A stretch of 64,000 nt of DNA, taken from positions 2,567,127-2,631,126 of the forward strand of contig NZ_MQWB01000001.1 in NCBI RefSeq assembly GCF_002257665.1. Reading direction: 5' to 3'. Shown piece after piece: positions 1 to 64,000 of this stretch. The position numbers and the translations under genes were made by a program. The notes below the pieces were generated by a model that worked only from the letters and a program-made list of their open reading frames with translations, did no database searches and was not told the origin of the DNA. Within the stretch, counting starts at the first letter, position 1. Every line of letters begins with the position of its first letter. Source of the stretch: Rubricoccus marinus (GTDB taxonomy: Bacteria > Bacteroidota > Rhodothermia > Rhodothermales > Rubricoccaceae).

Positions 1-2
1 TC

Positions 3-494
3 GTGACCCGCGCCGAAGCGTGGCTGGACGCGCCCCGCACGCTCGCCATCGCGACGCTGCCCGTGTGGCTGTTTGTCCTCCCGTGGCCTCTGGCGCTTGT
101 CGCGACGCTCCTCACCTACGTGCTGTGGGCGCTCGCCGCGCCGGCCCTCGCGAGCCGGTTGGCCGTCCGCCTCGTGCAGGCGCTGGCGCACCCGATGGTG
201 CAGGCCGCAATCTTGCTCGTCGCGCTGTCCCTCCTGGCCCGGACGGGCCGGTACGACGCCGTCTGGGCGGGCCTCGGCGCGTTCGTCGTGCTCCGGCTCG
301 GGCTTCTGGCGCGCGTTCTGGACCCGCTCCTGGCGCGGGCGAACGCTCGGCTGTACCCACTTCCTGTGCCCGATCAGGTGTTGCGCGCCTTTCTCGTGCG
401 CGGCGCGCTCAAGCACGGCATCGCGCTTCCCAGCCTCGGCGAGATCGACGCGAGCGTGCGCGAAACGTGGAAGCGGATTCAGCGCAAGCGATAG
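3..494 (+). CDS. hypothetical membrane protein, possibly 5'-truncated
   Basis: The frame opens at a GTG two bases from the window edge, so the true start may lie upstream. The 163 residues readable here hold three or four hydrophobic stretches (about residues 13-50, 60-78 and 85-105) rich in Leu, Ala and Val. A basic, non-hydrophobic C-terminus of about 50 residues ends in RKR. This suggests a small integral membrane protein with a cytoplasmic tail. I recognise no family motif and assign no function. Confidence 0.55.
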   Translation: MTRAEAWLDAPRTLAIATLPVWLFVLPWPLALVATLLTYVLWALAAPALASRLAVRLVQALAHPMVQAAILLVALSLLARTGRYDAVWAGLGAFVVLRLGLLARVLDPLLARANARLYPLPVPDQVLRAFLVRGALKHGIALPSLGEIDASVRETWKRIQRKR

Positions 495-562
495 CGCACA
501 AAAAGCCCCCGCGCAGGGCCGCACCAGCGCCCGCCTCCGCCTTGACGCGGCGCCAGAGGCGC

Positions 563-570
563 TACCTTTC
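563..570 (+). promoter_or_regulatory. putative -7 promoter element TACCTTTC
   Basis: TACCTTTC lies 20 bases before the ATG at 591. It is one base from the Bacteroidota -7 consensus TAnnTTTG. The same string family recurs at similar distances before several other genes in this window. Confidence 0.4.
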
Positions 571-590
571 TGCCCCCCTCCCCTGGTTTC

Positions 591-941
591 ATGGTTCGTA
601 GCACGTTTACCCCGCCCTGCGGCTTCGACATCACGACAACGACCGTCGAGAGCGGGCGCGGCCTCGCCGCCATTGCGTACTGGGGCTACCGCGCCGTGGT
701 CCACCCAGACGGCTCGTTCTTCCTCCACGAGACGTACTACGACGAGCGCGAGGGCATCCTCGGCATCGCGCGCGAAAAGGCTCGCCCCTGCGGCGACCAC
801 ATCGGCGACGTGCGCGACGTGCTCTCCCAGATGGCCGAAGGCCTCGGAGAGCCCCCGCTCCGCTACACCGATTACGACCGCGGCGTGCCCGAGTCGGCCT
901 CTGGCGACGGTGCCGGCGGCTCCGCTCCCGGCATCGCGTAG
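591..941 (+). CDS. conserved hypothetical protein, 116 aa
   Basis: The ATG follows a TACCTTTC promoter-like element by 20 bases. The protein is soluble, with no signal peptide or membrane segment. Its N-terminal half is rich in aromatic residues and beta-prone, including an AIAYWGYRAVV stretch and a HETYYDEREG stretch, and is followed by an acidic helical part. It ends with a low-complexity Gly/Ala/Ser tail containing SASGDG, which is encoded by a copy of the GCCTCTGGCG motif. I do not recognise the family. A 20-bp perfect inverted repeat (950-969) just after the stop could be a hairpin terminator. Confidence 0.6.
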   Translation: MVRSTFTPPCGFDITTTTVESGRGLAAIAYWGYRAVVHPDGSFFLHETYYDEREGILGIAREKARPCGDHIGDVRDVLSQMAEGLGEPPLRYTDYDRGVPESASGDGAGGSAPGIA

Positions 942-1077
942 TCACGCGGCCGCCGTCGCGCGACGGCGGCGATCTCTGCGGCGATCCTGGAGGCACCCGT
1001 GGCTTTCGTCGCGAGCCGCCAGAGGCCCTGAGCCCCGGCCGCGAGCACCCGCGGCCCGGAGCCCTCCCGCCGGCTGT

Positions 1078-1086
1078 TATCTTGCG
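1078..1086 (+). promoter_or_regulatory. putative -7 promoter element TATCTTGCG
   Basis: TATCTTGCG lies 36 bases before the ATG of the PfkB-family kinase gene. The identical string occurs on the minus strand at 10000-10008, 20 bases before another gene. Confidence 0.45.
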
Positions 1087-1122
1087 CTCCACCATCGCCA
1101 CGGCGCCGCCCGTGGCCGCTCC

Positions 1123-2094
1123 ATGTCTCAGATTCCGCCCCCGGCGAGTGTGCTCGTCGTCGGCACGGTCGCGTTCGACACCATCGAGACCCCCTTCGGG
1201 CGCGCCGAGCGCGTGCTGGGCGGCTCGGCCACCTACGCCACCCTCGCGGCGAGGCTTCTGGCGGACCCCGTCCGCCTCTGCGCCGTCGTCGGTGGGGACT
1301 TCCCCGAAGCCCACGTTGACGCGCTGAAATCGCGCGGCGTCGATACGGAGGGCCTCGCGCGGGACCCCGACGGCGAGACGTTCTTCTGGGCCGGCCGCTA
1401 CCACCACGACCTCAACCACCGCGACACGCTCGCGACGCACCTCAACGTGCTCGCGACGTTCGAGCCCGAGATCCCGGAGAGCTACCGCGACACGCGCGTG
1501 CTCTGCCTCGGCAACCTCGACCCCACGGTCCAGGCCACGGTCCTCGACCAGGTCACCGGCCCCGATGGCAGCGGTCCCTCGCTCGTCATCATGGACACGA
1601 TGAACTACTGGATCGAGAGCGCGCCAGAGGCCCTGCGGTCCACGCTCGCCCGCGTCGACGTGCTCGTCATCAACGACGCCGAGGCCCGCGAACTCGGGGA
1701 CACGTCCAACCTGGTCCGCGCAGCGCGGATCATCCGCGAGATGGGCCCCCAGACGCTCGTGATCAAAAAGGGCGAGCACGGCGCGCTGCTCTTCACCGGC
1801 GACCTGGACGCGCCGACGCTGTTCTCCGCCCCCGCTTACCCGCTCGAAGAGGTCACCGACCCGACGGGCGCGGGCGACGTGTTTATGGGCGGCTTTGCCG
1901 GCCACCTCGCGCGCTGCGGCGAGATCTCAGACGAAGCCTTCCGCGAGGCCATCGTCACGGGCAGCGCGATGGCGTCGCACTGCGTCGGCGCGTTCGGCCC
2001 CGAGAACATGCTTTCGCTGACCCTGGACGACGTGAACGCGCGCGTCCAGGAGTTCCGCGACCTCTCCGCCATTCCGATGCGGCTGAGCGCCTAG
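1123..2094 (+). CDS. PfkB-family carbohydrate/nucleoside kinase
   Basis: This 323-residue ribokinase-superfamily protein should phosphorylate a sugar or nucleoside hydroxyl with ATP in the cytoplasm. The N-terminus has the family's VGTVAFDTIETPFG strand and a GGSATYATLAARL substrate-binding loop. Near residue 246 lies the PfkB signature DPTGAGDVFMGG, with the catalytic Asp of the GAGD anion hole. The ATG at 1123 is chosen because the protein begins there exactly at the first beta strand; the frame stays open far upstream but without family similarity. The substrate is not deducible. The gene stands alone between a hypothetical and a DUF2911 gene. Confidence 0.85.
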   Translation: MSQIPPPASVLVVGTVAFDTIETPFGRAERVLGGSATYATLAARLLADPVRLCAVVGGDFPEAHVDALKSRGVDTEGLARDPDGETFFWAGRYHHDLNHRDTLATHLNVLATFEPEIPESYRDTRVLCLGNLDPTVQATVLDQVTGPDGSGPSLVIMDTMNYWIESAPEALRSTLARVDVLVINDAEARELGDTSNLVRAARIIREMGPQTLVIKKGEHGALLFTGDLDAPTLFSAPAYPLEEVTDPTGAGDVFMGGFAGHLARCGEISDEAFREAIVTGSAMASHCVGAFGPENMLSLTLDDVNARVQEFRDLSAIPMRLSA

Positions 2095-2195
2095 CGCCTC
2101 TGGCGCTCCGCACTAGGGCTCCGCACACGGCCGTTTATCGCCCGCCGGCGCCACCTCGGGCGCCGACCTTAGCCCGCCAGAGGCCTCTCGCCCTT

Positions 2196-2804
2196 ATGAA
2201 GCACGCCCTCGCCTGCCTCGCCGCGCTCCTGCTCGCAGGCGCCGCCGCCGCTCAACACACCCACACCGCGCCAGCGGACGCCTCTGGCGACCCCCACGCC
2301 GTCGTGGAAGCGTTTGTCGTGACCGGCCTGCGCGTGGACACGCAGGCGCCGCCGCCCGGCAGCGGCGTGGGTCGGGCCGGCCTCCGCTTTACCGATGGCG
2401 GCTACGTCTCCGTCGTGCACGGCAAGCCGTACGCCAGAGGCCGCGAGGTCTGGGGCGGGCTCGTCGGTTTCGGGAGCGCGTGGGTGGCGGGCGCGCACCG
2501 CGCGACGGAGCTGTTCACGACGGTCCCGCTGATGGTGGGGAGCACGCGGCTGGAGCCGGGCGCCTACTCCCTTTTCGTCACGCCGCACCACAACGCGTGG
2601 ACGCTCCACGTCAACCGCGCCCTCGGGATGCACCTCGCGGACGAGTACGACGCAGCGCTGGACATCGCGCGAGTGGACGCCACGCCGACCGTTCTCCTCG
2701 CGCCCGTCGATGGGCTCACGTGGTCCTTCCTGGAGGACGGGTCGGCGCTGACGCTGGCCTGGGACCGGCAGAGCACGGACTTCCCGATCTCTCGCGCGCA
2801 CTAG
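2196..2804 (+). CDS. secreted DUF2911-type protein
   Basis: The 202-residue protein starts with a signal peptide (MKHALACLAALLLAGAAAAQ), so it is exported. The mature part shows the DUF2911 pattern: a KPYARGREVWGGLV segment, a TTVPLMVGSTRLEPGAYSLF segment and a C-terminal beta region. In Bacteroidota relatives such proteins are periplasmic beta-sandwich proteins of unknown function. The stop codon's last base is the first base of a perfect 18-bp palindrome. One internal half-motif encodes an ASGD stretch right after the signal peptide and another encodes ARG at about residue 80. Confidence 0.8.
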   Translation: MKHALACLAALLLAGAAAAQHTHTAPADASGDPHAVVEAFVVTGLRVDTQAPPPGSGVGRAGLRFTDGGYVSVVHGKPYARGREVWGGLVGFGSAWVAGAHRATELFTTVPLMVGSTRLEPGAYSLFVTPHHNAWTLHVNRALGMHLADEYDAALDIARVDATPTVLLAPVDGLTWSFLEDGSALTLAWDRQSTDFPISRAH

Positions 2805-2821
2805 CCTCTGGCGCCAGAGGC
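2804..2821. repeat. 18-bp palindrome GCCTCTGGCGCCAGAGGC, gene-end copy
   Basis: A perfect copy that overlaps the G of the TAG stop of the DUF2911 gene. It sits between that gene and the convergent hydroxylase-like gene. Confidence 0.9.
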
Positions 2822-2857
2822 GCTACGCAGTTGGAGACGTAGGCGCACGTTGGAGCG

Positions 2858-3481
2858 TCAGCTGGCTTTGAAAAGCCGCGAGAGCCGCTGCGCCCAACCC
2901 GTCTGCTCGGGAGGCGGCTGCGGCGCCTCGAGTTGGGCCTGTAGCCACGGGTTCATCTCCGCGTCGATCACGAGGTGCACCCGGTCCTCGGCGCCCGTGT
3001 TCTCGACCGCGTGCGGGTCGCTCAGCCGGAGATACCAGCATTCCCCCTCCTTCATGACGACTCGGGAGCCGTTCAGTACAAAGCGGACGCCGTCGTTGGT
3101 CGTGACCGGGATGTGGAGCCGCGCGGTGCCCTCTTCGGCGGAAAGCTCGTGGTCCGTGTGCTCTTTGATGCGCGAGCCCGACGCCAGCTTCATGAGCCGG
3201 ACCGCGTAGAGCCGACACTTGAACGCCTGGAGGGCCTCTTGGAAATGCGGGGCGTCCTTCAGAAACGGCGTGTCCTCGAACTCGGAGCACGTTGGGTCCG
3301 AATAGATCATCATCACGGGATGCGTTGCCCCGGCCGGGCCTCGGAGGGGGATGACACTCCAGTCCCCGTCGTAGTTCTGCGTCACGAAGTGATCGATCCA
3401 TCCTGCCGACTCCAGCCGCTTCAGGTCGTCTTGAAGCGCGGCGGAGTCAAACGTGAGGTCTAGCCGGATGCGGTCTCGCAT
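2858..3481 (-). CDS. aspartyl/asparaginyl beta-hydroxylase-like oxygenase
   Basis: The 207-residue protein fits the Asp/Asn beta-hydroxylase family (PF05118), non-haem Fe(II)/2-oxoglutarate oxygenases. The visible hallmarks are an IKEHTDHE segment, with a His and Asp able to bind iron, then RLHIPV, and then a distal His in SDPHAVENTGAEDRVHLVID with an Arg that would hold 2-oxoglutarate. The start at 3481 is the first Met in front of a family-like RIRLDLTFD beginning; the longer open frame upstream is antisense to malQ. The substrate is unknown. It converges with the DUF2911 gene. Confidence 0.8.
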   Translation of the reverse strand: MRDRIRLDLTFDSAALQDDLKRLESAGWIDHFVTQNYDGDWSVIPLRGPAGATHPVMMIYSDPTCSEFEDTPFLKDAPHFQEALQAFKCRLYAVRLMKLASGSRIKEHTDHELSAEEGTARLHIPVTTNDGVRFVLNGSRVVMKEGECWYLRLSDPHAVENTGAEDRVHLVIDAEMNPWLQAQLEAPQPPPEQTGWAQRLSRLFKAS

Positions 3482-3567
3482 AGGTCTGGGATAGGAGGAC
3501 AGTAGCCGAAACGCGGCCACGGCGGGGAATCTAGACCTCCACGTGTTCCCGGCGGCGCTGCCGCCCT

Positions 3568-3593
3568 CGCCAGAGGCCTCTGGCGCCAGAGGC
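3568..3593. repeat. triple-arm copy of the GCCTCTGGCG motif
   Basis: Three alternating arms (CGCCAGAGGC, CCTCTGGCG, CCAGAGGC) overlap, so both possible palindromes are present. It lies in the divergent gap between the hydroxylase-like gene and malQ. Confidence 0.9.
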
Positions 3594-3661
3594 TCCGCAC
3601 ATCCTTCCCCCCCGTCACCGGCCGCTGCGTGATAGACTACGCGCCCCCATCGCCCGCCTCC

Positions 3662-5185
3662 ATGACCCGTCGCCAGAGCGGCCTCCTGCTTCACGTCACG
3701 TCCCTGCCGAGCCCGTTCGGCATCGGCGACCTCGGGCCCGGCGCCCACGCCTTCGTGGACTACCTCGCGCGCGCGGGCCAGACCCTGTGGCAGGTGCTCC
3801 CCCTCGTGCCGCCCGGCTACGGGCACTCGCCGTACGCGAGCCCGTCCACCTTCGCGGCCGACGAGTTGCTCGTCAGCCCCGAGCGGCTGATCGAGGACGG
3901 ACTGCTGTCCTCTGGCGACCTCGCAGGCGCGCCGGACTTCCCGGCCGAGCGCGTGGCCTTTGGTGCCGTCGAGACGTACAAGCGCGCGCTCCTGGACCTC
4001 GCCTACGCCCGCTGGCGCGATGGCGACGCGGCGCACCTCTCCGAGGACTACATCCGCTTCTGCAACGAGCACGTGGACTGGCTGGACCGCTACGCGCTGT
4101 TCGCCGCGCTCAAGGTTGCCCACGGAGGCGTCGAGTGGATCGAGTGGCCTGCGCCTCTGGCGCGACGGGAGGAGAGCGCCCTTATCGAGGCCGCGCACGA
4201 GCACGCCGGCGCGATGGACCGGGTCCGCTTCGGGCAGTTCATGTTCTGGCGGCAGTGGGAGGCGCTTCACGATTACGCCCGCACTCGTGGCGTCCGCATC
4301 CTCGGCGACCTCCCCATCTACGTCGCCTTTGACAGCGCGGACGTGTGGGCACACCAGGGGATGTTCCGGCTCGACGCCAGCGGCCGCCCTACGCACGTCG
4401 CCGGTGTGCCGCCGGACTACTTCAGCGAGACCGGCCAGCGCTGGGGCAACCCGCTCTACCGCTGGGACGACATGGAGGCCGATGGCTTCTCGTGGTGGCG
4501 CCGCCGGTTTGCCCACACCGCTTCGCTCGTGGACCTCGTGCGCCTGGACCACTTCCGCGGCCTGGAAGCCTACTGGAGCGTCCCAGCCAGCGAGCCCACT
4601 GCCATAACGGGCGAGTGGGAAAAGGCCCCTGGCGAGGCGCTGATCCGCGCTCTGGAAGCCGAGTCCGGCTCGCCGCTTCCGATGGTCGCCGAGGATCTCG
4701 GCATCATCACGCCAGAGGTCACCGCGCTCATGGACCGCTTCTCGCTCGCGGGCATGGCCGTTCTGCAGTTCGCCTTCGGTAGCGGTGCCGCCAACTCCTT
4801 TCTGCCGCACACCTACCGCCCGCGTCTGGCTGCGTACACCGGCACGCACGACAACAACACGTTCCAGGGCTGGTGGAACGAGGAAGCCACGCCGGAGGAG
4901 CGCGAGCACGCCCGCGCCTACCTCCACCTCGACCACTGCACCGATTCGCCCGCCCGCGCGGCTGTCCGGGCCGTGATGGGTTCCGTCGCCGGGACCGTTG
5001 TCACGCCCATGCAGGACGTGCTTGGGCTCGGCGCAGAGACGCGCATGAACACGCCCGGAACCGTCAGCGACGAGAACTGGGCGTGGCGCGTCCGCGAGGA
5101 TCAGTTCACCGACGAGTCCGCCGCGTGGCTCCGCAGCCTGACCGAGTTGTACAACCGCGGGCCTCTGGCGCCAGAGGCCCGGTAG
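3662..5185 (+). CDS. malQ: 4-alpha-glucanotransferase (amylomaltase)
   Basis: The 507-residue GH77 enzyme transfers maltooligosaccharide segments between alpha-1,4-glucans. The sequence opens with the family's RQSGLLLHVTSLPSPFGIGDLG. It contains the nucleophile region VRLDHFRGLEAYW, the acid/base region VAEDLGIITPEV and the third acidic residue in THDNNTFQGWW. Length is normal. The ATG at 3662 is chosen over an upstream in-frame ATG because the family N-terminus begins here. It lies beside convergent glgX and, further on, glgB, so it probably serves glycogen breakdown. Its last residues (PLAPEAR) are encoded by an 18-bp palindrome. Confidence 0.95.
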   Translation: MTRRQSGLLLHVTSLPSPFGIGDLGPGAHAFVDYLARAGQTLWQVLPLVPPGYGHSPYASPSTFAADELLVSPERLIEDGLLSSGDLAGAPDFPAERVAFGAVETYKRALLDLAYARWRDGDAAHLSEDYIRFCNEHVDWLDRYALFAALKVAHGGVEWIEWPAPLARREESALIEAAHEHAGAMDRVRFGQFMFWRQWEALHDYARTRGVRILGDLPIYVAFDSADVWAHQGMFRLDASGRPTHVAGVPPDYFSETGQRWGNPLYRWDDMEADGFSWWRRRFAHTASLVDLVRLDHFRGLEAYWSVPASEPTAITGEWEKAPGEALIRALEAESGSPLPMVAEDLGIITPEVTALMDRFSLAGMAVLQFAFGSGAANSFLPHTYRPRLAAYTGTHDNNTFQGWWNEEATPEEREHARAYLHLDHCTDSPARAAVRAVMGSVAGTVVTPMQDVLGLGAETRMNTPGTVSDENWAWRVREDQFTDESAAWLRSLTELYNRGPLAPEAR

Positions 5186-5208
5186 ACGCTGCCTCTGGCG
5201 CCAGAGGC
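5161..5208. repeat. two 18-bp palindromes at the malQ/glgX convergent end
   Basis: Perfect copies lie at 5161-5178 (inside the last codons of malQ) and 5191-5208 (in the spacer before the glgX stop). Two such hairpins within 50 bases at a convergent junction would suit a bidirectional 3'-end element. Confidence 0.9.
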
Positions 5209-5222
5209 GATCTCGCTTTGGC

Positions 5223-7358
5223 TTAGCTCGGCTCTCCCTCCGGCCACGGCACGGCCGCGAGGACCACGAGCGACTTGGACGGCAGCGTCACGGTCGCGCC
5301 GTCCTCGTAGCGCGGCTCCACGCCGAGATCGAACGGCGCCTCGGCGCGCCACGCCAGAGGCGTCCCGGCTTCGCGCACGGGCAGCACGAGGTCGTGGTCG
5401 TGGTCGCCCTTGTTGAACAGCAGCAGCAGCGTGTCGTCCATGCGCGGCCAGCCTCTGGCGTCCGTGCCGGGGATGCGGTCGCCGCGGAGCAAGAGCCCGA
5501 ACGTGGTGAGACCGGAGCCTTCCCAGTCCGGCCCCTCCATGAGGCGGCCATCTGGGTGCCACCACGCGGCGTCGCGCACGCCGGCCTCGTCGGCGTAGCC
5601 GGTGAGGAATGAGCGACGGCGCACGTTGGGGTGCGCGCGCCGGAACGCGATGGCCTCGCGCACGAAGTCCAAGAACTCCTCGTCCTCCGCGTCCAAGTCC
5701 CAGTCGTACCACGTGGTCGGGTTGTCCTGGTTGTAGGCGTTGTTGTTGCCGCCCTGCGTCCGCCCGATCTCGTCGCCGCCGAGGATCATCGGCACGCCTT
5801 GCGAGAGCAGCAGCGAGCCCATGAGGGCGCGCTTGAGCCTCTGGCGGCAGGCGCGCACGTCGGGGTCGTCCGTGGGGCCCTCTACGCCGCAGTTGGTGGA
5901 GTAGTTGGGCTCGTGGCCGTCGCGGTTGTCCTCGCCGTTGGCGTGGTTGTGCTTGCGGGAGTAGGAGACCTGGTCTTGCAGCGTGAACCCATCGTGCGCC
6001 GTCACGAAGTTGATGCTCGCAAAGGGGCGGCGGCCCGAGTTGGCGTAGAGATCTGACGAGCCCGCCATGCGCGTTGCGAAGTCGGACTTCATGCCAGGAT
6101 CGCCCCGCCAGAACTGCCGCACGGTGTCGCGGTAGCGGCCGTTCCACTCCGCCCACTGCCACGGAAAGGCGCCCACCTGGTAGCCGCCGGGCCCCACGTC
6201 CCACGGCTCGGCAATAAGCTTCACCTGGCTCAGGACGGGGTCCTGCTGCACGATCTGAAAAAACGAGGCCAGCATGTTGACGTCGTACAACTCGCGGGCG
6301 AGCGCGCTCGCGAGGTCGAACCGGAAGCCGTCCACGTGCATCTCCAGCACCCAGTACCGGAGGCTGTCCATGATGAGTTGGAGCACGTACGGGTTGCCCG
6401 CGTCCAGCGTGTTTCCCGTCCCCGTGTAGTCCACGAGGTAACGCGCGTCGTCGGGCGATTCCTTGTAGTACGAGAGGTTGTCGATGCCGCGGAACGAGAG
6501 CGTCGGGCCAAAGCGGTTGCCCTCGGCGGTGTGGTTGTACACCACGTCGATGATGACCTCCAGCCCCGCTTGGTGGAGCGCGCGGACCATGATCTTGAAG
6601 TCGCGCACGGCGTCCGTCCCGGCACGCGTCGCGTACTCGGGCTCGGGCGCGAGAAAGGCGAGCGTGTTGTAGCCCCAGTAGTTGGACAGCCCGGCTTCTA
6701 CAAGCCGGCGGTCTTGCAACTTGGCGTGCACCGGGAGGAGTTGCACCGTTGTCACGCCGAGGTCCTTGAGGTAGTCGATGACCGGCTCACTCGCCATCCC
6801 GAGGTACGTCCCGCGCAACTCCTCGTCCACGCCCGGATGGAGTTGGCTCACGCCCTTGACGTGCGCCTCGTAGATGATGGTGCTCTCCCACGGGATGTCC
6901 GGCTTGCGGTCGTCGCCCCACTCGAACCGGCTCTCGATCACGGCCGCCAGAGGCGCAAACGGCGCGCTGTCGCGCTCGTCGAAGCTGAGGTCTGCGTCGG
7001 GGTGCCCGATCTGGTAGCCGAACAGCGAGTCGTCCCACGCCAGAGGCCGCCCGATGGCTTTGGCGTATGGGTCCAGCAGGATCTTGTTGGGGTTGAAGCG
7101 CAGGCCTCTGGCGGGGTCGTACGGCCCGTGCACGCGGTAGCCGTAGAGCTGCCCCGGGCGCACGTTGCGGAGGTACCCGTGGTGGTGCGGCCCCGTCCGC
7201 TCTTCCAGCGTGATCGGCATGCTGACGGCGTCCGGCTCCGGCCCGTCGAACAGCACCAGGTCCACGCGGTCCGCCCCCGGCGCGTAGAGGCTGAAGTTGA
7301 CGCCGACGCCATCCCAGGTCGCGCCGAGAGGGTAGGGTTTGCCGGGGAGGAGGTGCAT
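5223..7358 (-). CDS. glgX: glycogen debranching enzyme GlgX
   Basis: The 711-residue GH13 isoamylase-type protein hydrolyses alpha-1,6 branch points of glycogen or limit dextrins. An N-terminal CBM48-like domain (residues 1 to about 140, beginning [23 protein letters not shown]) precedes the barrel. Catalytic segments are visible as [14 protein letters not shown] (nucleophile Asp), LIAEPWDVG (Glu) and VTAHDGFTL (Asp). The start at 7358 puts the CBM48 strand close to the N-terminus as in relatives; the open frame upstream is antisense to glgB. It is divergent from glgB across 282 bases and convergent with malQ. Confidence 0.95.
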
Positions 7359-7429
7359 CGGGCGGATCGGGGGAATGCGAAGGGCGGGCGCGAGGATACA
7401 CCGACTCGCGAGACGAAATCGCCAGAGGC

Positions 7430-7492
7430 CTCTGGCGGGAGAGGACTGGGGAACGGGGGACGCAGCCTGTCTGCGCCTCTGGCGCCAGAGGC
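7430..7492. repeat. palindromes plus decayed heptamer in the glgX-glgB divergent region
   Basis: CGCCAGAGGCCTCTGGCG lies at 7430-7447 and GCCTCTGGCGCCAGAGGC at 7475-7492. Between them GGACTGGGGAACGGGGGA looks like a worn version of the 7-bp tandem repeat seen intact at 35844. No clear promoter motif is visible on either side; TAGTCTCGCG near 7611 is a weak candidate for glgB. Confidence 0.75.
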
Positions 7493-7640
7493 TTGCCCCT
7501 AGGGTTCGTAGGCGTACCCCTACTCGCTTGGCGCGCGGATGCAGACGCCCCAGGGCGGAGCGGGTCCCGCACCTCTCCCGCGCCAGAGGCACCGCGCGCG
7601 CCCTCGGGCGTAGTCTCGCGCTCTCCCCTCCCCTCGCGCC

Positions 7641-9512
7641 TTGTCTTTCCCCGCCACCGACCGCCGCCGCTGGGCCGCAGGCCAGTACACCGACAGCTAC
7701 CGCCGCATGGGCGCCCACCCCAACGGCGGCGGGACGTGGTTCACCGTCTGGGCGCCGCGCGCGGCGAGCGTGAGCGTCGTCGGGGACTTCAACGGGTGGG
7801 ACGCCGAGCGTCACCCGATGGCGCCCATCGGCGAGGGCCTCTGGCGGACGTACGTGCGCAACGTGCGACCAGGCGCGCGCTACAAGTACAGCATCGGGCG
7901 GTGGGGGATGCGGTGGGAGAAAACGGACCCGTACGCGTTCGCGATGGAGCCCCCCGCTCCCGGGGGCAGCGCCAGCGAAGGCCTGGCCGCCATCGTGACC
8001 GACCTCCACGTGCACGAGTGGGAGGACGAAAGCTGGATGGCCTCGCGCCAGGGGCCGGAAACGCTGAAGCAGCCTCTGGCGATCTACGAGGTCCACCTCG
8101 GTTCCTGGCAACGCCCGGGGGGACGGCCGATGAACTACCGCGACATGGCGGATCCTCTGGCGGACCACGTGCTCGCGCTCGGGTTCACGCACGTCGAGCT
8201 GCTGCCCGTGATGGAGCACCCGTACTACGGCTCGTGGGGCTACCAAGTGATCGGCTTTTTCGCGCCCACCTTCCGGTACGGCTCGCCAGAGGACTTCAAA
8301 GCGTTCGTGGACCGGATGCACCAGCGCGGCGTCGGCGTGCTGCTGGACTGGGTGCCGGCGCACTTCGCGCCCGACGCCCAGGGCCTCGTGGACTTCGACG
8401 GCGAGCCCCTTTTTGAGTACACCGATCCGCTCATGCGGACGCACCCCGACTGGGGCACCTACGTCTTCGACTACGGCCGGCCCGAGGTCCAGAACTACCT
8501 CATCTCGTCGGCGCGGTTCTGGCTGGAGGAGTACCACATCGACGGCATCCGCGTGGACGCGGTGGCGAGCATGCTCTACCGCGACTACTCCCGCGATGAA
8601 TGGAGCCCGAACGTCCACGGCGGTAACCACAACCTGGAGGCCATCACGCTTCTCCAGCGGTTCAACTCCGAGGTCTACGCGGCCCACCCGACCGCGCTCA
8701 CGTTCGCAGAGGAGTCCACGGCGTTCCCCGGCGTGACGCAGCCGACCGACGCGGGCGGCCTCGGCTTTCTCTACAAGTGGAACATGGGCTGGATGCACGA
8801 CACGCTCCAGTACTTCCACAAGGAGCCCATCCACCGCACGCACCACCACGACGATCTCACCTTCCCGCTCGTCTACGCCTTTACCGAGCAGTTCACGCTC
8901 CCCCTCTCGCACGACGAAGTGGTCCACGGGAAAGGCTCACTGTGGGGCAAGATGCCGGGCGACGACTGGCAGAAAGCCGCCAATCTCCGGTTGCTCTACG
9001 CCCACATGATCGGCAGCCCGGGCAAGAAGCTGCTGTTCATGGGCCAGGAGTTCGGCCAGGTCAGCGAGTGGACGCACGACTACGGCTTGGACTGGGGGCT
9101 CGCGCGCGAGCCGCTCCACGCGGGGTTGGAACACTGGGTGGCGGCCGTTTTCGGCCTCTACCAGAACCACCCCGCGCTCTGGGACGACGCCTCTGGCGGC
9201 TTCGAGTGGATCGACTACGGCGACAAGGCGCACAGCGTCGCGAGCTACCTCCGCCACGCTGGGGGCCGGACGCTTCTCTTCGTGCTCAACGCCACGCCCG
9301 TCGTGCGCGAGGGCTACCGCGTTGGGGCGCCAGAGGCCGGCCAGTGGCGCGTCGTGCTCAACTCGGACGACGCCGAGTACGGCGGCTCCGGCGTAGGCCC
9401 GGCGGGCACGCTGAAGGCAACACGCGGAGGTCCGCACGGCCGGCCCGCCGGGCTGGACCTCACGCTGCCGCCCCTGGCGGCGCTGGTCCTGGAACGCGTC
9501 GGCGACGGATAA
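7641..9512 (+). CDS. glgB: 1,4-alpha-glucan branching enzyme GlgB
   Basis: The 623-residue GH13 branching enzyme creates alpha-1,6 branches in glycogen. The CBM48 domain starts near residue 24 ([17 protein letters not shown]). The barrel shows [15 protein letters not shown], the nucleophile region [16 protein letters not shown], the acid/base FAEEST and [13 protein letters not shown]. The start is read as TTG at 7641 because an ATG 66 bases later would cut the conserved helix before MGAHP. Length matches the short bacterial form without an extra N-terminal domain. With glgX and malQ it forms a glucan-remodelling set; no glycogen synthase or ADP-glucose pyrophosphorylase lies in the window. 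Confidence 0.95.
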
Positions 9513-9516
9513 AGCA

Positions 9517-9534
9517 GCCTCTGGCGCCAGAGGC
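9517..9534. repeat. 18-bp palindrome after glgB
   Basis: A perfect copy begins 4 bases after the glgB stop and ends 10 bases before the stop of the convergent membrane-protein gene. Confidence 0.9.
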
Positions 9535-9544
9535 CGGTCGCGCG

Positions 9545-9979
9545 CTATGCGCCGACGACGCCGCGGCCGATGTACATCAGGACGAAGATGCCCAGCCAGA
9601 CCGCGTGGCCGATCCCGATGCCCATGCCGATGCGCTTGCGTCCCTTCTCCACGTCCCCGGCCACGAGCGCGTTCCAGCCGGGACGGATCACGAACAGTTG
9701 GACCAGCACCAGCACGAGGCCGAGCGTCATCGACGTGTGGTACGGCCAGAGGTTGTACTGGAGTTCAAAGCCGAGGCGCATGCCCAGCACCCAGTTGAGG
9801 ACCGCGAAGCCGTAGAACAGCACGATGGAGGCGTTCATCATCGTGATCACACGGCCGGCCTGCGGCGCGCCGCCAGAGGCCGCCGCCCGCGCGAGCGAGG
9901 GAAGCGCGAGGCCCAGGCCGAACCACGCGGCGGCAAACAGGATGTGGAGCGCGATTGCGAAGGTGTGGACGAGCGACAT
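9545..9979 (-). CDS. small integral membrane protein, 144 aa
   Basis: Four hydrophobic segments are evident (about residues 5-25, 45-62, 72-95 and 120-140), with a basic loop (DVEKGRKR) before the last. The layout, with a His in the first segment (FAIALHILFAAAWFGLG), resembles CopD/DUF2269-like membrane proteins, but I cannot place it firmly. The start at 9979 is chosen because it opens directly into the first membrane segment and lies 20 bases after a TATCTTGCG promoter-like element. Function unknown. Confidence 0.65.
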   Translation of the reverse strand: MSLVHTFAIALHILFAAAWFGLGLALPSLARAAASGGAPQAGRVITMMNASIVLFYGFAVLNWVLGMRLGFELQYNLWPYHTSMTLGLVLVLVQLFVIRPGWNALVAGDVEKGRKRIGMGIGIGHAVWLGIFVLMYIGRGVVGA

Positions 9980-9999
9980 AGCGGGAGGCAGTGGAGGTC

Positions 10000-10008
10000 C
10001 GCAAGATA
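10000..10008 (-). promoter_or_regulatory. putative -7 promoter element TATCTTGCG
   Basis: On the minus strand TATCTTGCG lies 20 bases before the ATG at 9979. It is identical to the element before the PfkB-family gene. Confidence 0.45.
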
Positions 10009-10077
10009 CCGGCACGATGCCGCCCTTCTCACCCTATCGCCTCTGGCGCCGACCTCTTCAACCCGTGCGCTGCACGG

Positions 10078-11040
10078 CTACCGTGCCGTACCCGGACGGC
10101 GCCGACGAGCAGACGTCTCCCCGTTCCGGTACGGCAGGACGACGGAGGCCGCCCGCCCCACTCCCCGGAGTTCGAGCGCGTGCACGCCGAAATAAGCCAC
10201 TGCGTATGCGTTCTGACCCCGCGTCTCGACGACGCCCTCAATGCCGATGTGGTAGACGCCCCCCCGAGTCGTGGCGCGACCTCCGTGGTCGTGGCCGCTC
10301 ACGTGGGCGACGATGTTCGAGTAGTCGTCTAAGACGGCGAGCACAGCGTCCGCATTCCAGAGGTTGTGCGTCGTGAACGGGTAGAGCGGGAAGTGCGAGA
10401 GGATGACTACACGCTGACCTCTGGCGAGCGCGTCGTCGAGCGTCGCGCGGAGCCACGCCAGTTGCTCCCGGCCGACGCCGCCGTTCCATAGGTGAACCTC
10501 GCCGCCAGAGGCCGAGATCGAATCGCGCATCACGTCCGTCTCCGCGCGCCGAGTGCTCCCCGGCGCCGTCGCGAACGTGCTTAGGTCCGTGCCGTCCATG
10601 AACACAAAGCGCCAGAGGCCCTTGGAGCGCTCGTGGTAGCGCGCCTCCATACCGAGCCGTTCGGGGACGGACTCGCGGTCGTCCCCCGCTACGTCGAAAT
10701 CGTGATTGCCGAGGACGTGGACGAGGGCTGAGTCCAATCCTGCCAGCGCGCCGAGCGCGGGCGCAAAGCTCTCCGCATCGCGCTCGATCAGGTCTCCGAG
10801 GTGCACAGAGAAATCCACGCGCTCGCGGTCGAATGCGTCGGCCGCCGCGCCCAGTTTCCACAGGCTTGCGCGGTAGTGGCGGTCGGCCTCTGGCGCGCAA
10901 TCACAGTATTGCGCGTCCGCGAACAGCCCGACCGTTGCGGTCCGCGCCAGAGGCGGCCGGGATGGAACCTGCGAGGTTTGCACGGCAGTGTCGCAGCCAG
11001 ATAGGGCGATACCGAGAAGTGCGACCCAGACGCTACGCAT
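10078..11040 (-). CDS. calcineurin-like phosphoesterase lipoprotein (ADP-ribose/CDP-alcohol diphosphatase-like)
   Basis: The 320-residue protein begins with a lipoprotein signal peptide ending LSGC, so it is probably anchored to a membrane. The metallophosphoesterase motifs are in order: GLFADAQYCD (metal-binding Asp), SVHLGDLIERD, LGNHDFD, ILSHFPLYP and SGHDHGG. The DAQYCD form of the first motif and the overall order resemble Mn2+-dependent ADP-ribose/CDP-alcohol diphosphatases, so a nucleoside diphosphate derivative is a plausible substrate; this is inference. The C-terminus is Arg-rich and may extend past the domain. It faces away from recA's 3' end. Confidence 0.8.
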   Translation of the reverse strand: MRSVWVALLGIALSGCDTAVQTSQVPSRPPLARTATVGLFADAQYCDCAPEADRHYRASLWKLGAAADAFDRERVDFSVHLGDLIERDAESFAPALGALAGLDSALVHVLGNHDFDVAGDDRESVPERLGMEARYHERSKGLWRFVFMDGTDLSTFATAPGSTRRAETDVMRDSISASGGEVHLWNGGVGREQLAWLRATLDDALARGQRVVILSHFPLYPFTTHNLWNADAVLAVLDDYSNIVAHVSGHDHGGRATTRGGVYHIGIEGVVETRGQNAYAVAYFGVHALELRGVGRAASVVLPYRNGETSARRRRPGTAR

Positions 11041-11329
11041 GTCTCAAAGAGGGCTTCTGGCGGAAGGTGCCAGTGAGCCTCAACATCGCCTTCACACCGG
11101 GCAGAGTCAAACAGAGTCCGGCTCAGCACAATTCCGAGCCATTCCACACCTGGCAGCCGCTCCCCAGGTTGCAGACTCTGGTGCACTATCGCACTCGCCC
11201 GCTCGACCCTGAGCGTCGCTGTCGGCGGCCAGTCGGCCTCTCGCCATAGCAGTTTCGCAGCTGTCCCCACCGGGGTGGCCTCTGGCGTGGCTCTGCCCGG
11301 GGATTGCGCTCCTGCGATGGGTGCCGCAT
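11041..11329. other. unannotated gap between the phosphoesterase gene and the recA terminator
   Basis: About 290 bases without a confident gene. On the minus strand one frame from about 11320 to 11045 reads as protein-like sequence (for example LPGVEWLGIVLSRTLF), but it has no convincing start and runs on into the phosphoesterase gene in the wrong frame. It could be a gene remnant. One motif half-site lies at about 11279. Confidence 0.4.
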
Positions 11330-11372
11330 GGGCGAAAACGAACGCCCCCACCCAGAGAACCGGGTGGGGGCG
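11330..11372 (-). terminator. intrinsic terminator of recA
   Basis: On the minus strand a perfect 11-bp stem (CGCCCCCACCC paired with GGGTGGGGGCG, 11343-11353 and 11362-11372) with an 8-base loop is followed by CGTTCGTTTTC. It lies 54 bases after the recA stop. Confidence 0.8.
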
Positions 11373-11425
11373 ACGCGCCAGAGGCGAGCGGGGAGCCTCT
11401 GGCGAAGCGGAGCGCGTGCGTTCCG

Positions 11426-12502
11426 CTAGTCGGCGTCGACGAGTTGGCCGTTGGGCGAGACCGCGGTCTCCTCCACCTCCGCGTTGGGATCGGGGATCAT
11501 GCCGAGTTCGACCCGGATCTTGTTCTTGACCTCCTCGCGGTAGTTCTCGTTCTCCTTGAGCCACGCCTTCGTCGCGTCGCGACCCTGGCCGATTTTGACA
11601 TCGCCGTAGGAGTACCAGGAGCCAGACTTCTGGATGATGTCGTGCTCCAGACCGAGGTCGACGAGCTCGCCGAGGGAGGAGACGCCCTCGCCGTAGATGA
11701 TGTCGAACTCAGCCTGCCTAAACGGCGGAGCCACCTTGTTCTTGACCACCTTAACGCGGGTTCGGTTACCGGTCACCTCCGTGCCGTCCTTGATCGCGCC
11801 GATGCGGCGGATGTCCATGCGGACCGAGGCGTAGAACTTAAGCGCGCGGCCACCGGCGGTCGTCTCCGGGGAGCCGAACATGACGCCGATCTTCATTCGG
11901 ATCTGGTTGATGAAGATCAGGATCGTGTTTGTCCGCTTGATCGTGCCGGTGATCTTGCGAAGCGCCTGGCTCATGAGCCGCGCCTGGATACCGACGTGGC
12001 TGGCACCCATCTCGCCTTCGATCTCGGCCTTGGGCACGAGCGCGGCCACGGAGTCGATTACGACCACGTCAATGGCGCCGGAGCGAACGAGCATGTCACA
12101 GATCTCCAGCGCTTGCTCACCGGTGTCGGGCTGCGACATCAGGAGTTCGTCGGTGTTGACGCCCAGCTTCTCGGCGTAGGTCGGGTCGAAGGCGTGCTCG
12201 GCGTCGATAAAGGCGCACGTGCCGCCCATCTTCTGGGCCTCGGCGATGATCTGCGTCGCGAGCGTCGTCTTACCCGACGACTCCGGCCCGTAGATCTCGA
12301 TGATGCGCCCGCGCGGCACGCCGCCAATTCCAAGCGCGTGGTCCAGCGTCAGCGATCCGGTGGAAACGGCGTCCATCAGGACGGGCGGCGCGTCGCCCAT
12401 CTTCATGACGGCGCCCTTCCCGAACTGCTTATCGATCTGCTTCATCGCGAGATCGAGCGCTTTGACTTTGGCGGCGTCTGTGATGTCTTCTTTGGCGGCC
12501 AT
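11426..12502 (-). CDS. recA: recombinase RecA
   Basis: The 358-residue protein is a standard RecA: it forms filaments on single-stranded DNA, drives strand exchange and triggers LexA autocleavage where LexA exists. Visible motifs are the Walker [10 protein letters not shown], the Walker B segment [10 protein letters not shown], loop L1 around [21 protein letters not shown], loop L2 [19 protein letters not shown] and an acidic C-terminal tail. The start at 12502 is preceded by GGAG at about 8 bases. No LexA box could be identified. It is transcribed alone, with its own terminator. Unlike almost every other long gene here it contains no copy of the GCCTCTGGCG motif. Confidence 0.98.
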
Positions 12503-12872
12503 GAGGGCAGCTCCGGGGGAGCGGGTTTGGGATGCGAGGATGGCCTTCTGTACGGCCCCTCTGGCATGGAATGGAGTGCGAACGCGACAGGATCGGAAGG
12601 GCTGGCGACACCGCTGTGTCACACCCTGACTGTTGCCTGGCACGCCGTTCTTCTCAACGGTTGCGAGCGCCCGAAGGTCCCGCCGCCAGAGGCCTTGGAC
12701 ACACTTGCGGCCGGAGCGTTGCCATGGGTACAGGCCGGAAGCCGCTCGGCTCTGCAGGGAGTCCGCGAGAAGATGCGCGAGAGGCCTCTGGCGATACGAA
12801 GACCGCTCGCGTCTCTCGTGCAACCTCCCCGCCGGAGGCTCCGTACAGCGGCGCACTCCCCCTTCGCACACC
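12503..12872. other. divergent regulatory gap upstream of recA
   Basis: This 370-base gap separates recA (minus) from a small membrane gene (plus). It must hold both promoters. I see motif half-sites at about 12688 and 12785 but no gene, no clear -7 element and no recognisable SOS box. Confidence 0.4.
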
Positions 12873-13115
12873 ATGTCGATCCTCCTCGCTGCTACCCTCG
12901 CGGCCTCGCTCGTCGGCCTCGCCAAGACGCTGCTGCTGACGCTGATCCTGGTGCTCAACGCCGTGCTCGCCTTTCTCGCCGCCCTCGCGACGTGGAAGAC
13001 CTACCTCGCCATCGGCGTCAAGCTGGGGCTGATCGCTCTGTTTTGCGTGCCGGTGATCGGCGTGCTGCTGTTCCTGATCTGGGGCCAGCGCGTCGTGCGC
13101 GACAACCAGCGCTAG
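12873..13115 (+). CDS. small membrane protein, 80 aa
   Basis: Nearly the whole protein is hydrophobic, with one long or two short membrane segments (residues 4-45) and another at about 52-70, then a basic end (RVVRDNQR). The start is the ATG that opens directly into the first hydrophobic segment. The last third resembles the ending of the next gene's product, and both are oriented the same way 36 bases apart, so they may be co-transcribed. Function unknown. Confidence 0.6.
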
Positions 13116-13151
13116 ACGCCTCTGGCGCCCGCCTTCCCTTCTCCTCCTGAC

Positions 13152-13424
13152 ATGAAACGCCTCTCCCTCCTCCCCGCCCTGTTCCTCGGCCTCGCCACGG
13201 TTGCCCTGAGCGGTTGCGGCGGCGGCAACGCCTTCGACGTCATCGCCGGGTGGCAGAGCGGCGTCTGCGGCCTGATCTACGCCATCGTCCTCGTGTGGGC
13301 GTTCGTGCAGATCGCGAACAGCTCTGCCGATACGGGCAGTAAGGTTCTGTGGGCCCTCGTGGTCTTCTTCTTCCCCTTCGTGGGCCTCATCGCGTGGTAC
13401 TTCATGGGACCAGGCCGCCGCTAG
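13152..13424 (+). CDS. PLDc_N-type membrane lipoprotein, 90 aa
   Basis: A signal peptide with a lipobox-like LSGC precedes two membrane segments (about residues 40-55 and 63-82). The second part (VLWALVVFFFPFVGLIAWYFMGP) matches the short PLDc_N domain (PF13396), the membrane-anchor segment found before cardiolipin-synthase-like phospholipase D domains and also as stand-alone proteins. No catalytic domain is attached here, so an enzymatic role is unlikely. It is followed by a motif-built terminator. Confidence 0.7.
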   Translation: MKRLSLLPALFLGLATVALSGCGGGNAFDVIAGWQSGVCGLIYAIVLVWAFVQIANSSADTGSKVLWALVVFFFPFVGLIAWYFMGPGRR

Positions 13425-13445
13425 GCGACCCCGCGTCCCCACCTT

Positions 13446-13488
13446 CCGCCTCTGGCGTCCGCCGCGACGTCAGAGGCGGTTTTCGTTT
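13446..13488 (+). terminator. intrinsic terminator built from two inverted GCCTCTGGCG motifs
   Basis: CCGCCTCTGGCG (13446-13457) pairs with CGTCAGAGGCGG (13468-13479) across a 10-base loop. Eleven pairs are Watson-Crick and one is a G-U wobble. TTTTCGTTT follows directly (13480-13488). It lies 21 bases after the stop of the PLDc_N lipoprotein gene. Confidence 0.8.
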
Positions 13489-13520
13489 GGGGCTTCTGGC
13501 GAAGGCACCGCGACAGAGGT

Positions 13521-13886
13521 TCAGGCAAGCGCGCGGCCGAGGGCGAGCCCGAGGCCACAGGCCACGAGCCCAGCCACGACGCTACCCGCGGCGTTGGCGA
13601 ATGCCAGGCCCGTTCGGCCCGCCTCCCACAGCACGAGCGTGTCGGCGGTGTAGGTGGAGAACGTGGTGAACGCGCCCAGGAAACCGACGACGGCGAGGGC
13701 GCGCTGCGGGTGCGTCTCGTGAAGCAGCGGGAGCGCGAGGCCGATCAGGAAACAGCCCGCGAGGTTGACGCTCCACGTGCCCCAGGGGGCGTTCGTCCCC
13801 AACCACCGCGCCATGCCGAGCGCAGCGCCCCATCGCGCGAGCGCGCCGAGCGCGCCTCCAAGGGCGACGAGTAAGGCTGTAGGCAT
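13521..13886 (-). CDS. crcB: fluoride channel FluC/CrcB
   Basis: This 121-residue CrcB/FluC protein forms a dual-topology dimeric channel that exports fluoride. Four membrane segments are present along with the family signatures GALARW near the N-terminus, a GTWSVNLAGCFLIGLAL segment (conserved Asn) and GFLGAFTTFSTYT with the polar track residues. Length is typical. I saw no fluoride riboswitch upstream. It is convergent with the PLDc_N lipoprotein gene. Confidence 0.92.
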   Translation of the reverse strand: MPTALLVALGGALGALARWGAALGMARWLGTNAPWGTWSVNLAGCFLIGLALPLLHETHPQRALAVVGFLGAFTTFSTYTADTLVLWEAGRTGLAFANAAGSVVAGLVACGLGLALGRALA

Positions 13887-14005
13887 GTGGGGACCGGCAG
13901 AGACGAGGCCGAACCTACCGCCTCTGGCGCCGCACCCTATGCGGCGCGGTTGCCCGCCAGAGGCCGATGGGTACCACGCGTGGGCCTCTGGCGTTAGGCT
14001 TCACG

Positions 14006-15400
14006 ATGCTGATTCTGACGCTTGCGCTCGCCCTGCTTTCCCAACCGGCCCCTGGCGCCGACCCCGACCCGCGCCCGGTCGTGCTCACCGGCGCCGACGC
14101 GCCCGCGCTGCTCGGCGCCGCGCCCGCTTCCGTTCGCGCTTTTGCGATGCGCGATGGCGTTCTCACGCCGATCCCGGTCCAGGTGGACGAGCGGTTCGTC
14201 TACGACCTCGCCGTGGTGTACGCCGGCCTGGCACCAGAGGACTGCCCGCGGCGGAACTGGTGCGAGGACCTCGCCGGCCACGTCGTCGAACTCGGCTACG
14301 CCGATCCCGACACGCACGTCGGGCTGGACCCGGACGTGACGTTGGACGCCGACGACGAGATCGCGCTGATGCTGGCCGACTTCGGGCCGCCCGTTGACGT
14401 CATCGCCTCTGGCGCCGTCGAGGTCGCCGTCACCGCTGCAACGTTTCCTGCGCTCGCCTCTGGCGAGACGCGCTACGCGTACCTCTTCGCCGCGCCAGAG
14501 GCGTGGATGGGGGACGCCCCCGAGCCACACGTCGCCTACGCACCCGCATTCGCCAGAGGCGAGTACCTCGCGACATACGACCGCGCTGGCGAGCACCCGC
14601 CGCGGTTTATGAGCTCGCTCTACGGCTACCCCTCGCGCCAGAGGCCCGCGAGCAACCCCGAGACCACGACGCTCACGACCGCGCACTACGCCGTCGGCTT
14701 CTCGGACCGGTGGATCATGGACGAGCTGCGCATCGACGGCGGGCCGGACATCTTGGACGTGGACATGGTGGCATTCGGGCCGGGCGTATGCCAGCGGACG
14801 CCGTACACGGCCTCGCTCTCCGAGGGCGGTTTCCTCGTCAACCGGTCCGGGCCGGTCCGCGCGATCCGCCGCGTGGTCGGCTTCAACAGCGGGCCTCTGG
14901 CGGAACTACAGTGGACGTTCTACGCGCGCTACGCCGAGTCCCGCGCCAGCCTCCGCGTCCACCGCGTGCCGGGCGTGATGAACTTTCTGGACCTCATGCC
15001 CGCGATGCACGGCGCGGTCTACCGCAGCGCGAGCACGCCGGGCGGCGCGCTGATCGACGGCCGCATCGACCCGAGCGTGGGCGACGCCTTCCCATCGTGG
15101 GAGATCGTGCGCGGGCCTCTGGCGGCCTATGCCGTGCGCCACGAGGTCTCCGCCAGAGGCTTCTCGCCGCGCCTCACAACGGCCTACCGAGACGAACGCC
15201 AGCCGTCGGTCATGGCCTGCCTGCACGACCGCGAGTACGTCGGCGCGCACGGCGTCTGGGTGCGCTCCAAGATCCCCAACACGGACCCTCGCCTGGGCGA
15301 TCCGGCGGCGATCTCGCTCTCCCGCCGGTTCGTCTTCGGCGGAGATCCGCGCGCGGGCTTGGCCGCGATGGACGCGCCTCTGGCGGTAGAGGTGCGGTAG
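14006..15400 (+). CDS. secreted hypothetical protein, 464 aa
   Basis: The ATG at 14006 is chosen because it opens into a signal peptide (MLILTLALALLSQPAPGAD); an earlier in-frame start at 13967 would add a polar stretch before it. The mature protein is beta-rich and acidic. A segment near residue 50 (IPVQVDERFVYDL) is followed by Asp-rich loops (DADDEIALMLADFGPPVD) and many aromatic beta strands, suggesting a periplasmic or surface beta-sandwich. No T9SS sorting domain is visible at the C-terminus. Half-motifs encode ASG, PEA, ARG and PLA at many points. I do not recognise the family. Confidence 0.65.
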   Translation: MLILTLALALLSQPAPGADPDPRPVVLTGADAPALLGAAPASVRAFAMRDGVLTPIPVQVDERFVYDLAVVYAGLAPEDCPRRNWCEDLAGHVVELGYADPDTHVGLDPDVTLDADDEIALMLADFGPPVDVIASGAVEVAVTAATFPALASGETRYAYLFAAPEAWMGDAPEPHVAYAPAFARGEYLATYDRAGEHPPRFMSSLYGYPSRQRPASNPETTTLTTAHYAVGFSDRWIMDELRIDGGPDILDVDMVAFGPGVCQRTPYTASLSEGGFLVNRSGPVRAIRRVVGFNSGPLAELQWTFYARYAESRASLRVHRVPGVMNFLDLMPAMHGAVYRSASTPGGALIDGRIDPSVGDAFPSWEIVRGPLAAYAVRHEVSARGFSPRLTTAYRDERQPSVMACLHDREYVGAHGVWVRSKIPNTDPRLGDPAAISLSRRFVFGGDPRAGLAAMDAPLAVEVR

Positions 15401-15481
15401 CGCGCCGGAGTGCCAGCGCGTGGGACGCGGCGCCAGCGGCCCTTGGCGCGGGCTATCCTCCTGCGCCCAGCGCTCCGCCTC

Positions 15482-16081
15482 ATGCCCAACGCCTCGCCAC
15501 TCCGATCCGACGCTCAGCGCATCGTCTCAGCCGTCGCCGCGAAGCTGATTTCGAGTCACGAGGTGGCCGAGCGGTTCGAGGTCACGAGCCACCAGGAGGG
15601 GTTCAAGCACGGACTCCTCGGCCCCAACCTCCCGGAGCCCGCCCCGCCAGAGGCCTCTGGCGAGAGCGCGGAGGACGCGCCAGAGGCCACCATAGAGGAT
15701 GAGATGCAGGACCTGAAAGAGGCGCTGACCGGCGACGCGTACGATCGCACGGAGCTTCCGTCCAGCGATCCCGGCGAACTCGTCGTGCGGGCGACGCCGC
15801 GCAGGGGGGCGGAGATCGCGGGGGAGATCGCGGGCGCGGACTTCGTGTTCTCGCGCACGCCCGCCCGTTTGCTGCGCGCGACCGTCCACGCGCCGTCGCT
15901 CCCGCGCTTCGCGGGGTGGATCATGAAGCAGACCGGCGCCGAGCTCGCGTTTACCGAGATCGACGGCGTGCCGCTCGTCTCCGAGATGCGGGTGCGGATG
16001 CGGAGCCGGGGGTTCGGCCGTGCCCGGTTCGACTACGAGTTCGTGACCACGGCGGAGTACGCGCCTCTGGCGAAGGGCTGA
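15482..16081 (+). CDS. conserved hypothetical protein, 199 aa
   Basis: A soluble protein with a helical N-terminus (RSDAQRIVSAVAAKLISSHEVAERFEVTSHQEGFKHG), an acidic variable linker holding PPEASGESAED and APEA (motif-encoded), and a C-terminal alpha/beta part of about 120 residues. No signal peptide or membrane segment is visible. The start is the ATG at 15482. I do not recognise the family. Confidence 0.55.
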   Translation: MPNASPLRSDAQRIVSAVAAKLISSHEVAERFEVTSHQEGFKHGLLGPNLPEPAPPEASGESAEDAPEATIEDEMQDLKEALTGDAYDRTELPSSDPGELVVRATPRRGAEIAGEIAGADFVFSRTPARLLRATVHAPSLPRFAGWIMKQTGAELAFTEIDGVPLVSEMRVRMRSRGFGRARFDYEFVTTAEYAPLAKG

Positions 16082-16170
16082 GTCTCTAGCGAGAGGCTGA
16101 ACCCGGCGCACGCTCGCGCCAGAGGCCTCGCGCGGCGCGGGATCTCACCGGGGCCTCTGGCGCGGGGCCG

Positions 16171-16179
16171 TACCTTTCG
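16171..16179 (+). promoter_or_regulatory. putative -7 promoter element TACCTTTCG
   Basis: TACCTTTCG lies 22 bases before the ATG of the lysine 6-transaminase gene. Confidence 0.45.
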
Positions 16180-16201
16180 CGGAACCCCTTCCAGACTCCG
16201 C

Positions 16202-17545
16202 ATGCAGGTCCTCGACACGCCCCCGAAAGCCCTCCCCAGCGCCACCGACGTCCGCGACATCCTCGGCCGCCACATCCTGGCCGACGGCTACAACATGGTC
16301 CTCGACATGGACCAGAGCCAGGGCATCTACCTCCGCGACGCCGTCACGGGTAAGGACTACGTGGACCTCTTCACGTTCTACGCCTCCAACCCGCTCGGCA
16401 TGAACCACCCCGGCCTCGCCGGGCCGTCGCCAGAGGCGCAGGCGTTCCGCGCGCGGCTGATGGACGCGGCGGTCAACAAGGTGGCCAACTCGGACATCTA
16501 CACGCCGCACTACGCGCGCTTCGTGCAGACGTTCGAGCGCGTCGGGATTCCGGCCGAGTTGCCCCACGCCTTTTTCGTGTCCGGCGGCGCCCTCGCGATC
16601 GAGAACGCGCTCAAGGTGGCGTTCGACTGGAAGGTGCGGAAGAACATCGCGGCGGGCCGCGGCGAGATCGGCAGCCAGGTGATGCACTTCCAGCAGGCCT
16701 TCCACGGCCGCTCGGGCTACACGATGTCGCTCACCAACACGGACCCCAACAAGGTCCGCTACTTCCCGAAGTTCGACTGGCCGCGCATCTCCAACCCCGT
16801 CATCCGCTACGGTGAGGACGTGGAGGCGCGCGAGGCGCAGGCCATCGCCGAGGCCGAGGCGGCGTTTGCGGCCAACCCGCACGACATCGCGGCCATCATC
16901 ATCGAGCCCATCCAGGGCGAGGGCGGCGACAACCACTTCCGCCCCGCATTTTTCCAGGCGCTCCGCACCCTCGCCGACGAGCACGAGGCGCTCCTGGTCT
17001 TCGATGAGGTGCAGACCGGCGTCGGCCTCACGGGCACGATGTGGGCGTGGCAGGGCATCGGCGTGCAGCCGGACATCATGGCCTTTGGCAAGAAGAGCCA
17101 GGTCTGCGGCATCCTCGCCAGCCGCCGCATCGACGAGGTGGAGGACAACGTGTTCGAGAAGTCCAGCCGCATCAACTCCACCTGGGGCGGCAACCTCGTG
17201 GACATGGTCCGCTTCGACCGCTTTCTCGAGGTCATCGAGGAGCACGACTTAGTCGGCAACGCGTGGCGCCAGGGCGAGCACCTGCTCGGCCGCCTCCGCG
17301 CGATGGAGGAGCGCTTCGAGTCCGTGACCCACGCCAGAGGCCGCGGCCTCATGTGCGCCTTCGACCTCGCCTCTGGCGACGAGCGCGACGCCGTGGCCAA
17401 GCGCGCCTACGAGCACGGCGCGATCGTGCTGGGCTGCGGCGAGCGGAGCATCCGCTTCCGCCCCGCCCTCACCATCGACCGCGACGGCTTGGACGAGGGC
17501 CTCGCGATCCTCGAGCGCTCGCTGACGGACGTTCTGGAAGCCTAG
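16202..17545 (+). CDS. lat: L-lysine 6-transaminase
   Basis: The 447-residue class-III aminotransferase transfers the epsilon-amino group of lysine to 2-oxoglutarate, giving the semialdehyde that cyclises to piperideine-6-carboxylate. The lysine 6-transaminase subfamily is suggested by YASNPLGMNHPGL near the N-terminus, VFDEVQTG with the PLP-ring Asp, the Schiff-base region AFGKKSQVCGI and RINSTWGGNLVDMVR. No piperideine-6-carboxylate dehydrogenase lies nearby, so its pathway partner must be elsewhere. A promoter-like TACCTTTCG precedes it, and a wobble-paired motif hairpin follows at 17582. Confidence 0.88.
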   Translation: MQVLDTPPKALPSATDVRDILGRHILADGYNMVLDMDQSQGIYLRDAVTGKDYVDLFTFYASNPLGMNHPGLAGPSPEAQAFRARLMDAAVNKVANSDIYTPHYARFVQTFERVGIPAELPHAFFVSGGALAIENALKVAFDWKVRKNIAAGRGEIGSQVMHFQQAFHGRSGYTMSLTNTDPNKVRYFPKFDWPRISNPVIRYGEDVEAREAQAIAEAEAAFAANPHDIAAIIIEPIQGEGGDNHFRPAFFQALRTLADEHEALLVFDEVQTGVGLTGTMWAWQGIGVQPDIMAFGKKSQVCGILASRRIDEVEDNVFEKSSRINSTWGGNLVDMVRFDRFLEVIEEHDLVGNAWRQGEHLLGRLRAMEERFESVTHARGRGLMCAFDLASGDERDAVAKRAYEHGAIVLGCGERSIRFRPALTIDRDGLDEGLAILERSLTDVLEA

Positions 17546-17581
17546 CACGCCCCCTGGGCCCGTCGCGAGGAGACGCGGCGG

Positions 17582-17599
17582 GCCTCTGGCGCCGGAGGC
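17582..17599. repeat. variant palindrome GCCTCTGGCGCCGGAGGC between lat and a microprotein gene
   Basis: One base differs from the perfect 18-mer. On the plus strand the change gives a U-G pair, so the hairpin is kept in the lat transcript; on the minus strand it is a C-A mismatch. Confidence 0.75.
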
Positions 17600-17710
17600 T
17601 TACTTCTTCATCTCGCCGTTCTTGCTGGCGGGATCGCGGAAGGCAAAGAAAAAGATGGACAGGAGCGCGACCGCCGCGAGGACGAGCGCGCCGCCGATGA
17701 CGTAGGACAT
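17600..17710 (-). CDS. 36-residue single-pass membrane microprotein
   Basis: A short minus-strand frame begins with ATG (17708-17710) and ends with TAA (17600-17602). It encodes MSYVIGGALVLAAVALLSI, then FFFAFRDP and a polar tail ending EMKK. One membrane helix spans about residues 4-24, followed by a charged cytoplasmic tail. The layout resembles accessory microproteins of respiratory or transport complexes, but I cannot name one. It fills the space between lat and the NUDIX gene, and its stop directly abuts the variant palindrome. Confidence 0.55.
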   Translation of the reverse strand: MSYVIGGALVLAAVALLSIFFFAFRDPASKNGEMKK

Positions 17711-17799
17711 GGGTCTGGGGAAAGAAGAGGGCCGGTGTATGCCGCGCGCGCGCGCGGGGCTCCCCTGAACCCCGCCCGCCTCTGGCGCGTCGGCGCGGC

Positions 17800-18477
17800 A
17801 TGATCCTACTCGACGCGCTTCTCGATCCGCTCCGCCAGAGGCTGGCCGAGCCCCTCCCCGGCTTCGACGCCCACGCCACGATGGCGCCGTTCGGGCGTGG
17901 CGACCGGCCCGGCATGCTCTCCGTAGACGGCAAGAACGCCCGCCGCGCCGCCACGCTCATCCTGCTGTACCCGCAGGATGCCGCCTCTGGCGCCGAAGGC
18001 GAGGCCACCTTCGTCCTAACCGTCCGCCAGCCGACGCTCCGCGCGCACAGCGGGCAGGTCTCGCTCCCCGGCGGGAGCCTGGACGGCGACGAGACGCCAA
18101 AGGCGGCGGCCCTGCGCGAGGGCTGGGAGGAAGTCGGCGTGCCGCCCGAGGCGCCGGACGTGCTGGGCGCGCTCAGCCCGCTCTACATCCCGCCGAGCGG
18201 CTTCGCGGTCTGGCCCATCGTGGCGTCGCTGGACCACCGGCCGGCGTTTGTCCCGCAAGAGGCCGAAGTGGCGGCGCTTGTCGACGTGCCGTTGGCAGCC
18301 CTTCTCGGAGACGAGGCCAAGCAGGTGACCGTGCGACCCGCCAAGCTTCCCGGCCTGGAAGGCCAGGAGTTCGAGGTGCCGTTCTACGCGCTCGCGGACC
18401 TGGAGGTGTGGGGCGCGACGGCGATGATGCTCGCCGAGTTCGAGGTCGCCGTGCGGGACGCGCTGCGCCTGGCCTGA
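17800..18477 (+). CDS. NUDIX hydrolase, CoA-pyrophosphatase type
   Basis: The 225-residue protein carries the upstream signature of CoA-diphosphatases (RAHSGQVSLPGG) followed by the NUDIX box GGSLDGDETPKAAALREGWEEVG, with its REGWEEVG core binding Mg2+. It should hydrolyse the diphosphate of CoA or a similar nucleotide in the cytoplasm. The ATG at 17800 gives a normal family length. The TGA stop is followed at once by the palindrome that bounds the truncated integrase. Confidence 0.85.
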   Translation: MILLDALLDPLRQRLAEPLPGFDAHATMAPFGRGDRPGMLSVDGKNARRAATLILLYPQDAASGAEGEATFVLTVRQPTLRAHSGQVSLPGGSLDGDETPKAAALREGWEEVGVPPEAPDVLGALSPLYIPPSGFAVWPIVASLDHRPAFVPQEAEVAALVDVPLAALLGDEAKQVTVRPAKLPGLEGQEFEVPFYALADLEVWGATAMMLAEFEVAVRDALRLA

Positions 18478-18495
18478 CGCCAGAGGCCTCTGGCG
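18478..18495. repeat. 18-bp palindrome CGCCAGAGGCCTCTGGCG at the NUDIX/integrase junction
   Basis: A perfect copy that starts directly after the NUDIX stop. The integrase-like reading frame begins within it, which marks the left boundary of the island. Confidence 0.9.
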
Positions 18496-18540
18496 GCGGC
18501 CTACGCGCGAGCCGTCCGGCGCTTCTTTGCGTGGTGCGAG

Positions 18541-19314
18541 GTGCGCGGGATCGGACTGCACGAGCTGGAGCCGGTCGTCGTGGCCGCCTATATAGAGGAG
18601 CACACCGGATCGGCCCCGACTGTCAAGCAACACCTCGCGGCCATCCGGATGCTCTTCGACTACTTCGTGCGCGTCCAGGTGCTGTCGTCTAACCCTGCCT
18701 CGGTCGTCCGCGGCCCCAAGCACGTCGTCAAGAAGGGCTCAACTCCCGTCTTGTCGCGCGAGGATGCCAAAGCGCTGATTAGCTCCATCCCAACCGATAC
18801 GGTGATTGGGCTGCGCGACCGCGCGCTCATCGCGACGATGCTCTACAGTTTCGCCAGGGTTGGAGCCGATACCGGGATGACGGTGGCCGATTACTACTCG
18901 ATGGGCAAGCGGAGCTGGCTCCGGCTCCACGAGAAAGGCGGTAAGCTCCACGAGGTGCCCGCGCACCACCTCACCCAGGAGTACCTAGACGCCTACATCG
19001 AGGCCGGAGGCCTGATCGAGAAGACCGCGCCGCTGTTTCAGTCGGTGGATCGTGCGCGGCAGTTGACCGGGCGAGGCCTCCACCGCAACAACGTGCGCGC
19101 GATGCTGAGGCGCCGTGGGACGGTCGTGGGACTGTCAGAACGGATCACGAACCACTCGCTCAGAGCGACCGGGATCACAGTCTACATGGAGAACGGCGGG
19201 ACGCTGGAGAACGCCCAGGCGATTGCCGCGCACGAGTCCCCGCGCACGACGAAGCTCTACGACCGGAGTTCGGATGTGGTCACGCTGGATGAGATCGAGC
19301 GGATAATGTTGTAA
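18541..19314 (+). CDS. tyrosine-type site-specific integrase, N-terminally truncated
   Basis: The readable protein (257 residues from a GTG) is a XerC/IntI-type recombinase. A partial SAM-like DNA-binding domain is followed by the catalytic domain with the first Arg in MLYSFARVGADTGM, HSLR (His-x-x-Arg), AAHES (second His) and the nucleophile Tyr in TTKLYDR. In frame upstream, residues typical of the N-terminal domain (AAAYARAVRRFFAWCE) are readable back to the palindrome at 18478-18495, where homology ends and a stop (the NUDIX TGA) precedes. About 20 N-terminal residues and a normal start are therefore missing. The catalytic set is intact; activity is uncertain. Confidence 0.75.
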   Translation: MRGIGLHELEPVVVAAYIEEHTGSAPTVKQHLAAIRMLFDYFVRVQVLSSNPASVVRGPKHVVKKGSTPVLSREDAKALISSIPTDTVIGLRDRALIATMLYSFARVGADTGMTVADYYSMGKRSWLRLHEKGGKLHEVPAHHLTQEYLDAYIEAGGLIEKTAPLFQSVDRARQLTGRGLHRNNVRAMLRRRGTVVGLSERITNHSLRATGITVYMENGGTLENAQAIAAHESPRTTKLYDRSSDVVTLDEIERIML

Positions 19315-19667
19315 ATGCTCTTTTTTGACCTATCTTTTAAGGGTAGGGGCAGATATGTGTAGCCAACTGCAACAGGCGAGCAGGAGCAGGCTCTGAGCGT
19401 CACCAGGGCTATTTCGAGACCCTGATGAGGCCTAAGTCTTGACTTCGTCTCTGCCCGATGACCGCGTAATCAAAGCCTGGCCTGGGAGGATGACCACCTC
19501 AGGAGCAGCGCGCAGAGCGCTAAAGGTCTTGCCGACGGCGCTCTCTCCGCGAAAGGCGACGTCGGCCAGACCCTCTTGCAGTTCATTACATCAATCTAAT
19601 CGGTACCCTTTCTAAGGAAAAGCATGCGGCACAATCCGAGCATCCTGTTGCTGAAGCAAATAAGACC
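19315..19667. other. AT-rich island DNA with no intact gene
   Basis: The 353 bases between the integrase and the lipoprotein gene contain a minus-strand ATPase remnant (19432-19590). Otherwise there is T-rich and A-rich sequence with no motif copies. TTTTTTGACC directly after the integrase stop lacks a clear hairpin. Confidence 0.6.
19432..19590 (-). pseudogene. P-loop ATPase gene remnant
   Basis: A minus-strand frame of about 52 codons between two stops reads ADVAFRGESAVGKTFSALR and then APEVVILPG before ending in TAG. GESAVGKT is a Walker A box, preceded and followed by hydrophobic strands as expected. The rest of the protein is missing on both sides. Its GC content matches the core genome rather than the AT-rich flank. 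I take it as the fragment of an AAA-type or helicase-like gene left by island decay. Confidence 0.5.
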
Positions 19668-20081
19668 ATGCCCAATAGCAAACTAAAAAACAGCATATTA
19701 TCCTTCGCCCTTTCGATTTTATGCTTGGGCTGCGATGCTTATGATGGTGACGCAAGGGACAGATGCATAGGGGCGACGCGGATATCCGACCGAACGGTAG
19801 TACCCGAAGAGATAGTTCTACAAGCAGGAGAGAGAGTCTCATACGATCTCAGTAGGGTATTCAGCCACACCGGGGGGAGGCTTCTGAGCTACGGGGCTTT
19901 CATAAGCAATGCTAGTGCGGATGTGGCGAACGCTGTTGTCTCAGGTGCAGAGGGTCACACAATGGTGGTCTCTGCGCTGTCGCCGGGTGAAGCGATAGGT
20001 GACTTCGGAGCCCAGGATGAATGCGGGACATCGAAAAGTGTAAGATTCAAAGTAATAGTAAAAATCAACCCTCAATTTTGA
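19668..20081 (+). CDS. AT-rich putative lipoprotein, 137 aa
   Basis: The protein has a lipoprotein-type signal (positive residues, hydrophobic core, LCLGC) and a mature domain of about 110 residues. The mature part looks like a small beta-sandwich: a strand-rich segment VVPEEIVLQAGERVSYDL, then a Ser/Gly-rich middle and a C-terminal KSVRFKVIVKINPQF strand. Four Cys after the lipobox could form disulfides. Codon use is strongly AT-shifted (for example AAA, ATA and AGA) and no GCCTCTGGCG motif is present, so recent acquisition is likely. Family unknown. Confidence 0.6.
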   Translation: MPNSKLKNSILSFALSILCLGCDAYDGDARDRCIGATRISDRTVVPEEIVLQAGERVSYDLSRVFSHTGGRLLSYGAFISNASADVANAVVSGAEGHTMVVSALSPGEAIGDFGAQDECGTSKSVRFKVIVKINPQF

Positions 20082-20211
20082 TGACGATAATAATATTATA
20101 AAATATGATGTGCGGCTTTGTTGCCATGATCTATTTGCTGACAAACGCGCTGCCGGCACAGGCCCAATTGAAGCGGGGCTCTGCCCGAATGGTCTGCCCC
20201 GCCTCTGGCGC

Positions 20212-21015
20212 CTATTCCTCGACCGGGACCACGCGCCAGCCGCCGCGCGGGCCGGGCTCGACGAACGCGGCGGGCGTGCTCGTGGAGTGGTAGAAGAGGA
20301 ACAGGTCGCCGCGCTCGGCGCCTTCCGCCAGAAGCTGGTCGCGCCTGTTCTGGGAGGCGGCGCCGTCCACGTCGTACTTGGCCGCGAAGCGGCGCGTGGC
20401 CTGGCTCGGCCCGGCCAGCACGTCGCCGGCGTAGACCGCGCGGAGGTCGCCCGCGTGGCCGTCGGCGGCGATGCGGAAAAGCTGGTGCGCGCCCGTGTGA
20501 CCGCCCGTGATCTCCGCCTCGATCTCGTCCGTGACCGGTCCGTTGCCGTCCAACAGGCGGAGTTGACCGGCCCGCTCCAACGTCTCTGCCACCAGGTCGC
20601 GCACGCGGGCGCTTTCGCCCTTGTAGCCCGCTGCGCTCAGCTCGTCGCCCTGCGCCACGTACTCCGCGTTGGGGAACGTCGGCCGCCACTCGCCGCCGAC
20701 CTCGGTGATGGCGCCGCCGGCGTGGTCGAAGTGGAGATGCGAGAACAGCACGCCCGTGATGGCCTCTGGCGTGACGCCGTGGCGCGAGAGGCTTTCGCCA
20801 ATGACCTCGGTCCCGCGCCCCTCGGCCCAACTCCCGAGCCCGGTGTCGAGCAGCAGCGTCTCGCTGGGCGTGATGACGAGGTGCGGGCACACAGAAACGA
20901 ACAGCGTCCCCGCCGGGAGCGCCTCGCCCTCGGCGTGCGGCACGAACCGCTTGTCTAACCCGACGGTGAACTGTCCTTCGGGGAGGGCGTGGAGCGTGAG
21001 GGTGCCGAACGTCAT
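20212..21015 (-). CDS. metallo-beta-lactamase-fold hydrolase
   Basis: The 267-residue protein has the MBL metal-binding signature FSHLHFDHAGG, an early DTGLGSW segment, a later GGHTGAHQLFRI His and an AVYAGDVLAGPS Asp. It should be a cytoplasmic dinuclear-zinc hydrolase; the architecture resembles AHL-lactonase/quinolone-hydrolase-like members, but substrate cannot be assigned. The ATG at 21015 is chosen over an upstream start that adds a low-complexity stretch. Its stop lies one base after a half-motif (20201-20210) that marks the right border of the island. Confidence 0.82.
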   Translation of the reverse strand: MTFGTLTLHALPEGQFTVGLDKRFVPHAEGEALPAGTLFVSVCPHLVITPSETLLLDTGLGSWAEGRGTEVIGESLSRHGVTPEAITGVLFSHLHFDHAGGAITEVGGEWRPTFPNAEYVAQGDELSAAGYKGESARVRDLVAETLERAGQLRLLDGNGPVTDEIEAEITGGHTGAHQLFRIAADGHAGDLRAVYAGDVLAGPSQATRRFAAKYDVDGAASQNRRDQLLAEGAERGDLFLFYHSTSTPAAFVEPGPRGGWRVVPVEE

Positions 21016-21162
21016 AGGGGGCGGGATCAGGTGCCCCGCAGAGGCGCCAGAGGCCCGCTGGGTTCCGCGCGCGCGCGGACCTCGCGAGTTGTCCACGCGA
21101 TGCCGACGCCTCTGGCGCGACGGGGCCTTGGCGCGAGGGTGACCTCAGGCGCCAGAGGCGTA

Positions 21163-22335
21163 CTACGGGACGGAAGCCGTCGGGAGCGCAGCGGCCACCT
21201 CGCGGGCCGTCGCTCGCGCGGAGCGCCCGACGCCGACCAGCGTGGCCGAGGCGAAGCCGGTCCACTCCCCGTAGCCCACGAGCCACAACCGCGGCTCAGC
21301 GATAGAACGCGTTCCCTCCACCGCGACGCGACCGTCCGCGCCGACAACGCCGAGCGGGTCCAGAAACCCGAGCGCCGGACGGAAGCCCGTGCACCAGATC
21401 ACGGCGTCGATGCGCTCTTCCGTCCCATCGGGCCAGACGACGCCAGAGGCGGTCAGCGCCGCGATCGGCGGCCGGAAGCTCTCCAAACGGCCAGCGGCTC
21501 TCGCCTCGCGGACGGGCGGCACCTGGACGATGTCGCCGAGGCCGTGCGGACGCTCGAGCGCCTCGCCGTTCTGGAGCGCCCGGTACCTCGCCGTCGCGGC
21601 GTCGAAAAGGACGCGACCGTCGACGTCCTCAGGCAAGAACCGGGGCTCGCGCTCTACAACCCACGAGGCGTCCGCGACAGCCGACACCTCGGCCAGGATC
21701 TGGGCCCCGGAGTTGCCCCCTCCGACGACCAGCACGCGCAGCCCCGCAAACGCCTCTGGCGAGCGGTAAGCCGACGAGTGCATTTGAATACCGCCAAACA
21801 CATCGCGGCCGGGAACGTGAGGCGTGAACGGCCGGGCCGCCGTCCCCGTAGCCGCGACGACAGCCCGGGCCGAGACGTCGCCCCGGTCGGTCTCGACGAG
21901 CAGCCGATCGTCGCCGAGCCGCCGAACGGCGCGAACGTCTATGGGACGCCAGACGGGGAGTTCGTAGCGGTCCTCGTACGCGGTGAGGTAGCCCAACACG
22001 TCGTCGCGGTGCGGGAACGCGTCGGCGCTGCGGTCCCCGAGGTGGCGCGGCAGGAGGTACCCGGGCAACGACGACCACTCCGCGGGCGAGAACAGGCGGA
22101 GCGAGTCCCACCCGTCGCGCCACGCGCCGCCCGGTCCCGGCTGGCGGTCCAGCAGCGCAACCGTCGCCTCGCGCTTGCGCAGCTCACGGGCCAGGTGGTA
22201 ACCGACCGCGAGGGCGGACTGGCCGCCGCCGATCACGACCACGTCGCGCTGTGCAAACGGGAGCGACGCGCCATCCGCGAGTGTGCGGAGGCCTGTGCGG
22301 GGATCGGACGAGGCAGTTGGAGCAGGCGGAGTCAT
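21163..22335 (-). CDS. ArsO-like flavin-dependent monooxygenase
   Basis: The 390-residue FAD/NADPH enzyme has an N-terminal Rossmann motif [21 protein letters not shown], the segment [21 protein letters not shown] that is characteristic of the ArsO-type family, a second Rossmann motif [19 protein letters not shown] and a C-terminal ATG-like [12 protein letters not shown]. Such enzymes occur in arsenic-resistance clusters and as general N- or S-oxygenases; no ars genes are adjacent, so the substrate is open. An alternative ATG at 22404 would add 23 residues with a CPIC pair; the shorter start is preferred because the domain begins soon after it. Confidence 0.75.
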
Positions 22336-22515
22336 GTCACGCGGAGCGTGGGAAGCGAGCGCCGGCGACTCGCAAATGGGACAAGCCGTTCCAAGCGTGG
22401 CCATGACGCCTCTGGCGTAGAGAACGCGCGCATCGCGGCGCGAGAGGCGGCCCCATACGCGGGGACTTCCGCCCCCCGTCCCCGAAACATCATCTGGGGT
22501 CGCCGCGTGGAGACC

Positions 22516-22524
22516 TAGCTTAAC
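22516..22524 (+). promoter_or_regulatory. putative -7 promoter element TAGCTTAAC
   Basis: TAGCTTAAC lies 19 bases before the ATG of the hemolysin III family gene. A motif half-site fills the leader between them. Confidence 0.35.
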
Positions 22525-22543
22525 ACTGTTCACCTCTGGCGCC

Positions 22544-23197
22544 ATGACCACCGACCTCGCCCCGCAGCGGCCTTTCGAAGAGCTCCTCAACGCGCTCACG
22601 CACGGACTGGGCGTGCTCGCGAGCGCCGCTGGCGGCGCCGTCCTCATCACGCTTACCGTGCTGTGGGGGGACGTGTGGCACGTTGTCAGCGCGAGCGTGT
22701 TCGTGACCTCGTTGGTGCTGCTGTACACCGCGAGCACCGTGTACCACGCCATTCCGGCGCAGTGGGCGCGCGCGCGCCAGTGGCTTCAGGTGTTCGACCA
22801 CTGCGCGATCTACGTCCTCATCGCGGGGACGTACACGCCGTTTACGCTCGTGGGGCTGCGCGGGCCGTGGGGCTGGAGCCTGTTCGTGGCCGTGTGGGCG
22901 CTGGCGGCAGCGGGCATCGTGTTCAAGCTGTTCTACACCGGCCGGTTTACGCTCGCCTCCACGCTGCTGTACATCGGGATGGGCTGGCTCGTCATTGTCG
23001 CCATCAAGCCGCTGATCGCGGCGCTGCCGGCGGTTACGCTCGCGTGGCTCGTCGCGGGTGGCTTGGCGTACACGGTGGGGACCGTCTTCTACCTCTCGAA
23101 GCGGATCCCGTACGCGCACGCCATCTGGCACCTCTTCGTGCTGGCGGGCAGCGTGTGCCACTTCGCGGCGGTCCTCACGCAGGTGACGGCGGCGTAG
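22544..23197 (+). CDS. trhA: hemolysin III / PAQR family membrane protein
   Basis: The 217-residue protein has seven hydrophobic segments and the family hallmarks: an N-terminal [12 protein letters not shown], a SxxYH-type motif in [27 protein letters not shown] and a C-terminal [15 protein letters not shown]. The conserved His and Asp residues form a putative zinc site as in adiponectin-receptor relatives. In Bacteroidota and other bacteria it acts in membrane lipid homeostasis. The start follows a motif half-site directly. Confidence 0.88.
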
Positions 23198-23235
23198 CCG
23201 AGACGGAGCGGCGGGACGGGCGCCCCTGGCGCATC

Positions 23236-23253
23236 GCCTCTGGCGCTAGAGGC
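23236..23253. repeat. variant palindrome GCCTCTGGCGCTAGAGGC after trhA
   Basis: One C-to-T change leaves a G-U pair on the plus strand. It lies 38 bases after the trhA stop. Confidence 0.7.
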
Positions 23254-23310
23254 CGCCCCTTGCTCCGTACCTGCGGCGCCTCTATCCTCGCGGGGACCCT
23301 CCCCTCCCCG

Positions 23311-23858
23311 ATGAACCACGAGGTCACGCAACTCCTGGAGCGCGCCCGCGAGGGCGACCGCGACGCCCTTGAACGGCTCGTGCCGATCGTGTACCAGGAG
23401 CTGCGCGCGCTGGCGCGGCGCCAGAGGCAGAAGCGCGGCGCCGACGAGACGCTAAACACCACCGCGCTCGTGCACGAGGCGTACGAGCGCATGGCGGGCT
23501 CGACGAGCGTCTACGCCGACCGCCAGCACTTTTTTCGTGTGGCAGCGCGCGTGATGCGGAGCGTGATCGTGGACCGCGCGAGGGCTCAGAACGCGCTCAA
23601 GCGAGGCGGGAACGCGAAGCCTCTGGCGTTGGACGAGGAGCGGCTGGTCCCGCCGGAGCGCGCCGAGGAGGTGATCGCGCTGGACGAGGCGCTGACGAAC
23701 CTCTCCGCACTGAGCCCGCGCCAGGGCGAGGTGGTGCAACTCCGGTACTTCGTGGGCCTCACGATTCCCGAAACCGCCGAGGTGCTGGGCATCTCCCCCG
23801 CGACGGTCAAGCGCGAGTGGACCGTGGCGCGCGCGTGGCTCCACAGCGCGCTCGCGGC

Positions 23859-23862
<4 letters not shown>
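23311..23862 (+). CDS. ECF-family sigma factor coupled to a Ser/Thr kinase
   Basis: The 183-residue protein has an ECF sigma region 2 (LLERAREGDRDALERLVPIVYQELRALARR through VMRSVIVDRARAQNALKRGG) and region 4 (LSALSPRQGEVVQLRYFVGL, then an HTH in AEVLGISPATVKREWTVAR). It resembles the TIGR02999 (Sig-70_X6, ECF43-like) group, which commonly sits beside Ser/Thr kinases; in Vibrio parahaemolyticus the related EcfP is activated by kinase PknT. No anti-sigma gene is present. The stop overlaps the GTG start of the downstream kinase (GTGA), so the two are translationally coupled. Confidence 0.85.
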
Positions 23863-26312
<2,450 letters not shown>

Positions 26313-26372
26313 GCCTCTGGCGTGAGCCGATCCGCGCACGGATTGCGATGCCCAGACACCGCCCCCGCTGCG

Positions 26373-28811
<2,439 letters not shown>

Positions 28812-28813
28812 CT

Positions 28814-28870
28814 CGCCAGAGGCCTCTGGCGAGGCACCTACAGCGACGCCCGGCCCCTGGCGCCAGAGGC
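28814..28870. repeat. palindrome pair between kinase 2 and a convergent gene
   Basis: A perfect CGCCAGAGGCCTCTGGCG (28814-28831) follows the kinase-2 stop by 2 bases. A variant GCCCCTGGCGCCAGAGGC (28853-28870) lies 24 bases after the minus-strand gene that ends at 28895. The variant base keeps pairing (U-G) only on the minus strand. Confidence 0.8.
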
Positions 28871-28894
28871 CAGGCGTCAGGACCGATGGAGCCG

Positions 28895-29431
28895 CTAGCG
28901 GCGGCCGTTCATGGTCTCCGCCTCAATGCCCCTCACCACGACGATGACCTGGAAAGGGCAGCACCGGACGCGCACGGTGACCTTTTTGCCCTTGCCTTTA
29001 CGCGCTCGGGCGCCGCTCGGGGTGATCATCGTGCCGGCTTCGTTCTCGCCTTCCTTGAGGCTGACGATCTGGAGAGTCCACTCGACCTCCGTGTAGCCCA
29101 GCGTGACGCTCTGAATCTGGCTGTTGGCTGGCACCTCGCCTCGGCCGGTGTAGGTCCCGTCCTCGTTGCGCGTCAGGCGGATGGTGCCACGGCGCTCGGC
29201 GCGCTCGGACGTGCTGAGGTTGATACTCTTGAGTTCCGGTGCGGAGCGGCCGAGCCCGCTCACGGTGATGGTGGCCATGTTGGCTCTCCGCTCGCTGGGC
29301 GCCTCCGATTCGTACTGAATCTCGAACGTAAATTCCGGGACATCATCGACACCCCGAGCTTCCTGGGCAGAAGCGGGCAAGACGAAAAAGGCGAGAGCCA
29401 AGAGGATGGCTGAAAGGCTGACGTAGCGCAT
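28895..29431 (-). CDS. secreted hypothetical protein, 178 aa
   Basis: A clear signal peptide (MRYVSLSAILLALAFFVLPASAQ) is followed by a beta-rich domain with repeated Thr/Ser/Val strands (NMATITVSGLGRSAP, GTIRLTRNEDGTYTGRGEVP) and a basic stretch (RARKGKGKK) before a strand with paired Cys (RVRCCPF). The start at 29431 is chosen by the signal peptide. It is likely periplasmic or surface-exposed. I recognise no family. Confidence 0.6.
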   Translation of the reverse strand: MRYVSLSAILLALAFFVLPASAQEARGVDDVPEFTFEIQYESEAPSERRANMATITVSGLGRSAPELKSINLSTSERAERRGTIRLTRNEDGTYTGRGEVPANSQIQSVTLGYTEVEWTLQIVSLKEGENEAGTMITPSGARARKGKGKKVTVRVRCCPFQVIVVVRGIEAETMNGRR

Positions 29432-29515
29432 AGCGGTGCAGGCTGGTTGGGGAGGGCGAGGCAAAGGGGCCTCCTCCACTCATGCGCCCTTCCTCTCCCG
29501 GAGGGACCATCCCCG

Positions 29516-29533
29516 GCCTCTGGCGCCAGAGAC
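29516..29533. repeat. variant palindrome directly after the priA stop
   Basis: GCCTCTGGCGCCAGAGAC abuts the priA TAA with no gap. The changed base gives U-G on the minus strand, the strand on which priA is transcribed. Confidence 0.75.
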
Positions 29534-32275
29534 TTAGTACAGTCCCACCGGGTCCACGTCCACGTTGATCCGGTGGCCCTTTGGCGGCGCGCCGATCTCC
29601 GCCGTCGCGGCGCTCACCGCGTCTGCGAGGATCTTCGCCGGGACCGTCCGGGGAGCTTTAAGGTGGGTGTGAAAGCGCCAGAAGCCCTTCACTTTGCCCA
29701 CAAACGCGGCCACAGGCCCGAGCACATCGGTGCCCGCGATCCCCGACGCGCGCCGCGCGAGCGCGTCGGTCCAGGCCTGCGCCAGCTTGTGCGTCGAGTT
29801 CTCGTACGGCCCCTTGATCTCGATGCCGATCAGGCGCCCGTAGGGCGGATAGCCGAGGTGGTAGCGCTCGACGAGTTCCTCACGCGCGAAGGCGGAGTAA
29901 TCGTGGTTGAGCGCGTGCTGGATGGCGGGATGCTCCGGGTTGCGCGTCTGGAGGAGCACCTCGCCCGGCAGGTCGTGGCGACCGGCGCGGCCCGCGACCT
30001 GCGCCAGGAGCTGGAACGTCCGCTCGGACGCGCGGAAGTCCGGCAGCAGCATCCCCGTGTCGGCGTTGACCACGCCGACGAGCGTTACGCGCGGGAAGTC
30101 GAGGCCTTTGGCGACCATCTGCGTGCCGAGCAGGATGTCGGCCTCTCCCCTGCCGAAGCGGTCGAGGATCTTCTGGTGTGCGCCCTTCCGGCTCGTCGTG
30201 TCCATGTCCATCCGCAAGAGGCGCGCCTCGGGGAAGACCTCGGCGATCTCCTCCTCTACGCGCTGCGTGCCGGAGCCGAGCAGCTTGAGGTCGTCGGCGC
30301 CGCAACTGGGGCAGACCGGCGGGTAACGTTCGGCGCGTCCGCAGTAGTGGCACCGCAGCGTGCGGTTGGTCTTGTGGAGCGTGAGCGAGACCGAGCAGTC
30401 GCGGCACTCGGGCGTCCAACCGCACGTCTCGCAGTTGATGACGGGCGCATAGCCGCGTCGGTTTTGCAGCAGGATGGTCTGCTCGCCCCGCTCCAGCCTC
30501 TGGCGCATGGCCTCGCGCAGGTCGTGCGAGAGGGCGCCTTTGAGTCGGCGGACCTCCTTCTCGCGCGCGAGGTCGATCACGCGGACGGGCGGTAAGGGGG
30601 CAGGGGCCAGTAGCGAGTAGCCAGTCGCAGAGGAGTCGTCGCCAGAGGCCTCTGGCGCGGCGGGAGGGTTTGATGCGTCAGAAGGGGCATCAAACCCTCC
30701 CCTCGGGGAGGTGCCCGCGTCAGCGGGCGGAGGGGGTTGCGTTCCAGGATGGCTCCGGGTTTCGCCAGAGGCCTCTGGCGAGGTGCGCCCCTCACCCTGT
30801 CCCTCTCCCAGAGAGAGAGGGGACGCAGTGGAGGACTCCGCAGGCACGCCTCTGGCGCCAGAGGCGACCTCTGCCGCTGGCGACTGGCCACTGGCCACTG
30901 ACTCCTTTCTCACCAACACCGGCACGCGCTCCGGCATCGCGAGGTAGGCGTACTTACCCGAGCGGGCGTTCGCTGCGGTTTCGAGGCTGGGCGTGGCGCT
31001 GCCGAGCACGCAGACCGCGCCGGCCTGGTGGGCGCGGAAAACCGCTACATCGCGGGCGTGGTAGCGCGGCGCGGGGTCGAACTGCTTATAGCTGGCTTCG
31101 TGCTCCTCGTCCACAATCACAAGGCCCAGGTTCTCGACCGGCGCGAAGATGGCACTGCGCGGGCCGATCACGACCGGGTACTTCCCGTCGCGGATGCGCG
31201 TCCAGGCGTCCAGGCGCTCGCCGGGGCTCATGCGGCTGTGCATCACCGCCACGCGGTCGCCGAAGTGGGCGCGGAAGCGGCGCACCGTTTGGGGCGTCAG
31301 CGCGATTTCGGGCACGAGCACGATGCCCGACTCGCCTCTGGCGAGCGCCGCGGCGAGCGCGCGGAGGTAGACCTCGGTCTTGCCCGAGCCCGTCACGCCG
31401 TGGAGCAGGAACGTTTGGGGCGCGTCGCCCCCGATGGCGGTGCGGATCTCCCCTAGCGCGGCCTCCTGCATCGGGTGGAGCGTCACGTCCGCCGCAGGTG
31501 CCAGAGGCGCGTCGAGCGCGTCGTCGGTCCGCTCCACTTCCAAGTCCTGCGTCTCCACGAGGCCTCTGGCGACGAGCCCTTTGACGGTGCTGCTGGAGGC
31601 GCCAGAGGCTTTGAGCGCTTCGGCCTGGCGGACCGGCTCGCCCGCGTCGGCCAGAAGCGCTACGAGCGCCTGTTGCCGCGCGCCGGTCAGGCCGGACGGG
31701 TCGGCGCCGGTCAGCGTGAGGTGCTTCTCGACGCGCGCTCGCGTCCGTGCCTCTTGGAGTTCGTACTCCACGCTCACGGCGCCAGAGGCCTCCAACCGGC
31801 GCAGCAGCGCTTGTGGCGCGGTCTTTCGGCCCATCGCCTCGGCGAGGGCGGGCACTTTGAGCCCGCTGCCGTTGCTCTGCGCGAGCGCCGCGAGAAGCGC
31901 GCGGCCGTCGTCGCCGTCCTCCGCCTCTGGCGGGCGCAGCGCGCGCACGATGCGACGCGTCTCCACCTCGGTGCCGCTCGGCAGCGCCGTCTTGATGGCC
32001 TCGCCCCACGTGCAGAGGTAGTAGGTGGCCACCCATCGCGTGAGCGCGAGGAGTTCGGGCGTGAGCGACGGCCGCGCGTCCAGCACATCTACCAAAGGCT
32101 TCGCCTTTGCGGACTCGCCCTCGCCTCTGGCGACCACGACGCCCGTGAGCTGGCGCCGCCCGAACGGCACGAGCACGCGCGCGCCGACGACGGCCTCGGC
32201 GTCGAGCGCGTCGGGGACGGAATACGTGAACGGCCCTTCGACGGGGGCCAGCGGGACGACCTGGGCGAGGCGCAT
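29534..32275 (-). CDS. priA: primosomal helicase PriA with a repeat-derived insert
   Basis: The 913-residue protein is the 3'-to-5' helicase that restarts stalled replication forks. It shows an N-terminal 3'BD-like domain (MRLAQVVPLAPVEGPFTYSVP), Walker A GVTGSGKTEVYL, the DEEH box VDEEHEASYKQ, zinc-binding Cys pairs (CETCGWTPECRDCS ... CHYCG ... CPSCG) and the C-terminal GTQMVAKGLDFPRVTLVGV. Most relatives are 700-850 residues long; the excess is a low-complexity insert of about 105 residues (about 455-560) after MPERVPVLVRK, encoded by dispersed repeats. The start lies 2 bases after a TAGCTTGCG element, suggesting a leaderless mRNA. Confidence 0.92.
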   Translation of the reverse strand: MRLAQVVPLAPVEGPFTYSVPDALDAEAVVGARVLVPFGRRQLTGVVVARGEGESAKAKPLVDVLDARPSLTPELLALTRWVATYYLCTWGEAIKTALPSGTEVETRRIVRALRPPEAEDGDDGRALLAALAQSNGSGLKVPALAEAMGRKTAPQALLRRLEASGAVSVEYELQEARTRARVEKHLTLTGADPSGLTGARQQALVALLADAGEPVRQAEALKASGASSSTVKGLVARGLVETQDLEVERTDDALDAPLAPAADVTLHPMQEAALGEIRTAIGGDAPQTFLLHGVTGSGKTEVYLRALAAALARGESGIVLVPEIALTPQTVRRFRAHFGDRVAVMHSRMSPGERLDAWTRIRDGKYPVVIGPRSAIFAPVENLGLVIVDEEHEASYKQFDPAPRYHARDVAVFRAHQAGAVCVLGSATPSLETAANARSGKYAYLAMPERVPVLVRKESVASGQSPAAEVASGARGVPAESSTASPLSLGEGQGEGRTSPEASGETRSHPGTQPPPPADAGTSPRGGFDAPSDASNPPAAPEASGDDSSATGYSLLAPAPLPPVRVIDLAREKEVRRLKGALSHDLREAMRQRLERGEQTILLQNRRGYAPVINCETCGWTPECRDCSVSLTLHKTNRTLRCHYCGRAERYPPVCPSCGADDLKLLGSGTQRVEEEIAEVFPEARLLRMDMDTTSRKGAHQKILDRFGRGEADILLGTQMVAKGLDFPRVTLVGVVNADTGMLLPDFRASERTFQLLAQVAGRAGRHDLPGEVLLQTRNPEHPAIQHALNHDYSAFAREELVERYHLGYPPYGRLIGIEIKGPYENSTHKLAQAWTDALARRASGIAGTDVLGPVAAFVGKVKGFWRFHTHLKAPRTVPAKILADAVSAATAEIGAPPKGHRINVDVDPVGLY
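30597..30912. repeat. composite of dispersed repeats inserted in frame in priA
   Basis: The segment contains two CGCCAGAGGCCTCTGGCG palindromes (30640-30657, 30763-30780) and one GCCTCTGGCGCCAGAGGC (30848-30865). There is also a fold-back element with CCCTCCCCTCGGGGAGG and GCCCGCGTCAGCGGGC stems (about 30695-30730), a CCCTCACCCTGTCCCTCTCCC-type element (30790-30825) and ACTGGCC heptamers (about 30883-30903). Each looks like intergenic repeat DNA yet the frame stays open. The translation is Ser/Gly/Pro/Glu-rich and unlike PriA. Confidence 0.8.
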
Positions 32276-32277
32276 GG

Positions 32278-32286
32278 CGCAAGCTA
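32278..32286 (-). promoter_or_regulatory. putative promoter of priA, leaderless geometry
   Basis: On the minus strand TAGCTTGCG is followed by two bases and then the ATG at 32275. With the usual spacing from a -7 element the transcript would begin at the A of the start codon. Confidence 0.45.
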
Positions 32287-32508
32287 CCGGGAGGCGCGGC
32301 ATCGGTTCGTCAGTCGTGCGCGGCGCCCCTCTCGCGTCGCGAGCGAAACGGCGCGTTCTGGCCTCTGGCGCCAGAGGCGCGGCGGGGCTCCACCGGCGAT
32401 GCACGGCCTTTCCGCCCCGTCTCCTCTGTGCCGCCGGAGCCGGCGCCCCTACCATCGGCGCAGCCGCCCCCGTCAAACGGGACCGTTTCTTCCACGCCAG
32501 AGGCGCCC

Positions 32509-33105
32509 ATGTTTTTCGCGCTCGACATCGCCGGGACGTTCGTGTTCGCCCTCTCGGGGGCGTTCAAGGGGGTCCGTGAAGGCCTGGACTGGCTCGGCAT
32601 TTCCGTCCTGGCCGTGCTGACCGGCGTCGGCGGGGGCATCGTGCGCGACGTGCTGCTGGGCTACACGCCTCCGGCGGTTTTCCGCGACGAGCGCTACCTC
32701 GCGGTCTGCCTGACCGGCGCGCTGGCCGTGCTCTTGTTCGGCCGCACGATCTCGCGCACGTGGAACCGCGTGATGCTGGCGGACGCGCTTGGACTGGGCC
32801 TTTTCGCCGCGATGGGCGCTGCCAAAGGGGCGACCTTCGGACTCGGCCCGCTCGGCACCATCTTCGTCGGCGGCCTCTCGGCGGTCGGCGGGGGCGTGAT
32901 CCGTGACGTGCTCGTCGGCGAGCGCCCCGCGATCCTGTACAAGGGGTTCTACGCCACCGCCGCCCTTGCCGGCTCGGCCACGCTTGTCGTGCTCACGTGG
33001 TCCGGCATGGCCGTCGCGCCCCGCCTCGCCATCGCCGCGAGCGTTGCCACCACGCTCCGGCTTCTCGAACTCGCTCGCAACGCCCGCCTCGCGCAAGAGG
33101 CCTGA
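32509..33105 (+). CDS. TRIC-type cation channel family protein (UPF0126)
   Basis: The 198-residue membrane protein has about seven hydrophobic segments forming two copies of the family unit, each with a Gly-rich signature (LTGVGGGIVRDVLLG and LSAVGGGVIRDVLVGE). Bacterial members form trimeric monovalent cation channels. The ATG at 32509 opens directly into the first helix. The next gene starts 2 bases after its stop, so it is probably co-transcribed with mscS. Confidence 0.88.
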   Translation: MFFALDIAGTFVFALSGAFKGVREGLDWLGISVLAVLTGVGGGIVRDVLLGYTPPAVFRDERYLAVCLTGALAVLLFGRTISRTWNRVMLADALGLGLFAAMGAAKGATFGLGPLGTIFVGGLSAVGGGVIRDVLVGERPAILYKGFYATAALAGSATLVVLTWSGMAVAPRLAIAASVATTLRLLELARNARLAQEA

Positions 33106-33107
33106 TT

Positions 33108-34103
33108 ATGTATTTCCAGCTCACGCCAGAGGCCGCCGAGGCCGACACCGCCACCGCCGTCGCGGACACGACGACCTCCGCCCTTGTCCCCAAGGCGTGG
33201 TCGGACCTGTTCGGGGCCGAGTTCTGGTTCGGCGTCGGCGGCGTGGTGCTCCAGGTCGCGCTCATCATCGGCGGGGCGTTGCTCGCACTGGCGCTTATCA
33301 AGCGGCTCAAACGGCGGTGGATCGCGAGCGTGCAGGACCGGCCGACGCTGGACAAAAAGCGGCAGCGCGTGCTGACGGTCGCGGACCTCATGGGCTCGGT
33401 CGCGCGCTACGTCGTGTGGACGCTCGCGGTGATGATGGTGCTCACGGAGGTCGGCCTGGCTGTCGGGCCGCTCCTGGCCGGCGCCGGCATCGCGGGCCTC
33501 GCCATCGGCTTCGGCGCGCAGACGTTTGTCAAGGACGTGATCTCGGGGCTGTTCCTCCTCTTCGACGACACGATCGGCGTGGGCGACCTGATCACGTTCA
33601 ACGGCGAAACGGCAACGGTCGAGTACGTCGGCCTGCGGCTCATCAAGGCTCGGAAGTTCGACGGCGAGGTGCTCATGATCCCGGCAGGCGAGATGCGCGT
33701 CTTCGGCAACAAGTCCATCGGCTACGCGCGAGCGATCGTGACCGTGGACCTCTCGTACGAGAGCGACGTGGAGGCCGGGCTGGTGGCGCTGGAGCACATC
33801 GCGCACGAGTGGGCGCAGGCGGACCACGCCCGCGAGGTCCTCTTGGAGGAGGCGCCGCAGGTGCAGGCGGTCATGAACCTCGGCGAGAGCGGCGTGACCG
33901 CGCGCATCATCGCGCAGGTCCGCCCCGGCGAGCAGTTCCCCGCCGAGCGGGACCTCCGCCGCCTCATCAAGCTCCGCTTCGACCAGCAGGGCATCGAGAT
34001 CCCGTTCCCGCGCCGCACGGTGTACGTGAAGAGCGAGGCCTCTGGCGAGGACGTGGGCGTCGTCCCGTCCGACGAGGCCTCGGCCGCTGGAGCCGCCGAC
34101 TGA
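33108..34103 (+). CDS. small-conductance mechanosensitive channel (MscS family)
   Basis: The 331-residue protein has three membrane segments (about 45-65, 90-112, 118-140) and the MscS pore/beta-domain signature: GPLLAGAGIAGLAIGFGAQTFVKDVISGLFLLFDD, then VGDLITFNGETATVEYVGLRLIKAR. It should open on membrane tension to release osmolytes. The start at 33108 follows the upstream stop by two bases. The C-terminal tail (SEASGEDVGVVPSDEASAAGAAD) is low-complexity and motif-encoded in part. A perfect palindrome abuts the stop. Confidence 0.92.
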   Translation: MYFQLTPEAAEADTATAVADTTTSALVPKAWSDLFGAEFWFGVGGVVLQVALIIGGALLALALIKRLKRRWIASVQDRPTLDKKRQRVLTVADLMGSVARYVVWTLAVMMVLTEVGLAVGPLLAGAGIAGLAIGFGAQTFVKDVISGLFLLFDDTIGVGDLITFNGETATVEYVGLRLIKARKFDGEVLMIPAGEMRVFGNKSIGYARAIVTVDLSYESDVEAGLVALEHIAHEWAQADHAREVLLEEAPQVQAVMNLGESGVTARIIAQVRPGEQFPAERDLRRLIKLRFDQQGIEIPFPRRTVYVKSEASGEDVGVVPSDEASAAGAAD

Positions 34104-34121
34104 GCCTCTGGCGCCAGAGGC
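34104..34121. repeat. 18-bp palindrome abutting the mscS stop
   Basis: A perfect GCCTCTGGCGCCAGAGGC copy begins at the base after the TGA. Confidence 0.9.
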
Positions 34122-34152
34122 GCGCGACACGCCGCCGTCGCAGCCCGCTCGG

Positions 34153-34160
34153 TAGGTTTG
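34153..34160 (+). promoter_or_regulatory. putative -7 promoter element TAGGTTTG
   Basis: TAGGTTTG matches the Bacteroidota TAnnTTTG consensus fully and lies 17 bases before the ATG at 34178. Confidence 0.45.
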
Positions 34161-34177
34161 GGGACTCCCCGACTGCC

Positions 34178-34834
34178 ATGACCCGACTCGTTCTCCTGCT
34201 CGCGCTGCTCGCCGCCGCGCCCGCGCACGCCCAGCTCTCGCGCCTCGCGCCCGTGGACGAAGGCGCCGCCGACGCCTCCTTTGTCGCGTTCCGGTCGCGA
34301 CTGTTGGCCGCCGCCGCCGCGCGCGATACCGCGGCCGTGCTCTCGGCCTTCGCGCCAGAGGCCACGATCTCGTTCGGCGCCACCGCCTCTGGCGCCGAGG
34401 GCGTGCGAGAGGTGTGGTTCAACAGCGAGTACGAGCGCGAGGAGGACCTGTGGCCCGCCCTCGCGCGAACGATATCGATGGGCAGCGCCGCCGAGGGCGG
34501 CGTGATCACTACGCCGTACCTGTTCGGCCGCTTCCCGGAAGACTTGGACCCGTTCGAGCACGTCCTCATCGTGGGCGAGGAGGTCCGGGTCCGCAACGCG
34601 CCGACGCTCGCCGGCGGCGTCCTGACGAGCCTGACGCACACCATCGTACCGACCGCCTACGAGGACTCCGACCGGACGCGCGCCGACGGCTACACGTGGG
34701 TGCCCGTTCGCCTCGCGAACGGCCAGCGCGGCTGGGTGGCGGATACCTTCGTGTGGAGCCCCATCGGCCTGCGCGCCGGCTTCGAGAAGCGCGGCAGCAC
34801 CTGGAAGATCCTGTTCTTCGTCGAGGGCGACTGA
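34178..34834 (+). CDS. secreted SH3-like domain protein
   Basis: The 218-residue protein begins with a signal peptide (MTRLVLLLALLAAAPAHAQ). The mature part has a helical NTF2-like segment (VAFRSRLLAAAAARDTAAVLSAFAPEATISF) and a C-terminal SH3-type strand set (YTWVPVRLANGQRGWVADTFVWSPIGLRAGFEKRGSTWKI), where the GWV turn is typical of bacterial SH3b folds. It probably sits in the periplasm or on the outer membrane, perhaps near peptidoglycan. The start follows a perfect -7 element. A palindrome follows the stop by one base. Confidence 0.7.
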   Translation: MTRLVLLLALLAAAPAHAQLSRLAPVDEGAADASFVAFRSRLLAAAAARDTAAVLSAFAPEATISFGATASGAEGVREVWFNSEYEREEDLWPALARTISMGSAAEGGVITTPYLFGRFPEDLDPFEHVLIVGEEVRVRNAPTLAGGVLTSLTHTIVPTAYEDSDRTRADGYTWVPVRLANGQRGWVADTFVWSPIGLRAGFEKRGSTWKILFFVEGD

Positions 34835-34835
34835 T

Positions 34836-34851
34836 CCTCTGGCGCCAGAGG
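34836..34851. repeat. palindrome core after the SH3-domain gene
   Basis: CCTCTGGCGCCAGAGG with only the outermost base pair lost; it lies one base after the TGA. Confidence 0.85.
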
Positions 34852-34917
34852 CAGCGGCGTGCGCGCCAGAGCCTGAGTGCCAGGGCACCGCTTGCTCGCC
34901 TCTGGCGTTCTCCCCGC

Positions 34918-35265
34918 ATGAACCGTCCCGCCATGAACACGCCAGCCGACGCCAGAGGCACGGCCCTCGCAGAAGCTGGGCGGTGGGTGTGGAGGGTGCC
35001 ACGGCTGCTGCTCGTGGGCTTGGTCCGGTTCTACCAGCTCGGCATCTCGCCGTGGCTTCCCGCCACCTGCCGCTACTCCCCGACGTGCTCGCAGTACGCG
35101 GTGATCGCGTTGCGAGAGTACGGCGCGCTGCGCGGCTCCATCCTGGCGCTCTGGCGGATCTTGCGCTGCAACCCCTGGGGCGGCCACGGGCACGACCCGC
35201 CGCGGTGGTTCGGAGAGCCCGCCTCTGGCGCAGAGGCGCCGGGCTCAAAAACCTTGGACGCGTAG
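34918..35265 (+). CDS. yidD: membrane protein insertion efficiency factor YidD
   Basis: The 115-residue protein has the YidD core: LVRFYQLGISPWLPATCRYSPTCSQYAVIALREYGALRG, then RILRCNPWGGHGHDPP, with the conserved Cys residues. YidD sits at the inner face of the cytoplasmic membrane and aids YidC-dependent insertion. An alternative ATG at 34933 would shorten the protein by five residues. Unlike many genomes, yidC, rnpA and rpmH are not adjacent. The C-terminal tail after GEPASGAEAP is motif-encoded and probably non-functional. Confidence 0.92.
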   Translation: MNRPAMNTPADARGTALAEAGRWVWRVPRLLLVGLVRFYQLGISPWLPATCRYSPTCSQYAVIALREYGALRGSILALWRILRCNPWGGHGHDPPRWFGEPASGAEAPGSKTLDA

Positions 35266-35288
35266 GCAAGCGCGCGCCAGAGGCCGTC

Positions 35289-35295
35289 TATCTTC
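35289..35295 (+). promoter_or_regulatory. putative promoter of moaB, leaderless geometry
   Basis: TATCTTC is followed by GCGC and then the ATG at 35300. This is the same 4-base spacing as TAGCTTG-CGCC-ATG before priA. Confidence 0.4.
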
Positions 35296-35299
35296 GCGC

Positions 35300-35842
35300 A
35301 TGTCCGTACACGAACACCGCGCCGCCGCTCCCAACTCGTCCATCTCCTGCGCCGTCGTGACGGTCTCGGACACGCGCACCAAGGAGACCGACGCCAGCGG
35401 CGACCTCATCAAAGACCGGCTCCGCGAGGCGGGCCACCTCATCACGTTTAGCCGCATCGTGCCGGACGACGCCGAGGAGGTCCGGTCCGTTCTGCTCCAC
35501 CTCGCGGGCGAGGTGGAAGTCGTCATCACCTCTGGCGGCACCGGCATCGCCACGCGCGACCGGACGGTGGAGGTCGCGGACCGCCTGATCCAGAAGCCGC
35601 TGCCCGGCTTCGGCGAGATCTTCCGGATGCTCTCGTTCGAGACCATCGGCGCGGCGGCCATGCTGACGCGCGCCACGGCCGGTCTCTACGGTCCCGAGGA
35701 CGGCGACGCCGACACGCTCCTGTTTTGCTGCCCCGGCTCGCCTGATGCCGTCACGTTGGCGATGGATCGGCTGATCGTGCCTGAGCTGCCACACACGGTC
35801 TGGGAGGTGGTGCGCCAGATGCGCACCACGCCAGAGGCCTGA
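35300..35842 (+). CDS. moaB: molybdopterin adenylyltransferase-like protein MoaB/MogA
   Basis: The 180-residue protein has the MoCF-biosynthesis fold: ISCAVVTVSDTRTKETDASGDLI, VEVVITSGGTGIATRDRTVE with the molybdopterin-binding Ser/Gly/Thr loop, and TLLFCCPGSPDAVTLAMDRLI. MoaB/MogA proteins adenylylate molybdopterin during molybdenum cofactor assembly. No other moa/moe genes are close. It may be translated from a leaderless mRNA. A tandem heptamer array follows the stop directly. Confidence 0.9.
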   Translation: MSVHEHRAAAPNSSISCAVVTVSDTRTKETDASGDLIKDRLREAGHLITFSRIVPDDAEEVRSVLLHLAGEVEVVITSGGTGIATRDRTVEVADRLIQKPLPGFGEIFRMLSFETIGAAAMLTRATAGLYGPEDGDADTLLFCCPGSPDAVTLAMDRLIVPELPHTVWEVVRQMRTTPEA

Positions 35843-35843
35843 G

Positions 35844-35883
35844 CTGGGGACTGGGGACTGGGGACTGGGGACTGGGGACTGGA
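35844..35883. repeat. 7-bp tandem repeat CTGGGGA x5
   Basis: Five exact CTGGGGA units (35844-35878) plus a partial sixth follow the moaB stop by one base. The unit is the complement of the CCCCAGT type known as short tandemly repeated repetitive sequence in filamentous cyanobacteria. Confidence 0.95.
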
Positions 35884-35911
35884 AGCAAGCCGGCCTCTGG
35901 CGAGCGCGCAC

Positions 35912-35929
35912 GCCTCTGGCGCCAGAGGC
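35912..35929. repeat. 18-bp palindrome abutting the topoisomerase IB stop
   Basis: A perfect copy ends at the base before the TAG of the minus-strand topoisomerase gene. A single half-site lies at 35893-35902. Confidence 0.9.
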
Positions 35930-36955
35930 CTAGCCCCTCAACAGGTCTAGAACAGCCGCCTCGGGCGGCACGAGGCCGGCGGGCGTGTTGCCCGCGTTCC
36001 GCACGCGCATCCGCTTCTGGAGGTCGCCCTCGCGGTACGCCTCCAACACGTCCGGGTGGACGTAGTGCCCCCGCGTGACGGCGGGCGTGTTGCCCAGCTT
36101 GCCCGCCACCTCTCGGATCGCCTCGGCTTCCACCGATTGCCTCTGGCGGTCCGATTCCGGAACGTCCTCTTCCGCGAGAGCACGCGCCGCGTGGACCGTC
36201 CCTCCCCATGTGCGGAAGTCCTTGGCCGTGAACTCCCCGGCCACCTCGCGCAGGTACGCGTTCACGTCCGCCGAGCCCAGCGTGGCCTTGCCCTCGTCGG
36301 TGTAGTACTGAAAGAGGTCGTAGCCGGGGATGTCGCGGCAGGCGCGGACGAGCTTCGCGAGGCGCTTGTCCTGCACGGAGAGCGTCTGCGTTTTGCCGCT
36401 TTTGCCGGTGTACTCCAGTTGCATCGCGCCAGAGGCGTCTCGGGCGTGCTTGTCCCGGAGCGTGGTGAGGCCGTAGTGGCCGTGCTCCGCCGCGTAGGCG
36501 GCGTTGCCGATGCGCGCAAGCGTCTCGTCGAGCAACGCGACCGCGAGCGCGGACACCTTTGTCCGGTCCAGAGCGCTTCGGCGGAGGTCGGCCTCCACCC
36601 TCTCGCGAAGTACCGGCAGCGCCTCGCCGAACGCGACCATCCGGTCGTACTTCTTCCGCGAGCGGTGGCGCTCCCAGAGCGGGTGGTAGCGGTACTGCTT
36701 CCGTGAGCGATCGTCTCGGCCTGTGGCCTGGAGGTGACCCACAGGGAGCGTGCAGATCCAGACCTCCTTGTACGCCGGCGGAATGGCGAGGCCGTCGATC
36801 CGCTCGCGCGTTTCCGCATCGTCCACCAGAGACCCGTCGGGCCGGTGGTACGAGAACCCTCGGCCCCGCCTCTGGCGCGAGATGCCCGGCTGCTGGTCGG
36901 TGACGTACTGGAGGCCCGCGGCCTGGGCGTCGGCTTCGGGATCGCGTGAGGACAT
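35930..36955 (-). CDS. DNA topoisomerase IB, poxvirus type
   Basis: The 341-residue enzyme relaxes supercoils by a 3'-phosphotyrosine mechanism. The N-terminal beta domain (GFSYHRPDGSLVDDAETRERIDGLAIPPAYKEVWICTLPVGHLQATGRDDRSRKQYRYHP, read in pieces) leads into the catalytic domain with the Arg/Lys set (LRDKHARDASGAMQLEYTGKSGK, then RTWGGTVHAA) and the nucleophile Tyr in AVTRGHYVHPDVLEAY. Length is normal for bacterial TopIB. The gene is alone, with its 3' end defined by a palindrome. Confidence 0.92.
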   Translation of the reverse strand: MSSRDPEADAQAAGLQYVTDQQPGISRQRRGRGFSYHRPDGSLVDDAETRERIDGLAIPPAYKEVWICTLPVGHLQATGRDDRSRKQYRYHPLWERHRSRKKYDRMVAFGEALPVLRERVEADLRRSALDRTKVSALAVALLDETLARIGNAAYAAEHGHYGLTTLRDKHARDASGAMQLEYTGKSGKTQTLSVQDKRLAKLVRACRDIPGYDLFQYYTDEGKATLGSADVNAYLREVAGEFTAKDFRTWGGTVHAARALAEEDVPESDRQRQSVEAEAIREVAGKLGNTPAVTRGHYVHPDVLEAYREGDLQKRMRVRNAGNTPAGLVPPEAAVLDLLRG

Positions 36956-37097
36956 GGGAGCGCTAAAAAGGGCTCCGTCTACGCCCGACGCGTAGCGGGG
37001 CGTTCCCAGCCGGGAGCGCCCTTGGGGTTCACGCCAGAGGTCTGGGGATTCCCCCAGGGCAGCCGTCTGAAGCGCCGCCGTGGGCGCTCGAGAGCGG

Positions 37098-40000
37098 TTA
37101 GAGGCTGGCCTGCACGCCCGCCGTCAGGGACTCCAGCAGCGCGTGGCGCGTAAACGGCTTCGAGATGTACTCGTCGAAGCCGGCCGAGAGCAGGCGCTCA
37201 CGGTCGCCCGGGAGGGCGTAAGCGGTCAGCGCGATGGCGTACACCTCCTCGTGGTCCGGCATGGCGCGGGCGATGCGGAGCACGTCGGCGCCGGTCTCCT
37301 TGCCTCCGAGGTTGATGTCGAGCACGAGCGCGTCGAAGCGCTGCACGTTCATCGCGCCCAGGGCCTCTCGCGCGCCGCCGACCGCGATCACGCGGTACGT
37401 CTTGCGCAGGATGCGGTCGAGGAGCATCCGTGTGTCCGCATTGTCCTCCACCACGAGCACGCACGGCCGCGCGTCGTCTGCGGCAGCGTCTTCGGGGGAG
37501 GTCGGCGGGATGGTCGCGGGGCGGGCAGCGTCGATCATGGGATCGTGGGAGGCAGGCGGGGCCTCTGGATAGGATTCAGGAGCGGTATCGGCAGGGCGCG
37601 GGGGGTTCTCAAGCCCTGCCGATACGTTTTTATGGGGGGTCTCCGGCGTGGCGTCGCCAAAGGGGTGGATGTCGAGCGAGGCCAGCCACGTTTGCACAGG
37701 CGAGACGGGCGGCCGCGGCGGCTCAGGGGTGGCGCGGTCCTCCGCGGGCCGGACGATCAGAACCGGGTCGCCGGAAGGCGTGCCCTGCCCGTCCCCGCCG
37801 GATCCCTCGGGGGTCTCGCCAGAGGCCTCTGGCGGAGTAGCGGGCGCCCGAGGCGGCGTGTTCAACGCTTCTGGCGCCTGGATGCCGGTGGTCCACTCGG
37901 GAGGGCGTCTCGCTTCTGTCAACTCAGGCGGCGGCTGGCGGACAGCCTCGAACCTGAGCGTAAAGGTGGTCCCGACGTCGAGCTCGCTTTCAACAGCGAT
38001 GTCGCCGTTCATGAGGTCCACGAGGCGGTGCGTGATCGCGAGGCCGAGGCCAGAGCCCTCGTGCGAGCGCGCCTCCCCCTGGGAGGCCTGCCGGAACTCG
38101 TCGAAGAGGTGCGGCAGGAAATCTGGGGCGATGCCGATGCCCGTGTCGCGGACGATGAGGCGGGCATCGTCGCCAGAGGCCTCCACCACGACATCAACGC
38201 CACCCTGGTCGGTGAACTTGAGCGCGTTGCCGATCAGGTTGGTGAGCGTCCGGTTGATGCACGTGCGGTCCAGCATCGCGTGGACGGGGCCTCTGGCGCT
38301 GAAGCGGAGCGAGAGGCCGCGCTCGGTCGCCAGAGGCGTGAGCAGTTGCACGGCCTCGCGGGCCTCCTCGGCGAGGTCGACCGGGCGAAGCTCGGGCTGG
38401 ACGTGGTCGGCCTGGAGGCGCGAGAGGTCCAGCACGGAGTTGAGCGTGTCCAGAAGGCGGCGGCCGCTCCGCTCGATGAACTCGGCGTACTCGCGCTGCT
38501 CGCCCTCCAGTTCTTCGGCGAGGAGGTCCGAGAACCCGAGGATGCCCGTCAGCGGCGTGCGGATCTCGTGGCTCATGTTGGCAAGGAACGAGCTTTTCAG
38601 CATGCCCATCTCCTCGGCTGCGGCTTGCGCGGCCTCGGCCTGCTCGCGCGCGTGGATCAGCGCCGCCTCGGACTGCTTGCGGAGCGTGATATCCTGGCCG
38701 GAGTGGTACATCAAGCGCCCCTCGCTTTTCAGCATCTCGCCCGCTCTGACGCGGTGCGAGACCCACCGGTCCTCCCCGCTACGGGTCCTGAGGCGGAGCT
38801 CGGCCGTGGCTTCGCAGCCTTCTTCGAGGCCTTCGAACGCCGCGTATGCGGCCGCAAGGGACTCTTCGTACAGAAGCTTCCGCATCCCGGAAGCGTCCTG
38901 AAACGCACTGATGGGGTACCCCGTCACGTCCTCAATCGCGCCGCCGATCCACGTCACGATGGGATCCATCCCCTCCCACTTGCACAGCACGAACGCGTAG
39001 TCGCTCGACATCTCGGCAAGCGCGCGGTGGCGCTCCTCGCTCTCCATCAGCGCGGACTCCGCGCGAGCGCGCTCGGCGCGCTCAACCGCAAGCGCGATCG
39101 CGTCCGCGACGCCAGCGGCGAAGTCCTGCTCCTCAGTTGTCCAGGTGTAGCTGTCCTTCCGGTTCATCAGGACAAAGCCCACGGGCTTTCCCGAACGCCA
39201 GATGGCCGCGGCGAGAACGCTGTGGAACCCGCTCCCCTCGAACCGCTCTCCTAGGGGGAGCGCCTCGGCGCGGGGGTCCTGCGAGGTATCCGCGATTGCG
39301 AGCGTGCGGTGCTCGCCGATGGTCTCCAGCAAACCGTCGAGTTCGCCGAGCGGGATCGGCCGGAACAGCACGGTGGCCTCTGGCGCGCGCGTCGCCGTGG
39401 CGCGGGCGGTCACCTCGACGCCGTCGAAGATGCAGACGGCGACGCGGTCGGCGTCCAGCGTCTGAAGGGCGCTCTGGGCCGCGACCTCTGAGAAGGCGTC
39501 CAGCGACGGCGCGTTAAACCGCGCAAGGGACGCGAGCGCGGTCTGGGACGCCAACGCCGCCTTGGCCCGGGCGGCCGCGAGTTCCTCGCGCTGCACGCGA
39601 TCCGTCACGTCGTGGAGGACGCCCACCACGCCGATGGTCTCCCCTTTCTCGTCCACCCAGGGAAACGCGCTGTTCTCGACCCAGCGGACTTCCTGCCCGG
39701 CCGTGCGCATCTGGTACACCTCGTTGATGTGGCTCTCGCCGGGCGCCAGAGGCTGCACGAAGATGTCCTCGCCCACGAGCGCGGGAAGCCCCCCCTCCGC
39801 TTTGAGAGCTTCCAGGGAGAACCCCGTCAGCGTCTCGATGGCCGGGCTGATGTAGTCGAACGTGTTGGCCTCTGGCGTGTGGCGAAGGCGGTACAGGACG
39901 TGGTTGGTGGCCTCGGCGATGAACTGCAGCGTCTCCTCCGAGTCCCGGAGGTCCCGCTCGGCGCGCTCCCGGGCGAGCGCTCCGGCGAGGTGCCACGTGA

Positions 40001-41141
40001 GCGCGGCGACCATCTGACGCTCGTCGTCATCGAACGTGTGCGGGGTGTTGAAGCCGGCGATAAACGCCCCAACCGCTTTGCCGTCGCGGACGAGCGGGAA
40101 GCTTCCGAAGCTGCGGAAGCCGTACCGGCTCATTGCCTCCCGGACCACGCCCGGGATCTGGAGCGAGCTGCCCTGCACGTCGCGGAGCAGGAAGGTCTCC
40201 GTCTCCAGCGGGACGTAGGCAAAGGCGCCCGTGGCCGCGATCTCGCCGATGGCCTCTGGCGGGAACTCAGAGGACCACGCCTCCACCTGGTTGATCTCGC
40301 CGTCGTGGAGGATGAGCAGGCCCCAGTCGGAGCCGGTAGCGTCCACACCGGCCTCTACGGCGGCGTTGAGCAGCGCCTCGCGGTCCATCGCGAGGTCGGC
40401 GGACTCGGCGAAGCGCACGAGGGCCTCCATCTGGCGCGCCCTGCTCCGCTCGCGGCGGTGCGCGAGATGCTCGGTGGTGACGTCTTCCATCGTGCCCTCG
40501 TAGTACATCACCTCGCCAGAGGCGTCGTACGTGGCGCGGCCGTTTTCGCGGGTGTAGACCTCGCGGCCAGCGGGGTCCCGCCACCACACGACGTGGTTGC
40601 GAACGCTGCCGGTGCGCAGGATCTCCTCGACGAACAGCTCGCGCGGGTAGCCGAGGTCTTTCCGGACGTCGAGCGAGGCCAGCGCTTCCACGGACTCTAC
40701 GCCGAGCGTTTGCGCGAGGGCGGGGTTGGCGTAGAGGATGCGGCCGTCCGGCGTGCTCCGGTACACGCCAATAGGCAGGTGGTGCGCGAAGGCTTCGAGC
40801 GAATCCGTGTTGCGAACGGCGTCCCACTTCACGGGTGGGCGCAGCGCGGTGATCCAGCCGTGGAGCCCGTCGGGCAGGACGGTTGGGACGCCCGGAATGG
40901 GCATGTCGGAGACGACGGCGGTCGGGGTTTCGGGCGCGAAGGCGCGCACAGCGTCCCAGGCGGCACCGGCCTCGTCCGGGTCCATCACCACCACGCCATC
41001 GTGCGGCTCGTCGCGCAGCGTGGCCGCAAGGATGGCGGCCGACGGCACCACGATGGGTGCCTCGACGAGGGATTGGGAACGGAGGAAGTCCTCGCCCGCT
41101 GGCGAGGCGGAGAGCACGATGAGTCGGGGGGAGTCTTCCAT
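37098..41141 (-). CDS. hybrid sensor histidine kinase, PAS/GAF multidomain
   Basis: The 1347-residue cytoplasmic sensor begins with a response-regulator-like segment (1-110). It continues PAS (about 125-235), GAF (about 245-395), PAS (about 400-515), GAF (about 540-680), PAS (about 695-810), HisKA with phospho-acceptor His858 in [10 protein letters not shown], an HATPase domain with N, G1 and G2 boxes ([24 protein letters not shown]), and a receiver with Asp1275 (VLDIN). No membrane helix is visible. The Pro-rich linker between HATPase and receiver (about 1090-1215) carries a palindrome and a 13-bp inverted repeat in frame. The signal is unknown; GAF and PAS domains suggest small-molecule or redox input. 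Confidence 0.9.
37585..37631. repeat. 13-bp inverted repeat with T-run inside the histidine kinase gene
   Basis: GTATCGGCAGGGC (37585-37597) and its exact complement GCCCTGCCGATAC (37613-37625) flank a 15-base loop. GTTTTTA follows on the plus strand. It looks like an intrinsic terminator pointing antisense to the kinase gene, yet it is translated as part of the variable linker. Confidence 0.85.
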
Positions 41142-41307
41142 CGTGGTGGGAAGTAGGCTTGCGGCCCGCACAAACCGTGTGCCTCGCTCCTGGCGCCGCC
41201 GAAACGCGCACGAGGCTCTCTGGGCGCATGGCGGCGCTGGCCGAACCGAAACCGAACGGGGGATTTCGTAACGCACGCTGGGGCCGTCTCCGCCGCCTGC
41301 GCGGTGG

Positions 41308-41314
41308 TAACGTG
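41308..41314 (+). promoter_or_regulatory. putative promoter of dprA, leaderless geometry
   Basis: TAACGTG is followed by CGCC and then the ATG at 41319. The spacing and the CGCC-ATG ending are identical to those before priA; the TTG part is less well kept. Confidence 0.3.
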
Positions 41315-41318
41315 CGCC

Positions 41319-42170
41319 ATGGTCTCCGCAGCCCCGTTTGCCCTCGCCCTGCTCCGCCTCGACGGCGTGGGCCGCGTCACCGCGCACCGCGTCCTGGAGC
41401 ACTTCGCCTCACCAGAGGCCCTCCGCGCAACCCCGCGCGAACAGGTGCTGCTGCGCCTCAAAAGCGCGCCCCGCGCCGATTCCATCGTGGAGCGCCTGTT
41501 CGGAGACGAACTCGACGAAGCGATGGTCGCCGCCGCCGCGCAGGTCTCGGCGCTCGCGCCCAAGCGCGTGGCCGTCCTGGCCTCTGGCGACGCGGCGTGG
41601 CCCACCGGCCTAGACGCGCTGCCGCCCGCGGACCGGCCGGTCGCGATCTGGGCGTACGGGCACGTGGACGCGATGGAGGCGCCTGCGCTCGCGCTACTCG
41701 GCCGCGTCGGTCTCGCGCCAGCGGCCTTCGAGGCGGCCACGCGCCTGGCGACGCAGTTCGCCTCTGGCGGGATCGTGACGGGCGCGAAGGATGGGTTCGA
41801 CCTCGCGGTGCAGAAACCCGCGATGGGCGCCGGCGGGCGGGTCGTCGCCGTCGCGCCGATGGGCCTCGCGCGGCTGACGCCGAGCCTGCGGCCGGGCGCG
41901 ACGGCGGTCGTCCGGGCGGGCGGCGTGCTAGTCTCCCCGTTCCCGATGAGCCACGGGCCGTTCGAGCACGACGAACGCGAGGCAGCGCTGATGCAAGCGG
42001 CACTCGCGCAGGTCGCCGTCGGCGCGGCGCCAGAGGCGGGGTCGCCAGAGGCGCGGGCGCTGGAATGGGCCTCTGGCGCAGGGCGCGCCGCGTTCGCGCT
42101 CGCTTCGGGACCGGAAGGCGTGCCGGTTCTGGGCGCCGACATGGACGCCGTTATTCAGGCCGCGCGATGA
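41319..42170 (+). CDS. dprA: DprA/Smf-like DNA-processing protein
   Basis: The 283-residue protein has a helix-hairpin-helix start ([20 protein letters not shown]) and then a Rossmann-like DprA fold recognisable by [21 protein letters not shown], a [19 protein letters not shown] segment and [43 protein letters not shown]. DprA loads RecA on incoming single strands during natural transformation. The canonical SGxAxGID motif is altered here, so it is a divergent member. It overlaps the next gene by 4 bases (ATGA). A competence gene fits the uptake-signal hypothesis for the 10-mer motif. Confidence 0.75.
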
Positions 42171-43078
42171 CCCGTTGCCTGTTCGTGTTTCTGGACGGCG
42201 TGGGCTTGGGGCCGGCGAGTCCGCACAACCCACTTTACACCCTGCCGCTTCCCGCCTTCCGAGACCTCGCGGGCGGCCAGGCGTGGACGGCCGAGGCCAC
42301 GCCGGTCCGCCAGAAGCGGCACGTGTTCACCTCGCTCGACGCCACGCTGGGCATGGAGGGCCTGCCACAGAGCGGGACGGGGCAGGTCGCTCTGTTCGCG
42401 GGCATCGACGGGCCGAAGCTGCACGGGCGCCACTTCGGTCCGTACCCGCCGAGCACGACGCACGAGCCTCTGGCGGAAAACAGCGTCTTTGAGCGGCTCA
42501 AGCGGCGCGGCATCGCGCCAGAGGCGATGGCGCTGGCGAACGGCTACCCGGAGCGGTACTTCAAGCTCATGGAGGCGCGCAACCGCTGGAACACGTCGTC
42601 GCGCGCGGCGCGGGCCTCTGGCGTCCGGCTGCGAACGGCGGCGGACCTCGCGATCGGCGAGGCGCTCCCGGCAGACTTTACCGGCCACGCGTGGCAGCGC
42701 CACATCGACCCGGACCACGTCACGGTCTCGCCCGAGGCGGCCGGGCAGCGCTTGGTCGCGCTCGCCAAAAGGCACCGGTTCACGCTCTACGACTTTCCGC
42801 ATACCGACACGGCGGGTCACGGCCGCGACGGACTCACGCCCGAGATCGTCCTGCCCATGGTGGACGCCTTTCTCGGCGCCATCCACGCCGCGATGGACAC
42901 GGAGCACGACCTCCTCGTGGTCTCCAGCGACCACGGCAACATCGAGCGGCCGACGACGAAGAGCCACACCACGAACCCGGTCCCGCTCATCGCGGTCGGT
43001 CCCGGCGCGGAGCGTTTCGCGGAGGCGGCTTCGCTGCTCGACGTAGCGCCGGCGCTTGTAGAGGCGCTTACGGCGTAG
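42167..43078 (+). CDS. metalloenzyme of the phosphoglyceromutase/alkaline phosphatase superfamily
   Basis: The 303-residue protein begins with LFVFLDGVGLGP, whose Asp binds a metal. It continues with SGTGQVALFAG, which carries the Ser phospho-acceptor region of the superfamily, and ends with the metal-binding YDFPHTDTAGH and VVSSDHGNIE pair plus a SHTTNPVPLIAVG His. This is the layout of cofactor-independent phosphoglyceromutase relatives, but it is much shorter than GpmI (about 510 residues) and closer to stand-alone PF01676 proteins. Its substrate is unclear. It is translationally coupled to dprA by an ATGA overlap. Confidence 0.78.
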   Translation: MTRCLFVFLDGVGLGPASPHNPLYTLPLPAFRDLAGGQAWTAEATPVRQKRHVFTSLDATLGMEGLPQSGTGQVALFAGIDGPKLHGRHFGPYPPSTTHEPLAENSVFERLKRRGIAPEAMALANGYPERYFKLMEARNRWNTSSRAARASGVRLRTAADLAIGEALPADFTGHAWQRHIDPDHVTVSPEAAGQRLVALAKRHRFTLYDFPHTDTAGHGRDGLTPEIVLPMVDAFLGAIHAAMDTEHDLLVVSSDHGNIERPTTKSHTTNPVPLIAVGPGAERFAEAASLLDVAPALVEALTA

Positions 43079-43080
43079 CT

Positions 43081-43098
43081 CGCCAGAGGCCTCTGGCG
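43081..43098. repeat. 18-bp palindrome CGCCAGAGGCCTCTGGCG after the phosphomutase-like gene
   Basis: A perfect copy 2 bases after the TAG stop. A worn second copy (CCTCTGGCGCTATAGG) lies at about 43126-43141, before the stop of the convergent gene. Confidence 0.85.
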
Positions 43099-43150
43099 GC
43101 GGTCCCCGTTGAGCGGTTCTGTGCACCTCTGGCGCTATAGGCTTGAGATG

Positions 43151-43411
43151 CTAGCGGGGCCGCTTGCGGTCGGCGGGTGCGTCCGCCTTGGCGGAGGTCG
43201 TTTCCTCTAGGATCGTGGCGTCCTTGATGTTGGGGTCGAGTTCTTTCTTGAACGCGTCCTCCGCCTCGGCTGCGATCTCGGCCGCGCGCTCCAGGCCGCG
43301 GTCGATGGCGCGGGCGGCTAGGCGCACCGCGCCGCCACTGAGCAGCCCGAGGCGCGCCAGAGGCCCAGCGCGCTCGAACCGTTCGAGCCAGGAGTTCTCC
43401 GGGTCACTCAC
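43151..43411 (-). CDS. hypothetical helical protein, 86 aa
   Basis: The protein starts at a GTG that overlaps the stop of the upstream gene (GTGA), so the two are coupled. An amphipathic helical middle (GGAVRLAARAIDRGLERAAEIAAEAEDAFKKEL) is followed by a short acidic and then basic tail. There is no signal peptide or membrane helix. The pairing of two small helical proteins of this kind recalls phasin-like or nucleoid-associated pairs, but I cannot name the family. Confidence 0.6.
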   Translation of the reverse strand: MSDPENSWLERFERAGPLARLGLLSGGAVRLAARAIDRGLERAAEIAAEAEDAFKKELDPNIKDATILEETTSAKADAPADRKRPR

Positions 43412-43800
43412 GCGTCGCCGTCCTTCTTTTTGCGAGTGCGCCCGGCCGTTTTGGAGGCAGGTTTGGACTTCGGCGCGGTCTTGCTCGCCGCCGGCTTACT
43501 CGCAGCGGCTTTCTTGGCCGCGGCCTTTTTCGCCGTCTCGGTTTTGGGCGCAGGTGCCGTCTTGGCGCGAGGGCGACGGGCTTCGGTCGGCGCCTCTGGC
43601 GCGGGGGCGGCCGTACCGTCGCGGAAGAACGCGTCGGGATCGAACTCGGTGATGATCTCGCCGAGCCGCTCCCCCGTCTCGCGGAGCGCGGAGGCGATGG
43701 TCGAAAACGTCGCCTCGATCACGAAGGCGGTCTTTTCTGGGGTGTCGAGATCGGCGAATGCGTCGCGGGCGCGGCTTTTCGGGTCGGGAGTGGTCGGCAT
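43408..43800 (-). CDS. small protein with histone-like Lys/Ala/Pro tail, 130 aa
   Basis: Residues 1-60 form a compact acidic helical part (DAFADLDTPEKTAFVIEATFSTIASALRETGERLGEIITEF). Residues 70-130 are a low-complexity tail of KKAA, SKPAA and SKTA repeats ending RTRKKKDGDA, like the C-terminal tails of bacterial histone-H1-like proteins. Binding to DNA, RNA or a polyphosphate-like polyanion is plausible but inferred. The stop overlaps the GTG start of the next gene by 4 bases. Confidence 0.65.
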   Translation of the reverse strand: MPTTPDPKSRARDAFADLDTPEKTAFVIEATFSTIASALRETGERLGEIITEFDPDAFFRDGTAAPAPEAPTEARRPRAKTAPAPKTETAKKAAAKKAAASKPAASKTAPKSKPASKTAGRTRKKKDGDA

Positions 43801-43869
43801 TGCGGTGGAGGCCGGAGCCTCGGGAGGGTCTGGGCGTTCTGACGGAGCCTTGCCCCTCGTGTTTCACTC

Positions 43870-44946
43870 GTGCCCGTGTCCGACCCGTCTTCTCCCGACG
43901 CTCCCCTCCCCGCCTCTGGCGACGCGCCAGAGGCTCCGAAAGAGGCCTGGGGCCTCGTCACCCGCTCCACCGGCAGCTGGTACACCGTCCGCACCGACGA
44001 TGGTGAGGACGTTCAGGCGCGCATCCGCGGCAAGTTTCGGCTGGAGGCCGAAACCATCGACGAGACGAACCCTCTGGCGGTCGGCGACCGCGTGCGGATC
44101 CTCCTGCTGGAGGACGAGACGGGGATGGTGCAGGAGATCGCGCCGCGCGAGAACCAGCTCAGCCGCCGCGCCGCCGGCCACCGCGCCCGGAGCGAGCACG
44201 TCATCGTGACCAACCTGGACCGCGCGTGGTGCGTGCAGGCCACGTTCCAGCCCAAGCTCAACCCCGGCTTCGTGGACCGCTTTATGGTGGCCGCCGAGGC
44301 CAGCCACATCCCGGCGGGCCTCGTGCTCAACAAAGCCGACCTCCTGGAAGGCGAGCCGCGCGCGCAAGAGGCCTTGGAGTTCTGGGCCGAGCTGTACGAG
44401 AGCCTGGGCTACCCCGTGCTGTTTACCAGCGCCGAAACCGGCGAGGGTGTGGACGCCTTCCGCGACGCGCTCGAAGGCAAGGTCAGCGTGGTCTCCGGCC
44501 CCTCCGGCGCCGGCAAGTCCAGCCTCCTCAACGCCGTCGATCCCGAGCTCGACCTCGTCGTGGGCGAGGTCAGCGAGAAGACGAACAAAGGCCGCCACAC
44601 GACAACGTTCGCGACCCTTTTCCAAGTCGCCGGCGGATGGGTGGCGGACACGCCCGGCATCCGCGAGTTCGGCATCTGGGGCATGACGCCAGAGGAGCTC
44701 GGCGGCTACTTCGTGGAATTCCGGCCGTTCTTAGATGATTGCCGCTACCCCAACTGCACGCACGATCACGAACCGGGCTGCGCCATTCAGGACGCCGTGG
44801 ACGCTGAGCACATCACGCCGGAGCGCTACGGCTCCTACCTCCAGATGCTGGAGTCCGTCCGCGCCGATGCCCGCTCCGACCAGGAGGCGGACTGGCGCCG
44901 CCGCGACTCCCGCCCGGACGAGGAGTGGGACGAGCCGGAGGATTAG
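43870..44946 (+). CDS. rsgA: ribosome small-subunit GTPase RsgA
   Basis: The 358-residue circularly permuted GTPase assists late 30S maturation. An OB domain (GLVTRSTGSWYTVRTDDGEDVQARIRGKFR) precedes the GTPase domain with G4 (LVLNKADLL), G1 (VVSGPSGAGKSSLLNAV) and G3 (VADTPGIREF) in permuted order. A C-terminal zinc motif follows (CRYPNCTHDHEPGC). The start is a GTG at 43870; a second GTG two codons later is possible. The N-terminal 25 residues are a variable leader with motif-encoded ASGDAPEAP. Confidence 0.95.
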   Translation: MPVSDPSSPDAPLPASGDAPEAPKEAWGLVTRSTGSWYTVRTDDGEDVQARIRGKFRLEAETIDETNPLAVGDRVRILLLEDETGMVQEIAPRENQLSRRAAGHRARSEHVIVTNLDRAWCVQATFQPKLNPGFVDRFMVAAEASHIPAGLVLNKADLLEGEPRAQEALEFWAELYESLGYPVLFTSAETGEGVDAFRDALEGKVSVVSGPSGAGKSSLLNAVDPELDLVVGEVSEKTNKGRHTTTFATLFQVAGGWVADTPGIREFGIWGMTPEELGGYFVEFRPFLDDCRYPNCTHDHEPGCAIQDAVDAEHITPERYGSYLQMLESVRADARSDQEADWRRRDSRPDEEWDEPED

Positions 44947-44994
44947 GGACTGGAGACTGGAATCGAACCGCCCCACGCCTCTGGCGCCAGAGGC
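44947..44994. repeat. short heptamer array and palindrome after rsgA
   Basis: Two GGGACTG-type units (GGGACTGGAGACTGG, 44947-44961) follow the rsgA stop, and a perfect 18-bp palindrome lies at 44977-44994. The combination repeats the pattern seen after moaB. Confidence 0.8.
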
Positions 44995-45057
44995 CGCGCC
45001 GCGTGCGTCCTCACACGATTCCCACGCCCTTCGCGATTCACCCCTCTGGCGTTGCCG

Positions 45058-45065
45058 TACCTTTG
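45058..45065 (+). promoter_or_regulatory. putative -7 promoter element TACCTTTG of the SRP RNA gene
   Basis: TACCTTTG matches TAnnTTTG exactly. A transcript starting about 6 bases later would carry some 40 bases of 5' leader before the SRP RNA closing stem. Confidence 0.5.
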
Positions 45066-45110
45066 TCGCAGCCGGTCGTCCTGACGCACATGCGCAGGGC
45101 TCGTCGGCGA

Positions 45111-45223
45111 AGTGAGGGCACGTCCCGCACGGCCAGCTCCTCCTGAACTCCGCCAGGGCCTGACGGCAGCAACGGTAGGGAGTCGATGCGGCGCGATGCG
45201 GATCGCGTGCCCTCACTTTTTTT
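45111..45223 (+). ncRNA. ffs: signal recognition particle RNA, small bacterial type
   Basis: The 5' segment AGTGAGGGCACG (45111-45122) pairs exactly with CGTGCCCTCACT (45206-45217), closing an RNA of about 107 bases that ends in seven Ts (45217-45223). Inside is the conserved domain IV, GAACTCCGCCAGGGCC (45145-45160) opposite GGCAGCAACGGTAG (45165-45178), which is the Ffh-binding region. The apical loop reads TGAC instead of the usual GNRA-type GGAA. No motif copies occur in it. Confidence 0.85.
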
Positions 45224-45327
45224 GTATCTGTGCGGCACGGTGGGTGTGACGGCGCGAGTCACTGGCGCGGCCTTTGGAAGGCGTCCGGTTTGGACGTAGC
45301 CTCCCCGCCCATCTCGCCAGAGGCCCC

Positions 45328-46608
45328 ATGCGCTTCGCCCTCCTCGCTCTCGCCCTCCTCTCGCTGCCTCTGGCGGCGCAAACGCCAGAGGACTCGCTCG
45401 GCTTCTCGGATCTGGAAGCGGACATCCGCGCCACGACCTTCCCCGGAGAGCTCTACTTCCGCCAGCTCGACGAAGCGTGGGACCGCGCCATCGTGGCCGG
45501 GCAGTTCGGGCGGGCAGATAGCGTGGCCGTTCTCGCGGAGACGTACCTGGTAGAGACGCAGGGCACGCCGCGCGATTCCGTGATCTGGCCGTCCATCGCG
45601 GACCGTTTCGCCCTCGGGCTCCTGGCGGGAGATCTCTGGGCCGTCCGCTGGCTCGCGGCCGACGGCGACTGGTGGTCCACGCCTACGTCGACGTGGTACC
45701 CGCGCACGGACGTGTTCTACACGGTCGGGACCCCTCGCCTGACTCTCCTTCCCGGCCCTCGCTACGGCCTGCGGTTCTCCACCGCCAACACGCTGATCCG
45801 CGATTCCAGCGAGGTGCCCCAGCGCCTCGCCGCCAGAGGCGCGAGCGAGGAGGAACTGGCGCTCGCCCGGCTCGCGGTCGCCAAGCTGCTCGTACAGCCC
45901 GCGTGGGGCGGCGGCTATATCGATGTCAGCTTCTCAGACGCGCAGAAGGCGCTCAACGAGCGCGCAGACGCGTTCCTGGAGCGGTACCCGAACACGCCCT
46001 ACGCGCGGTTCGTGCGCGAAGAGGTCCGCGTCCGCTATGACGTGAAGGGCTCGGTTGCGCTCACGTTCGGGTTCGGCCCGGGCTGGGGCTCCGGGAATCT
46101 GGCCGACGCCACAAACACATCGATCGCGGGCGAGATCAGCCTGGGCCTCCGCTACAAATGGGGGCACGCAGCGTTCGGCATCCACGGCGGCGACCTCAAC
46201 GTAGCCGAGACGCGCGTCGGGACCGACGGGACCGAGCTGGTCGAGACGGACAGGCTCTCGGTCGGACTCCTTTCGGTGGAGGCAGGCCCGCGTCTCGCCG
46301 TCGGCGGACTGGACGTGCTGCCCTACGTCGCGGGTGGCCTCTTGCTGCGCGGTGTCTCGGCCCAGAAAACCGATGACGATCCGCTCTCCTCGTACTCTCC
46401 CGGCACGCGCCTCGGATGGGGCTATGGCGTTGGGCTGGAGTATCTCGGGGACCGCCGGAGGCGGTACGGCGGCACCGCCGTGCGCCTGCGCGTCAGTCGC
46501 ATCATGCCCCGCTTCGACCGCGGCTTCGAAACCGTCCTCGACGGCCCGATCACGTCCGTGACCCTCGGGCTCAGCCTCGCCGGCATGATCCGCTCGCGCT
46601 CGTTCTAG
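45328..46608 (+). CDS. outer-membrane beta-barrel protein
   Basis: The 426-residue protein starts with a signal peptide (MRFALLALALLSLPLAAQ). A helical, TPR-like N-terminal half (to about 240) with Trp-rich stretches precedes a C-terminal region of alternating strands: KGSVALTFGFGPGWGS, GEISLGLRYKWGHAAFGIHGG, GLLSVEAGPRLAVGGLDVLPYVAGGLLLRG. It ends in a strand finishing Arg-Ser-Phe, with the terminal Phe typical of BAM substrates. Function unknown. The ATG at 45328 is chosen by the signal peptide. Confidence 0.72.
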   Translation: MRFALLALALLSLPLAAQTPEDSLGFSDLEADIRATTFPGELYFRQLDEAWDRAIVAGQFGRADSVAVLAETYLVETQGTPRDSVIWPSIADRFALGLLAGDLWAVRWLAADGDWWSTPTSTWYPRTDVFYTVGTPRLTLLPGPRYGLRFSTANTLIRDSSEVPQRLAARGASEEELALARLAVAKLLVQPAWGGGYIDVSFSDAQKALNERADAFLERYPNTPYARFVREEVRVRYDVKGSVALTFGFGPGWGSGNLADATNTSIAGEISLGLRYKWGHAAFGIHGGDLNVAETRVGTDGTELVETDRLSVGLLSVEAGPRLAVGGLDVLPYVAGGLLLRGVSAQKTDDDPLSSYSPGTRLGWGYGVGLEYLGDRRRRYGGTAVRLRVSRIMPRFDRGFETVLDGPITSVTLGLSLAGMIRSRSF

Positions 46609-46625
46609 CCTCTGGCGCCAGAGGC
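46608..46625. repeat. 18-bp palindrome exactly filling a convergent intergenic space
   Basis: The last base of the outer-membrane gene's TAG is the first base of the palindrome, and the palindrome ends one base before the minus-strand bshB1 stop. The two convergent genes are thus separated by nothing but this element. Confidence 0.92.
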
Positions 46626-47420
46626 CTACCGGAAGCGCGGCTCGCGGGACAGCATCGCGACCAAGTCCGTCACGCCGACCGGCCCGTGGCGGTACAGAAA
46701 CGGCTCGCCGTACGTCGCGCCGACGCGGTAGCCGTACGTCCGTGCGCGCGCCTCCACCCATTGGAGAAAGGCGGGATTGGAGATGAACGTCTCCGGCTCG
46801 CTCTCACCGGACGTCTCGCCAGAGGCCTCTGACGCGTCCGATTCGGCCGCATCGCCGCCTGTGTAGAACTGCGTACGGTAGGACAGCAACGCCTCCATGC
46901 GCCGCTCCCACACGCTGCTTACGTCGATCACGAACGTGGGCTCGAACGGGATGGACTGCATGTAGTGGAGCACGTGCGGAGGGCGCCACGGCTCCTGCGC
47001 CTCCCCCTCCCACTCGGTCTCGATTCTGACGAGCCCGGAGTAGAACAGCGCGTCCGTTGCGAGGCGCGAAGCCGCCGGGTGATCCGGGTGCCTGTCCTCT
47101 GGCGCGTTGATGAGCACAATGCTCGGGCGGTGCAGCCGAATGCGCTGAATCAGCGCCTCGCGCGCCTCGGCCGTGTTGGGGATGTCGCCATCGGGGAGCG
47201 CCAAGTTGTGGCGGGCACTCAGGCCCAGCACGCCAGAGGCGACCTCGGCCTCTTGCGCGCGCGTCTCGGGCGTGCCGCGGCTGCCGAGTTCACCGCGCGT
47301 AAAGTCGACCACGCCGGTCGTGTAGCCCTGGTCGTGGAGCAGGCACATGGTGCCGCCGGCGCAGAGTTCGACATCGTCGGGGTGGGCGGCGAGGGCGAGG
47401 ACGTCGAGAGGCTGGGTCAC
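46626..47420 (-). CDS. bshB1: bacillithiol biosynthesis deacetylase BshB1
   Basis: The 264-residue zinc deacetylase removes the acetyl group from GlcNAc-malate in bacillithiol synthesis. The PIG-L/LmbE signature AAHPDDVELCAGGT is followed by VDFTRGELGSRGTPETRAQEA and a ...DRHPDHPAAS metal-binding His segment. The start is a GTG at 47420. A short Ser/Glu-rich motif-encoded insert (ESDASEASGETSGESEPE, about 205-222) interrupts the C-terminal part. bshA and bshC are not in the window. Confidence 0.9.
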   Translation of the reverse strand: MTQPLDVLALAAHPDDVELCAGGTMCLLHDQGYTTGVVDFTRGELGSRGTPETRAQEAEVASGVLGLSARHNLALPDGDIPNTAEAREALIQRIRLHRPSIVLINAPEDRHPDHPAASRLATDALFYSGLVRIETEWEGEAQEPWRPPHVLHYMQSIPFEPTFVIDVSSVWERRMEALLSYRTQFYTGGDAAESDASEASGETSGESEPETFISNPAFLQWVEARARTYGYRVGATYGEPFLYRHGPVGVTDLVAMLSREPRFR

Positions 47421-47502
47421 GGGAGCGGGGTGGGTACCGCGCCTCTACGCGAGCCGAGCGCCAGAGGCTCCGGGCCTCTGGCGCCACGCTGCGGCCCTCG
47501 CG

Positions 47503-48525
47503 TTACGCCGCTTTCTTGCGGGGCTTGGCCACCTTCACTTCCGGCTCCGCCGTGGCGGCGCTGTCGCCAGAGGCCGCGCCGTCGCCGGCGAACCGCTCGC
47601 GCATCTTGCCGAGCAACTCGTCGATCTGCGGCGCGTCCAGCTCTTGGAGCGCCTGCACGCCGCAGTAGTGCCGCGCCGAAAGCAGGAGCTGGTGTCGGTC
47701 CAGCCCGAAGGCCGTCGCCTCGCGCATCAGGTCTTCCAGCGTGCTCGGGGCTGGCGCCAGAGGCGCGGGCGCGGGGAGTTCGTGGACGGTCGGCGCCTCG
47801 GCGGGGACCGGGCCGGCGCCCATCCGCGCGAGGAGGTCGCCAAAGGCCGGGGCTTCTACCTCCATGCCGACCGGAAACTCACTGGCGTTGCTCTTGACAA
47901 CCGTCGCGACGCGGCGCGTCTCGAAGCCGTCCTGGCGGAGCGAGAGCTCCAGCATCACGTCGACGAAGTATTCCAGGCCGCTGGAGGTCATGGGCAGGAC
48001 GCGGCCCATCTCGTTCTCCTCACGGTCCGCCTTGCCTCTGGCGCCGATCTGGTCCGTGATGACGACGCACGCACCGGAGTCCACGCACAGGCGGCGGAGG
48101 ACTTCCTGAAACACGATCTGGTCGTTCTGAAGCTCTTCGGCGGATGGCTGCGCCGTCGGGTCGCCCGTTCGCGCGCGGACGGCCTCCACCGTCGCGCGAT
48201 GCTTCCGGCCGAAGTACATCGCCCACGAGTCCAGCGCGTAGCAGCCGTACCCCTGCTCCTCGCGGCCCTCGCCGAGCGCCCAGTCCACGAACTGCGGCAG
48301 TTCGTCCGGGTGCTCAATCTCAAGCGCGTCGAAAACCGAGCCGTCCGAGCCCGGCAGGAGGCGCGCCTTGCGCTCGGTGTCGAAGTAGCACAGGCGGCCG
48401 AGGCCGGCCTCAGCCATGCTCGCGGCGAACCAGCTTTTGCCCGTTCCGGCGGCGCCACGGACGGCGACGACGAGGCGCCTCTGGCGCGGGCGGCGGCTGA
48501 GGGGATGGATGCGGGGCGTGCTCAT
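47503..48525 (-). CDS. RecA-fold P-loop ATPase, Sak4/phage-NTPase-like
   Basis: The 340-residue protein has a Walker A VRGAAGTGKSWFAASMAE close to the N-terminus, then CYFDTERKARLL, CYALDSWAMYFG and a Walker-B-like ACVVITDQIGARG strand. This layout resembles the AAA_24 / Sak4 group of RecA-like ATPases that many phages use in single-strand annealing. A Pro/Ala linker leads to a C-terminal helical region and a Lys-rich tail (KVAKPRKKAA) that might bind DNA. No other phage genes are adjacent. The start at 48525 is the ATG nearest the domain. Confidence 0.65.
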   Translation of the reverse strand: MSTPRIHPLSRRPRQRRLVVAVRGAAGTGKSWFAASMAEAGLGRLCYFDTERKARLLPGSDGSVFDALEIEHPDELPQFVDWALGEGREEQGYGCYALDSWAMYFGRKHRATVEAVRARTGDPTAQPSAEELQNDQIVFQEVLRRLCVDSGACVVITDQIGARGKADREENEMGRVLPMTSSGLEYFVDVMLELSLRQDGFETRRVATVVKSNASEFPVGMEVEAPAFGDLLARMGAGPVPAEAPTVHELPAPAPLAPAPSTLEDLMREATAFGLDRHQLLLSARHYCGVQALQELDAPQIDELLGKMRERFAGDGAASGDSAATAEPEVKVAKPRKKAA

Positions 48526-48609
48526 GTCGGGAAGGGGTTGGACCGATACACACAGCGTAGACACACCCAGTGCCACCCTTTTGTCACATGGCTTTCCCCG
48601 ATCACGTCG

Positions 48610-48626
48610 GCCTCTGGCGCCAGAGG
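48610..48626. repeat. palindrome upstream of the Sak4-like gene
   Basis: GCCTCTGGCGCCAGAGG with the last base changed; it lies 48 bases after the antiporter stop on the minus strand. Confidence 0.8.
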
Positions 48627-48673
48627 ATCTCCGCAACCGTAGCGGGCTGCTCCGACGCCAGAGGCGCAGGCGC

Positions 48674-49978
48674 CTACCCCGACTCTTTCCGCCGCCCGTA
48701 CCACTCCATGATGGGCGTGACCGAAAGCCCGTGGACCACTACGCTCGCCGCGATGGTGGTCAGCACAACGCCGAGGATGGCCCCAGAAAAGAGGTCGTAC
48801 ACGCCGTGCACCTCGGCGTACATGAGGTAGTAGATGGAGCCGATGCCGCGGATCCCGAACCACGCCATGAGGCCGCGCTGAATCCCTGTCGTGCGCGATC
48901 CTAAAAGGCCGATGCTCACCGCCAGAGGCCGGATGCCCAGGAACAGCACGGCCACGAACGCGAGGGTCTCCCACGTAAGGCTGGCGTACGTCATGAGCGC
49001 GCCCACAAGCACGACGAGCACGACGGCGCCCATCCGCTCGGCCTGCTCGGCAAAGCCCAAGACGGCCGTCGCCATCCACGCGGGCGCCACGTTCTCGTCC
49101 AGCGCGACCTCTTCGTTCTCGGCCTGGCGTGCCATCTCCTCGACCTCCTCCGAGGGCTTGTCGCCCGTGTGCCGCCGCTCCTCGTAGCGCAGCGCGAGAC
49201 CAGCTGCGAAGACCGCCAAGAACGCGTAGCTGTGAGCGTAAAGCGCGATCCCGTAGCTCAGCGCCACGAGCCCGAGCGCCAGGAAGTCGTCGGCGCCGAC
49301 GGCCTCTTTGTGCTTCTGGCGGAGGTACACGACCAGCCGCCCTACGCCGCGGCCCAACAGCCAGCCGATGGCGATGCCGCCGAGAATGGCCCAGAACACA
49401 TCAACGGCCCACCACTTCCAGCCCCACTCGCCCAGATCGCGCAAGCCCAGCATCCCGAGGCCGAGCATAACGAACGGGAATGCGGCGCCGTCGTTGAAGC
49501 CCGCCTCGCCGGTAAGAGAGAAGCGGAGCCGGTCGCGGTCATCGGGCTGGCGGATCTGCACATCCGAGGCCAGGACAGGATCGGTCGGCGCGAGAACGGC
49601 GCCGAGCAACACCGCCGCGCCCCACGGCAGGCCCAGTAGGTACTTCCCCGCGACCGCGACGAGCCCCACCGTCACAGTCATTGAGATCGTCGCGAGGCGG
49701 AGTGGGAGACGCCAGCGGCCGTCCGAGAGCGGCGTTCGGAGCTTGAGTCCGGCGGCGAACAGCGACAGGATGACCGCGATCTCGCTCAGGATCTCCAAGA
49801 TCCTCGCGTGCTCGATCGGGTCGAACACGAGAAGCCCGATGCCGAGCGGGCCGATGCCGATCCCCACCAGCAGGTACACTTGCGCGGTGGAGAGCGGGAG
49901 TCGCTTGAGCGTGGTGCCCATCAGGGCCATCAGCGTCAGCAGCGCGCCTGCGATGATGAACCAGAGAGAGAACGGCAT
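48674..49978 (-). CDS. CPA-type Na+/H+ antiporter
   Basis: The 434-residue protein has about 12 hydrophobic segments. The ion-binding region has LAPTDPVLASDV and GEAGFNDGAAFPFVMLGLG (the ND-type motif of electroneutral CPA1 exchangers), followed later by MAWFGIRGIGSIYYLMYA. A cytoplasmic acidic loop (EEVEEMARQAENEEVALDEN) lies near residue 285. It should exchange Na+ or K+ for protons, fitting a marine or saline habitat. The start at 49978 opens into the first membrane helix. Confidence 0.9.
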   Translation of the reverse strand: MPFSLWFIIAGALLTLMALMGTTLKRLPLSTAQVYLLVGIGIGPLGIGLLVFDPIEHARILEILSEIAVILSLFAAGLKLRTPLSDGRWRLPLRLATISMTVTVGLVAVAGKYLLGLPWGAAVLLGAVLAPTDPVLASDVQIRQPDDRDRLRFSLTGEAGFNDGAAFPFVMLGLGMLGLRDLGEWGWKWWAVDVFWAILGGIAIGWLLGRGVGRLVVYLRQKHKEAVGADDFLALGLVALSYGIALYAHSYAFLAVFAAGLALRYEERRHTGDKPSEEVEEMARQAENEEVALDENVAPAWMATAVLGFAEQAERMGAVVLVVLVGALMTYASLTWETLAFVAVLFLGIRPLAVSIGLLGSRTTGIQRGLMAWFGIRGIGSIYYLMYAEVHGVYDLFSGAILGVVLTTIAASVVVHGLSVTPIMEWYGRRKESG

Positions 49979-50041
49979 GGGTCGGGAGAGAGGCCGCTTC
50001 GGACGCGCCAGAGACGGGGCGGGTCCAGGCCTCTGGCGCGG

Positions 50042-50097
50042 CTGGGTTCTGGGTTCTGGGTTCTGGGTTCTGGGTTCTGGGTTCTGGGTTCTGGGGA
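50042..50097. repeat. 7-bp tandem repeat CTGGGTT x7
   Basis: Seven exact CTGGGTT units (50042-50090) and one CTGGGGA unit (50091-50097), the latter identical to the unit repeated at 35844. Confidence 0.95.
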
Positions 50098-50113
50098 AAG
50101 CTGTCCCGCGCTC

Positions 50114-50131
50114 GCCTCTGGCGCCAGAGAC
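50114..50131. repeat. variant palindrome GCCTCTGGCGCCAGAGAC
   Basis: The same single change as the copy after priA; pairing is kept (U-G) on the minus strand, along which both neighbouring genes run. Confidence 0.75.
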
Positions 50132-50175
50132 CTCGTGCAGTTCCCACCGCCTTCGACGCCGTACCCCAAACCGAT

Positions 50176-50240
50176 GTCATCGCGAGCGAAGCGCGGCGAT
50201 CTCATGCCGCTGGCCGCGGAGTCGCGGGCTTGCCGCACCG
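50176..50240. repeat. REP-like dispersed element
   Basis: The segment beginning GTCATCGCGAGCGAAGCG (50176) and continuing through GCGATCTC and CGCGGAGTCGCGGGC resembles the GTCATTGCGAGCGAAGCG family of dispersed intergenic elements known from many bacterial phyla. It is the only copy I noticed in the window. Confidence 0.5.
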
Positions 50241-50301
50241 CAGCCCGTCCTTAAGTGCAACCGAACGTGCCTCTCGAGATGAGAGTCTCTGCGCGTCGGT
50301 C

Positions 50302-50988
50302 TTACTCGCCAGAGGCCTCTGGCGGCGCGGTTTCGCTCTGGAGTTGCGCAAGGAAGCCCTGCATGAACGCCACGCGGCGCTTGGCCTCGCGGCGTCCGGC
50401 CTCGGTCTGCATCGTAGCGGGGAGGCGGAACAGCTTGGCGAAAAAGTGATCCGTCGCGTAGCGCCGGTCGTCCAGCGCGCGCGCCAGAGGCTGGAAGTCG
50501 TCGTCTACAGCGGGCACCGGGTCGTCCGGGTGGACGAGGGCGCTGCCCATCGCGCCCGCCGTGGCGTAGCACCGTGCGATGCCGATGGCGCCGAGCGCGT
50601 CCAGCCGGTCGGCGTCCTGCACCACGCGGGCCTCTGGCGTGCGCGGCGCGATGCCGGCCGAGAAGCTGTGCGCTTCGATGGCGTGCGCAACGGCGTCCAG
50701 CTTGGCGTCGGGAAAACCACGCGCTTGAAGCCAGGCGACGGCCGCGCGGGCCGCGAGGCCGCTGGCGCGCGCGCGGTCGGGCGAGTCTTTGGGAACGGTC
50801 ACGCCGTCGTGCAGCCACGCGGCGGGCAACACGACATCAAGATCCGCCCCCTCCTCTCGCGCCAGGCGCACTGCCGATGCCACGACGCGGCGGACGTGCG
50901 CGAGGTCGTGCGCCGCGTCGCCGTCCATCGTCGCGGCGAGGTGCGCCGCGCAGGCCGCCGCCAGAGGCTCAAGAGCGAGGCGAGACAC
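50302..50988 (-). CDS. HD-domain phosphohydrolase
   Basis: The 228-residue protein has the HD metal-binding set: DAAHDLAHVRRVV, LPAAWLHDGV, AIEAHSFSAG and VVQDADRLDALGAIGIAR, as in YedJ-like phosphohydrolases, which probably act on nucleotides. The start is a GTG whose first base is the last base of the upstream TAG stop, so it is coupled to the lipoprotein gene. The C-terminal PPEASGE is encoded by a palindrome (50307-50324) that overlaps the end of the gene. Confidence 0.85.
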   Translation of the reverse strand: MSRLALEPLAAACAAHLAATMDGDAAHDLAHVRRVVASAVRLAREEGADLDVVLPAAWLHDGVTVPKDSPDRARASGLAARAAVAWLQARGFPDAKLDAVAHAIEAHSFSAGIAPRTPEARVVQDADRLDALGAIGIARCYATAGAMGSALVHPDDPVPAVDDDFQPLARALDDRRYATDHFFAKLFRLPATMQTEAGRREAKRRVAFMQGFLAQLQSETAPPEASGE

Positions 50989-51422
50989 TAGCGGCGCTCC
51001 ACCTGGACCACCAGCGGGACGGTCTCCGTGTCCGGGCAGTCCGGATCGCCGGCGCACGAGACGGCGCGGACTGTGGCGTCCTCTTGCGTGATCTTGACGC
51101 GCTCGCCCTCGAACTCGTAGGTGATGCCGCACAGGTCCTTTTCGGCCATGAGCATCTCCATCGTGCCCGCGTTCTCCACCACGAGGTAGCACGCCGTCTC
51201 GTCATCGGTCTGACTCACGAGGTTGACTTCGCGTGTGCGCTGGCTCGCGCCCTGCACGCGCTCGGGGGCGCTGATCTCGAAGGTGCTGGCCACCTCAGTC
51301 GTGTCCGCCTCGCCAGAGGCCTGCGCCTCTGGCGACGTGGCGTCGGTGGACTCGGTGCGGCAGCCTGCGAGGACGAACACCGCTGCGCCGAGAAGGAGCG
51401 CGGATCGTGAGAAGCCGATCAT
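50988..51422 (-). CDS. hypothetical lipoprotein, 144 aa
   Basis: A lipoprotein signal peptide ([15 protein letters not shown]) is followed by a low-complexity linker ([24 protein letters not shown], motif-encoded) and a beta-rich domain with four Cys residues ([38 protein letters not shown]). The Cys residues may form disulfides in the periplasm. Its ATG overlaps the leuS stop (ATGA), and its own stop overlaps the HD gene start, giving a leuS-lipoprotein-HD operon. No family recognised. Confidence 0.65.
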
Positions 51423-54151
51423 GTGGCGACGAGGTTGACGAGACGGCCGGGGACGACGATCTCTTTGCGGATGGTTTTGCCTTCCGTATGGCGCTGCACG
51501 TTGGGCTCGGCGTAGGCGGCTTCGAGGACCGCGGCCTTGTCCGCATCGGCGGCGACGGTGACCGTGCCGCGCAGCTTGCCGTTGACCTGCACGGCGATCT
51601 CGATCTCGTCCTCCTTTAGAAGCTCGGGGTCGTGCTCCGGCCACGGCGCGTAGCTCAGGCTCTCCTCGTGGCCGAGGCGCGCCCACAACTCTTCCGCGAT
51701 GTGCGGCGCGAACGGCGCCAGAAGCTGAACAAAGCGTTCGGCGACCTCTTGCGGGACCGTGTCCCACTTGTAGGCTGCGTTGACGAACTCCATCATAGCC
51801 GCGATGGCCGTGTTGAAGCGCATCGCCTCGATGTCCTCGGTCACTTTCGCGATCGTCGCGTGGAGCGTGCGGAGCTGATCCTTGCTCGCGGCCTCTTGCG
51901 TGATGGAATCGGAGAGGCCGCCAGAGGCTTCGCCCTCGTGGCCGGTCTCGCCGGTGATGAGGCGCCAGGCGCGCGAGAGGAAGCGGTGGACGCCCTCGAC
52001 GGAGCGCGTGCTCCAGGGCTTGGTCGCCTCCAGCGGGCCCATAAACATCTCGTACAGGCGCAGGCTGTCTGCGCCGTACTCGCTCACCACGTCGTCCGGG
52101 TTGACCACGTTGCCGCGGCTCTTGGACATCTTGTAGGAGCGGCTGAGCACGCGGACCTCTGGCGACTCGACGAGCACGAACCCGTCGCCCTTTTTGGTGA
52201 CCGCGTCGTCCCCCACGCGAACCGCCACGAGCGAGGAGCCGTCTCGCTCGTCTTGGAACTTGACGTCGGAGTCGTCCTCGCCCTCCACCTCGACGGCGTG
52301 CTGGGCCGAGACCCAGCCGAAGACCTCGCCGTCGTCGCCCAGGCGGCGGTAGGCGGTGTGCTCCATCTCCCCCAGGATCATGCCCTGGTGGACCAGCTTG
52401 ACAAACGGCTCGGGCGTGGACACGACGCCCGCGTCGAAGAGCACCATGTGCCAGAAGCGCGCGTAGAGCAGGTGCAGAACCGCGTGCTCGCTGCCGCCGA
52501 CGTAGAGATCGACTGGCAGCCAGTACTTCTCCTTTTCGGGGTCTACGAGTTGCTCGTCGTTGTGCGGGTCGAGAAAGCGCAGGTAGTACCAGCACGAGCC
52601 CGCCCACTGCGGCATCGTGTTCGTCTCGCGCTTGGCCTCCTTGCCGTCGACCGTGAGCGAGATCCAGTCCGTCGCCTGCGCCAGAGGCCCGTCGGGGCTG
52701 CCGGTCGGCTTGTAGTCCGGGACCTCGGGGAGCGTGACGGGCAGGGCCTCTGGCGCCAGAGGCTGCGGCGCGCCGTCGATGTGGACGACCGGGAAGGGCT
52801 CGCCCCAGTAGCGCTGGCGGCTGAAGAGCCAGTCGCGGAGCTTGTAGTTGGTCTGCGCGCGGCCCACGCCGTTGTCCTCCAGCCACGCGAGGATGGCAGT
52901 CTTGGACTCCTCCAGGCCCATGCCGTCGAGGTTGGCGCCAGAGGTCGCGATGTCGCTCACGGCGTGGCCGCTGGCGTCGGAGTTGACGTGCGGGCCCTCG
53001 CCGGTGTAGGCCTCTTTGAGCCTGCCGTCGTCGTCCTTCTCGCCGCCCGCGACGACCTCGCGGATGGGCAAGCCATAGGCCTGAGCAAACTCGAAGTCGC
53101 GCTCGTCGTGCGCCGGGACGGCCATGATGGCGCCCGTCCCGTAGGTGTTGAGCACGTAGTCCGCGACCCATACCGGGACTTTCTCGCCGTTGACCGGGTT
53201 GACCGCATGCGCGCCGGTGAAGACGCCCGTCTTAGTCTTCTGCTCCATCCGGTCGCGGTCGGTCTTGTGCGACGCCTTCGTCACGTACGCCTCGACCTCG
53301 CCAGAGGCCTCTGGCGTCGTGATCTGCTTCACGAGCGGATGCTCGGGGGCGAGGACCATGTAGGTCGCACCGAAGAGCGTGTCTGGCCGCGTCGTGAACA
53401 CACGGACGACCTTCTCGGGGTGGCCGAAGACGCGGAAGTCCACCTCGACGCCGATGCTCTTGCCGATCCAGTTGCGCTGCATCTCCTTGGTGGAAACGGG
53501 CCACTCCACGTCGTCCAGGCCGGCCAGGAGCCGGTCGGCGTACTCGGTGATCTTGAGCATCCACTGCCGCATGGGCAGCTGTACCACGGGGTGCCCGCCG
53601 CGCTCACTCTTGCCGTCGATGATCTCCTCGTTCGCGAGAACGGTCCCGAGCGCCGGGCACCAGTTGACGGGCACCTCAGCTTGGTAGGCGAGGCCCTTCT
53701 CGTAGAGCTTGAGGAAGATCCACTGCGTCCAGCGGACGTAACCGGGGTCGGTCGTGTTGACCTCGCGCGACCAGTCGTAGGAGAAGCCGAGGCTCTGGAG
53801 CTGCGTCCGGAACGTGTTGATGTTCTTCTCGGTCGTCTCGCGCGGGTGCGTGCCCGTCTCGATGGCGTACTGCTCGGCGGGCAGGCCGAAGGCGTCCCAG
53901 CCCATCGGGTGGAGCACGTTGAAGCCTCTGGCGCGCTTGTACCGCGCGAGGATGTCCGTGGCCGTGTAGCCCTCCGGGTGGCCGACGTGGAGACCAGACC
54001 CGGAGGGGTACGGAAACATGTCGAGCACGTAGTACGGCTCTTTGCTGGCGTCGAAGCCCTCGTCGCCGGGGCCGAGGGTTTTAAACGTGTCGTGCTCGGC
54101 CCAGTAGGCCTGCCAGCGGGGTTCGATGTCGTCGTGGGGGTAGCCTGCCAT
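51419..54151 (-). CDS. leuS: leucyl-tRNA synthetase
   Basis: The 910-residue class I synthetase charges tRNA-Leu. The HIGH-type motif appears in [15 protein letters not shown], the KMSKS motif in [15 protein letters not shown], and the CP1 editing domain with its Thr/Asp-rich segment ([21 protein letters not shown]) lies between. Length is normal. Motif-encoded runs are tolerated in loops: [13 protein letters not shown] (palindrome 53299-53316) in the editing domain and [11 protein letters not shown] (palindrome 52746-52763) before the catalytic core resumes. The start lies 42 bases after TAGCTTGCG. Confidence 0.96.
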
Positions 54152-54193
54152 CGGGGCGCCGCGCGCGTGGCGGCGGGGTGCGTGTGCAAAACG

Positions 54194-54202
54194 CGCAAGC
54201 TA
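54194..54202 (-). promoter_or_regulatory. putative promoter of leuS, TAGCTTGCG
   Basis: On the minus strand TAGCTTGCG lies 42 bases before the leuS ATG. It is identical to the element before priA. Confidence 0.45.
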
Positions 54203-54268
54203 CCGCCAGAGGCCTCGGGCGAGGGGTGCTACCAGATGGCGGACGTGCTGCCTACGGAGCGGGGGCGC

Positions 54269-54628
54269 TCAGGGAGGCATGATGATCACCGGCGGCGGGG
54301 AGATTGCGGCGATGCTCGCCCCGCTACCTATCCGCACCTGGTATGGGTAAGGCCTCGAGCCAGGATTAATGGAGCCGGGAGTAGCAGCGACGAAGATGCG
54401 CTTCCCTTGAAGCGCAACCTCCTTCGCAAACATCGTCCCCTCGGACACCCAGGGCAGCTCAATCTCTATGTCATCATTTATGCCCCGCACTTCCCATACG
54501 AGTACGCAATACGCGCTTGCCTCCATATAGTCCTCAATGGCATTGCCCGGCGCATCGCCTCGCGACTTAGACAATACAACATAGACTCCTTTTTTTTTGG
54601 TAATGACTCCAACAGTTCTGCTTGGCAT
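54269..54628 (-). CDS. hypothetical protein, 119 aa, with an A9 tract near its start
   Basis: The small protein follows the third kinase gene by 25 bases on the same strand. It begins MPSRTVGVITKKKGVYVVLS, where the three Lys codons are part of a run of nine As (54590-54598), and continues as a beta-prone domain (YCVLVWEVRGINDDIEIELP, KRIFVAATPGS) ending PPPVIIMPP. Base composition is less GC-rich than its neighbours and no motif copies occur. The homopolymer could cause slippage during replication or transcription. Family and function unknown; the start could also lie elsewhere. Confidence 0.5.
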   Translation of the reverse strand: MPSRTVGVITKKKGVYVVLSKSRGDAPGNAIEDYMEASAYCVLVWEVRGINDDIEIELPWVSEGTMFAKEVALQGKRIFVAATPGSINPGSRPYPYQVRIGSGASIAAISPPPVIIMPP

Positions 54629-54653
54629 ATCTGTGCGGGTTGCCCGCGATGAG

Positions 54654-57233
54654 TTAGCGCGAGTCTTGGGATCTCGCGCGTAGTTTTGCGAAACGCGGGT
54701 CGCTTCGCAGGCTTGAGAAGTCCGCGGTGTCATCAATGTCCGAGAGGGAGTAGCCCCCCTCAAACGCGCGAGCGAGGTGCTCTAGGGCGCGGTCTCGGTC
54801 GCCGGTCTTCTCGAAGACGGAGAAAAGGTTGTACTGTGTTCGGAGGTCGGCCGGAGCTAGGTCAGCGGCTTTGATAGCAGCAGCGCGTGCCGCGTCCTTT
54901 TGGCCAAGCTCTTCCCGGTAGACCGCGAGAGAGGCGAGAACCTGCGCGTCCTGGGGGTTGACTCGGAGGCTTGCCTCGGCAGCTGAAGCAGCCTTGCGAA
55001 TCGCGCCAGTGCGCTCACGTTCTTTCCCTGGCGCCTCATCCAAGGCTGAAGCGAGGTTCGCCCACAGCCTGTGATCTGCGCTGTTAATGTCGAGAGCCTG
55101 TCGGTATGCTTGAATGGCCTCGGCGACTCGCCCCTGTTCCAACAGGAACGAGGCAAAGTTGGAGTACGCGCCCGACGTTTTTCGCCGCGCTAGTCCCTCT
55201 TCGTACCTCTCCCCAGCTTTTGCGTACATCTCATCCGAGAGGGCCTCGTCGCCAGAAGCCGCTGCCTGCCGAGCCAGTTGGTGATACACGCCTCCCTGAG
55301 CGGCATAGCCTTGCGAGTTAGCAGGAACTAATCGCATGACCTCTCCAAACTGTTCGATCGCCTCTTGGTAACGCCCCATCCCAAAGAGGAAGTAGCCCAG
55401 TTCAGCGTAGCCCGTCCAGAGATTGGAGCGAACCCGAATGGCCTTCCGAAAGGCCTCTTCTGCGCCCTTAATGTCGGCGGAGGCCTGCTTGGCTCTCGCG
55501 AGGGCGAGCAGCGCGTCGAAGCTCGTTGGATAAAGGTCCACTGCTCGGCTGGCCGCTTGCGTGGCGCGGGGGTAGCGCCCGGTGGCGCGGTAGAAGCGCG
55601 ATAGCGCGACGTACGCCAGAGGCTCGCCGGGGTCGAGGGCGACGGCGCGGCGACCGGCGGTCTCGGCCCTGCCGATCCAAGAGGAATCGCGCGTGACCTC
55701 GTACTGTTGGAGGCTGGCTTCTCCTAGGCGGGCGTAGGCGAGCGAGAACGTAGGGTCCTGCTGGATCGCGCTCTCGAAAAGGGACACTGCGCGGCCGAGG
55801 TCGTCGTTATCCGCGTTCTGTTCGAGATACCCGAGTCCGTCCATATAGTGCTTCAGTGCATCGGGATTGGAGGAACCTCTGGCGAGGTGGGCTGAGGTGG
55901 AGGCCTCGCCTTCGAGCCCCAGCATCTCGCTAATAGCTTGCAGCGCCCTCGTCTGCAGCTCCCCCACCGCCGATGCCGCCATCTGGATAAGAACGGACTG
56001 GATCTGGCGGCTCGTCCGCGTGTCGAGGAGGTTGAGCGTCAGATACACGCGCCCTCCCTTTTGCAGAACAGTCCCCGAAAGGGCGAGGTTGGCGCCGAGT
56101 TCATCACGGGCCTCGGATGCGCTCTCAACCTCCTGCGCGCGCACCTCGCGGGGGGGCACGACCCAATCGCGGCTATCAACCAAAAGCTGGGTGATCCCGC
56201 TGGATAGCGCCTCCTCAAAACCGACGGCGAACGCCTGCTCGTCGTCGCCAGAGGCCGCCGGCGTGAACCCGAGCATCGCGAGGTGGATCTCATCGGGGAG
56301 TGCATTGGCTGAGGACGCGGGCCAGAACGACCACCCGAGAAGGATGATCAGCGCGAGCGCCGTGCCGACCGCGCCGCCCACCCACCGAGGCCGAGCGGCC
56401 CGGCGCCGGGCCTCTGGCGTGACCGGCGAGTCTGTCAGCACCTTCTCCACTTCCCGTGCGGACGCGAATCGTTCCTCCGGCGCCTTCTCCAATAGCCGCA
56501 TCACGACCGACGCCAGAGGCTCGGGCGTCCCTACGGGGAGCGGCGCAGGTGCCTCGTGCAAAATGGCGTAGAGCGTGGCAGCCTCATAGCTGCCCTCGAA
56601 CGGGCGGCGGCCGGTAAGCGCTTCGTAGAGCACGACGCCGAGCGACCACAGATCCGAGCGCGACTCCGCGCGCCCGTGCATCTGCTCCGGGGCCGCATAG
56701 AACAACGTCCCCGATGTGACGCCGGACTTGGTAAGGTCCGTGCCCTCCACCTTCGCGATCCCAAAGTCGAGGATCTTGGCCGTCAGCCGGTCACTCTCGC
56801 ACAGGAAGATGTTGGACGGCTTGAGGTCGCGGTGGACGATGCCTCTGGCGTGCGCCGCGGCCAAACCGCCCGCGATCTGCCGGCCGAGCTCGGCAACGTC
56901 CTCTGGCGCCAGAGGCCCGCGGCGCAGCCGGTCGCGGAGCGTCTCGCCGTCGTAACAGCCCATGGCGACAAAGGCGCGGCCGTCGTCGGTCTCCCCCACC
57001 TCATAGATGGCGCAGACGTTGGGGTGGTCGATCCGCGCGGCCGCGCGGGCTTCGACGAGGAGCCTCTGACGGGACTCCTCGCTGGCGCGGTCCTCGTCGG
57101 GCAACATCTTCAGCGCGACCTCGCGGTCCAGGCGCTCGTCCCGGGCCCGGTACACCACCCCCATCCCGCCCCGTCCCAGCGTGCCGAGCACGCGGTACCG
57201 GTCGATCACGTCAGGAAGCGCGGGGGACTCCAC
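54654..57233 (-). CDS. Ser/Thr protein kinase with FlgO/TolB-like and TPR domains
   Basis: The 859-residue protein begins at a GTG. A kinase domain (GRGGMGVVYRARD, Lys in VALKML, HRDLKPSNIFL, DFGIAK, YAAPEQ) occupies about residues 12-275. A membrane helix (about 298-312) is followed by a TolB-N/FlgO-like domain (EIHLAMLGFTPAAS through LNLLDTRTSRQIQS) and about eight TPR units to the end. Unlike the two kinases at 24-28 kb, no insert separates catalytic loop and DFG. It probably relays an extracytoplasmic cue. It is followed closely by the AT-richer 119-residue gene. Confidence 0.9.
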   Translation of the reverse strand: MESPALPDVIDRYRVLGTLGRGGMGVVYRARDERLDREVALKMLPDEDRASEESRQRLLVEARAAARIDHPNVCAIYEVGETDDGRAFVAMGCYDGETLRDRLRRGPLAPEDVAELGRQIAGGLAAAHARGIVHRDLKPSNIFLCESDRLTAKILDFGIAKVEGTDLTKSGVTSGTLFYAAPEQMHGRAESRSDLWSLGVVLYEALTGRRPFEGSYEAATLYAILHEAPAPLPVGTPEPLASVVMRLLEKAPEERFASAREVEKVLTDSPVTPEARRRAARPRWVGGAVGTALALIILLGWSFWPASSANALPDEIHLAMLGFTPAASGDDEQAFAVGFEEALSSGITQLLVDSRDWVVPPREVRAQEVESASEARDELGANLALSGTVLQKGGRVYLTLNLLDTRTSRQIQSVLIQMAASAVGELQTRALQAISEMLGLEGEASTSAHLARGSSNPDALKHYMDGLGYLEQNADNDDLGRAVSLFESAIQQDPTFSLAYARLGEASLQQYEVTRDSSWIGRAETAGRRAVALDPGEPLAYVALSRFYRATGRYPRATQAASRAVDLYPTSFDALLALARAKQASADIKGAEEAFRKAIRVRSNLWTGYAELGYFLFGMGRYQEAIEQFGEVMRLVPANSQGYAAQGGVYHQLARQAAASGDEALSDEMYAKAGERYEEGLARRKTSGAYSNFASFLLEQGRVAEAIQAYRQALDINSADHRLWANLASALDEAPGKERERTGAIRKAASAAEASLRVNPQDAQVLASLAVYREELGQKDAARAAAIKAADLAPADLRTQYNLFSVFEKTGDRDRALEHLARAFEGGYSLSDIDDTADFSSLRSDPRFAKLRARSQDSR

Positions 57234-57261
57234 AGGGTTGGAGGGCGGACTTCATCAGTAT

Positions 57262-57269
57262 AAAACGTA
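57262..57269 (-). promoter_or_regulatory. putative -7 promoter element TACGTTTT of the third kinase
   Basis: On the minus strand TACGTTTT lies 28 bases before the GTG start, one base from TAnnTTTG. Confidence 0.4.
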
Positions 57270-57317
57270 GCGGCTTACCCAACGGATAGGGGCCTCACAT
57301 TTATACGCGTGCCGACG

Positions 57318-57335
57318 GCCTCTGGCGCCAGGGGC
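57318..57335. repeat. variant palindrome GCCTCTGGCGCCAGGGGC in a divergent region
   Basis: One transition; pairing survives as U-G on the plus strand. It lies upstream of both flanking genes, so it is not a gene-end copy. Confidence 0.7.
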
Positions 57336-57456
57336 GCCTCGCCGCCTGAATGGCTCCGCGTCACGCACGCGCCGCCTCGCACCGCGCACATGCATTCGCC
57401 CCCCATGGCCCCATCCGCCCACCCTAGTTTGGGTCGGTACCGCTTCCAGACTGCAC

Positions 57457-58383
57457 ATGCGTTTGCTTCTCCTCGCCGCCCTCACCGCGGCGCCCTTTCT
57501 CTCGCCAGAGGCTCAGAGCCTCCGCGCCAGCGGCCCGGCCGTGCCCCTGGCGGGCTCCGCCGATGCGCCTCTTGCGCACGCTCGCTGGTCCCCCGCCGGC
57601 GACGCGCTGCTCGCCACACGGCCCAACCACGACGGACTCTGGCTCGTGACGCCGGAAGGCGAGAGCCGCCAGGTACGCGAGGGATCGGCCTACGCCGCCG
57701 AGTGGAGCCCCGACGGGACAGCCATCCTCCTCAGGGCGGACCGGCAGGACGGCCCGCGCCGCGACCACGCCGTCGCGATGATCGACCTCGCCTCTGGCGA
57801 GACGACACTGCTCAGCGACTGGCGCGCGACGATGCCCACGCTGCCGCGCTGGTCCGCCGACGGCTCGCAGGCGCTCCTGCTGGAGGCGTCCGGCGCCGTG
57901 GAGCGCTTCGAAACCGGCCGCGCTGTGGAGGCGGGCTTTGCCGCCGCCAGCGGCTCGGCGTTCCTGCTCGCGGAGTCCGGGACCGTCGCCGCCAGCGCGG
58001 CAACGGACGCGCCTCTGGCGCCACTCGGTGGCGCGCGCCTGCTCAACCTGACGCCCTCCCCCGACCGCCAGCGGCTCGCCTTTGAGGCCATGGGCGGCAA
58101 CCTGTACGTCGTGAACGCGGACGGCTCCGGCCTCACCGATCTCGGCGTCGGCTACGAGCCCACGTGGAGCCCGGACGGCCAGTGGGTCGCTTTCATGCGG
58201 ACGGAGGACGACGGGCACCAGATGCTCGCCGCAGACCTCTACGCCGCACGCGCCGACGGCTCCGCGCTCATGCAGTTGACTGACGCCAGCGGCCTCGAAA
58301 TGAACCCCTCCTGGTCGCCCGACGGCACGCGCCTCGCCTTCGACGACGGCCAGACTGTTTACCTCCTCCCCCTCTTTGAGTAG
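57457..58383 (+). CDS. secreted PD40/TolB-type beta-propeller protein
   Basis: The 308-residue protein has a signal peptide whose end (PFLSPEAQS) is partly encoded by the motif. The mature protein is a series of PD40 repeats: ARWSPAGDALLATRP, AEWSPDGTAILLRAD, PRWSADGSQALLLE, PTWSPDGQWVAFMRT, PSWSPDGTRLAFDDG. This is the WxPDG pattern of TolB-like six-bladed propellers. It is likely periplasmic or surface-located and may bind proteins or glycans. The next gene starts 4 bases after its stop, so it is probably in one operon with the amidase gene. Confidence 0.82.
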   Translation: MRLLLLAALTAAPFLSPEAQSLRASGPAVPLAGSADAPLAHARWSPAGDALLATRPNHDGLWLVTPEGESRQVREGSAYAAEWSPDGTAILLRADRQDGPRRDHAVAMIDLASGETTLLSDWRATMPTLPRWSADGSQALLLEASGAVERFETGRAVEAGFAAASGSAFLLAESGTVAASAATDAPLAPLGGARLLNLTPSPDRQRLAFEAMGGNLYVVNADGSGLTDLGVGYEPTWSPDGQWVAFMRTEDDGHQMLAADLYAARADGSALMQLTDASGLEMNPSWSPDGTRLAFDDGQTVYLLPLFE

Positions 58384-58387
58384 CTCG

Positions 58388-60919
58388 ATGCCCCGCCTTT
58401 CATTCTTCGCGCTCGGCCTCGCGCTGCTTACCCTCGCGCCTCTGGCGCCAGAGGCCCAGGAGGTCACGGGCCTCTCGGACTTCTCCATCTTCCTTGACCC
58501 CGGGCACAGCCAGAACGAGAACGTCGGCTTTGCCGGCTACTCCGAGGCGCGCAAGACGCTCCGCGTCGGCCTCGCGCTCAAGGACATGCTGGAGACGCGC
58601 ACCGACATCGGCGGCGTGTTCATGTCCCGCACCACGGACCAGGAGTCCGTCTCGCTTTCGCAGCGCACGACGACCGCGAACGCCTCTGGCGCGGACTACT
58701 TCCACTCCATCCACTCCAACGCCGCCGGCCCCACCACGAACTACCTCTTCGTGCTCTGGGCGCAGCTCCCCAACGGCAACGAGCCCAACGCGCCGTACGC
58801 CGGCGGACGCCAGATGGCGGAGACCATGGGCCCCAACTTCGCCGAGGCCATGCGCATCGGTACGCGGGGCACCAACGGCGGCTTCGGCGAGTGCGACTTC
58901 TACGGCGCAGGCTCCTGCGGCAACGGCGTCAAGGGCTCTCGCAACTTCGTGCAGCGCAACTCCTTGATGCCCTCCACGCTGAGTGAAGCCGGTTTCCACA
59001 CCAGCACGACTCAGAACCCGCGCAACATGAACGCGGACTGGAAGGTGCTGGAGGCGCAGTCCATGTTCTGGGCCATCCTGGAATACAACGGCCTCACCCG
59101 CACGCCCGACCGCATCGCGACGGGCATCATCACCGACGGCGAGAGCGGCATCCCGGTCAACGGCGCGACGGTCGAGATCGCGGGCCGGAGCTACACCACC
59201 GACACGTACGAAAGCCTCTTCAACCAGTACAGCTCCGATCCGGACCTGCTGCACAACGGCTTCTACTACCTGCCGGACATGCCCGCCGGTACGCACGCCG
59301 TGACCATCACCGCACCCGGCTACCGCACGGCTACAGGCCAGATCGCGATGCTGGAAGGCGAGTTCTCGTTTTTCGACGCCGAGCTGACCTCCAACGTCCC
59401 GCCTGTCGTGGAGGCGTCCACTCCAGAGGCCGACGATCCGGCCTTCCGCATCACAGACAACATCGAGATCGCCTTCTCGCGCCCGATGGACCGCGCGGCG
59501 ACCGAGGCCGCGTTCTCGCTCGCGCCCGCCTCTGGCGGCGACGAGGTCGCCGGCGCGTTCCGCTGGTCGGACAATGACACCCGCATGGTGTTTGACCCCA
59601 CGGACGATCTGATGGCGGAGACGTTGTTCGCGCTCACCATCGCGGGCACCGCCGAAGGCACTGCTGGCGACGCTCTGGACGGAAACGGCGACGGGACCGG
59701 CGGAGACGCCTTTGCCGTCACCTTCACGTCGGGCTTCCCCGACGCGACGCCTCCGCGCATCGTGGCTGTATACCCTGCCAACAACTCCACCGATGTAGAG
59801 CGGCTTCCCCTGCTGACGCTCACCTACTCCGAGCCCATCGAGGCTGCGACCGTTGACGGCCGCGTAAGCTTGGTGCCGGCCTCTGGCGGCGCAGCCGTCT
59901 CCGGGTCGGTGCAGTACAAGCGCCTTGGCGAGAGGAGCGCGATCAGCTTTTTCCCTGACGCGCCGCTGGCGGCGGGCACCGCTTACCGCCTCGAAGTAGC
60001 CCCCGGCCTGCGCGATCTGTTCCTCAACGAGCAGACCAACCTGCAGCGCCTCACCTTCACGACAGGCGCCCAAACAGCTCTCGCCACGGTCATGGACAAC
60101 TTTGAAGGTGACGTGGCCGACGATTGGTGGGAGCCCCAGCAAAGCGGCTCCACAACGGGCATTGTGACCGACTCGACCTCCTCCGTCGCTACCGACGAGC
60201 TCGCCAGCGGTCTCTACGGAGGCGATTCCTCGTTCCGGATCGACTACGGCTGGAACCTCAACGATCCATCTTGGCTGGTCCGCCAGTACCGGAACGTCTC
60301 GCCCCCACAGGCCGACACGTTCACGGCATCGTCTACACTTCGCGCCGCCGTTTTCGGAGACGGCAGCGGCACGCTGTTTCGCTTCGCCGTTCGCGATCAG
60401 GGCAGCATCGAGGTAAGCCCTTGGCGCGCCATTGATTGGATCGGCTGGCGTGACATCACGTGGGACATCACCGCCGACGGGACGGGAAGCTGGATCAGCC
60501 CTGATGGCACCGTTGACGGGAACGCCTACTTCGATTCTATCCAACTCTCCTACGACGCCTCGGCGGCGAGCGCGCCGTACGGCCAGATCTGGGTGGACGA
60601 TCTCCAAATCGTCTCCTTCACGTCCGTAGCGGGCGAGGAAGCGCCCGAGGCCGCCGTTCTCGCCCTCGGGGACCCGTACCCCAACCCGGTCCGCACCCGC
60701 GCCACCGTTGGGTTCACGCTCGGCACCCCTGCGCCCGTAACGGCGGTCGTCTACAGCGCGACCGGCGCTGAAGTCGCGACGCTCGCCTCTGGCGAGACGT
60801 GGGGCGCCGGCGAGCACCAGATGGAATGGGACGCGAGCACTGTCGCGTCGGGCGTGTACTTCGTCCGCATCCAGGCTGCGGGCCAGACCGAGACCGCGCG
60901 CCTCACGGTCGTCCGGTAA
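58388..60919 (+). CDS. T9SS-exported N-acetylmuramoyl-L-alanine amidase with Ig-like domains
   Basis: The 843-residue protein has a signal peptide ending in a palindrome-encoded PLAPEAQ. An Amidase_3-type catalytic domain follows (about 28-240), with IFLDPGHSQNEN (zinc His), SIHSNAAG and a distal Glu region. Next come a carboxypeptidase-regulatory-like beta domain (about 247-335), two bacterial Ig-like units (FRITDNIEIAFSRPMDRA and VERLPLLTLTYSEPIEA), a beta-sandwich of carbohydrate-binding type (about 570-745) and a C-terminal T9SS sorting domain starting LGDPYPNPVRTRATVGFTL. It should cleave peptidoglycan stem peptides outside the cell. The start at 58388 is chosen by the signal peptide. 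Confidence 0.87.
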   Translation: MPRLSFFALGLALLTLAPLAPEAQEVTGLSDFSIFLDPGHSQNENVGFAGYSEARKTLRVGLALKDMLETRTDIGGVFMSRTTDQESVSLSQRTTTANASGADYFHSIHSNAAGPTTNYLFVLWAQLPNGNEPNAPYAGGRQMAETMGPNFAEAMRIGTRGTNGGFGECDFYGAGSCGNGVKGSRNFVQRNSLMPSTLSEAGFHTSTTQNPRNMNADWKVLEAQSMFWAILEYNGLTRTPDRIATGIITDGESGIPVNGATVEIAGRSYTTDTYESLFNQYSSDPDLLHNGFYYLPDMPAGTHAVTITAPGYRTATGQIAMLEGEFSFFDAELTSNVPPVVEASTPEADDPAFRITDNIEIAFSRPMDRAATEAAFSLAPASGGDEVAGAFRWSDNDTRMVFDPTDDLMAETLFALTIAGTAEGTAGDALDGNGDGTGGDAFAVTFTSGFPDATPPRIVAVYPANNSTDVERLPLLTLTYSEPIEAATVDGRVSLVPASGGAAVSGSVQYKRLGERSAISFFPDAPLAAGTAYRLEVAPGLRDLFLNEQTNLQRLTFTTGAQTALATVMDNFEGDVADDWWEPQQSGSTTGIVTDSTSSVATDELASGLYGGDSSFRIDYGWNLNDPSWLVRQYRNVSPPQADTFTASSTLRAAVFGDGSGTLFRFAVRDQGSIEVSPWRAIDWIGWRDITWDITADGTGSWISPDGTVDGNAYFDSIQLSYDASAASAPYGQIWVDDLQIVSFTSVAGEEAPEAAVLALGDPYPNPVRTRATVGFTLGTPAPVTAVVYSATGAEVATLASGETWGAGEHQMEWDASTVASGVYFVRIQAAGQTETARLTVVR

Positions 60920-60960
60920 CGCCGAGACCAGTGGTCGCGAGAGACCTTTAGCGACTGCCA

Positions 60961-60994
60961 CGCCCCCGCCGAGTGGTTCGGCGGGGGCGTATTG
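60961..60994 (+). terminator. hairpin terminator of the amidase gene
   Basis: A perfect 12-bp stem, CGCCCCCGCCGA (60961-60972) with TCGGCGGGGGCG (60978-60989), closes a 5-base loop. The T-run is weak (TATTGC). The arm sequence is identical to that of the facing terminator at 61208. Confidence 0.65.
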
Positions 60995-61200
60995 CATCGT
61001 GACGGGGCACTCGGGCGGGCGCCTTGCCCCATCCCGCATGTTCCAAGACAAGAAGAGCACGGCGCTAGAGGCACGGACTCGCCTCTGGCGGTGGACTACA
61101 CCGTCGGCGGATCCCACGCGGGGAGGCCGAGTCTCCCGAGTTCCTCCCACGCTCAGCTTTCCACGCTGGACTCCCCGTCGCGCCCGAGGCTGTGGCCCAC

Positions 61201-61236
61201 ACGCAAACGCCCCCGCCGAAGGTCTCGGCGGGGGCG
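61201..61236 (-). terminator. hairpin terminator of the GHL10 gene
   Basis: CGCCCCCGCCGA (61208-61219) pairs with TCGGCGGGGGCG (61225-61236); on the minus strand TTTGCGT follows. It lies 28 bases after the GHL10 gene stop. Confidence 0.7.
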
Positions 61237-61263
61237 TCCGGTACGTCTGGCTTTCGCCAGAGG

Positions 61264-63096
61264 CTAGCGAACCACCGTGACCGCGCGCGTCTGGCGGTCG
61301 CCATCGGCGTCCAGCACGATCACGTACGTGCCGCTGGCGACGGCCGCTCCGTTCGAGCGAGCGTCCCACGTTACGGACTGAGCACCCGCGGCGCGGGGCT
61401 CATCGTCTACGAGAACGCTGACCTCGCGGCCGAGCACGTCCATCACGCGGAGCGTGACGCGGCCAGGCTCCCGGAGCGTAAACGCCACCTCGGTCTCGCG
61501 CGAGAACGGGTTCGGACGCGGCGGCAGTAATGACGCCAGAGGCGCTGGTCCGGCTTCGCTTGCCGTGTCGCGCCCTTCGATCATCACGATGTTGCTCGGT
61601 GCCCCCTCAATGGAGTTAGAGCTCACAGCGCGAACGACGTAGTACCAGTTCAGCGCATCCGCGTTGGGCCGGTCTACGAACGTCGTCTCCCCCGTCACGG
61701 CCACGAGGTTGGCCGGGTCTTCCAGCGCCATCGCGAGGTTGGGCTCCCCTTCTGAGAGGATCTTGTAGACGGCGTAGCGGCGCGTCTCGGCGGCGCCGTC
61801 CGTCGGCGCGCTCCACGTCAGTGTCACGTCCAACGCGCCCGTCCACTCGGACGCCAGAGGCCCTGGTGTGCCGGGGGCATCCAGGCTTTTCCATGCCATC
61901 GTTGGCGTGAGTGCGGCACGGCGGTACAGGTCCGTCTTCAAGGAATCGCGGAAGCCCTGGGAAGCGTACAGCGAGACATTTTTCGCCCGGAAGAGGATGT
62001 GCCCCTGGAGGTTCTCATCTTCGCGCGTGAGCCGGATCTGACGTGGGATCTCGTTGGGCTGGAATCGAGCGCCGCTGTACGTGTTGTTATCAGAGCGGTA
62101 GAGGCCGAGGCCAGGGTACACGTGGCGGTCATTGCGCTGCTCCCCCCACCATGGTGCGAGGCGGCCGAAGTCCTGCCCTCCTCCGAATGCCCAGTACGTC
62201 TGGGGCGCGAGGTAGTCCACGGTCTCGTTGTCCATCCACGAGACGGCGTCAGCGTAGATCGTGTTGTAAGCGTCTAGTCCCGAGATACCTGAAGGGACGC
62301 CGTTCTTCCAAATCCCGAACGGACTCACGCCCCACTTCACCTCCGGCTTGAGCGCGTTGATGCTGTCCTGCACCTGCGCCACCATGAGGTTCACGTTGTC
62401 ACGCCGCCAATCCCCAATGCTCACGAAGCCTCGGGGATCCGCTTGGAACGTGTCCGCATCTTGGTTCGAGATGTTGTTCGGCGGGTACGGGTAGAAGTAA
62501 TCGTCGATGTGCATCCCGTCTACGTCGTACCGACGAACGATGTCAGCAACGACGGTCGCCATCCGGTCCCGTGCGGCCTGCAATCCCGGATTGTAGATCT
62601 TGATGTCGCCGAACTCGAGCAACCACTCCGGGTTGGTATTGGTCACGTGGTTATCGGCCTTGGGATAGGAGGACCCCCGATCCGCACGGTATGGGTTGAG
62701 CCATGCGTGGAGCTCCATGCCTCGCGCGTGCGCCTCTTCGATGACGAACTCCAGTGGGTCGTAGTAGGGATCGGGTGCGACGCCCTGCTCGCCAGTCAAC
62801 CAGTAGGACCATGGTTCCAGATCCGACTGGTACAAGGCGTCGCTCTCGGCTCTCACTTGGAACATGACGGCGTTCACGCCAGAGGCCTGCAGTTGGTCCA
62901 GCATGCTTCGGAGCTCAGCTTGCTGGCCGAACGTGCTTCCGTTTCGGCTATTGGGCCAGTCCAGGTTGATGACGGTCGCGATCCACGCGCCGCGGAACTC
63001 CTGCTTGGGTCCCACCGGTGTGACCAGAGACTGAGCCTCTGCGGTGGTACCTCCCGCGATCAACGCGGCGAGGAGGAAAAGGGAAAGGGCTCGCAT
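61264..63096 (-). CDS. T9SS-exported GHL10-type glycoside hydrolase (YngK/DUF187 family)
   Basis: The 610-residue protein has a signal peptide (MRALSLFLLAALIAGGTTAEAQ) and a (beta/alpha)8 GHL10 domain (about 33-390). Family segments are EFRGAWIATVINLDWPN, FQVRAESDALY, ELHAWLNPYRA, YDVDGMHIDDYFYPYP with the catalytic-site Asp pair, and YLAPQTYW. A fibronectin-III-like domain follows (about 410-500), and a C-terminal T9SS sorting domain begins LPPRPNPFSRETEVAFTL. YngK relatives act on glycans, possibly peptidoglycan-derived. With the neighbouring amidase it suggests a secreted cell-wall-degrading set. Confidence 0.88.
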   Translation of the reverse strand: MRALSLFLLAALIAGGTTAEAQSLVTPVGPKQEFRGAWIATVINLDWPNSRNGSTFGQQAELRSMLDQLQASGVNAVMFQVRAESDALYQSDLEPWSYWLTGEQGVAPDPYYDPLEFVIEEAHARGMELHAWLNPYRADRGSSYPKADNHVTNTNPEWLLEFGDIKIYNPGLQAARDRMATVVADIVRRYDVDGMHIDDYFYPYPPNNISNQDADTFQADPRGFVSIGDWRRDNVNLMVAQVQDSINALKPEVKWGVSPFGIWKNGVPSGISGLDAYNTIYADAVSWMDNETVDYLAPQTYWAFGGGQDFGRLAPWWGEQRNDRHVYPGLGLYRSDNNTYSGARFQPNEIPRQIRLTREDENLQGHILFRAKNVSLYASQGFRDSLKTDLYRRAALTPTMAWKSLDAPGTPGPLASEWTGALDVTLTWSAPTDGAAETRRYAVYKILSEGEPNLAMALEDPANLVAVTGETTFVDRPNADALNWYYVVRAVSSNSIEGAPSNIVMIEGRDTASEAGPAPLASLLPPRPNPFSRETEVAFTLREPGRVTLRVMDVLGREVSVLVDDEPRAAGAQSVTWDARSNGAAVASGTYVIVLDADGDRQTRAVTVVR

Positions 63097-63111
63097 GGAT
63101 CTGTACGTCTG

Positions 63112-63155
63112 TCTAGAAAAGAAAACGGGCGCCGAACCCGAAGGCCCGGCGCCCG
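63112..63155 (-). terminator. intrinsic terminator of the last gene
   Basis: On the minus strand a 9-bp stem (CGGGCGCCG with CGGCGCCCG, 63126-63134 and 63147-63155) is followed by GTTTTCTTTTC. It lies 45 bases after the stop of the partial T9SS protein gene. Confidence 0.75.
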
Positions 63156-63199
63156 GGAGATTGCATCTAACGCCAGAGGCTGGCGCGAGAAGCGTTCAT

Positions 63200-64000
63200 C
63201 TACCGCATGTGGAGCATGCGACGGCTGACGCGCTGGCCGTCAACTTCCAGTGCGAACACGTAGACGCCGCCAGCGAGGCCGGTTGCATCGAACGTGACCG
63301 TGTGAGAGCCGCTGGCGCGCGGTCCCTGGGCAAGCGTGCGGACCTCACGGCCCGTCACGTCGTAGACCTGGACCTTGACCGTCGCCGGATTGTCGAGCTC
63401 AAACGTGATGTCCGTGGAGCCGTTGAACGGGTTCGGGACGTTCTGGTGAAGCGTCACGCCGTCGACCTCCGGACCGCTCTGAACGGCCGTGCCTGCGAAA
63501 GTGAACTTCTGCAGTGCGGGGGACGCGAGGTTGAACTCACCGACGTACGCGACGGTGCCTTCCGGGTTGAACGCGATCGCGCGGGGGCGGCCGTCACCGG
63601 GGTTGTTCCAGACGATCGAATCCGAAGGAGCCGGAGTCGGGTCCGTGAGGACATCGTTGGCGTCGAACTCGTACCACGTGTGCGGCTGGTAGCGGCGCTC
63701 AACACCGTTCGCGTCGGTCCAGTAGCCGGTTGGCAGGTCGTTCGGGCTGCCTGCGCTTGCCCAAACCTTGCCACTCGTCGGGTGAATAGCCATGGACTCA
63801 ACAGCCATGCCCTCAAACGCGATGGTCAGCGAATCGTACGGCGTGAGGTCGTCCGGGCGCTGGAGCACCGTTGCCACCTTAGCGCTGTAGTTCGGCACGA
63901 TGACGGTGTTGCCATCTGGGTACGCGAACAGCGTGCGGTTGAAACCGAGCGAGGGGTTCTGGAGGTTCTCGATAAAGTCCAGCGTAGAGCCGCTGTACTT
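63200..64000 (-). CDS. T9SS-sorted secreted protein, N-terminus outside the window
   Basis: The frame is open to the window edge, so the 266 codons seen are the C-terminal part only. Repeated segments of beta-propeller type are visible (AVESMAIHPTSGKVWAS, PRAIAFNPEGTVAYVGEF), then a sorting domain starting LHQNVPNPFNGSTDITFEL and ending DGQRVSRRMLHMR, which is the T9SS type-A C-terminal pattern. It is probably a surface or secreted protein of unknown function. It lies upstream of the GHL10 gene on the same strand, separated by a terminator. Confidence 0.8.
   Translation of the reverse strand, partial: KYSGSTLDFIENLQNPSLGFNRTLFAYPDGNTVIVPNYSAKVATVLQRPDDLTPYDSLTIAFEGMAVESMAIHPTSGKVWASAGSPNDLPTGYWTDANGVERRYQPHTWYEFDANDVLTDPTPAPSDSIVWNNPGDGRPRAIAFNPEGTVAYVGEFNLASPALQKFTFAGTAVQSGPEVDGVTLHQNVPNPFNGSTDITFELDNPATVKVQVYDVTGREVRTLAQGPRASGSHTVTFDATGLAGGVYVFALEVDGQRVSRRMLHMR

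What the first reader, a model, noticed from the sequence alone, without database searches (positions are those of the whole stretch)
1..64000. A highly iterated 10-mer, GCCTCTGGCG/CGCCAGAGGC, present about three times per kb
The same 10-mer core recurs across the whole window on both strands. By eye I counted ten 9-base cores in the first 3 kb (near 551, 894, 1027, 1623, 2096, 2165, 2279, 2433, 2805, 2812). A rough composition-based expectation is about 0.1. It is found inside and between genes but is missing from the AT-rich island part (after 19.3 kb), from recA and from the SRP RNA. The pattern resembles cyanobacterial HIP1 or DNA-uptake sequences, but I know of no such element with this sequence. 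It could be an uptake signal, a methylation or nucleoid-binding site, or a site favoured by biased repair.
Basis: partly seen in the sequence, partly recalled or inferred. Interest (0 to 1): 0.95.

Follow-up and report, generated by a model that had tools for sequence, protein, structure and literature searches.

The report
Genome-wide 10-letter tag in Rubricoccus
One marine bacterium carries the same ten DNA letters about 14,000 times, its relatives carry different but similar tags, and the pattern looks most like the 'self' tags some bacteria use to recognise their own DNA, which I found no report of in this branch of life.

Summary
GCCTCTGGCG occurs 225 times in the window (0.56 expected) and 14,176 times in the 4.43-Mb genome, equally on both strands; the reversed control word occurs 61 times. 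The genome is a Rubricoccaceae (Rhodothermales), by size probably Rubricoccus marinus SG-29T. The word is at background in 60 close relatives and in 296 other genomes of the phylum. Relatives have their own words: CCGCCAGC in G001 (same genus) and G007, and CCGCCTCGG in G004, G006 and G008. These related-looking 'dialects' cross genus lines.

The motif is three times denser between genes, most so in convergent gaps, often as overlapping inverted pairs. It sits in poorly conserved protein segments and is scarce on a conjugative plasmid of the same GC. Same-strand copies avoid each other within about 300 bp.

This anatomy fits uptake sequences (DUS/USS) best, but no pilin was found on the chromosome and uptake is untested. 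The main rival is a Chi-type site: the G001/G007 word is a published candidate Chi and G001 encodes RecB and RecD, but I found no such enzyme in the window's genome. A HIP1-like methylation origin is disfavoured: no methylase of three main families was found on the chromosome.

The parts
1..64000 (.). 225 copies of the 10-mer GCCTCTGGCG (116 +, 109 -), about 3.5 per kb; every start is listed in the full report
2804..2821 (.). overlapping inverted pair P1 (GCCTCTGGCGCCAGAGGC) between convergent genes
3568..3593 (.). triple -,+,- (P2 overlapping P1), between genes
5161..5178 (.). P1 at the 3' end inside a gene
5191..5208 (.). P1 between convergent genes
7420..7437 (.). P2 (CGCCAGAGGCCTCTGGCG), between genes
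7475..7492 (.). P1, between genes
9517..9534 (.). P1 between convergent genes
15645..15662 (.). P2 inside a gene
18478..18495 (.). P2 just after the gene ending at 18477, last copy before the integrase gap
28814..28831 (.). P2 between convergent genes
30640..30657 (.). P2 inside the PriA gene
30763..30780 (.). P2 inside the PriA gene
30848..30865 (.). P1 inside the PriA gene
32361..32378 (.). P1 in a divergent gap upstream of PriA
34104..34121 (.). P1 just after the gene ending at 34103
35912..35929 (.). P1 between convergent genes
37817..37834 (.). P2 inside a histidine-kinase gene
43081..43098 (.). P2 between convergent genes
44977..44994 (.). P1, between genes, upstream of the SRP RNA
46608..46625 (.). 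P1 between convergent genes
50307..50324 (.). P2 at a gene 3' end
52746..52763 (.). P1 inside the leucyl-tRNA synthetase gene
53299..53316 (.). P2 inside the leucyl-tRNA synthetase gene
58438..58455 (.). P1 inside a gene
11426..12502 (-). recA, no motif copy (highly conserved gene)
18496..20200 (.). motif-free 1.7-kb gap with phage-type integrase (18541-19314), GC 0.577: likely foreign insertion
45109..45216 (+). SRP RNA, no motif copy

Best explanation
GCCTCTGGCG is a genome-wide self-recognition tag that works like the DNA uptake sequences of Neisseriaceae and Pasteurellaceae. A receptor of this lineage prefers DNA carrying the word. Sister cells' DNA with the word is taken up and recombined more often than DNA without it, so chance copies spread wherever the protein or RNA tolerates them, and foreign DNA lacking the word is excluded. 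Relatives changed the receptor and so the word (CCGCCAGC; CCGCCTCGG), giving dialects. Shown here: the enrichment, the dialects, the permissive placement, the inverted pairs at gene ends and the scarcity on a conjugative plasmid. No receptor was identified.
For: Density and strength: 14,176 copies, 3.2/kb, reversed control 61. The DUS genomes listed by Frye et al. carry 943 to 5918 copies, the densest being 5918 in 2.4 Mb (PMC3630211). Dialects within one family: CCGCCAGC 8020 in G001 and 7454 in G007, against 1111 in G000; CCGCCTCGG 4084, 3300 and 2523 in G004, G006 and G008, against 491 in G000. Placement: 8.35/kb between genes against 2.5/kb inside; convergent 11.5, tandem 8.7, divergent 5.8 per kb. 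Overlapping inverted pairs: 184 + 101 against 2.4 expected for each arrangement; 74% and 68% of the intergenic ones lie in convergent gaps or nearer a 3' end. Frye et al. report inverted pairs in high numbers in all DUS-bearing genomes, and DUS in permissive regions. Copies sit in poorly conserved protein segments: amino-acid identity to orthologs 0.39 at the site against 0.54 at 11-20 codons away, and half the density in the most conserved third of genes. Contig C15, with relaxase, Rep3, VirB8, TrbI and coupling protein, holds 6 copies in 60 kb at equal or higher GC. ComEC is present in all 12 genomes tested, with 15 copies inside the G000 gene.
Against: Uptake by this organism is not known. 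Pfam N_methyl pilins were found in G000 only on contig C11 and not at all in G001, G007, G004, G006 or G008, although chromosomal T2SSE/T2SSF-type genes exist in G000. G001, a 91%-complete MAG, has a dialect but no T2SSE hit. Same-strand copies avoid each other to about 300 bp while opposite-strand copies do not; uptake of double-stranded DNA does not obviously predict that. ComEC is common in bacteria, so its presence says little.
Confidence: 0.4

Rival explanations
1. Chi-type site: the word is read in single-stranded form by a RecBCD-like helicase-nuclease, which then stops degrading and loads RecA. The three family words would be Chi dialects.
For: The G001/G007 word read on the other strand is GCTGGCGG: one base from E. 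coli Chi GCTGGTGG, one base from the experimentally identified P. syringae Chi GCTGGCGC (PMC5959072), and one of five published candidate Chi words in Proteobacteria (PMC8022716). G001 encodes RecB (TIGR00609, above cut-off) beside RecD (TIGR01447). G000's word shares CTGGCG in register. Strand-specific spacing suits a motif read on one strand.
Against: No PDDEXK_1 (RecB/AddAB-type nuclease) match in the G000 genome, and where G001 has recD-recB next to shared genes, the G000 stretch has other genes. E. coli Chi occurs about once per 5 kb, 16 times sparser. No strand polarity along the chromosome, though some known Chi sites also lack skew. Inverted pairs at gene ends are not a Chi feature known to me. 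The authors of the Chi survey suspect false positives among their high-GC candidates.
Confidence: 0.25
2. HIP1-like product of methylation-linked mismatch repair or other biased repair, with no selected function of its own.
For: Density is at least that of HIP1; HIP1 is also replaced by alternative words in some relatives (PMC4390886). One-mismatch forms are in excess (1359 against 253), many of them transitions, as expected if perfect copies decay and are restored.
Against: No PF00145 or PF01555 match in G000 and only a weak PF02384 match on the plasmid C15. The word is not palindromic. Inverted pairing at gene ends and strand-specific spacing are not predicted. Other methylase families (e.g. 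PF02086, PF05869, PF07669) were not tested.
Confidence: 0.1
3. Inverted copies are made by template switching: a strand folds back on a nearby copy and an imperfect inverted copy is corrected to a perfect one, and hairpins at gene ends are kept because they end or stabilise transcripts.
For: Excess of inverted neighbours up to about 150 bp, and of zero-gap 18-bp palindromes; 320 of 422 genes with room downstream have a copy within 100 bp.
Against: Explains pairing, not the thousands of single copies or the dialect changes. No T-run follows the palindromes. Most copies lie inside genes.
Confidence: 0.1
4. Binding site of an abundant nucleoid-associated protein.
For: Even spread over the whole chromosome on both strands.
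Against: A strict 10-mer at 3/kb with dialects and scarcity on a plasmid at equal GC is unlike the degenerate sites of most nucleoid proteins (general knowledge); no candidate protein was sought.
Confidence: 0.08

Closest known systems
DNA uptake sequence (DUS) dialects of Neisseriaceae
   Same: A near-invariant ~10-mer in thousands of copies, denser in permissive and intergenic DNA, inverted pairs, related words in one family, scarce in foreign DNA (PMC3630211)
   Different: Another phylum, GC-rich word, higher count and density than any in that paper, no ComP-like pilin found, zero-gap overlapping pairs, same-strand avoidance; uptake not tested
Uptake signal sequence (USS) of Pasteurellaceae
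   Same: Very many copies of a short non-palindromic word; one-mismatch forms in excess
   Different: No extended flanking consensus in G000 (weak flank information only); different sequence and phylum
Chi sites of RecBCD (GCTGGTGG, GCTGGCGC)
   Same: Relatives' word GCTGGCGG is one base away and is a published Chi candidate; G001 encodes RecB and RecD; strand-specific behaviour
   Different: G000's word is longer, 16 times denser than Chi in E. coli, paired at gene ends, no polarity; no RecB-type nuclease detected in G000
HIP1 of cyanobacteria (GCGATCGC)
   Same: Very dense genome-wide word, inside and between genes, with alternative words in some relatives
   Different: Not a palindrome; no matching methylase found on the chromosome; strand-specific spacing

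Membership tests
DNA uptake sequence (DUS/USS) | Short word over-represented to hundreds or thousands of copies genome-wide | tested here: met
   14,176 copies, reversed control 61
DNA uptake sequence (DUS/USS) | Related dialect words in related species | tested here: met
   three words across six family members; likeness of the words is judged by eye
DNA uptake sequence (DUS/USS) | Inverted pairs at gene 3' ends and permissive placement | tested here: met
DNA uptake sequence (DUS/USS) | Type IV pilus machinery with a word-binding minor pilin | tested here: inconclusive
   T2SSE/T2SSF-type genes in G000; N_methyl pilins only on contig C11
DNA uptake sequence (DUS/USS) | Preferential uptake of DNA carrying the word | not testable with these tools
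   needs an uptake experiment
Chi site | RecBCD/AddAB-type enzyme in the genome | tested here: inconclusive
   G001 has RecB and RecD; no PDDEXK_1 hit in G000, recD-recB not at the syntenic place
Chi site | Polarity along the chromosome (in E. coli; absent in some species) | tested here: not met
   strands balanced in all 39 sampled tiles
Chi site | Word switches the nuclease to recombination | not testable with these tools
   needs biochemistry
HIP1-type palindrome | Palindromic word | tested here: not met
   GCCTCTGGCG and its reverse complement CGCCAGAGGC differ (sequence)
HIP1-type palindrome | Matching orphan methyltransferase | tested here: not met
   PF00145, PF01555 none; PF02384 only a weak match on C15; other families not tested

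The most novel reading that the evidence does not exclude
A self-recognition tag system in Rhodothermota that fits no known class exactly: a strict word read one strand at a time (same-strand copies excluded within ~300 nt, opposite-strand copies free), switching between dialects within a family, and used by an enzyme or uptake machine not yet described.
Probability: 0.3. Interest if true: 0.93.

Novelty: new variant of a known kind. Interest (0 to 1): 0.82.

Why it matters
Uptake-type words with dialects are, to my knowledge, established only in two proteobacterial families. A set in Rhodothermota, denser than any DUS counted by Frye et al., with three dialects in one small family of culturable marine bacteria, would let one ask how such words arise and switch, independently of the Neisseria case. 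If the words prove to be Chi sites instead, they would be an unusually dense set and would show Chi evolving by dialect. Either way, the strand-specific avoidance is a measurable constraint on any theory of how highly iterated words spread.

Tried and rejected
Codon-usage artefact: rejected for the G000 word (denser between genes) and for GCTGGCGG (29-fold enriched in G001 intergenic DNA; G000 with near-equal CTG and GCG usage has seven times fewer). Intrinsic terminators: placement fits but no T-run. Shared ancestral sites between G000 and G001/G007: dialect sites coincide with G000 sites little above chance (5 against 3.1; 6 against 3.9). Phage carriage: one 18-bp pair has no match in the viral contigs. 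Direct-repeat deletion as cause of same-strand avoidance: thought less likely because it also holds inside genes, not excluded.
Full report
WHAT WAS CHECKED. The 10-mer GCCTCTGGCG occurs 225 times in the 64-kb window against 0.56 in dinucleotide-preserving shuffles; by a third-order Markov model it is the top multi-copy word of its length. All starts (with strand): 86+ 551- 897+ 1017- 1622- 2096+ 2175- 2280+ 2432- 2804+ 2812- 3568- 3576+ 3584- 4153+ 5161+ 5169- 5191+ 5199- 5352- 5451+ 5837+ 6945- 7038- 7104+ 7420- 7428+ 7475+ 7483- 7581- 7837+ 8072+ 9189+ 9328- 9517+ 9525- 9871- 10039+ 10503- 10610- 10886+ 10945- 11278+ 11376- 11395+ 12684- 12784+ 13118+ 13448+ 13920+ 13955- 13984+ 14405+ 14456+ 14493- 14551- 14636- 14893+ 15115+ 15151- 15376+ 15645- 15653+ 15678- 16063+ 16117- 16153+ 16428- 17332- 17369+ 17582+ 17778+ 17833- 17983+ 18478- 18486+ 20201+ 20762+ 21045- 21108+ 21150- 21441- 21752+ 22408+ 23236+ 23419- 23619+ 24048- 24065+ 24392- 24513+ 24549+ 24620- 24901- 25341+ 25493+ 25656+ 25781- 26038- 26313+ 26831- 27018+ 27087+ 27213+ 27442- 27455- 28814- 28822+ 28861- 29516+ 30496+ 30640- 30648+ 30763- 30771+ 30848+ 30856- 31334+ 31562+ 31600- 31780- 31923+ 32123+ 32361+ 32369- 32495- 33124- 34038+ 34104+ 34112- 34353- 34385+ 34843- 34898+ 34950- 35221+ 35275- 35829- 35893+ 35912+ 35920- 36139+ 36427- 36868+ 37817- 37825+ 38171- 38289+ 38328- 39376+ 39744- 39868+ 40252+ 40514- 41580+ 41760+ 42028- 42043- 42069+ 42466+ 42516- 42614+ 43081- 43089+ 43355- 43592+ 43912+ 43925- 44977+ 44985- 45315- 45366+ 45831- 46608+ 46616- 46817- 47231- 47459- 47474+ 47565- 47755- 48034+ 48477+ 48610+ 48656- 48920- 50029+ 50114+ 50307- 50315+ 50482- 50630+ 50959- 51311- 51325+ 51919- 52679- 52746+ 52754- 53299- 53307+ 53924+ 54204- 55614- 56246- 56410+ 56511- 56841+ 56907- 57318+ 57503- 57790+ 58011+ 58438+ 58446- 58682+ 59528+ 59879+ 60785+ 61081+ 61255- 61534- 61852- 62877- 63171-.

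WHOLE GENOME AND ORGANISM. G000 (4,430,441 bp, 15 contigs) holds 7049 + 7127 copies; the same word read backwards occurs 24 + 37 times. The closest named recA relative is a Rubricoccaceae MAG (79% identity). R. marinus SG-29T has 4.43 Mbp (PMC5877348), so G000 is probably that strain; by size and GC G004, G006 and G007 are probably Rubrivirga marina, R. profundi and R. litoralis. These names are inference. Across 39 chromosome tiles of 20 kb plus the window the word is everywhere and balanced on the strands. Among 296 other genomes of the phylum and 60 relatives no other genome exceeds 99 copies, and that one (G001) equals its own reversed control of 101.

DIALECTS. Scanning stretches of relatives for over-represented words found CCGCCAGC in G001 and G007 and CCGCCTCGG in G004, G006 and G008. 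Whole-genome counts confirm both: CCGCCAGC 8020 (control 1599) in G001, 7454 (2023) in G007, 1111 (1125) in G000; CCGCCTCGG 4084 (459), 3300 (241), 2523 (304) in G004, G006, G008 and 491 (308) in G000. G002, G003 and G005 showed no comparable word in the 34-63 kb scanned. The words look related: CGCCAGAGGC, CCGCCAGC and CCGCCTCGG all contain CGCC, and the first two share CGCCAG. The grouping crosses genera: G001 shares a genus with G000 but a word with G007.

ANATOMY. Gene calls are from my own codon-usage caller. In 844 kb of G000 the word occurs at 2.5/kb in genes and 8.7 (tandem), 11.5 (convergent) and 5.8 (divergent) per kb between genes; overall 8.35/kb between genes, 950 seen against 1.5 expected. 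In genes it uses mainly the frames giving Ala-Ser-Gly, x-Pro-Glu-Ala and x-Pro-Leu-Ala; the frame needing Trp is rare (43 of 1843). One-mismatch forms are in excess (1359 against 253), also between genes (256 against 29). Overlapping inverted pairs form perfect 18-bp palindromes, 184 of one kind (P1) and 101 of the other (P2) against 2.4 expected each. Of the intergenic P1 palindromes, 42 are convergent, 18 divergent, and 84 tandem, of which 65 are nearer the 3' end. No T-run follows them.

STRAND RULE. Pairs of copies 11-60 bp apart are on the same strand in 28% of cases (z -9), 60-150 bp 39% (z -6), 150-300 bp 44% (z -4), and evenly beyond. G001, G007 and pooled G004+G006 show the same at short range (10%, 25%, 7%). 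Thirty-one other frequent 8-mers of G000 show the opposite, 65% on the same strand at 11-60 bp; two of those controls (AGAGGCCG, AGAGGCCT) still overlap the motif and are among the lowest. The effect holds inside genes. I have no firm explanation; a word read on one strand, or template switching that makes inverted copies, would each do it.

PLACEMENT AND MOBILE DNA. In orthologs from G001, G007, G004 and G006, amino-acid identity is 0.39 at motif codons, 0.43-0.51 within ten codons and about 0.54 beyond; genes in the most conserved third carry 1.6/kb against 3.2-3.4. The orthologous sites in G001 differ from the word at about four positions on average, so the copies are mostly newer than the split or lie in fast-changing stretches. 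Contig C15 carries relaxase, Rep3 initiator, VirB4-, VirB8-, VirB11-like, TrbI and coupling proteins and has 6 copies in 60 kb; C14 has 29 in 80 kb, C11 15 in its first 60 kb but 137 in the next 80 kb, C10 88 in 139 kb, all at similar GC. In the window the only comparable gap lies beside a phage-type integrase.

MACHINERY. ComEC is present in all 12 genomes tested. T2SSE-type ATPases occur in all but G001, and in G000 one lies beside a T2SSF gene. N_methyl pilins occur in G000 only on C11. PF01555 and PF00145 methylases are absent from G000, and PF02384 gives only a weak match on C15. PDDEXK_1 gives no match in G000 but does in G001, G004, G006 and G007; the G001 protein is RecB and its neighbour RecD. 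At the G000 stretch that holds the genes next to recD in G001 there are other genes instead, the nearest looking by eye like a lysyl-tRNA synthetase. RecC was not sought.

INTERPRETATION. The anatomy matches what Frye et al. describe for DUS: thousands of copies, dialects, permissive sites, inverted pairs in every DUS genome (PMC3630211). That is the basis for preferring an uptake-type tag, at about 0.4. The weak point is the missing receptor and the absence of any uptake data. Chi is the main rival at 0.25, since GCTGGCGG is a published Chi candidate and one base from two known Chi sites in a genome with RecB and RecD; against it stand the density, the pairing and the lack of a detected enzyme of this kind in G000. 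Working like an uptake sequence is thus better supported than being one: membership needs an uptake test.

LIMITS. Only about a fifth of the G000 chromosome was read base by base; relatives less. Dialect likeness is judged by eye. The G004, G006 and G008 assignments rest on whole-genome counts plus under 90 kb of sequence each. E-values for families are for one genome, and a loose first look can miss distant members, so absences are provisional. Literature claims cover only the held open-access library.

Noticed in passing
window 18496-20200: 1.7-kb low-GC gap without the motif containing a phage-type integrase gene (18541-19314); looks like the edge of a foreign insertion.
   Followed up: partly
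G001 L162:13819-19999: recD and recB in a Rubricoccaceae genome; other family members have weak matches to the same nuclease domain but G000 has none.
   Followed up: partly
G000 contig C15 (L115, L222, L223): Conjugative plasmid with Rep3 initiator, relaxase and type IV secretion genes, nearly free of the motif.
   Followed up: yes
G000 contig C11 (L111, L213-L218): Mosaic: first 60 kb nearly motif-free and carrying type IV pilin and ATPase genes, the following 80 kb with 1.7 copies per kb.
   Followed up: partly
G003 sampled stretches (L006, L190-L193, L201): HIP1-like palindrome TGCGATCGCA 8 times in 34 kb against 0.1 expected.
   Followed up: no
L019 (G028:C1): CAGGTTGGCA-type word 16-19 times in 18 kb, probably a local protein repeat.
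   Followed up: no
L226:6690-9227: The G000 comEC gene carries 15 motif copies in 2.5 kb, more than twice the gene average.
   Followed up: no
window 23311-28811: ECF sigma factor followed by two large genes, the first (and by eye the second) a serine/threonine kinase with TPR repeats, rich in motif copies.
   Followed up: no

Follow-up and report, generated by a model that had tools for sequence, protein, structure and literature searches.

The gene at positions 41319–42170 of the 64,000-nucleotide stretch of Rubricoccus marinus DNA analysed here (the window) encodes a divergent DprA-like protein and is followed by a gene of the metalloenzyme superfamily. Both genes carry exact copies of the 10-base word CGCCAGAGGC, and two further copies are fused into a palindrome just beyond the second gene (Table 1). 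An earlier note had taken the dprA-like gene as a sign that the word is linked to natural transformation. The gene is indeed present, but it is a distant paralogue, and the canonical dprA of R. marinus lies elsewhere (C1:1334630, E = 5e-73). As a divergent paralogue the gene is poor evidence for the link, and the support for natural transformation comes from the competence genes of R. marinus, from the depletion of the word on a plasmid and, decisively, from the dialects of its relatives. Of 20 genomes from the order, most contain relatives of this short paralogue besides the canonical dprA; at two further loci, L001 and L002, the paralogue likewise adjoins a metalloenzyme-superfamily gene.

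Table 1. Features of the window, with positions counted from its first base
Feature	Position	Strand	Basis or remark
CGCCAGAGGC, 225 exact copies across the entire window	1–64000	both	exact search and shuffle control
Divergent DprA-like gene, second paralogue, five CGCCAGAGGC copies	41319–42170	+	PF02481, E = 1.2e-11
CGCCAGAGGC copy within DprA-like gene	41580–41589	-	exact search
CGCCAGAGGC copy within DprA-like gene	41760–41769	-	exact search
CGCCAGAGGC copy within DprA-like gene	42028–42037	+	exact search
CGCCAGAGGC copy within DprA-like gene	42043–42052	+	exact search
CGCCAGAGGC copy within DprA-like gene	42069–42078	-	exact search
Metalloenzyme-superfamily gene, three CGCCAGAGGC copies, downstream of DprA-like gene	42167–43078	+	PF01676, E = 2.5e-19
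Overlapping inverted pair, forming the 18-bp palindrome CGCCAGAGGCCTCTGGCG	43081–43098	43081+ and 43089-	3 bp past the stop codon of 42167–43078, ahead of a convergent gene
Overlapping inverted pair GCCTCTGGCGCCAGAGGC	2804–2821	2804- and 2812+	right at the end of gene 2196–2804, in a convergent gap
Three overlapping copies in alternating orientation, chained palindromes	3568–3593	3568+, 3576- and 3584+	exact search

Abundance and distribution of the word

Counting of k-mers showed CGCCAGAGGC, whose reverse complement is GCCTCTGGCG, to be the commonest 10-mer of the window by a wide margin, with 109 copies on the plus and 116 on the minus strand, or ~3.5 per kb. Dinucleotide shuffles of the window gave an expected 0.61 copies and a maximum of 3. 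The published genome of strain SG-29T comprises 4,430,441 bp in 15 scaffolds (PMC5609423). In this 4.43-Mb genome the word occurs 14,176 times (7,127 + and 7,049 -), against 61 occurrences (37 + and 24 -) of the reversed word used as control. This gives a density of ~3.2/kb, and in sampled chromosomal DNA the copies cover 3.4% of all bases. The word differs from its own reverse complement and is thus non-palindromic, as are the words of the relatives, and nothing in its flanks is strongly conserved.

The statistics of distribution were obtained from ~0.4 Mb of sampled R. marinus sequence with simple home-made gene calls, in addition to the whole-genome counts. The two orientations are balanced (726 versus 718 over 20 loci, p ≥ 0.34 at every locus). 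Genes contain 65.6% of the sampled copies, at a density of 2.6/kb; the density is 3.1-fold greater between genes (8.2/kb) and reaches 14/kb between convergent genes. Copies within coding sequence use all six reading frames, and rare codons are enriched in them (TCT 45%, AGA 57%, CCA 36%). Since all six frames are used and the rare codons lie largely inside the copies, the pressure acts on DNA and not on protein. An explanation by codon bias was rejected, the density being higher between genes and the rare codons enriched in the motifs.

Neighbouring copies show a strong preference for inversion: among those no more than 60 bp apart, 305 pairs are inverted and 48 direct. Two copies that overlap by two bases form an 18-bp palindrome, and 138 of these were found where placement at the same density predicts 3.7. 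Of 316 gene ends, 113 (36%) have an inverted pair in the 120 bp downstream, and of 316 gene starts, 71 (22%) have one upstream. Close inverted pairs fall wholly inside genes in 115 cases and wholly between genes in 127. There is no T-run beside the fused palindromes, whose flanks contain 13–17% T, the genome average, and a search of IMG/VR with the fused 18-bp palindrome gave no match. The earlier note had described a motif scattered more densely than known uptake sequences, lying in coding regions and forming inverted pairs at gene ends. Each of these traits proved to be real, and the phenomenon is larger than was first stated.

The word is depleted on contig C15, where only four copies occur in 40 kb. 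This contig encodes a Rep3 initiator together with a relaxase and is the one clear plasmid on which the depletion rests. Samples of 20 kb from contigs C11 and C14 gave densities of ~0.45/kb and 0.4/kb, respectively. C15 (L042, L093) also encodes a type ISP restriction-modification-like enzyme, and a VirB11-like/TraG-like module is common to C14 (L092) and C15.

Dialects in related genomes

The relatives of R. marinus do not share its word, and in the congener G001 CGCCAGAGGC shows no excess (99 copies, control 101). This genome is instead enriched in CCGCCAGC, with 8,020 copies against 1,599 of its control, and so is the more distant G007 (7,454 copies, control 2,023). A third word, CCGAGGCGG (reverse complement CCGCCTCGG), is found in G004, G006 and G008 at 4,084, 3,300 and 2,523 copies, with controls of 459, 241 and 304, respectively. 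All three words contain CGCC, and two of the three contain CGCCAG. The words of the relatives likewise prefer intergenic DNA, and inverted pairs are seen in G001, G007 and G004.

The DprA tree groups R. marinus (G000) with G001, and the others as (G007,(G006,(G004,G008))); the conserved pilus proteins agree with it, and the dialects track this phylogeny. The simplest history that we can infer starts from CCGCCAGC as the ancestral word, which then changed twice, once in the lineage leading to R. marinus and once in the common ancestor of G004, G006 and G008. When 71 coding copies of CGCCAGAGGC were aligned to G001, 53 of the 71 sites were ungapped and none was shared, and therefore the sites turn over, mostly by substitution. 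Samples of 32–48 kb from three further members of the family, G002, G003 and G005, contained no evident over-represented word, though a pilus ATPase and ComEC are present in them.

Competence genes and the minor pilin trio

The competence genes that were searched for (ComEC, ComEA, DprA, PilB, PilC, PilT, PilQ and minor pilins) are present in R. marinus. In addition to the canonical DprA, we found ComEC (852 aa), a ComEA-like protein, adjacent PilC and PilB, and an operon encoding three putative minor pilins, PilT, two undefined proteins and a PilQ-like secretin. The three pilins are assigned by their place in the operon and a hydrophobic N-terminal segment and not by a family match; sequence and profile searches placed them in no recognised family and found no PDB relative. 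A pilus ATPase and ComEC also occur in the word-carrying G004, G006, G007 and G008. The lack of a competence apparatus in motif-carrying genomes, which had been named as evidence against the link, is thus not what is seen in these four and R. marinus, whereas G001 gave a different result. This metagenome bin (UWMA-0293, 91% complete) has a strong dialect and no match to T2SSE or T2SSF (the pilus ATPases and PilC) or to a minor pilin. There are two explanations, an incomplete bin that lacks both pilus loci or a loss of the pilus in this lineage. In a search of the regions that would flank the G001 pilus genes, one flanking gene had no match and the neighbourhood of uppP was not syntenic.

The three minor pilins differ greatly in sequence where the dialects differ. 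Between G004 and G006, which use the same word, their identity is 67–76%, whereas that between either of these genomes and G007, which uses another, is 33–41%, with PilB, PilC and PilT still at 86–91%. When G004 and G007 were compared by BLAST, the members of the trio ranked lowest in identity among 29 ortholog pairs (29–31%, median 73%). The reason is seen in G008, which has two tandem trios, one of the G004 type and one of the G007 type (L154:1-4020, L155:2421-3308), and uses the CCGAGGCGG dialect, that of its G004-type trio, despite also carrying the other. Two tandem trios are also found in G002, inside the type IV pilus operon (L166:8381-14332). The trio is a modular, fast-evolving cassette within that operon. 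From its divergence across the dialect boundary and its occurrence in tandem, this duplicated and replaceable cassette appears to be the best candidate for the receptor of the word, on the evidence of one dialect boundary at which dialect is confounded with phylogeny. The pilins of R. marinus resemble the G004 type more than the G007 type, yet its word is nearer to that of G007.

Possible role of the word and its comparison with known systems

In the literature searched, uptake sequences are described for two proteobacterial families only. The uptake signal sequences (USS) of the Pasteurellaceae, of the Hin and Apl types, resemble CGCCAGAGGC in many respects: both are short non-palindromic words with copies on the scale of thousands, 65% of them coding, with a preference for non-coding DNA, no strand or orientation bias, some inverted pairs, an origin by substitution and, in the two USS dialects, a common inner core (PMC1626085, PMC12616744). 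The R. marinus word differs from USS in being of other sequence, GC-rich and denser (~3.2/kb versus ~0.8/kb), in having no AT-rich flanking segments and in belonging to another phylum; uptake is demonstrated for USS and is inferred here. The DNA uptake sequences (DUS) of the Neisseriaceae are also words of 10–12 bp, with several dialects that follow phylogeny; overlapping dyad pairs occur in Simonsiella muelleri, and DUS occupy 2.5% of the genome in Kingella oralis (PMC3630211). Their receptor is a minor pilin, ComP. In R. marinus a minor pilin is a candidate only, and sequence comparison links the trio to none of the known minor pilins; the word itself is again of different sequence.

On this comparative evidence we think it likely that CGCCAGAGGC is a DNA uptake sequence, a self-DNA tag, of R. 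marinus, and it probably belongs to an uptake-signal system that arose independently in the Rhodothermota. A minor pilin on a competence type IV pilus would bind the word on extracellular DNA, retraction by PilT would pull the bound DNA through PilQ, ComEA and ComEC would move it inward, and DprA with RecA would recombine it. If tagged DNA is favoured in this way, new copies arising by point mutation would tend to spread by transformation, and the word would therefore build up on both strands at all sites that tolerate it. A shift in receptor specificity would then let the genome drift to a new dialect, as may have happened in the close relatives. The fuller proposal seems to us somewhat favoured: that uptake sequences evolved here for a third time, independently, with at least three dialects in one family and more copies than any other uptake sequence in the comparison, and that the fast-evolving, tandemly duplicated minor pilin trio is its specificity receptor.

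A rival explanation is that of a word like HIP1 (GCGATCGC) of the cyanobacteria, built up by mutation related to a methyltransferase or to mismatch repair, or serving some other chromosomal role, and unconnected with DNA uptake. HIP1 has a very high density, and HIP words too are lost or replaced between relatives (PMC4390886); the 3.2/kb found here resembles the density of HIP-type words more than that of most USS or DUS, but occupancy in one DUS dialect, at 2.5%, is similar (PMC3630211). G001 retains its dialect with no detectable pilus genes, and the words on inspection have partly palindromic arms, GCC-AGA-GGC and CCG-AGG-CGG. Whereas HIP1 is palindromic and tied to methyltransferases, however, the words described here are not palindromes and have no uninterrupted palindromic core of 4 bp or more of the GATC or CGATCG kind, they pair in inversion and concentrate between genes, and CGCC alone is common to the dialects. 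We regard a HIP1-like word as unlikely. A chromosome-organising or recombination signal read inside the cell, resembling Chi, KOPS or the sites of a nucleoid protein, would fit the genome-wide spread and the scarcity of the word on the plasmid contig. Chi and KOPS point along the direction of replication, and the even strand counts at each of the 20 loci, where orientation does not follow replication, argue against signals of this type; the word is moreover replaced in relatives, and inverted pairing with a high density between convergent genes would not be expected. Such a signal is quite improbable.

The inverted pairs after 36% of gene ends and the 14 copies per kb between convergent genes are what would be seen if the word served mainly in transcription terminators or RNA hairpins, with the single copies as by-products. 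Most copies, however, lie in genes, the close inverted pairs are nearly as numerous within genes as between them, and the fused palindromes have no T-run in their flanks, which makes this main function very improbable. A secondary use as terminators is known for DUS and USS and may occur here. The weakest case is that for a short mobile or self-copying element, or for a by-product of protein composition, which we consider extremely improbable. Gaps relative to G001 are found at 25% of the aligned coding copies, as mobility would predict, but 75% of the sites are ungapped, a similar gap share was obtained for USS in the same kind of test (PMC1626085), and no strongly conserved flank extends past the word. 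Composition of proteins is contradicted by the use of all six frames, the enrichment of rare codons and the higher intergenic density.

The literature searched, an incomplete set, yielded neither an account of uptake words in this group nor an uptake experiment, and no uptake signal is described in the phylum of R. marinus. If CGCCAGAGGC does act as an uptake sequence, it would have arisen independently in another phylum, and its dialects would change within a single genus. Such a case would show which features are general (transformation drive, pilin receptors, inverted pairs) and which are inherited, and comparison could then be used to test the views put forward in the long debate on why uptake sequences exist. 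The trio provides a short list of candidate receptors, and since R. marinus is cultured, an uptake test is feasible.

A different over-represented word, CGGCAACGC / GCGTTGCC, was observed in Bacteroidetes bacterium QS_9_68_14 (L002), where the 8-mer has 23 copies in 21 kb against ~3 expected. We have not counted it as a dialect because it is without inverted pairing, one pair only being inverted and five direct; it is perhaps a repeat, or else a system of the same sort in a further family.
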